DNA from: Baffinella frigidus
Lineage: Eukaryota; Cryptophyceae; Cryptomonadales; Baffinellaceae
Assembly: GCA_026770585.1 (NCBI GenBank)
Contig: MU646915.1
Coordinates: forward strand, 38,323 to 60,796
Direction: 5' to 3'
Length of the DNA: 22,474 bases
In this document: positions 1 to 22,474 of the stretch, one piece after another
How positions within the stretch are numbered: position 1 is the stretch's first letter
Layout of the letters: each line of letters starts with the position of its first letter
Notes under the pieces: generated by a model
What the model was told of the DNA's origin: nothing
The model's input: only the letters and a program-made list of their open reading frames with translations
The model's database searches: none
Program-made: the position numbers and the translations under genes

Positions 1-168
1 TTGGTGTGTGGGGTTTGGGGTGTGGGGTTTGGGGTTTGGGGTTTGGGGTTTGGGGTGTGGGGTTTGGGGGTTAGGATTTGGGGTTTGGGGTTTGGGGGTT
101 AGGGTGTGGGGTTTGGGGTTTGGGGTTTAGGGTGGAGGGTTTAGGGTGTAGGGTGTAGGGGGTAGGAC
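1..168. repeat. Degenerate telomere-like repeat, left edge
   Basis: The stretch is G-rich on the plus strand, made of 6-8 bp units such as GGGGTTT, GGGTGTG and TTTAGGG. The units vary and are interrupted, unlike a true telomere end. By position it lies in the intron of NOT1 after exon 8 (that gene reads leftwards), so it is probably an intron built of telomere-like sequence rather than a chromosome end. Confidence 0.85.
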
Positions 169-212
169 CTCGAGGACGTAGCGCAGCGCGACCCCGAGGG
201 TGATGCTCGACA
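169..212 (-). pseudogene. Partial copy of NOT1 exon 8 (tail plus donor)
   Basis: On the minus strand this encodes SSITLGVALRYVLE, nearly the same as the last 14 residues of exon 8 (SSITLGIALRYVLE at 411-454), and is followed by a GT donor (CTCGAG|GTCCTA). Homology stops at about 212, where unrelated sequence replaces the head of the exon and its acceptor. The copy differs by several silent or conservative changes. It lacks an acceptor at the matching place, so I treat it as a non-coding echo; use as an alternative exon is less likely. Confidence 0.8.
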
Positions 213-410
213 GCATGAAACGCGAAACACGAGCCTTCAACCCTAAATCCCAAACCCTAAACCCTAAACCCTACACCGTCTCCGAAGCCGAGAGAGCACG
301 GAACCCGCCGACGCTAAACGCTACACCCTAAACACTACACCCTAAACCCTGAACCCTACACCCTACACCCTAAACCCTCCACCCTAAACCCCAAACCCTA
401 CACCCTAAAC

Positions 411-3400
411 CTCGAGGACGTAGCGCAACGCGATCCCGAGCGTGATGCTCGACACGAGCTGGTGCTGGACCTGGGTTGCGGTTTGGGGTTTAGGGTTGAG
501 GGTTGAGGGTTGAGGGTTGAGGGTTTAGGGTTGAGGGTTGAGGGTTGAGGGTTTAGGGTGACGTTTAGGGTTTAGGGTGAGGTAGGGTGTAGGGTTTAGG
601 GTGAGCTTTAGGGTTTAGGGTAAGGTAGGGTTGAGGGCTTAGGGTAAGGTAGGGTTTAGGGTTTAGGGTGAGGTTTAGTGTTTAGGGTGAGGTAGGGTTG
701 AGGGTTGAGGGTGAGGTCTAGGGTGTAGGGTGCGGTAGGGTGTAAGGGTGAGGTAGGGTGTAGGGTGAGGTTTCACCAGCGAGCCGAAGAGCACCCCCGT
801 GATAAGCAGCTCGCGCTCAGGGTACTTCGGGAAGAAACGGTACTCGTCGAACAGGTTGTGGATCATGCACGAGAAGATTTCCTGGTGTTGGGCTCAAGGT
901 TTAAGGTTTTGGATTTGGGGGTTGGGGTTGGCCCAAAAAGTGTCGCGTCCCAATTGAGTACGGGCGTGTCCAAAATTACTACCACCCACGTCCAATAAAT
1001 ACACCCCCATATTTCGGGAAGAAGCGGTACTCGTCAAACAGATTGTGGATCATGCACGAAAAGATCTCCTGGTGTATGGTTTGGGGTTGAAGGTTTAGGA
1101 TTTGGGGTTTGGGGTTTAGGGTTTGGGGTTTGGGGTGTGGGGTTTAGGGTTTAGATTTTAGGGTTTGGGGTTTAGGGTTTAGGGTTTAGGGTTTGGGGTT
1201 TAGGGTGTAGGGTTTGGGGTTTAGGGTGGAGGGTTTAGGGTGTAGGGTGTAGGGTTCAGGGTTTAGGGTGTAGTGTTTAGGGTGTAGCGTTTAGCATCGG
1301 CGGGTTCCGTGCTCTCTCGGCTTCGGAGACGGTGTAGGGTTTAGGGTTTAGGGTTTGGGGTTTAGGGTTGAAGGTTCAGGGTTTCGGGTGCAGGGTTTCG
1401 GGTGTTGGGTGTCGGGGTTCGGGGTTCCTGCTCGCGCGGCTTCGGCGACGTCTTGAACGCCTTGAGCATCGCAACCACCCCCTCGATCTGCATCTCCGAG
1501 GTGTAGATCCGCTGGAAGTGCGAGTTCGCCTCCTCCTCCACATCCGGCGCGAACTGCTGCTGCGGCGCGCCCCCGCCCGGCCCCGGCCCCGCGCCTGTCG
1601 GCGCCGCCGCCGCGCTCGCCATCTCCATGGGAGCCCCCCCCATGGGCGCGTGCCCCGGGATGCGCGACAGCTCCATGGCCATGTCCCCCGGGAGGGCCAG
1701 GGACTGCACGCCGGGCGGGAGCGGCGGGAGCGGGCGCGGGCCCCCGGGGAGGCGCGCGAGGAGCGCGCGCACCTTGGCCTGCGTCGCGGGCTGCAGGTTC
1801 CCGCCCTCGAGCGACTGCAACAGCGCTTTACCGTACTCGACCGGGATGGTGTTCCCCGCGGCGTCCCCCTCAGCGAGGCGCTCCTGGAGAATGGCGACCG
1901 CCGCGGCTGCGAAGCTCTCGCCGCCGTCGGCCACGGCCTTGCTCGCCCAGTTCGCGAAGGGCAGCGCCTTCTTCTGCCCCGCGTACACCGCGAGGTCCAG
2001 CACCAGCGCCCGGTCCTGCGAGCGCACGCCCGGTTATACAACCTTCTACCCCACCGTGCTTTTAAAAGCGTACCGCGGAACAGCGCGTACAACCGACTAG
2101 TAGCGCATTACAATCGACTAGTACCGGATTTGGGGGCGGGGCGGACCTGCTTGCTCCCCAGCACCTGCAAGAGAACCCCCAGCTCTAGAGCTATGTCGAA
2201 CAGCCGCGGGATCGCGCCCCCCCCTCCTGGTTTCGGGTTTCGGGTTTGGGGGGTGAGGTTTGGGGGGTGGGGTTTGGGGTTTCGTGTTTCGGGTTCCGTG
2301 TTTCGTGTTTCGTGTTTCGTGTTCCGTGTTTCATGCTTCGTGTTCCGTGTTTCATGCTCCGCGTTTCATGCTTCGTGTTTCGCGTTTCATGCTTCGTGTT
2401 TCGTGTGTCATGCTCCGCGTTTCGTGTTCCGTGTTTCATGCTTCGTGTTCCACGCTTCGTGTTCCCTGTGTCATGCTTCGTGTTTCGTGTTTCATGCTCC
2501 GCGTTTCGTGTTCCGTGTTTCATGCTTCGTGTTCCGTGTGTCATGCTTCGCGTTTCATGCTTCGCGTTTCATGCTTCGTGTTTCGTGCTTCGAACCTGGC
2601 GCGCGGTACATGTCGACCATGCCCTGCACCACGAGCGACGAGTTGACCCCCCAGAGCCGCTCCAGCAGCGCCGTATCCTGGGGGTTACGGCTCGAGATGA
2701 ACCGCGCGAGGAGGCTCCCGAGCACCGTGCGGTGCAGCGGGCCCCACGACTCCTTGCAGTGCACGAGCCCGAGCGCGAGCAGCTCGGGGAACGCGGCCTT
2801 GGGCGCCTCGAGCAGGGGGAGCACGTCCGCCATGCTCTCAGCGTCCGACAGCGCCACCAGCGCCTCGATCAGGTCCACGGACCCCCACAGCACCGAGTCG
2901 CGCAGGGAGGGGTCGCGCGGGGTGCGGCGCGCCGAGGTCTGGAAGAGCTCCTGGATGTGCGGCGGGCCCGAGATGCAGATCTTGAGGAGCGCGAGCTGCG
3001 CGGCGGTGTTCTGCCAGCGCCCGAGGAACGCCTCCACCGGGAACGCGTCTGACGCCACGAGGCTGTACGCCGAGAGGAGCAGCTGCACGCCCTCGACGTC
3101 GCGCACGCGGAACGACGGCGCGTCGAGCGCGAGCAGCGCCGCGCGCCAGTTGAGCGTCGGGCACACCGCCCGCACCGCCTGCACGAAGTGCGGAACGTGC
3201 CAGGCGGTCGCGCCCGGCTTCTGCTCCGCGAGCTCGAAGTCGAAGGCGAGGTGCGAGAAGTCCGCGTTGAACCCCGCCGTGATGGGCAGCACGGGCGACG
3301 CCGGGAGCCCCGAGTGCGTGCGCGCCATCATCCCCAGCACCTGCCCCACCCCGGCGTCCGTCACCTCCCCCGCGCACCGCAGGATCCCCACCATGGTCTC

Positions 3401-4774
3401 GACGCTCGCCGTGGCCGCGTACCCCATATCCTCCATTGCCTCCGCAAGCTGCCCGGCCGCGGCGCGCCCCGACGGGAGGTAGAGGCCCATGTCGCCGAGC
3501 GCGGGGCTGCCGTCGGCCCCCGGCTGGTCCGCGTAGAGCAGCGCGGCCAGCGCCACGTCTTTGCACGCCTTGTGCGGGTACAGCGCCCGCGCGGCCTTCA
3601 CAACCTGCCGCCCGCAGGGGTACCTCGCTCATCAGAAACCGCCTTCCCCTAGGACCCTACAGTAGGCCTATGCCTAGGGCCCCAGGACGGTCCCAGGGGG
3701 GGGGGCGTTTTCTCATGATCGACCCCTGCGGGAATGCGTTATGCGCCGGGGCCTCCTCCCGGGGGTATCCCACAGATCGTCCGGGGGACGTCCCCGAGGG
3801 CCCCGTGGAGGATGGTGTGTGAGGGGGAGTCTGGGGATACTGTGCAGTGGAGCGTTGTGTGAGGAGGATGCAGGCAGCGCAGGGCCCGCACAGCCGGCGC
3901 GGGCGCAGGGCGCGTTCTCCCTGAGGCTGCGGGGGGCGGATCAATGCACGCACCTGTTCGCGATCCTTGGGCTCGAAAAGCGCGTTGGTCTGGAGCAGGA
4001 GGAGCAGGTTGGAGAGCACGTCGGGCGAGATGGTGGTCAGGTTCGCGGCCGTGCTCTTCGACTCGCCGACCTTGGATTTCAGAATGCGGAACCCTGCGGC
4101 GAGCAGCCTCGTCAGAGCAGCTCGTTCGCAACTCGAGGTCCATCCCAGCAGCAGCGGCGTGGGCACCCCCCGCTCTGTTCACCTGCAGGTGGGGGGGTGG
4201 GGGTCGGGCGGGAAACCTTGCTGCTGGATCTGCATCTCGTGGGACTGGGCGAGCGCCAGCCCGAAGGTGATGTGCTGCGCGAACGTGAGCTTCAGCGTCT
4301 TGGCCAGGGTGTTGCAGAAGTCGTCAGTCATCTGCACGCCCTCGAAGGCCTGGCAGATGATGCTCACGAAGTTGGGCTTGCATGTGACCGCGACCAGCTC
4401 CTGCGCCAGCAGCTGCAAGCGCGTCTGGTCCGACGGCGGCTTCGCGCTCTTCAGATCCAGCTGGTTGATGAGGGACCGGAACAGGAAGACGTAGACGTCA
4501 TGCCCGTAAATTTCCACCAGCTGCCACCACCAAGCGCGGTCAGAACCTGTCGTCCCACGACCCCCTGGACCCCCACTCTGGGATCCCACGCAGCGCGGCA
4601 GGTAACGGCTGCATGCAACCACACCGGGCGCAGAAAACGGCGCGCCGGTGGGGCGGGTGCGGGCGGCACCTGGGTGAGCTCCCCGCTGGTGGCCTTGAAG
4701 TTCTTCTTGTTGAGATTGCCGACGAGCTGGCGCACCTGGGCGAAGACCACGTGGCCGAAGTTGACGGCCGTCAT
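411..4774 (-). CDS. CNOT1: CCR4-NOT complex subunit 1 (NOT1/CNOT1), N-terminal 797 residues, 3' part outside window
   Basis: NOT1 is the scaffold of the CCR4-NOT mRNA deadenylase. The model joins, in reading order, exons 4670-4774, 4217-4520, 3954-4093, 2596-3604, 2147-2226, 1428-2015, 777-881 and 411-470. All joins keep frame (2391 nt, 797 codons). The start Met at 4774 matches the family N-terminus (VRQLVGNLNKKNFKA, then LVEIYGHD). Landmarks are KPNFVSIICQAFEG (exon 2), VLGMMARTHSGL at about residue 272 (exon 4), IPRLFDIALELGVLLQ (exon 5), and EEANSHFQRIY (exon 6) followed by EIFSCMIHNLFDEYRFFPKY (exon 7) and QLVSSITLGIALRYVLE (exon 8). Exons 6-8 begin the MIF4G-like region. The Pro/Gly/Ala-rich linker in exon 6 is normal for the family. 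Seven introns lie in the window; six are GT-AG and intron 6 appears to be GA-AG. NOT1 proteins are usually 2000 residues or more, so most of the gene lies to the left. Residues fit plant NOT1 better than animal NOT1. Confidence 0.93.
481..770. repeat. Telomere-like intron 7 of NOT1
   Basis: The intron between exons 7 and 8 (471-776) consists almost wholly of TTTAGGG/TTGAGGG/GTAGGG-type units on the plus strand, CCCTAAA-type on the gene strand. It has a GTGAAA donor next to exon 7 and an ACCCAG acceptor next to exon 8. No other feature is visible. Confidence 0.85.
1009..1068 (-). pseudogene. Partial copy of NOT1 exon 7 (head plus acceptor)
   Basis: On the minus strand, after CACCAG, this encodes EIFSCMIHNLFDEYRFFPKY, identical in protein to the first 20 residues of exon 7 but with silent DNA differences. 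It then breaks into unrelated sequence (GGGGGTGTATTTATT). It lies upstream, in reading direction, of the complete exon 7 at 777-881. Splicing to it would lose the rest of exon 7, so I read it as an echo inside intron 6. The silent differences show it is not a very recent copy. Confidence 0.85.
1079..1427. repeat. Telomere-like DNA in NOT1 intron 6
   Basis: These are TTTAGGG, TTTGGGG and GTAGGG variants, interrupted by the unique core of the right inverted-duplication arm (about 1290-1335). Near the donor they grade into CAGGGTTTCGGGTGT-type units. Apart from the GA donor no signal is visible. Confidence 0.85.
2016..2146 (-). other. NOT1 intron 5 with a 20-bp direct repeat
   Basis: This short intron (131 bp) has GT-AG borders (AAGCAG|GTCCGC and GCTCGCAG|GACCGG). 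At about 2080-2121 it holds two imperfect 20-bp copies of a unit ending CGACTAGTA. GCAGG appears at both intron ends, similar to the CCAGG shared by both ends of intron 4. Confidence 0.75.
2227..2595. repeat. Minisatellite intron 4 of NOT1
   Basis: The intron consists of degenerate 7-8 bp units on the plus strand (TTTCGTG, TTCCGTG, TTTCATGC, CTCCGCG), which form 15-16 bp higher-order units. GGGTTTGG-type telomere variants lie at the 2240-2285 end. Borders are CCAG|GTTCG and ACCAG|GAGGG. Long open frames cross it in several phases only because the units lack stops; they are not genes. Confidence 0.88.
3611..3731. repeat. Inverted-repeat element in NOT1 intron 3
   Basis: Terminal arms of about 30 bp are CCCGCAGGGGTACCTCGCTC... 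at 3611 and its imperfect complement ending at 3731 (...GACCCCTGCGGG). The middle holds CCTAGGACCCTACAGTAGG and GGCCTATGCCTAGG, shared with elements near 9340, 15184-15472 and 16761-16960. It takes up a third of intron 3 (3605-3953). The rest of that intron shows nothing recognisable. Confidence 0.8.
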
Positions 4775-4787
4775 CGTATGCCCCCCT

Positions 4788-4796
4788 TATAAATAC
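4788..4796 (-). promoter_or_regulatory. TATA-like box just upstream of NOT1 start
   Basis: On the minus strand TATTTATAA lies 14 bases before the start ATG. It is the only AT-rich hexamer-like motif in the GC-rich upstream region. The distance is short for a normal TATA box and would leave almost no 5' UTR, so it may be coincidental. Confidence 0.3.
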
Positions 4797-4807
4797 CCAC
4801 GATTCTT

Positions 4808-4895
4808 AGCCTCGTGCTCCCTACGGACCCGTCTCGGTGCGAGCCGTCCCTTGATCAGCCTCGTGCTCCCCACGGACCCGTCTCCGTGCGAGCCG
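4808..4895. repeat. Two 39-bp direct repeats between NOT1 and the next gene
   Basis: Copies at 4808-4846 and 4857-4895, each from AGCCTCGTGCTCCC to GTGCGAGCCG, differ at two positions and have a period of 49. They lie in the roughly 450-bp space (4775-5227) between the divergent genes. The rest of that gap contains a few GTCAA-rich words (5050-5110) and nothing else I recognise. A regulatory role is possible but unproven. Confidence 0.75.
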
Positions 4896-5227
4896 GGGCT
4901 GTCCTCTTCCGTCTTCTCTCTCCACCCTAGCACACCCCTCACCCGTCTCCCGCTCGTGACCTCCACGCTGACGCCCCACGCTTTCACGGACCCTTGCCCA
5001 TGACCCGCCCTCGCAACCTCCCCCTCGAGCCCAAACGCGGATCCGGCGTCAAGTCAATTCCAAGTCAAAAGTCAACTTGGATCCACTTTCTAAAGCACTT
5101 TGTTGACTTCAGAATTTCAACGGCCTGCGGGACGGGCGCGGCGTACGTGCTCTCTGTTCCGCCCAACGGGGCCGCCCAACGGGGTCTCGGCTAGCTAAGG
5201 ACCAGGGCCTCGGTATCACCCCCTCTG

Positions 5228-6709
5228 ATGGCCGGGCAACCAACGACGGGCTTCGCCCGGGGCGGGTGGCAGGGCGATGCGATCTCGGACATGATAGAGG
5301 ACTCGGAGAAGGCGCTCAAGGGGCTGCCTGCGAAGCCTCCGCCGGACGGGCCGGACCCGAAGTCGCTCAAGGATGCGTTCCTCGAGACCTCGCCCCACTT
5401 CCAGGCGATGCTCCAGGCGCTGGAGGTGTTTGACTCCTCCGTGTCGTCGGGCGGCCCGGCGCCAGCCAAGTATGAGCAGGCGCTGTTCTCGGCGCTGCGG
5501 ACGATGCTGCGCGAGTGCCTCTTCACCAAGAACGCTGGGCTGCGCAAGCACCACATCGACCGGGTGCACACCTGGTTTGTCGATAAGCGGATGGCTACCG
5601 ACCAGTCGGCTCACATGGCGGCGGCGCCCACTGGGCCGACGGAGAAGCCGCTGGTCAACACCTGGAACGCGAGCATGGCCATCCGACCGTCGACAGCTGG
5701 GCAGCTCGACGGCAGACGGACGACGGCCGTGGAATCCGCGGCTGCGCGCCCCTACACAGGCGAGCTGGCACGCGCCATGTCTGCGGAACCCCCGATCTCT
5801 CACGGGGCAGATGAAGACGGGGCCTCAGGGGGGGCCAAGCTGCCCCCCAAGGAGCGCATCAAGGAGTACCGGATGCGGAACCTGCGCGTGTCGCAGATGC
5901 GGCGCGCGGGCATCCCCATCCAGTCGATCCGAGCCGCGGAGGACGCCGCCAAGCAGATGCACCAGGCCAACCGGCACGCGGCCGAGGCTGAGCTGGACGG
6001 CGCCGTGGCTGACGAGGCCACGGACCGCGCCATCCGCGAGCTGTGGCTGAGCAAGCGCGAGGCGGAGGAGATGGAGCGGCGGTCGGAACAGGAGGTGCAG
6101 GACGCGATCGCGGTGTGGGCGCACCAGCGCGCGCGCGTGGAGGAGGAAGTCTCGCGGCGGCAGGAGTCGATCCGCTACGCGTCGCAGACGGCGCTGCTCC
6201 ACGCGCGCCCGGCCACGGCCGTGCACCACATGATGCAGGGCGCGATCGCCGAGGAGGGCTCGATGATGCTGGGGATGTCGTCGACGCGGTCGCCGGGGCA
6301 TCGGCCAGGCACGGCGCGGTCAGGCCGCGCCAGCGTCGGGGTGCGGTCGCCCGGGCTCCGCAACGACGTGTCGATCCAGAGCGACGACAGCGACGACGAC
6401 ACGGTCGAGATCGTCGAGGACATGATCAAGGCCGCGGCCCTCCCCGACAAGTTCCACAAGATCCCGCTCCTCAAAGCGCCCTACGACGGGCTCCGCCACG
6501 CCAACACGCCCGCCGGCTGGCCCATCTCCTCGCTCGCGCGCCCGATCTCCGCGCGCCTCGCGGGCCACGACCCTGACTCCTTCTTCGGCCGCGCGTCCAA
6601 CGGCTCCTCCCCGCGGCTTTTCAACCGCACGGCGCCCGCGCGCCCCCAGACGGCCGGGGCGCGCTTCGCCCTCGGGACCACTATCGCTGCCTACGACGAG
6701 ACGCGGTGA
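5228..6709 (+). CDS. 493-residue protein of unknown function with RPx(S/T)A motifs
   Basis: One uninterrupted frame has strong C/G third-position use, consistent over its whole length, which supports a real intronless gene. It starts at ATG 5228 and stops with TGA after ...AAYDETR. The N-terminal 120 residues look helical (conserved-looking stretch HFQAMLQALEVFDS, then ALRTMLRECLFTKNAGLRKH). Residues about 205-320 are charged and probably coiled coil (PPKERIKEYRMRNLR, SKREAEEMERRSEQEV). An acidic patch, DDSDDDTVEIVEDMI, spans about 386-400. Five R-P-x-S/T-A motifs occur at about 153 (RPSTAG), 327 (RPATA), 359 (RPGTAR), 438 (RPISAR) and 472 (RPQTAG). Such motifs are common in algal flagellar and microtubule-associated proteins, so a ciliary role is a guess only. 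I cannot name the family. The end of the gene is part of a repeated unit downstream. Confidence 0.82.
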   Translation: MAGQPTTGFARGGWQGDAISDMIEDSEKALKGLPAKPPPDGPDPKSLKDAFLETSPHFQAMLQALEVFDSSVSSGGPAPAKYEQALFSALRTMLRECLFTKNAGLRKHHIDRVHTWFVDKRMATDQSAHMAAAPTGPTEKPLVNTWNASMAIRPSTAGQLDGRRTTAVESAAARPYTGELARAMSAEPPISHGADEDGASGGAKLPPKERIKEYRMRNLRVSQMRRAGIPIQSIRAAEDAAKQMHQANRHAAEAELDGAVADEATDRAIRELWLSKREAEEMERRSEQEVQDAIAVWAHQRARVEEEVSRRQESIRYASQTALLHARPATAVHHMMQGAIAEEGSMMLGMSSTRSPGHRPGTARSGRASVGVRSPGLRNDVSIQSDDSDDDTVEIVEDMIKAAALPDKFHKIPLLKAPYDGLRHANTPAGWPISSLARPISARLAGHDPDSFFGRASNGSSPRLFNRTAPARPQTAGARFALGTTIAAYDETR

Positions 6710-7074
6710 TCCCCGCACTTTTGAAGTGGACCCCCACACTTTTAAAATAGTCCCCGCACGCCCTCCGCGCGCGCCTCGCTCATGCGCTGACCTTCTCTCT
6801 CTTGCCCGCCAGTGAGTTGGCCCCACTTAGTCTGCTGTCCGCCTGTGATTAGACGCGGTCATCCCCGGGACCCGAAACCCGAAACCCGAAACCCGAAACC
6901 CTAAAAAATATGGGGATCGGGAACCTGTCCCCGCGGTGAGACGCGGTGTTCCCCGCACCCCCCCCTCTGGGGATGGACCCCATGTAGGCACAGCCGGAGT
7001 CACTTGACACACTAGCGAGCGCCCTGCTGCAGACCGATGAGCCGCGGTGCTCCCCGCACCCCCCCTCCCCCTTC

Positions 7075-7223
7075 CTAGCTCTGTCCCACTTCATTTCGTC
7101 TCGTCGTTACAAACCAATAGCCGTAGATGGACAGGCAATTTGCACTGGAGATCCTCCTTTAAAACTAATAACGACGGTAATTTTTTTTTAATGATGAGGC
7201 GGAATCAAGTGGAACAGAGCTAG
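7075..7223. repeat. Inverted-repeat element, CTAGCTCTGTCCCACT termini (copy 1)
   Basis: The left end is CTAGCTCTGTCCCACTTCAT and the right end is its near complement ending ...GGAACAGAGCTAG. The same termini bound the element at 10455-10613, so the two form a family. No coding capacity. Confidence 0.82.
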
Positions 7224-7867
7224 AGTGTTGCCTCCAGGGTCTCCAGGGTAGGGGGGGTACCCTGAGGACCCCGAGGGAGGCAGGAGGTAGGAGCGGGTTA
7301 GGCGAGGAGCGAGGGCAAATCAAATTTGTATTTATCTTGATTATAAAATTTATTATTATTAGTTGTATCATTATAATGGAAGGGGGGGGCGTCCTCAGCG
7401 TGCGCCTCAACCATCTCTCTCTTGCCCCGCTACTTACCTACGAAATGTTAACTTAAGGTCGGTCGGCTCAACGGTCCTTAACAAATACATCATATGGAAG
7501 GTTCAGCAGGCTGAGTGGGGCCAACTCAAAATAGTGATCCCCGCGCTCCCCCCGCGCGCGCCTCGCTCACGCGCTGACCATCTCTCTCTTGCCCGCCAGT
7601 GAGTTGGCCCCACTTGGTCTGCTGTCCGCCTAAGATGAGACGCGGTCATCCCCGGGACCCGAAACCCGAAACCCGAAACCCGAAACCCTAAAAAATATGG
7701 GGATCGGGAACCTGTCCCCGCGGTGAGACGCGGTGATCCCCGCACTTTTAAAATGGATCCCCGCACTTTTAAAATAGTCCCCGCACTCCCTCCGCGCGCG
7801 CCTCGCTCATGCGCTGGCCATGTCTCTCTCGCCCGCCAGTGAGTTGGCCCCACTCAGCCTGCCGTCT

Positions 7868-7955
7868 GAACCCTAAATCCTAAACCCTAAACCCTACACC
7901 CTAAACCCGGCTGATCTGAGGACCCTAAACCCTCAACTCTAAACCCTAAACCCTA
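7868..7955. repeat. Short CCCTAAA-type array
   Basis: About a dozen CCCTAAA-like units (CCCTAAATCC, CCCTACACC, CCCTCAACT) are broken by a CGGCTGATCTGAGGA insert. The array sits at the same place in the repeated gene-tail unit as the CGAAACC arrays at 6872-6902 and 7660-7690. Confidence 0.85.
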
Positions 7956-8010
7956 ACAAATATGGGAAGCGGGAACCTGTCCCCAGGTGACAGCGTGTGC
8001 CTCCCCACAG

Positions 8011-8143
8011 AGGGCTCTTGGGGGAGAGGGCTCTTGGGGGAGTATTCAAAAATCACTTTTCAAGGGGAAACGGTATTCGAAAGTCAATTTTAAGAAGGAA
8101 ACGGCTCCAAGAACGGGCCAGGAATACCCCACCGAAGAGCCCT
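8011..8143. repeat. Inverted-repeat element, AGGGCTCTTGGGGG termini (copy 1)
   Basis: The left end, AGGGCTCTTGGGGGAG, is present twice in tandem (8011 and 8027). The right end is its rough complement, GGAATACCCCACCGAAGAGCCCT. The interior has GGGGAAACGGTATTCGAAAGTCAA and GGCTCCAAGAACGGGCC. Related copies lie at about 9633-9790 and 17596-17740. Confidence 0.75.
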
Positions 8144-8391
8144 GCGTGGTCCCTGAGCCCTAACACGTCTCTGGTGGATTGCTCACAGAGGGCCGCCTCT
8201 GACGCTGGCATGTCTCTGGTGGATGGCATGCTCCTCTTCCCAGCCTCGAGTGGCCTCCATGAGCCCTGACACGGCTCGGGAGGACTGGTGGATGACAATT
8301 AGCCGTCATTATTAGGCGCCAAGGAGGATCGCCAGTACAAATCACCTGCCCATCTACGGCTGAATGTGTTGCATGGCGCAGAGGGCCACCG

Positions 8392-11300
8392 ATGACGCCG
8401 GCGCAGCAGCAGACGTTCAACGCCACGAACCTGAAGCTCCACGGCTTCTCCTCGCCGCACATCTCGCGCTCGCGCCCGTCGTCGGGATACCACAGCGCGC
8501 AGGTGCTCCCTCTCTCTCGCGCTCCCTCTCTCTCGCGCTCCCTCTCTCTCGCGCTCCCTCTCTCTCGCGCTCCCGCTCTCTCGCGCTCCCTCTCTCTCGC
8601 GCTCCCTCTCTCTCGCGCTCCCTCTGTCTATCTCCTTCTCTCTCCCTCCCTCACGCTCCCTCTCTCGCTCGCTCTCGCGCGCGCTCTCTCTCTCTCTCGC
8701 TCTGTCTCGCTCTCTCGCTCTCTCTCTCTCTCTCTCGGTTCAGGGTACAGCAGCGCGCATGTATATGTATATGTATATGTATATGTAGGTGCCGCGCCAC
8801 TCGCCCCCCCCTTGCGCTTGCCCGCCCTGTCTCTCTCGCAAATCCGTGCGGGGCACAGAGACCAGGGCCGCAGACAGAGCATTGCGTCGTGCGTGCGCAG
8901 CCTCCGCCCCCCCCTCGCGCCCGCCCGCCCGGTCTCTCGCCCAGATCCGTGCGAGGCAAAGAGGCTACTTTGCGAAGCGTCCAGCCCTGAAACTCCTGAA
9001 GCGGATCAAATCGCCTCTACGCTCCAAAAAAGTCTAAAAAGGGGGTACGAAATCAAAAAAGGGGTTGAGGTAGAGGCGATTTGATCCGCTTCAGGTCCAA
9101 AAACAGGAGTCAGGGCTGGACGCTTCCGTAACGAAGGCTAGCCACCGGCCATCCCAAGTGGCTCAAATAGTGCCTTAGAAGGTCTTCGATTTTACCTTGG
9201 ATCGGGGTCGGATCCGACCCCGATCCAAGGTAAATCGAAAATGCCTCAGAGCACTAGTTGAGCCACCTGCAAGGGCTAGTGGAGGGCCGTGGATAGAGCA
9301 GAGCGTCTTGCGTGTGCAGCCTCCGACGCGCACCGGCCTAGGGCCCTATGGTGGTCCCTAGGGGGGGTGCGTTTTCTTGTGAGCGAGGTCCCCCTGTCGG
9401 AGCACGGCCGCCGCTGAGAGGCGTGGTGGACAGGCTAATCTCAGATAATGTTTTTTAAAAAAGGTTTCTCTAAAGTCAACTCCCCCATAAAACCGTCAAC
9501 TTAATATTTTGATAAGTAATAGTGAACAATAAGTTGACGGTTTTGTGGGTGGGTCGACTTTAGAGAAACCCTTTTTAAAATACATTGTCTGAGATGAAGG
9601 CGGAGACCTGCCGTTGCAACCTGACGTTTTGGGCTCTTGGGGGGGGGGTTCAAAAGTCAATTTACACAGGGAAAACGGTATTCAAAAGTCATTGTTTGAT
9701 TGAAAACGGCTCCAAGAACGGGCCAACGGCTCCAAGAACGGGCTAACGGCTCCAAGAACGGGCCCCGGATAACCCTCGAAGGGCCTTGCGTGTCCTGACG
9801 CTGTGGAGTGTGCGGGGCAGACTACGGTACGTAGCAGACAGGCGCAGCTTTGCAACCTCTGGCGTTTTGGAGCGTGCGGTCCAGAAACGTCAGGCGCCGT
9901 TTTGGAGTGTGGGGTCCAAAAACGTCAGGCGCCGTTTTGGAGTGTGCGGTCCAAAACGTCCAGCGACTTTGTTACCGTTGACGTTGTGGAGTGTGGCAGA
10001 CCACGGTGCCACAGTCGCCGGAGATGGACCCGTCAGTGTCAGTCCGCCTCGGAACCTCGTCCGCGGTACCGCACCTCCTCTCACCTTGCGTGCTTCACAG
10101 CTAGATCGATTCCTAGCTCTGCCTGCGTTGTGGAGTGTGCGGGGCAGACTATGGTGCCACAGTCGCCGGAGATGGACCCGTCAGTGTCAGTCCGCCTAGG
10201 GACCTCGTCTGCGGTATCGCACCCCAAACCCTAGACCCTAAACCCTAAACCCTAAACCTTAAACCCTAAACCCTTCCTCCCAACTCGCGTGCTTTACCGC
10301 TACCACACGAGGCTTCCTATGCGAGCAGAATAAATGTCGATTGTGAACCGACGGAGGTGCGCACACCTCCTCTCACCTCCCACTCGAGAATGCTGGAGGA
10401 TCCTATTTACATTGGTTTAAAAAAAGTCTGCGGTACCGCACCTCCTCTCAACTCCTAGCTCTGTCCCACTAAGATTTGGGCTCGCCATTATTTCGCCCCC
10501 CCCCCCGACATTTCACAGGTGAAATTCCATGGGGGGGGGGGGTCAAAATTCACCTGTGGAATTTCGGGGAGGGCGAAATAATGGCCAGCCCACATTTACT
10601 GGGACAGAGCTAGAACTCGCTTGATATACAGCTAGAGCGATTCTCCACTGTTACTTCTTAAGTTAACAGAGGTTCCACTTTTTGCTTTGAGACGTCCCAC
10701 TCTCGACTTTTGTCTCGGTGCACAGCGCTCTTCGGCAGTCGAGAAGCAAGAGGAACGGTAGGACGTGGCCGCGTTTCGACGCTCCGGCGTTGAGACTTCG
10801 CGACTTCATTTGTACCACTGATCTCGAAACGGCGAATTGTAAAAAGGTTCACGGTCTTCACAACCTTTTTGAAGTCTTGAAGTCTTGAACCACTCGAGAA
10901 TGCTGGAGGGTCCTGTTTGTGCCAGGATAAGGTGCTCCAACCTCGTGACTGGCCAATGTATGGCTAGTTACGTGACCAATCAACGAAAGTTATTACACAA
11001 ATGCCCACTTTCAAAAGCACATTGGTTTTAAATAGGCCCCTCTAGCATTCTCGTGTGAAAGTCCCGAAGTCGGGAAGTCAAAATTTTAGTTGAATCGCTC
11101 TATTCAGGTAGAACTTTGCCGCTTCCGACTTGACAAATTGCCGGCTTGGCGATTTTTTTCAAGCCACACAGTGGACTACGGACCTTGCATCAAAAGTCAA
11201 CTTACCCAGTGGGCAGTTAACCTTGAGGATTTTTCGATTCAAATTCGGTCACGTTACCGCGAAATCTAGCGGAACCGAAACCTTCGTAGGTCACGGTGTG

Positions 11301-14300
11301 GTTTGTAACGTTTTTGAACGCACCGTTTCGAGGTTCCTGGTAGAGCGCTTGCGGGCAAACTTGGCCGATTTAAAAGAGAAGCATTTTCAGGATTTGTACC
11401 AGAATCGTTTAGATGGACCGTTTACATGTCACGTCCTGGTACAAAATTCTCGATTTCTGGGAAACTTTCTTCTTGAAATCGGCCGTAAGTTTTCCCGCAA
11501 GCGCTCTACAACGGGAATTTCCAAGTCTGCGATTCTGCAAACCGAGAACGGCGAAATCCTACCGGGATAACTCTGTTCCCACTACTGAACTTCCAGAGCC
11601 TGCCTTTTGATTGGAGGAAACCCCTCCCAGGGGTAGTCACGGTCCAATTGTCAACTTTGGGCGCGACTCGTGACTTTTGGAGGCCCAACGCATCTCGTTG
11701 GACCACGAAAAAGAATAAACTCGAAATGTTGCCTTTTAATTCCGGAATCGAAAGTCAGGGTTTGAAGGTTCAGGAGCACGTCCCTAGCTTAGCAAACATC
11801 CTCACACTCTCCCCAGCTCTCCTCTGCACCCTCCCCGCCAACGCCCCCCTCTCGTAATCTCATAGGGAAACGGCTTCAATTTAAAACTTTATGGTAATGA
11901 AATTTATTACACATAATGAGTTTTACTGGTAACATTAAGGCATTCGTGTAGTAATTTTCATTGAATCCAAAAGCTTTAAATTAAAATCATTTTCCTTTGA
12001 AATCCACACCGGTATCCCCGCCCCACCCCCCGCCCCCCTCTCACCTTTCCTGGAGAGCGCAGTTTTTCCCCCCGGATGAAAACGAACATGGCCACCGTAC
12101 CGTGTATTCCCTCGTGGGGTGTTTATCAGGGAAAACCTATTTTTCTTTCATTTGATGGCAACGAAAATTACTACACAGATGCTTTAACATTACTAATAAG
12201 AACAAATTGTGTAGTAATTTTCGTTGCCATCAAATGAAAGAAAAATAGGTTTCCCCGGATAAGTGTGGTTTGGCTGAATGGTACCTTTCCCAGGTGGGCC
12301 CGTTTCACCTTTCCGAGGTGGGCCCGTTTCTCAAGGCTCACAGACTTTTGTATCGCTCAACTCACGGCTCAAGGGCCTCGTTTAGGACCTGTATCGAGAG
12401 TAATAAGGAAGAACAAGAAAAAGCTGCATGGCGTGTTCCCTGGAAGCGGCCCTTGTCAGCAAAATTACTCGACACGAGAAAGAACGGGCGTCCACTTAGC
12501 AGCCACCGCGCGCTTCACGGATACAGTCCATCTAAACAATTTGTACTAGAATCTTATCCATCGCCCTCTAACCTAACCGGAATTTCCTCTTGAATTCAAG
12601 GCGAAAAGGTCCTCGGTCGCTGCCAAGTGGTATTCCCGTGTGGTGTGTGGCTGAATGGCGTGTCCCCTGGCAGCGGCCCATGTCAGCAGCGCGCGCTGCC
12701 CGCAACAACGAACTCACGGAGGTGCCAGCCTGTCCCCGTACAGTAACAGTTGTACCCTCTCAAGGTGTTATTTGCCCATATATGGCCGCGCCCTGCTTCT
12801 TCTTCTTCTTTATTACTCTCGATACTCGTCCTAAATGAGGCCCTTGAGCCTCGAGTTAAGTGGCACAAAAAAAGTCTATGAGCCTTAAAGAACGGGCCCG
12901 CCTCCGCACCGCTACAGTTGTAACCTCTCGAGGAGTATGGCCGCGCACACCCCCGTGCCCGCTGCAGGCGATTCTCACCCGTATTGGCACGCGCCTTTCC
13001 GGTAACGAAATTTACTACACAATGAGTTTTACTAGTAATGTTAAAGAATTCGTGCAGTAAATTTCATTGAATCCAATGGTTTTAAATCAGATCAGTTTCC
13101 CTATGAGATTCTCGCCCGTATCGGCGCAGGCCGTCCGTAGGGTGCTCCTAGACTCCCACCAACAACCCGTCCCGTGGGAGCTTAAAACCAGTTTTCGAAG
13201 AACGGGATTTCCCCTAGGATGTGCACTGTAAGTGTTCACGCCATCTATTCACTCCCCTAGGGAAACCATAGGCCCTTAGGGATGTCCTACCGTAGGTTCC
13301 CACGGAATGGTTATCCAAAGCTCCCAGGCCCGAAAAAAAGCTGTTTCGGGTTGCTGGCGGTCCTAGGAATAGGCCTCTTGCTTGACCCTAGTGGCTATAC
13401 GTCTGGGCCATTTGACCAGGCCACATGTTGATGTGAATTGACTGATTTTACAGTGAATTCACTGCCTCGAGACATATAGCCACTAGGGCGGTATGTGTCT
13501 ATCCCTTATGTGGCGAAAAAGGTACGTAATCATTTTTTTTAGCAGGAATCAGGTGTAGGGATTCGAATTTAGCGGAGGACGGTTTTCCGGGTCTCATAAA
13601 TCAGGAATTTCTCGGGTCGTTGAGCACCAATTACTCAATTTGTTCAGCTTAGCGAGCCTGACAAGCTGGTGTTTTTTTCATAATTTTCCATTAAGAGGCG
13701 GCCTAGTTAAAAAATGCCAAAGTCGACATTTTGACGAGGTGCCACCTGTGAGTAGCGCCGCCACATAAGGGATATTCGCGAGCAGCCCCTGCACGGCCAA
13801 CTTGGTTTGTCCCTCGGTGGAGTGCCAATTGGGAGTTTGGGCGTGTGAGAATTGGAGCCGTGAGACGTCTCGTGGCAGCCACAGAGACTCGTCTCGTGTC
13901 TCTGTCACAGCAGGTGATCGCTGGCTGGCGGCCTGCCACTGACACACTGTTGTTTATCTCCCAAGATGGGGGGGGGTCTGTCTCTGTCACAGCCGCCTGG
14001 TCGCTCGCTGGCGGTCTGTCACTGACACTGTGGGAACTGATGTTTATCCCCCAACCACACGAGGCTATCCATGCGAACAGAATAAAAGGGCATTTTAAAA
14101 TTTGTGGGGAAATGATCACGTTTCCGTACGGATGTCCGTACGGAAACGTGATCAAATGCTGACTTTTGGCGTGTTTCCTGGGCAATAATCCAATAATTAA
14201 CTTATGAATCTGTTCGCATGGATAGCCTCGTGTGGAAGAGGGGGGGTCTCCGCTTAAGGAATTTTCCTGTTCTCCACTGTTACTTCTTAAGTTAACAGAG

Positions 14301-16521
14301 GTTCCACTTTTGCTTTGAGATGTTCCACTCTCGACTTTTGTCTCGGTGCGCAGCGCTCTTCCACACCCACCCACCCTACCCTGTACATGTACTCTGTACA
14401 TGTAGTGCGTAAGACGTCTCTTCGGTGCAGCGTCTGGCGACGAGCAGTTGTTTTTCTTCTCTCGGCTTGAATGCTCCGGGTGTAGGGTTGAGTGTCTAGG
14501 TTCCTCCTCACGAATCTTCCGCTCGATCTCATATGGAAACACTTAAAATTTGTAAACTGGATGCAGTGAACTTTACTACACAGAACGATATTTACCGGAA
14601 ATATTGAAGCACAAGTGTAGTAATTTTGATTGGATTCCAGTTTATAAATTATAAGTGTTTCCGTATGAGATTTGCCGCGAAGCCCAAATGCCCACCGCTG
14701 TGGAGCGAGTTTGGCACGAAATCAAAAGCCAAGGTCGAAAATCGACCGTAGGAACCCCCTATGTCCCTACGGTTTTGATCCGTAGGGCCTATGGATTACG
14801 TTTAGATGGACTATTCTCTTCTCGCTCGGCAGCGGTTTCTGCACACGTGACGTCTCTCCACGCCAGAGGGCTCGAGTAAAACCGACGGCTTATCCACGCC
14901 AGATCTGACGTCGTTGACTTAAGTATTCAGGGGATTTCCCCTGAAAGATGTCAAAAGTGGATGTTTCGAGCCCTCTAGCGTGGCTCTCTCCGCCCGAGGT
15001 GGGTCTGTCCTAGAGTCCTCACATGCAGGCGGCCATTCACAAAACCTGGAACCAAAGGACGCACGCCCCCCCCCCAGAACATTAAAGCCCCCCCCCCCTC
15101 CCCCCCCTGAACGCCTCCTTTCTGATCAGAATCGTTTCTTGAAGTCGAGGTACCCCTCCACACAGCGGACTTCGAAGGGAGTGTGAATAACCCCCTAAGC
15201 GATAGGACCTAGGACCTATGACCTAGGACCCTACGATAGGCAACCCGTAGGGGCTTGGGGGGGTTCCTAAGGATCAGGTAACGGAAACTCGGGCTCTCAG
15301 CGCCCGAAATCCCTTGGTAGCCCTCTGTGTGGGTGGTAAGCTTGTGTTGCCCTCTCGGGGCAGGTGGGCCGCATCAAGCGAGCGTTCGCGCGGGCGCGGA
15401 TCCCCACCCCCCATATGTCCCTACGGGTTGCCTACTGTAGGGCCATAGGTCTTATCGATCAGGGGTTATTCAGAGTCTTAGGTCTTATCGCTTAGGGGTG
15501 ATTCAAAATCCCTTGGGAGCCCTCTGTGTGGGTAGTAAGCGTGTGTTGCCCTCTCGGGGCAGGTGGACCGGATCAAGCGAGCGTTCGCGCGGGCGCGGAT
15601 CCCGTGCGCCCTCAACATCATCGAGCGCGCGCTGGTACACCCTGCACTCCAAACCCCCAACTCCAAACCCCTAACTCCAAACCCCTAACTCCAAACCCCC
15701 AACTCCAAACCCTCAACATCATCGAGCGCGCTGGTGCACCCTACACTCCAAACCCTAAACAAACCCTAAACCCTAAACCCCCAACTCCAAACCCCTGACT
15801 CCAAACCCCCAACTCCAAACCCTGAACTCTAAACCCTAAACCCTAAACCCTAAACCCCAAACCCCAAACCCCAAACTCCAAACCTGAACCCTGACCCGTA
15901 AACCGCGGCACGGATGCACTCCCTGCCACGCCACCACGCAAGAGTGTAGGGCTGACCTGGGAAAACAAGCCAGTTCACACGAAATTTGTAACAACGTTCC
16001 GAAATTTCGATTTTTCTGTGGGAAGAATGTCCACTTCGACTATTTCTTAAGAAATAGTCGAATTCTACTATTTCTCCTGTGGGTCACTCTGCCCTACACT
16101 CTTGCGTGGCAGGCCACAAGTGGGAACTCGCCCATGGTTGATTCAGAGATTCTCACGCTGGTTGACGGCAGGTGTTGCCCGAGGACCGACCATACGCGCG
16201 ATGCGTCGAGACCCTGCACCTGCTCCCCGACTTTCATCCTTGCCAGGACCCGGCCTTCACAACCGAAAGGAAGCATGGCTTTTCTGCAGAACAACCGGTG
16301 TCCGCCTAAGGTGGGAGTTGAAAGAACCTGAAGGACCTGAAGGACACTCCGTGGTTTTTTCGCAGGTGGTGCCCGAGGACCGATCGTACGCGCGATGCGT
16401 CGAGACGCTCCCGCGCGCGGGCGTGCACCTCCTCCCCGACTTCATCCTCGCCGAGAAGAAGAGCGCCAAGGGGAAAGGCGCCAAGGGCGCCAAGGGGAAG
16501 AAGGGGAAGAAGAAGAAGTGA
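8392..16521 (+). CDS. Proposed three-exon gene for a 112-residue lysine-tailed protein
   Basis: The model joins exons 8392-8502, 15563-15634 and 16366-16521. All borders are GT-AG and all junctions phase 0, giving 112 residues plus TGA. Exon 1 encodes MTPAQQQTFNATNLKLHGFS and ends SSGYHSAQ. Exon 2 encodes VDRIKRAFARARIP, then CALNIIERAL. Exon 3 starts VVPEDRSYARCVETLPRAG, continues HLLPDFILAEKK, and ends in a Lys/Gly/Ala tail (KGKGAKGAKGKKGKKKK). Exons 2 and 3 are supported by GC-rich codon use, clean acceptors, and the partial copies around them that preserve the coding sense. Linking exon 1 to them rests on phase and on the absence of any other GC-rich coding segment in the 7060-bp first intron, so it is the weakest step; exon 1 could belong to another gene, or further exons may be missed. 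No family recognised. It may be a small basic structural protein, for example a ciliary one, but nothing proves that. Confidence 0.6.
8505..8786. repeat. CTCTCTCG-type microsatellite and TATATG run in intron 1
   Basis: Right after the donor of exon 1, CTCTCTCGCGCTCC units repeat about ten times (8505-8625), then degrade to CTCTCTCG/CTCTCT until 8738. At 8759-8786 there is a GTATAT run of about five units. Open frames across this region are low-complexity artefacts. Confidence 0.92.
8743..8760 (+). pseudogene. Possible echo of the tail of exon 1
   Basis: GGTACAGCAGCGCGCATG|GT-like sequence resembles the last 18 bases of exon 1 plus its donor (GATACCACAGCGCGCAG|GT at 8486). It lies at the far end of the microsatellite. 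The match is short and imperfect, so this is the weakest of the exon echoes. Confidence 0.4.
8975..9125. repeat. Inverted-repeat element, AAGCGTCCAGCCCTGA termini
   Basis: The left arm runs AAGCGTCCAGCCCTGA.ACTCCTG, then AAGCGGATCAAATCGCCTCTAC. The right arm is its complement, ending CAGGGCTGGACGCTT at 9125. Arms are about 50 bp and nearly perfect; the loop of about 45 bp is A-rich. No open frame. Confidence 0.9.
9138..9279. repeat. Inverted-repeat element with a 44-bp perfect central palindrome
   Basis: The element is bounded by CTAG at both ends. Outer arms hold CCAAGTGGCTCAAATAGTG and its near complement. The centre, 9191-9234, is a perfect palindrome (TTTACCTTGGATCGGGGTCG and its complement around GGATCC). 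A close relative occupies about 22124-22256. Confidence 0.92.
9330..9395. repeat. Single arm related to the CCTAGGACCCTAC family
   Basis: GGCCTAGGGCCCTATGGTGG, TCCCTAGGGGGGGTGCGTTT and TCTTGTGAGCGAGGT match about 16822-16876 in the element at 16761-16960 and resemble 3675-3720. Only one arm is seen here, so it looks like a fragment. Confidence 0.7.
9438..9596. repeat. Inverted-repeat element, ATCTCAGA termini
   Basis: Arms of about 65 bp (ATCTCAGATAATG.TTTTTTA, AAAAAGGTTTCTCTAAAGTC, AACCGTCAACTTA) pair with their complement ending GTCTGAGAT. The AT-rich loop is at about 9510-9525. No coding capacity. Confidence 0.9.
9633..9790. repeat. GGGCTCTTGGGGG element (copy 2) with internal triplication
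   Basis: It starts GGGCTCTTGGGGGG and carries the GGAAAACGGTATTCAAAAGTCA core. It then has three tandem copies of the 20-bp unit ACGGCTCCAAGAACGGGC, and ends CCCTCGAAGGGCC. Copy 1 (8011-8143) has the 20-bp unit once; copy 3 (about 17596-17740) has two diverged versions. Confidence 0.75.
9795..10215. repeat. Direct repeats: three ~35-bp units and an 85-bp pair
   Basis: Units with CGTTTTGGAGTGTGCGGTCC and AAACGTCAGGCGC repeat about three times at 9861-9960. An 85-bp block (GTTGTGGAGTGTG, GGTGCCACAGTCGCCGGAGA, TGGACCCGTCAGTGTCAGTC) occurs at 9983-10068 and again at 10127-10211, period 144, nearly identical. Open frames of 137 and 143 codons cross it but look repeat-derived. Confidence 0.85.
10224..10272. 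repeat. Short CCCTAAA array
   Basis: About seven CCCTAAA units (one CCTTAAA) follow directly after the second 85-bp repeat. Together with the arrays at 7868 and 17098 it shows telomere-like sequence scattered through non-coding DNA. Confidence 0.9.
10455..10613. repeat. Inverted-repeat element, CTAGCTCTGTCCCACT termini (copy 2)
   Basis: The left end CTAGCTCTGTCCCACTAAGA and the right end ...ACTGGGACAGAGCTAG are complementary. Arms of about 70 bp include GCCATTATTTCGCCC and CACAGGTGAA.TTCCA, with C-run and G-run interruptions. Same terminal sequence as 7075-7223. Confidence 0.9.
10641..10731. repeat. 90-bp direct repeat shared with 14270-14359
   Basis: From TTCTCCACTGTTACTTCTTA to GTGC.CAGCGCTCTTC, the block matches 14270-14359 with only a few differences. 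In both places it lies next to inverted-repeat elements. It holds no open frame of note. The following 10732-10880 resembles, in inverse sense, the interior of the element at 21881-22068 (GGTACAAATGAAGTC, AAGTCTCGAAG). Confidence 0.88.
10891..11057. repeat. Inverted-repeat element, CACTCGAGAATGCTGGAGG termini
   Basis: The left end CACTCGAGAATGCTGGAGG pairs with CCTCTAGCATTCTCGTGTG at the right. Inner pairs include AATGTATGG.. and ACATTGG. The left terminus also occurs alone at 10382-10400, which suggests a second, broken copy there. Confidence 0.75.
11096..11576. repeat. Long inverted-repeat element (~480 bp), GCTCTATTC.GGTAG termini
   Basis: The outer ends (GCTCTATTCAGGTAGAACTT at the left, AATCCTACCGGGATAACTC at the right) pair imperfectly. 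Inner arms 11341-11371 (TAGAGCGCTTGCGGGCAAAC, TTGGCCGATTT) and 11476-11508 pair closely. Termini resemble those of 21881-22068 (AGCTATTCCGGTAGGACTTG). A 146-codon frame crosses it, but the palindromic layout makes a real gene unlikely. Confidence 0.78.
11856..12004. repeat. ACTACAC-family inverted-repeat element 1
   Basis: Ends are AATCTCATAGGGAAACGGCT and the imperfect complement (TTTCCTTTGAAATC). Inner arms hold GAAATTTATTACACATAATG against CATTCGTGTAGTAATTTTCA. Terminus and inner box are shared with elements at 14526-14673 and 13004-13111. Confidence 0.88.
12118..12263. repeat. ACTACAC-family inverted-repeat element 2 (long near-perfect arms)
   Basis: Arms of about 60 bp are almost perfect: TTTATC.GGGAAAACCTATTT, TTCTTTCATTTGATGGCAAC, GAAAATTACTACACA, and complement ending at about 12262. 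The loop is about 30 bp. The inner box CAACGAAAATTACTACACA is the family mark, but the outer arms differ from element 1. Confidence 0.92.
12321..12900. repeat. Large inverted repeat, arms ~12321-12425 and ~12795-12900
   Basis: Arms of about 100 bp pair over GGGCCCGTTTCTCAAGGCTC, CAGACTTTTGTATCGCTCAA, CTCA.GGCTCAAGGGCCTCGT and GTATCGAGAGTAATAA. The loop of about 370 bp holds direct repeats (GGCGTGTTCCCTGGAAGCGG at 12429 and a near copy at 12657) and no convincing gene. The unit CTACAGTTGTAACCTCTCGAG with GTATGGCCGCGC occurs both inside (12740-12796) and just outside (12908-12950). Confidence 0.85.
13004..13111. repeat. ACTACAC-family element 3, left end lost
   Basis: The inner arms GAAATTTACTACACAATGAG and TTCGTGCAGTAAATTTCATTG pair. 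The right end AGTTTCCCTATGAGATT is the complement of the family terminus, but no matching left end is present. GATTCTC.CCCGTAT.GGC lies on both sides (12970 and 13108), a possible long target-site duplication or tandem copy. Confidence 0.78.
13386..13488. repeat. Inverted-repeat element, ACCCTAGTGGCTAT termini
   Basis: ACCCTAGTGGCTATACGTCT and its near complement AGACATATAGCCACTAGGG pair, with a loop of about 60 bp that holds a weaker inner pairing (TGAATTGACTG / CAGTGAATTCA). No coding capacity. Flanking sequence 13120-13380 and 13489-13890 contains short CCTAGG palindromes but no gene. Confidence 0.8.
13899..14052. repeat. Tandem pair of ~80-bp units
   Basis: TCTGTCACAGC.G..TCGCTGGCTGGCGG, GTCACTGACAC and TGTTTATC.CCCAA occur at about 13899-13965 and again at 13981-14052. 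Units differ by small indels. They lie immediately left of the element at 14055. Confidence 0.82.
14055..14235. repeat. Inverted-repeat element with 20-bp perfect central hairpin
   Basis: The outer arms CCACACGAGGCTATCCATGC, GAACAGA and complement end at 14235. The centre, 14113-14154, is a perfect hairpin: two 20-base arms (TGATCACGTTTCCGTACGGA and its complement) around a TG spacer. A lone, diverged left terminus (CCACACGAGGCTTCCTATGC, GAGCAGAATAAA) lies at about 10304-10334. Confidence 0.92.
14270..14359. repeat. 90-bp direct repeat shared with 10641-10731
   Basis: This is the second copy of the block beginning TTCTCCACTGTTACTTCTTA. After it (14360-14520) comes a stretch with GTACATGTACTCTGTACATG and no recognisable gene. 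The 279-codon minus-strand frame across 13703-14542 is built from these repeats and is not a convincing gene. Confidence 0.88.
14526..14673. repeat. ACTACAC-family inverted-repeat element 4 (intact)
   Basis: The ends ATCTCATATGGAAACACTTA and complement CTTATAAG.GTTTCCGTATGAGAT pair. The next arm segments (AAATTTGTAAACTGGAT / TTCCAGTTTATAAATT) and the inner box TTTACTACACAGAA / AAGTGTAGTAATTTTG follow. This is the best-preserved member with the ATCTCAT terminus. Confidence 0.92.
14858..14983. repeat. Inverted-repeat element, CCACGCCAGAGGGCTCGA termini
   Basis: The left end CCACGCCAGAGGGCTCGA pairs with TCGAGCCCTCTAGCGTGG. Inner sequence has AGGGGATTTCCCCT. Between 14674 and 14857 only short GTAGG palindromes (CCGTAGG...CCTACGG) are seen. 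Confidence 0.82.
15067..15112. repeat. C-run cluster
   Basis: Three runs of 7-11 C are separated by AGAACATTAAAG and T. Run length is likely to be unreliable in any read-based assembly. No function assigned. Confidence 0.8.
15184..15472. repeat. Inverted-repeat element enclosing a copy of an exon head
   Basis: The left arm 15184-15253 (TGAATAACCCCCTAAGCGAT, AGGACCTA..., GATAGGCAACCCGTAGGGG) pairs with 15409-15472 (CCCTACGGGTTGCCTAC.GTAGGG, CATAGGTCTTATCGATCAGG, GGTTATTCA). Between them lies a 100-bp copy of the acceptor region and head of exon 2 of the 112-residue gene. An extra half terminus (GTCTTATCGCTTAGGGGTGATTCA) lies at about 15482-15505, directly before the genuine acceptor region. 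The arms share CCTAGGACCCTAC with the 3611, 9330 and 16761 elements. Confidence 0.85.
15304..15403 (+). pseudogene. Partial copy of exon 2 (head plus acceptor) of the 112-residue gene
   Basis: It matches 15506-15605 closely. The shared part includes intron tail AAATCCCTTGG.AGCCCTCTGT, CTCTCGGGGCAG acceptor, and VGRIKRAFARARIP against VDRIKRAFARARIP. It ends where the right arm of the inverted repeat begins. It has no exon tail or donor, so it cannot replace exon 2. Confidence 0.88.
15641..15895. repeat. CTCCAAACCCC/CCCTAAA-type array in intron 2 with an exon-tail echo
   Basis: AACTCCAAACCCCC units grade into CCCTAAACCC and CCCCAAA. At 15712-15752 the array is interrupted by a copy of the tail of exon 2 and its donor (CTCAACATCATCGAGCGCGC, TG|GTGCACCC), two bases shorter than the real tail at 15611-15634. 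This is a telomere-like intron, as in NOT1. Confidence 0.85.
15934..16109. repeat. Inverted-repeat element with a 28-bp perfect palindrome
   Basis: The termini CCACGCAAGAGTGTAGGGC and complement end at 16109. At 16035-16062 lies a perfect 28-bp palindrome (TTCGACTATTTCTT and complement). It lies in intron 2 of the 112-residue gene, between the telomere-like array and the exon 3 echo. Confidence 0.9.
16172..16240 (+). pseudogene. Partial copy of exon 3 (head plus acceptor) of the 112-residue gene
   Basis: After GGCAG it reads VLPEDRPYARCVETL, then HLLPDF. This matches exon 3 (VVPEDRSYARCVETLPRAGVHLLPDF), with a loss of 12-13 bases over LPRAGV. The Lys-rich tail and stop are missing. It lies 194 bp upstream of the real exon 3. 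Confidence 0.85.
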
Positions 16522-16636
16522 TCTCTGCTACGTGCCCCGCCTGGCCATGGGTCAGGCCTGTGGTCGGCGCGCGCCGAAGATTACGGCGCGCTCGTTCTGT
16601 ACATGCCGCGATATGCGTCCCAGTCTCGAATTAATT

Positions 16637-16735
16637 AAACTCCTGACTCCGACAAAACGTTCAAACTCCTGACTCCGACAAAACGTTCAAACTCCTGACT
16701 CCGACAAAACGTTCAAACTCCTGACTCCGGCAAAA
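16637..16735. repeat. Four tandem copies of a 26-bp unit
   Basis: AAACTCCTGACTCCGACAAA, ACGTTC repeats at 16637, 16663, 16689 and 16715, the last copy truncated. The first three copies are identical, suggesting recent expansion. It lies just after the 112-residue gene and may be within its 3' UTR. Confidence 0.95.
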
Positions 16736-16760
16736 AAAAGTTCTGCGCGCGCACTGTGGG

Positions 16761-16960
16761 TCCTACAAGGGTACTTCCCTTATAAGAAATCGCGCCCCCC
16801 TAGGACCCTACAGTAGGCCTATGCCTAGGGTCCTATGGTGGTCCTAGGGGGGATGCGCGTTCTTGTGAGCGAGGTACCCCTGTAGGACCACCAGAGGACC
16901 ACCGTAGGGCCCTAGCTAGGCACAGGCCTACTGTAGGGTCCTAGGGAGGTGCGGTTTCTT
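16761..16960. repeat. Composite inverted-repeat element of the CCTAGGACCCTAC family
   Basis: An inner pair, TCCTACA.GGGTACTTCCCTTA (16761) and AGGTACCCCTGTAGGA (about 16872-16887), is interlaced with an outer pair, AAGAAATCGCGCCCCCCTAG, GACCCTACAGTAGGCCTATGCCTAG (16782 on) and its complement ending at 16960. The layout suggests one element inserted in, or recombined with, another. Confidence 0.85.
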
Positions 16961-17058
16961 TCCTGTCTTTATCATCCACAGCCCCACTCCTGCTTGAGTA
17001 GCAAGAACTACCCAGAGATGTTCAATCACAAGGATTTGCAGCTCTGTTTCACTCAAAC

Positions 17059-17085
17059 TGACCGACTATTGAGAATAGTCGGTCA
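17059..17085. repeat. Small perfect hairpin
   Basis: TGACCGACTATT, loop GAG, then AATAGTCGGTCA. Twelve-base arms are exact. It has no T-run or other terminator feature and lies right before the telomere-like array. ACTATT.../AATAGT also forms the core of the palindrome at 16035-16062. Confidence 0.8.
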
Positions 17086-17097
17086 ACCCAACATGTG

Positions 17098-17452
17098 TTT
17101 AGGGTTTAGAATTTAGGGTTCAGGGTTCAGGGTTCAGGGTTCAGGGTTCAGGGTTCAGGGTTCAAGGTTCAGGGTTCAGGGTTCAGGGTTCAGGGTTCAG
17201 GGTTCAGGGTTTATGGTTTCGGGTTTCGGGTTTAGGGTTTCGGGTTTACGGTTTACGGTTTACGGTTTACGGTTTACGGTTTAGGGTTTAGAGTTGAGGG
17301 TTGAGGGTCTAGGGTTTATTATTTAGGGTTTCGAGTTGAAGTTTTAGGGTTTATTGTTTAATGTTTAGTGTTTAGTGTATAGGGTTTAGGGTTTAGGGTT
17401 TAGGGTTTAGGGTTTAGGGTTTAGGGTTTAGGGTTTAGGGTTAAGTGTTTAC
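17098..17452. repeat. Intergenic telomere-like array
   Basis: Homogenised blocks follow one another: about 15 units of GGGTTCA, then TTTCGGG, about six TTTACGG, mixed variants, then about nine perfect TTTAGGG near 17385-17445. The block structure shows local spread of variants. No sub-telomeric gene is visible around it. Confidence 0.93.
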
Positions 17453-17595
17453 GGATGAGGGATACAGCCTCTGCACTGGAGAGCTACATGCGATCCGAAA
17501 GCAAAAATGTTTTTTTTCTGCAGATCCTTTCTACGGAAGGTCGTGTCGTTGGGCCAAGTTGGGAGAAATTAAAACCTAAAGGACCTAAAGGACCT

Positions 17596-17740
17596 AAAGG
17601 ACCTTGGTATGTCAATTTTCAAGGGAAAACGGTATTAAAAAGTGAACCTTCAGAGGAAAAAGGTTCCAAGAACGACCCAATGGCTCCAAGAACGACCCTG
17701 GAATACCCCCTCGACGAAGGGCCCTGCGTGGAATTCCCTT
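17596..17740. repeat. GGGCTCTTGG-family element (copy 3, diverged)
   Basis: It shares GTCAATTTTCAAGGGAAAACGGTATT, two units of GGCTCCAAGAACGACCC type and CTGGAATACCCCCTCGACGAAGGGCCCTGCGTGG with copy 1 at 8011-8143. The upstream 17560-17596 has three AAACCTAAAGGACCT units, similar to 16325-16350 before exon 3 of the 112-residue gene. Confidence 0.7.
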
Positions 17741-17830
17741 GAGGCTTGGTCCCAAGAACTTTGGGGCTTGATCACTTGACCTGTTGACCTCTTGGGCTGG
17801 ATGTGGGTGGGTTTGCAGAGGCCTTGTAAA

Positions 17831-17904
17831 AGACTCGACGGACTGGCAGCACCTTGAGCATCTACTTTCAACAATGTGCCGTTGGACACGTGTCCGTCGA
17901 GTCC
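17831..17904. repeat. Short inverted repeat
   Basis: AGACTCGACGGAC at 17831 pairs with GTCCGTCGAGTCCT ending at 17904, loop about 45 bp. Flanks 17741-17830 and 17905-18079 show no gene; the second is A-rich. Confidence 0.65.
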
Positions 17905-18079
17905 TCTATTTTTTTTAAAAAACGCACAAAAAAAACAATGCAAGACTTGTCAACCACTCAAAAGTCAAATGTTCAAGGGGACAAGAAATGCAAAAGTCGG
18001 CAGAAGTCAGTTTTAATAAAAGAATTACACGAATTACAAAAGGACACAGGAACGGAAAGGCTAGTTCGTTGATAGAGCG

Positions 18080-18266
18080 GGTCTCTGATGACTTGACACT
18101 TTTCTGGGGTCGAAAAACTTCTAAACTTTCAAACTCTCTTAGTCAACTCGTATGAAATTTGCCACAGCGTCAATTTCGCTGTGGTAAATTTCAGGTGAGT
18201 CGACTAAAAGAGTTTGGAAGTTTGGAAGTTTTTCGACCCCAGAAAAGTGTCAAGTAATGAGAGACC
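18080..18266. repeat. Inverted-repeat element, GGTCTCTGATGACTTG termini
   Basis: Long arms of about 85 bp (GGTCTCT.ATGACTTGACACT, TTTCTGGGGTCGAAAAACTT, CAAACTCT.TTAGTC.ACTC, GAAATTTGCCACAGCG) pair with their complement, with very small loop TCAATT. Nearly the whole element is one hairpin. Confidence 0.93.
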
Positions 18267-18404
18267 AGCTGTACAAGGAGTGGGCTACCCTCCTGCCCTT
18301 GACCTTCCCAGGCCCTGCGGGGGCGCCCTGAGAGGAAAGCCTGCCGGCTGTTTTAGCCACGGCAATTTTTAGCAAAAAACATCAGTTTTTCTCAGGAGTT
18401 GGGT

Positions 18405-19347
18405 GTTTCACTAAACAAGGTACCTGTAAACTTTCTCCCGAGTCCCTCTCAGTGAATCCTGGGTCTTTCTGACTAAATCCTGAGTCTTTATGGGCGAATC
18501 CTGAGTCTTGCTGAGTTTTTCTGGGCCAATCCTGAGTTTTTCTGACTTAATCCTAACTTTTTCTGGGCAAATCCTGAATCTTTCTGGGTCAATCCTGGGT
18601 CTTTCTGACCGAGTCTTTCTGAGTTTTTCTTGAGTTTTTCTTTTTGAATCCTGAGTCTTTTTGACTGAATCCTGAGGCTTTCTGGCTGAATCCTGAGTCT
18701 TGCTGTGTGAATCCTGAGTCTTTCTGACTGAATCCTGAGTCTTTCTGACTAAATCCTGAGTCTTTCTGACTAGATCCTCAGGCTTTCTGGCTAAATCCTG
18801 AGTCTTGCTATGTGAATCCTGAGTCTTTCTGACCGAATCCTGAGTCTTTCTTGTGAATCCCGAGTCTTTCTTGGTGAATCCTGAGTCTTTCTGACTGAAT
18901 CCTGTGTCATCCTGCCTGAATCCTGAGTCTTTCCGAACAGATCCTGAGAATTCCTGACTAAATCCTATGACATCCTGACTGAATCCTGAGTCGTCTTGAC
19001 CAAATCCTGGTCTGAAAGTCTTAGGGTAGAGAAGGTCTCAGGATTCAGTAAGGATGTCTCCGGATTTAGTCAGGAGGTCCGACGGGTACCAGCGAAGGCC
19101 ACAAATCATTTTTTTATGCACCAGCGAAGGTTGAACTGGCAGTATGGGCCAGCATGTTTGTTTAAAAAACTGAAAACAGACCCACATCCCCACCAGTTTC
19201 AGTTTTGAACAAAATACTGGTATTCATGAGACTGGCTGATCGGCCACGCTAAGTCATGCACAAGGTCTTAGGATAGAGTCTGAAAGTCTCAGGATATAGT
19301 GACAAGGTTTCTGGATAGAGTTTTCAGGTACCTCGTGTAATAAAACA
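18405..19347. repeat. ~20-bp satellite arranged as a giant inverted repeat
   Basis: From 18440 to about 19005, units of the form AATCCTGAGTCTTTCTGACT repeat about 28 times with spread-out variants. From about 19013 to 19075, and again at 19262-19330, the complementary unit (AGTC..AGGATT.AGT.AGA) appears. The outer ends pair too: GTGTTTCACTAAACAAGGTACCTG (18405) against CAGGTACCTCGTGTAATAAAACAC (to 19347). The centre (19085-19255) holds a short GTTTGTTTAAAAAACTGAAA / TTTCAGTTTTGAACAAA hairpin and two ACCAGCGAAGG words. No gene. Confidence 0.88.
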
Positions 19348-20317
19348 CAGTCCCCCCAAACTGGTGTAAATCACAACAAACTGGTGTAAATTTCGCTCAA
19401 AAGTGATCTTCTCAGTAAGCAACTGCAGTTTTTTTATGATGCCGACTTTAAAAACTGACTGACTGCATTGGCTTTCACTCGTCGCACACACTATTTTCAG
19501 GTTTCCATCTCCGAATGTTTTTCAACTTTTTGGAAGCTCGCTGGTTACGACATGCCTGCCACTTGTACTGAAACTTGGGGTGATTGTGAGCATGCGACCG
19601 ACCACTGTTCAACCAGAGAGAGAGATTGATAATTTATTGCCAAACAACCAGCGTCAGCGCCGCACATGCTACGCATTGTGCCACTTACTGTACCCCGTGT
19701 CGGCCGCTCATACAAGCATTTTCCGGATGGATTCTAACTCCACCTCCTACATTGTTCAACCAAACAATACAATTTGGCGCTTCAAGAAGTCCATTAGGCC
19801 CTTTAGGTTTTAATTTCGCCCAACATATGCCAACGACACGCCCTTCCGTAGAAAGGACAGCAAAGAAAGCATTTTTGCTTTCGGATCGCGTTTAGCTCTC
19901 CATTGCAGAATGCTCGCAGATCTTAAAGATCAAAACTGCGATTTGTCGTAGCACCCCCAAAACTCGTACCCCTGCTGCATTCTTTGGTGATCTGGGCTCG
20001 TGCGAATCCCCTCTTTGCCTTTCCTCGCACGCGCGTGGTCGTCGGAGCAGCAGAACATGTTCAGAATTGGGTCAGTCAACCACCCACGAACAAGAGTGTT
20101 GAGCGTGTCAACGCTGTCTGATGGCACACGTTCCTGGTATCGTTTTCGAGAGGACATCCACACGGATCCAACGCAGTCTTGAAACCCCGAATCCGGGGTG
20201 GCACTTGTGAAAAAATGCACTTGCGAACAGGTCTCAAAGTCACTTAAAAAATCCTTCTCGTAGTGGAATTCCCCGAAGGCTCATAACCTGCTTGCTTTCC
20301 CCCACTTTTTTTGAAGG
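19348..20317. other. Stretch without a recognised gene
   Basis: It has two AAACTGGTGTAAAT units at 19359-19395. The word TGTTCAACCA recurs at 19607 and 19753, with AATTTATT or AATTTGG following. A minus-strand frame of 96 codons (19930-20220; ...TLVRGWLTDPILNMFCCSDD...) has no family I know. It might be a remnant of a mobile element, but nothing supports that directly. The last 80 bp before SPTLC1 are likely 5' flank or UTR. Confidence 0.5.
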
Positions 20318-20425
20318 GTGTTTGACCCAAGGCGGCGCGCGAGGGAAGGGGACGTGAGGGCTCTCAGTGCAGGGGGATCGCAGCGAGGAGAGAGAGTCCA
20401 GAGTCTGCGGGAGGGGCCAGTCGGA

Positions 20426-21829
20426 ATGTCGAGTGGGGCGGAGCTGGGATTCCTCCTGGATCCGACCGTGGAGCAGCTCTTCAGGGCCCTGGCCAGCCGC
20501 GTGGATGTGCATTTCTTCATCGAGGCGGTCTTCGTGATCGTGATCTGCTACCTGCTCTTCCAGAAGGCGTACACGCCAAACAAGTCGCGCGATAAGCTGT
20601 CGGCGCACGAAATTGATGAGCTCTGCCATGACTGGCAGCCCGAGCCGCTGGTGAGTGAGGAGATGTTGGCAGGCGTGGTGCATCGACCAGAGCGCGTCGT
20701 CACCGGACAGTGCGGCCGCTTGATCACCGTCGCCGGCGTCGAGGCCATCAACTTTGGCTCGTTTGACTTCCTGAACATGACGGCCGAGGAGTCGATCAAG
20801 GACGACTGCGAGAAGACCATCCGCAAGTATGGCGTCGGCTCCTGCGGCCCGCGTGGATTCTACGGCACCATCGACGTCCATCTCGACCTCGAGCGCGACC
20901 TCGCTGGTCTCCCCCCCCCGGACCCCCACCAATGTTTCCCCTGCCCGCAGCTGCCCCTCCAAACCTGCCTGCCTGGTCGCTGGAACGCAGCAACGCCAGG
21001 TGCGGTTTGGCGCCCAGCAGATACAGGACGGGCATGTATCGGGAGGCGTCAGGCAGCCGGCTGGCATCTGAGCGCGGATTTCTGGCAGGCTTCATGGGAA
21101 CTGAAGCCGGGATCATCTACTCATACGACGCCTGCACGGCAAGCTCGGTATACTGCTGCCTTTGCTCTCGTTTGCTTCACCCCCTCGAAAACGCTCCAAA
21201 ACATCGGGGGCTGAACTGAAATTTGAGCTCCGAGCGCCTTGCCTTGTGACCCGTCGCTCATTTTCCTGAAAGACACTCCTCTTGCGAAAAACGCCAGACA
21301 CTCTACACTCCTGCCCTTCCCTCTACACACTCCCGTCCTCGCAGCAAACAAAACAGAGCCTGCAAACCGCGCTGAAAGGCTTGACTAACAATCGGCGGGG
21401 CACGCTCGCGTTGGCTGCTAGAGTCCCCGACGAGACGGCTCGTCCCTCCTCCATCTCCACAAAAGTATTAATTAATTGCTTTCGGCGCAACGAAATTTAC
21501 TACACAAATGCTTTACTACTACTTTTATGAGCAAATCGTGTAGTAATCTTCGTTGCCCAAAAGCAAATATTTAATACTTGTATGGGGATTAACCTGTCCA
21601 CCTGGCGTGCAGCGGTCATTTTTGGTTTGAAAATTTAGTGAACCTCGTTTCTCCCCTTGCACAGGTGATCCCAGCATTCCTGAAGCGGTGGTAGAGTCCC
21701 CCCATCTCGTCCCACCTGTCCACCTGGCGTACAGCGGCCGTGTTTGACCAGTTAGTCAAGCTCGTTTCGCCCCGTGCACAGGTGATCCCAGCATTCCTGA
21801 AGCGCGGAGACATTGTCGTGCGCGACGAG
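20426..21829 (+). CDS. SPTLC1: Serine palmitoyltransferase subunit 1 (LCB1/SPTLC1), first 196 residues
   Basis: LCB1 forms, with LCB2, the ER-membrane enzyme that condenses serine with palmitoyl-CoA, the first step of sphingolipid synthesis. LCB1 itself lacks the PLP lysine; it supports LCB2. The model joins exons 20426-20906, 21089-21147 and 21782-21829, all GT-AG and in frame. A membrane segment lies at about residues 29-46 (FFIEAVFVIVICYLLFQ), followed by AHEIDELCHDWQPEPL (about 60-75). The family signature KYGVGSCGPRGFYGT spans about 134-148; its Cys is the counterpart of human Cys133. Exon 2 gives FMGTEAGIIYSYDACTASS and exon 3 VIPAFLKRGDIVVRDE, both colinear with the family. Start 20426 fits the plant N-terminal length; an in-frame ATG at 20318 would add 36 low-complexity residues. 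Later exons, about 290 residues, lie beyond the window. Confidence 0.93.
21466..21585. repeat. ACTACAC-family inverted-repeat element 5, in SPTLC1 intron 2
   Basis: The ends AAGTATTAATTAATTGCTTT and complement AAAGCAAATATTTAATACTT pair. Inner box CAACGAAATTTACTACACAAATG pairs with GATCGTGTAGTAATCTTCGTTG. The inner box matches the 12118 and 13004 members; the outer arms are its own. Confidence 0.9.
21593..21688 (+). pseudogene. Partial copy of SPTLC1 exon 3 (head plus acceptor)
   Basis: The segment from CCTGTCCACCTGGCGT to the exon head matches 21715-21806 in tandem (period about 120). After the TTGCACAG acceptor it reads VIPAFLKR and then breaks into TGG and a TAG stop, whereas the true exon continues GDIVVRDE before its donor. 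Splicing to this copy would end the protein early. Confidence 0.9.
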
Positions 21830-21880
21830 GTGCCCCCGCCCTGCCACTCGAGCCTGGGAATGAGACGATTTCATTTTTTT

Positions 21881-22068
21881 TAGAGCCATTCCGGTAGGAC
21901 TTGTCGCGTTTTCGACTTGGAGATTTCAAGATTTCAGACTTCTAAAAGGTTTTAAAGGGCGTAAAACGTTTCAAAACACACCGTTTCAAATCTCATGGTA
22001 CAAATGAAGTCTCGAAGTCTCGAAGTCTCGAAATCGAAAACGCGACAAGTCCTACCGGAATAGCTCTA
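21881..22068. repeat. Inverted-repeat element, TAGAGCTATTCCGGTAGGAC termini
   Basis: The left arm TAGAGCCATTCCGGTAGGAC, TTGTCGCGTTTTCGA pairs with the complement ending GGAATAGCTCTA. The interior holds tandem GAAGTCTC words (22014-22033) and AAGATTTCAGACTTC. Termini resemble those of 11096-11576; the interior resembles 10732-10880. It lies in SPTLC1 intron 3. Confidence 0.9.
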
Positions 22069-22087
22069 ACTTTACAAGTCCTTTACA

Positions 22088-22297
22088 CATGCCGTTGCAT
22101 AGAGAGAGAGGGGCGGAGGGGGACCACCAGCCATCCCAAGTGGCTCAAATAGTGCCCTGGAAGGTCTTCGATTTTACCTTGGATCGGATCCGACCCCGAT
22201 CCAAGGCAAATCGAAAATGCCCCAGCGCACTATTTGAGCCACCTCCATGGGCTAGTGGCCTGCCCCCTCCTCCCCTCTCTCTCTATGCAACGGCATG
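22088..22297. repeat. Nested inverted repeats: outer CATGCCGTTGCATAG arms around a GGATC-palindrome element
   Basis: The outer arms 22088-22112 (CATGCCGTTGCATAGAGAGA, GAGGGG) and 22274-22297 are exact complements over about 24 bp. Inside, about 22124-22256, lies a relative of the 9138-9279 element, sharing CCATCCCAAGTGGCTCAAAT, the central GGATC palindrome and GGGCTAGTGG. Outer arms are absent around the first copy, so this may be one element inserted in another. Confidence 0.9.
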
Positions 22298-22450
22298 TTG
22301 AAAACCCCGGGGGCACCACGGGGAACATACATCACTCCTGCTCCCAAGCTCCCTCCCGCCCCGCCCACACCACACTCCTGCCCCTGCCAGGGCGTTCCAC
22401 CTCCACACCCGTGTGCCGGCGGCGGTTCACGCCACGATAGCATCGTGATA

Positions 22451-22474
22451 CCCCCCCCCCCCCCCCCCCCCCCC
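22451..22474. repeat. Poly-C run at the window end
   Basis: The window closes with 24 C after CACGATAGCATCGTGATA. Long C or G runs occur elsewhere here (10498-10507, 10532-10543, 15067-15112). This may mark an assembly edge. The 22298-22450 stretch before it is GC-rich with no gene seen. Confidence 0.8.

Follow-up and report, generated by a model that had tools for sequence, protein, structure and literature searches.

The window, a stretch of 22,474 nucleotides from the cryptophyte alga Baffinella frigidus, contains NOT1 (CNOT1) on its reverse strand and, on its forward strand, SPTLC1 and two genes that we denote by the lengths of their products, 112 and 493 residues. Several exons are accompanied by partial direct copies of themselves, comprising either the exon head or the exon tail together with the adjoining splice site (Table 1).

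Table 1. Exons of the window, their flanking copies and a 3'-flank repeat
Feature	Position	Strand	Remarks
NOT1 exon 8 tail copy	167..212	-	GT donor included
NOT1 exon 8 (60 nt)	411..470	-	in-frame splice; Pfam match over the 7/8 join
NOT1 exon 7	777..881	-	in-frame splice with exons 1-8 gives a 797-aa product, no stop
NOT1 exon 7 head copy	1010..1116	-	includes 48 nt of intron and AG
493-residue gene 3'-end repeat	6698..6957	+	further copies at 7528-7745 and 7725-8009
112-residue gene exon 2 head copy	15307..15404	+	carries 57 intronic nt and AG
112-residue gene exon 2	15563..15634	+	borders hand-set
112-residue gene exon 2 tail copy	15710..15755	+	with GT
112-residue gene exon 3 head copy	16168..16244	+	with AG
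112-residue gene exon 3, stop included	16366..16521	+	borders hand-set
SPTLC1 exon 3 head copy	21592..21687	+	with AG
SPTLC1 exon 3 (48 nt)	21782..21829	+	alignment of spliced product to PDB chains

Residues 697-797 of the NOT1 product match positions 25-125 of the Pfam profile CNOT1_TTP_bind (2e-44), the two spans being of equal length, and the match crosses both the exon 6/7 and the exon 7/8 joins. The head copy of exon 7 is identical to 823-929 at 92 of 107 positions of a pairwise alignment (exon-part score 88), and all six mismatches in the exon part are at third codon positions; the tail copy of exon 8 agrees with 409-454 at 43 of 46 positions (score 73). The spliced SPTLC1 product, of 196 residues, matches serine palmitoyltransferase 1 chains (e.g. 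6m4n_A, 3.3e-40 over 17-195). Its exon 3 head copy is identical to 21714-21804 at 81/96 positions and throughout the exon part (23/23, score 46); in the frame of the exon, it reads VIPAFLKRW and then TAG. For the 112-residue gene, we found no Pfam family and no PDB relative. Its exon 2 is copied on both sides, the head copy matching 15506-15603 at 93/98 positions (score 72) and the tail copy 15609-15656 at 44/48, with an exon-part score of 44 that equals our threshold exactly; the head copy of exon 3 matches 16362-16452 at 71/92 positions (score 75). These are six of the eight cases that an earlier note on the window had listed. The other two fell away: the proposed tail copy of exon 1 of the 112-residue gene, at 8705..8762 (+), is at chance level (42/60 identical overall, with an exon-part score of 23 that lies inside the shuffle range), and the repeat at the end of the 493-residue gene is coding in its first 12 bases only (GAGACGCGGTGA, stop included), and is thus a 3'-flank repeat; tested as an exon copy it fails, the best score being 32, elsewhere in the coding sequence.

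The same comparison of exons with their flanks was extended to readable loci of this 382-Mb genome, giving 84 exon cores with 168 sides, 165 of which have at least 200 readable flanking bases. The pass threshold was a score of 44; among 4040 dinucleotide-shuffled flanks, taken on the first 51 cores with the window among them, the maximum was 42 and the 99% quantile 28, so that none of them reached the threshold. Direct copies occur on 35 of the 168 sides and an inverted copy on one, and the copies are spread over 15 of 32 genes or gene pieces, which bears out the earlier expectation that border-crossing duplication affects many genes. When exons were set against flanks of other loci, 6/9152 comparisons passed between different gene families and 58/3952 within one family, where related exons lie in such flanks. 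Noncoding windows carry a direct copy on 394 of 1858 sides; since this rate is similar to that of exons, exons are not targeted.

The sample was not uniformly independent of the finding. Discovery was made in the window, which contributes 15 cores and six positive sides. L024 and L027 were picked partly for overlapping matches in a kinesin search, and two kinesin matches in them were read as copies and left out as exons; at the dynein place C13 (D45), an overlapping match with a stop was already visible before selection, and the 11 other dynein matches were all taken as exons. Excluding the window, L024, L027 and this one foreseen dynein case leaves direct copies on 21/128 sides (our own arithmetic). 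For 33 later cores, a prediction was written beforehand: they yielded eight copies, all eight with the predicted polarity and none inverted, at a rate of 8/66 sides (12%) that lies below the predicted minimum of 15%, and four of the eight sit in a single gene, L031. This prediction covered nine contigs; short windows and the dynein loci joined afterwards under an identical test. L009 and L014 were drawn from 14 places chosen blind to content. From the first 20 places, the readable DNA comprised L006, L018, L021 and parts of L009, L010 and L014, together with short pieces of L007 (895 bases) and L005 (245 bases). L006, L010 and L018, in which numerous local direct repeats were observed, were left out of the counts because their exons are not surely definable. 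Chaperonin matches, also in no count, number 14, neighbours overlapping in the profile by a few positions at most. One composite core (K31a) comprises two exons, so that the 84 cores correspond to 85 exons in the gene-wise table of heads and tails. Known homologs guided the reading of the ends of the 28 hand-set exons; joins verified by Pfam or PDB alignment are those of NOT1 exons 6-8, SPTLC1 exons 1-3 and myosin exons b-e only, and kinesin and dynein exon ends are the ends of profile matches. A further gene, with a CS domain and TPRs, we take to be DNAAF4-like.

The note had stated that heads always lie upstream and tails always downstream. Best matches bear this out on every one of the 35 positive sides (heads on 18/18 upstream sides, tails on 17/17 downstream sides); a secondary copy that lies downstream of L024 exon b and spans bases 15-105 of 123 is not clearly a tail. 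A tandem-type duplication that includes a border necessarily has this one-sided geometry, which argues against dispersed or inverted pasting. Retention of the splice site, also described as invariable, proved to be frequent: by eye, 14 of the first 15 heads have kept AG and 10 of the first 12 tails GT, a count that covers 27 of the 35 copies and in which kinesin borders are our own reading. Alignment continues past the exon core, by 2 to 88 nt, in 20 of 27 pairs and stops there in six; in the row for the upstream side of L028 exon b, two array copies were aligned with each other instead. Across these 27 pairs, the aligned lengths are 30-163 nt and the copies lie mostly 100-340 nt apart. Identities range from 73 to 100%, which suggests that duplication is still active. 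Copies may also form arrays, with four heads upstream of L028 exon b (starting at exon base 1 or 3 and ending at 64) and five upstream of L024 exon b. Duplicated alternative exons would be whole copies, in frame and with both splice sites; no whole-exon copy is found among the 35 best matches, the longest covering 133 bases of a 156-nt core. If the spacing equals the duplicated unit, 16 such copies would be expected in the first 27 pairs against the zero observed, as though they had been purged; if the aligned stretch is the unit, only about one would be expected (our own arithmetic), and purging is therefore not proven.

The stretch between exon and copy is itself duplicated over at least 70% of its length in 8/35 pairs (plain tandem), over 30-70% in 10 and over less than 30% in 17, the last class including DNAAF4-like exon 2 (100% identical, 312 nt between) and NOT1 exon 8 (93% identical, 198 nt between). 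Plain tandem duplication therefore does not seem to cover all cases, and the 17 pairs may reflect break repair that captured unrelated filler, although later insertions or decay would look alike. As to the suggestion that the process builds introns, the pattern seen is one of lengthening existing ones; among 19 introns, there is no sign of intron creation. A Rogers-type gain, by duplication of an exonic AGGT, would leave direct repeats in register around donor and acceptor; in these introns the two surroundings have a mean identity not above that of re-paired controls (0.265 versus 0.262, p 0.45, for -30..-5; 0.274 versus 0.261, p 0.20, for +3..+30); descriptive values at +2, +3 and +6 are 0.53, 0.53 and 0.47, versus 0.42, 0.26 and 0.25 in the null.

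The differences between exon and copy have a coding character. Mismatches number 31/658, 36/658 and 117/648 at first, second and third codon positions, a third-position ratio of 3.55 (bootstrap 2.58-5.16). In eight pairs with an alignable intron side, there are 4/289 at positions 1 and 2, 22/140 at position 3 and 46/374 in the intron. Rates between copies likewise rise at the third position (0.066, 0.077 and 0.243); changes confined to one copy (20, 20 and 33) are nearer even. Neither base composition (adjusted ratio still 3.37) nor CpG (0.146 versus 0.045 at non-CpG sites) accounts for the excess, and noncoding duplicates show no three-base rhythm. Within one gene, L028, third-position differences run from 0/33 in exon a to 7/42 in exon b and 10/37 in exon c. 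Gene conversion between exon and copy is disfavoured by the argument that silent differences would be expected to vanish too. This codon-position pattern suggests that the copies either derive from versions of the exon that had diverged while still coding, or were under constraint.

These observations bear directly on the simplest account, close to that of the earlier note, in which a tandem duplication arises within one chromosome lineage and the copy drifts neutrally as intron from birth while selection holds the intact exon. It explains the location, direction and partial extent of the copies and the multi-copy arrays; the youngest pairs fit it fully (62/62 and 38/38 for L028 exon a, 23/23 for SPTLC1 exon 3 and 28/28 for DNAAF4-like exon 2), and so, more nearly, do the one-copy changes. 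However, drift from birth predicts a ratio of 1.3-1.8, and in any event not above about 2, and 3.55 was reached in none of 5000 simulations; the eight intron-aligned pairs and the absence of rhythm in noncoding duplicates stand against it too. As a complete account, we regard it as rather unlikely.

We consider it probable, if by no means secure, that frequent small tandem-type duplications, including joins of diverged versions, lengthen introns at their borders. The duplications may arise through staggered-break repair with fill-in, template switching or unequal exchange. Where the duplicated stretch spans an acceptor, the first copy (intron tail and exon head) would become intron, and the second would keep the rest of the exon; where it spans a donor, the downstream copy would become intron. 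The outcome would be a longer intron and a spare splice site, with the protein unaltered and the copies presumably intronic. Directly observed are the copies, how frequent they are, how they are oriented and placed, and that shuffled flanks lack them; to judge from the codon positions, many duplications would in addition have united two coding versions of the exon that had diverged beforehand, whether alleles, homeologs or paralogs, and much of the difference between exon and copy would then predate the join. This last element was added once the third-codon pattern was known.

An unlikely possibility is exon turnover by re-insertion, in which an exon broken at an inner point is not repaired but receives, at the break, an intact diverged version that brings both of its intron edges and originates on the homologous chromosome or in another allele. 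The old halves would persist, an upstream head and a downstream tail with a short target duplication in common, while the intact exon would replace them. The coding-type divergence of the copies counts as a pointer to it. Ten exons have both a head and a tail copy, with split points that differ by 13.4 nt on average; permutation gives p 0.02 in bases and 0.32 in relative position (0.04 and 0.40 for the first nine), and coupling to a single split point is therefore suggestive at best. Identity to the exon is correlated between head and tail (r 0.75, p 0.003). At L028 exon b, the head copy that is the best of five in this respect shares the base of the tail copy, and not that of the exon, at 3/3 differing sites of a 23-nt overlap, and one head-tail pair at L024 exon b does so at its single differing site. 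The other L028 exon b heads and another L024 exon b tail do not agree, however, three further exons with overlaps have no such site, and the gene to which an exon belongs accounts for heads and tails occurring together (p 0.46).

An assembly artefact, with diverged haplotypes interleaved at conserved exons, would account for differences that resemble those of alleles or paralogs, silent and intronic, but we hold it to be distinctly unlikely. Any two of the five L024 exon b heads show 2 to 8 differences over the 41-49 bases that they have in common, and the heads hence comprise more versions than two haplotypes supply; divergence is uneven within L028, as given above; the 280-kb contig of the window suggests long reads able to span each structure; and a search with NOT1 exon DNA gave one locus only, in the searchable part of the genome. 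Translation of the copies, now or in the past, as alternative half-exons kept by selection on the protein is very unlikely: the third-codon excess, between copies as well as against the exon, would fit it, but 5/35 pairs carry frame-shifting indels, the SPTLC1 head copy meets its in-frame TAG, heads have an acceptor without a copied donor and tails the reverse, and, by eye, no splice motif joining head and tail copies was seen in the examined overlaps. We give least credence to insertion elements, be they introners, MITEs or telomeric repeats at breaks, that would have generated very long target-site duplications: the intervening stretches at NOT1 exon 8, L028 exons a and b and L046 exon c are telomere-like and that at exon 3 of the 112-residue gene matches a dispersed repeat, but against 179 random noncoding windows the intervening stretches are telomere-like in a fraction of 0.165 versus 0.168 and match other loci (fetched loci only) in 0.265 versus 0.223, and the telomere-like arrays lie beside copies in both orientations. 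Telomerase or telomeric insertion was rejected on the same lack of enrichment and mixed orientation, and nothing among the fetched loci indicates an element that recurs as an intron in many genes, as an introner would.

In rice, patch-mediated tandem duplications have reportedly been described by Vaughn and Bennetzen in 2014, their title presenting natural insertions as tandem duplications. The closest parallel is a duplication across an intron-exon border in a potato RdRp gene (PMC4974935): there, as described, the upstream copy likewise comprises the end of the intron, the acceptor and the head of the exon, with the exon itself retained downstream, and in most of our pairs, too, intron part, splice site and exon part are duplicated together. 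The potato account concerns one gene, in which the upstream exon part is partly still exon and a new intron is shown, whereas in this genome the copies occur in many genes, at donors in addition to acceptors, and in several versions per exon, and are known from DNA alone. Of 90 Daphnia neointrons, 55 are reported to have internal direct repeats, attributed to staggered breaks (PMC4202315); these too are local and read as break-repair scars that alter intron length, but they are described inside new introns, whereas ours take in coding sequence as well as donor and acceptor sites. At induced breaks in mouse and human cells, 3' overhangs that are filled in by CST and Pol alpha-primase give small tandem duplications independent of sequence (PMC8355091); break repair may act likewise in the alga. 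Rogers and Bendich (2025) likewise read direct repeats at or near splice sites as insertion scars, but the repeats that they describe measure 4-30 bp and connect one end of an intron with its other end, whereas here an exon part is linked with a copy 100-340 nt away, and donor and acceptor share no repeat on average (PMC11782384). Non-GT donors and repeat-rich introns are present in this genome. Amoebophrya has both, according to its report; its introners are described with direct repeats of 3-5 nt over the borders and inverted repeats, unlike copies of tens of exon bases (PMC7789003).

Small border-crossing duplication, previously seen in a single potato gene, thus affects roughly one in five of the exon sides that we examined in this genome, and the lengthening of introns and the birth of duplicate splice sites become countable, and datable by divergence. 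Half-exons with real splice sites are a hazard for gene prediction, as they may be called exons. The coding-type divergence between exon and copy is an anomaly, which would imply either common exchange between very diverged versions of genes or constraint on intronic half-exons.

The genes of the window (positions 38323-60796 of its contig) are eukaryotic; the genome assembly comprises 1364 contigs and totals 382 Mb. On the minus strand, the joined exons of NOT1 give 797 residues without a stop, and the product matches the Pfam families CNOT1_TTP_bind (2e-44) and CNOT1_HEAT (8.8e-20); the right-hand gene encodes serine palmitoyltransferase 1 (PDB chain 6m4n_A, 3.3e-40). For the 493-residue protein, at least 21 other proteins among the candidates scored are relatives, but it has no Pfam family at E 0.01 and no PDB relative at E 1, and the searches for a Pfam family and a PDB relative of the 112-residue product were likewise negative. 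An earlier note had claimed eight exon-border copies in these four genes, either head copies (duplicates of the exon start with its acceptor) or tail copies (duplicates of the exon end with its donor or stop). Six of these pass, with exon-part scores of 44 to 88, where shuffled flanks reached at most 42 (n = 4040); the weakest, the tail of exon 2 in the 112-residue gene, stands at exactly 44. The remaining two were not borne out: the copy of exon 1 in the 112-residue gene does not score above the shuffles, and the case in the 493-residue gene is a repeat of the 3' flank, taking in just the last four codons of the reading frame, with the stop counted among them.

The survey was extended to other loci of the genome, using in all, the window included, 28 exons with ends set by hand from reading and homology and 56 cores consisting of Pfam matches; each was aligned with up to 2 kb of either flank, other exons being masked. 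Among the first 51 cores, a direct copy scoring at least 44 was found on 27 of 102 sides and an inverted copy on one. A prediction on rate and polarity was then fixed before further kinesin and dynein loci were sampled: these 33 cores yielded eight copies on 66 sides, all eight of the predicted polarity and none inverted, although the rate, at 12%, was below the predicted 15% and a single gene accounts for half of the copies. In total, direct copies occur on 35 of 168 sides (165 of which have at least 200 readable flank bases), or on 21 of 128 when the window and three loci whose copies were already seen or foreseeable (L024, L027 and D45) are set aside. As a control, exons were also paired with flanks from loci other than their own; a score of 44 was reached in 6 of 9152 pairings across gene families and in 58 of 3952 within a family, the latter being expected, since related exons or their copies stand unmasked in those flanks; in a smaller flank-swap set, the figure was 4 of 2040, all four with kinesin queries. 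At least one copy is present in 15 of 32 genes or gene pieces, and copies cluster by gene: all three tested exons of L028 have both head and tail, whereas L022, L025 and L026 have none.

The polarity proposed in the earlier note holds for the best match on every positive side, these matches being heads on 18 of 18 upstream sides and tails on 17 of 17 downstream sides. This is unsurprising, as after a tandem-type duplication across a border the intact exon continues from the adjoining copy, and it speaks against random pasting of fragments. The claim that such duplication is genome-wide stands in that many genes are affected, but it is no property of exons alone: noncoding windows of 110 nt, from the same and three other loci, have a direct copy of the same score on 394 of 1858 sides, although windows and exons differ in length and masking and the rates are only roughly comparable. 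The duplication process is not special to exons. Inverted copies flank the noncoding windows on 219 of 1858 sides, as expected from the abundance of hairpin elements; the hallmark of exons is the near absence of inverted copies together with direct copies across borders.

For the 27 pairs found first, alignments extend over 30–163 nt (omitting the upstream side of L028 exon b, where the alignment represents two neighbouring array copies), and the spacing is 101–738 nt, with a median of 229. The intervening stretch is mostly duplicated in 8 of 35 pairs, the plain tandem pattern, and little duplicated in 17. Telomere-like DNA and dispersed repeats do lie between the copies of some pairs; however, these stretches are not enriched in the former, nor clearly in the latter, and neither is therefore the driver. 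Telomere-like arrays make up ~13.5% of the noncoding DNA in the loci analysed with the first 27 pairs. With regard to splice sites, G is the first base after AG in 16 of 19 downstream exons. These and other features are located in the following table.

Positions of repeats, unusual introns and related features in the window and in other loci of the genome
Feature	Locus	Position	Remarks
Palindromic self-matches, at least 15	window	7075-22303	~60-220 nt, hairpin/MITE-like; several with a core resembling ACGAAATTTACTACACAAATGC (by eye)
Palindrome	window	21453-21589	resembles a palindrome at L014 1562-1697, intronic in the DNAAF4-like gene (by eye)
TTTAGGG/CCCTAAA-like arrays, long	window	1-775, 1081-1400, 15640-15900, 17097-17451	introns and intergenic
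Inverted repeat, 204 nt	window	208-411 / 1197-1400	93% complementary; in two different NOT1 introns
Inverted repeat around the head copy of exon 2, 112-residue gene	window	15158-15531	head copy between its arms
Similar left arm	L018	~530-640	ahead of an exon-like copy (by eye)
Gene-like stretch	L018	180-2730	several exon-like pieces in 2-4 copies each, telomere-like arrays between (by eye)
Dispersed repeat, ~100 nt	window; L018	16245-16361, 17470-17593, 19789-19909; 2892-3160	CCGAAAG...CTGCAGA...GTGTCCGCC...AAGGACCT (by eye, in part also by computation)
NOT1 exon 6/7 intron	window	1428-2015 (-), 777-881 (-, exon 7)	non-GT donor, starts GA: GAGCAG/GAACCC ... CACCAG/GAAATC
Two myosin introns	L009	3006-3322	non-GT donors, start GC and GA, as set here

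In ten exons, a head and a tail copy occur together. The split points of the two are near each other and the identities of head and tail are correlated, which would fit a single event in which the exon was split and both halves were left behind. Nevertheless, the closeness of the split points is not significant in relative position across the ten exons, the co-occurrence of head and tail is a gene effect, and among the informative overlaps only one clearly places a head copy (the best of five) closer to the tail copy than to the exon; a single event appears improbable.

Exons and copies are 73 to 100% identical, and their mismatches fall at codon positions 1, 2 and 3 in the proportions 31/658, 36/658 and 117/648. 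The third-position excess is present in each identity class and persists after base adjustment. The earlier note envisaged local duplication across exon borders while intact exons stay selected; the border duplication is retained, but neutral drift of the copy alone is disfavoured, as a model in which the exon is constrained and its copy evolves neutrally from the outset yields a ratio of 1.3–1.8, compared with 3.55 observed (bootstrap over pairs 2.58–5.16), a value reached in none of 5000 simulations. In the eight pairs where the intron side is also aligned, positions 1 and 2 together differ at 4 of 289 sites and the introns at 46 of 374. Among themselves, the 33 copies from 13 multi-copy exon sides differ by 0.066, 0.077 and 0.243 at positions 1–3; at 3, 1 and 13 sites, respectively, all copies are united against the exon, and the changes that only one copy shows (20, 20 and 33) are nearer to even. 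Duplicated noncoding stretches have no codon-like three-base rhythm. Therefore, many of the copies seem to have separated from their exon when exon and copy were each still coding, or the copies were constrained.

Overall, the phenomenon behaves as border-crossing tandem duplication. Published precedents exist for such duplication in a single gene (PMC4974935) and for local repeats within neointrons (PMC4202315), and small tandem duplications have a described mechanism (PMC8355091); judged by title or opening of the abstract, none of the open-licence papers listed describes half-exon copies beside exons genome-wide. By the donor/acceptor repeat test, the phenomenon is not intron birth of the AGGT type, and the present case differs from known border-crossing duplication in its scale and in the codon-position anomaly. 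Judging from the sequences, we favour the interpretation that many of the joins link gene versions that had already diverged, which may have been brought together by unequal exchange, or by repair off another allele or homeolog; identical pairs, such as that of L028 exon a, would then represent joins inside one gene version.
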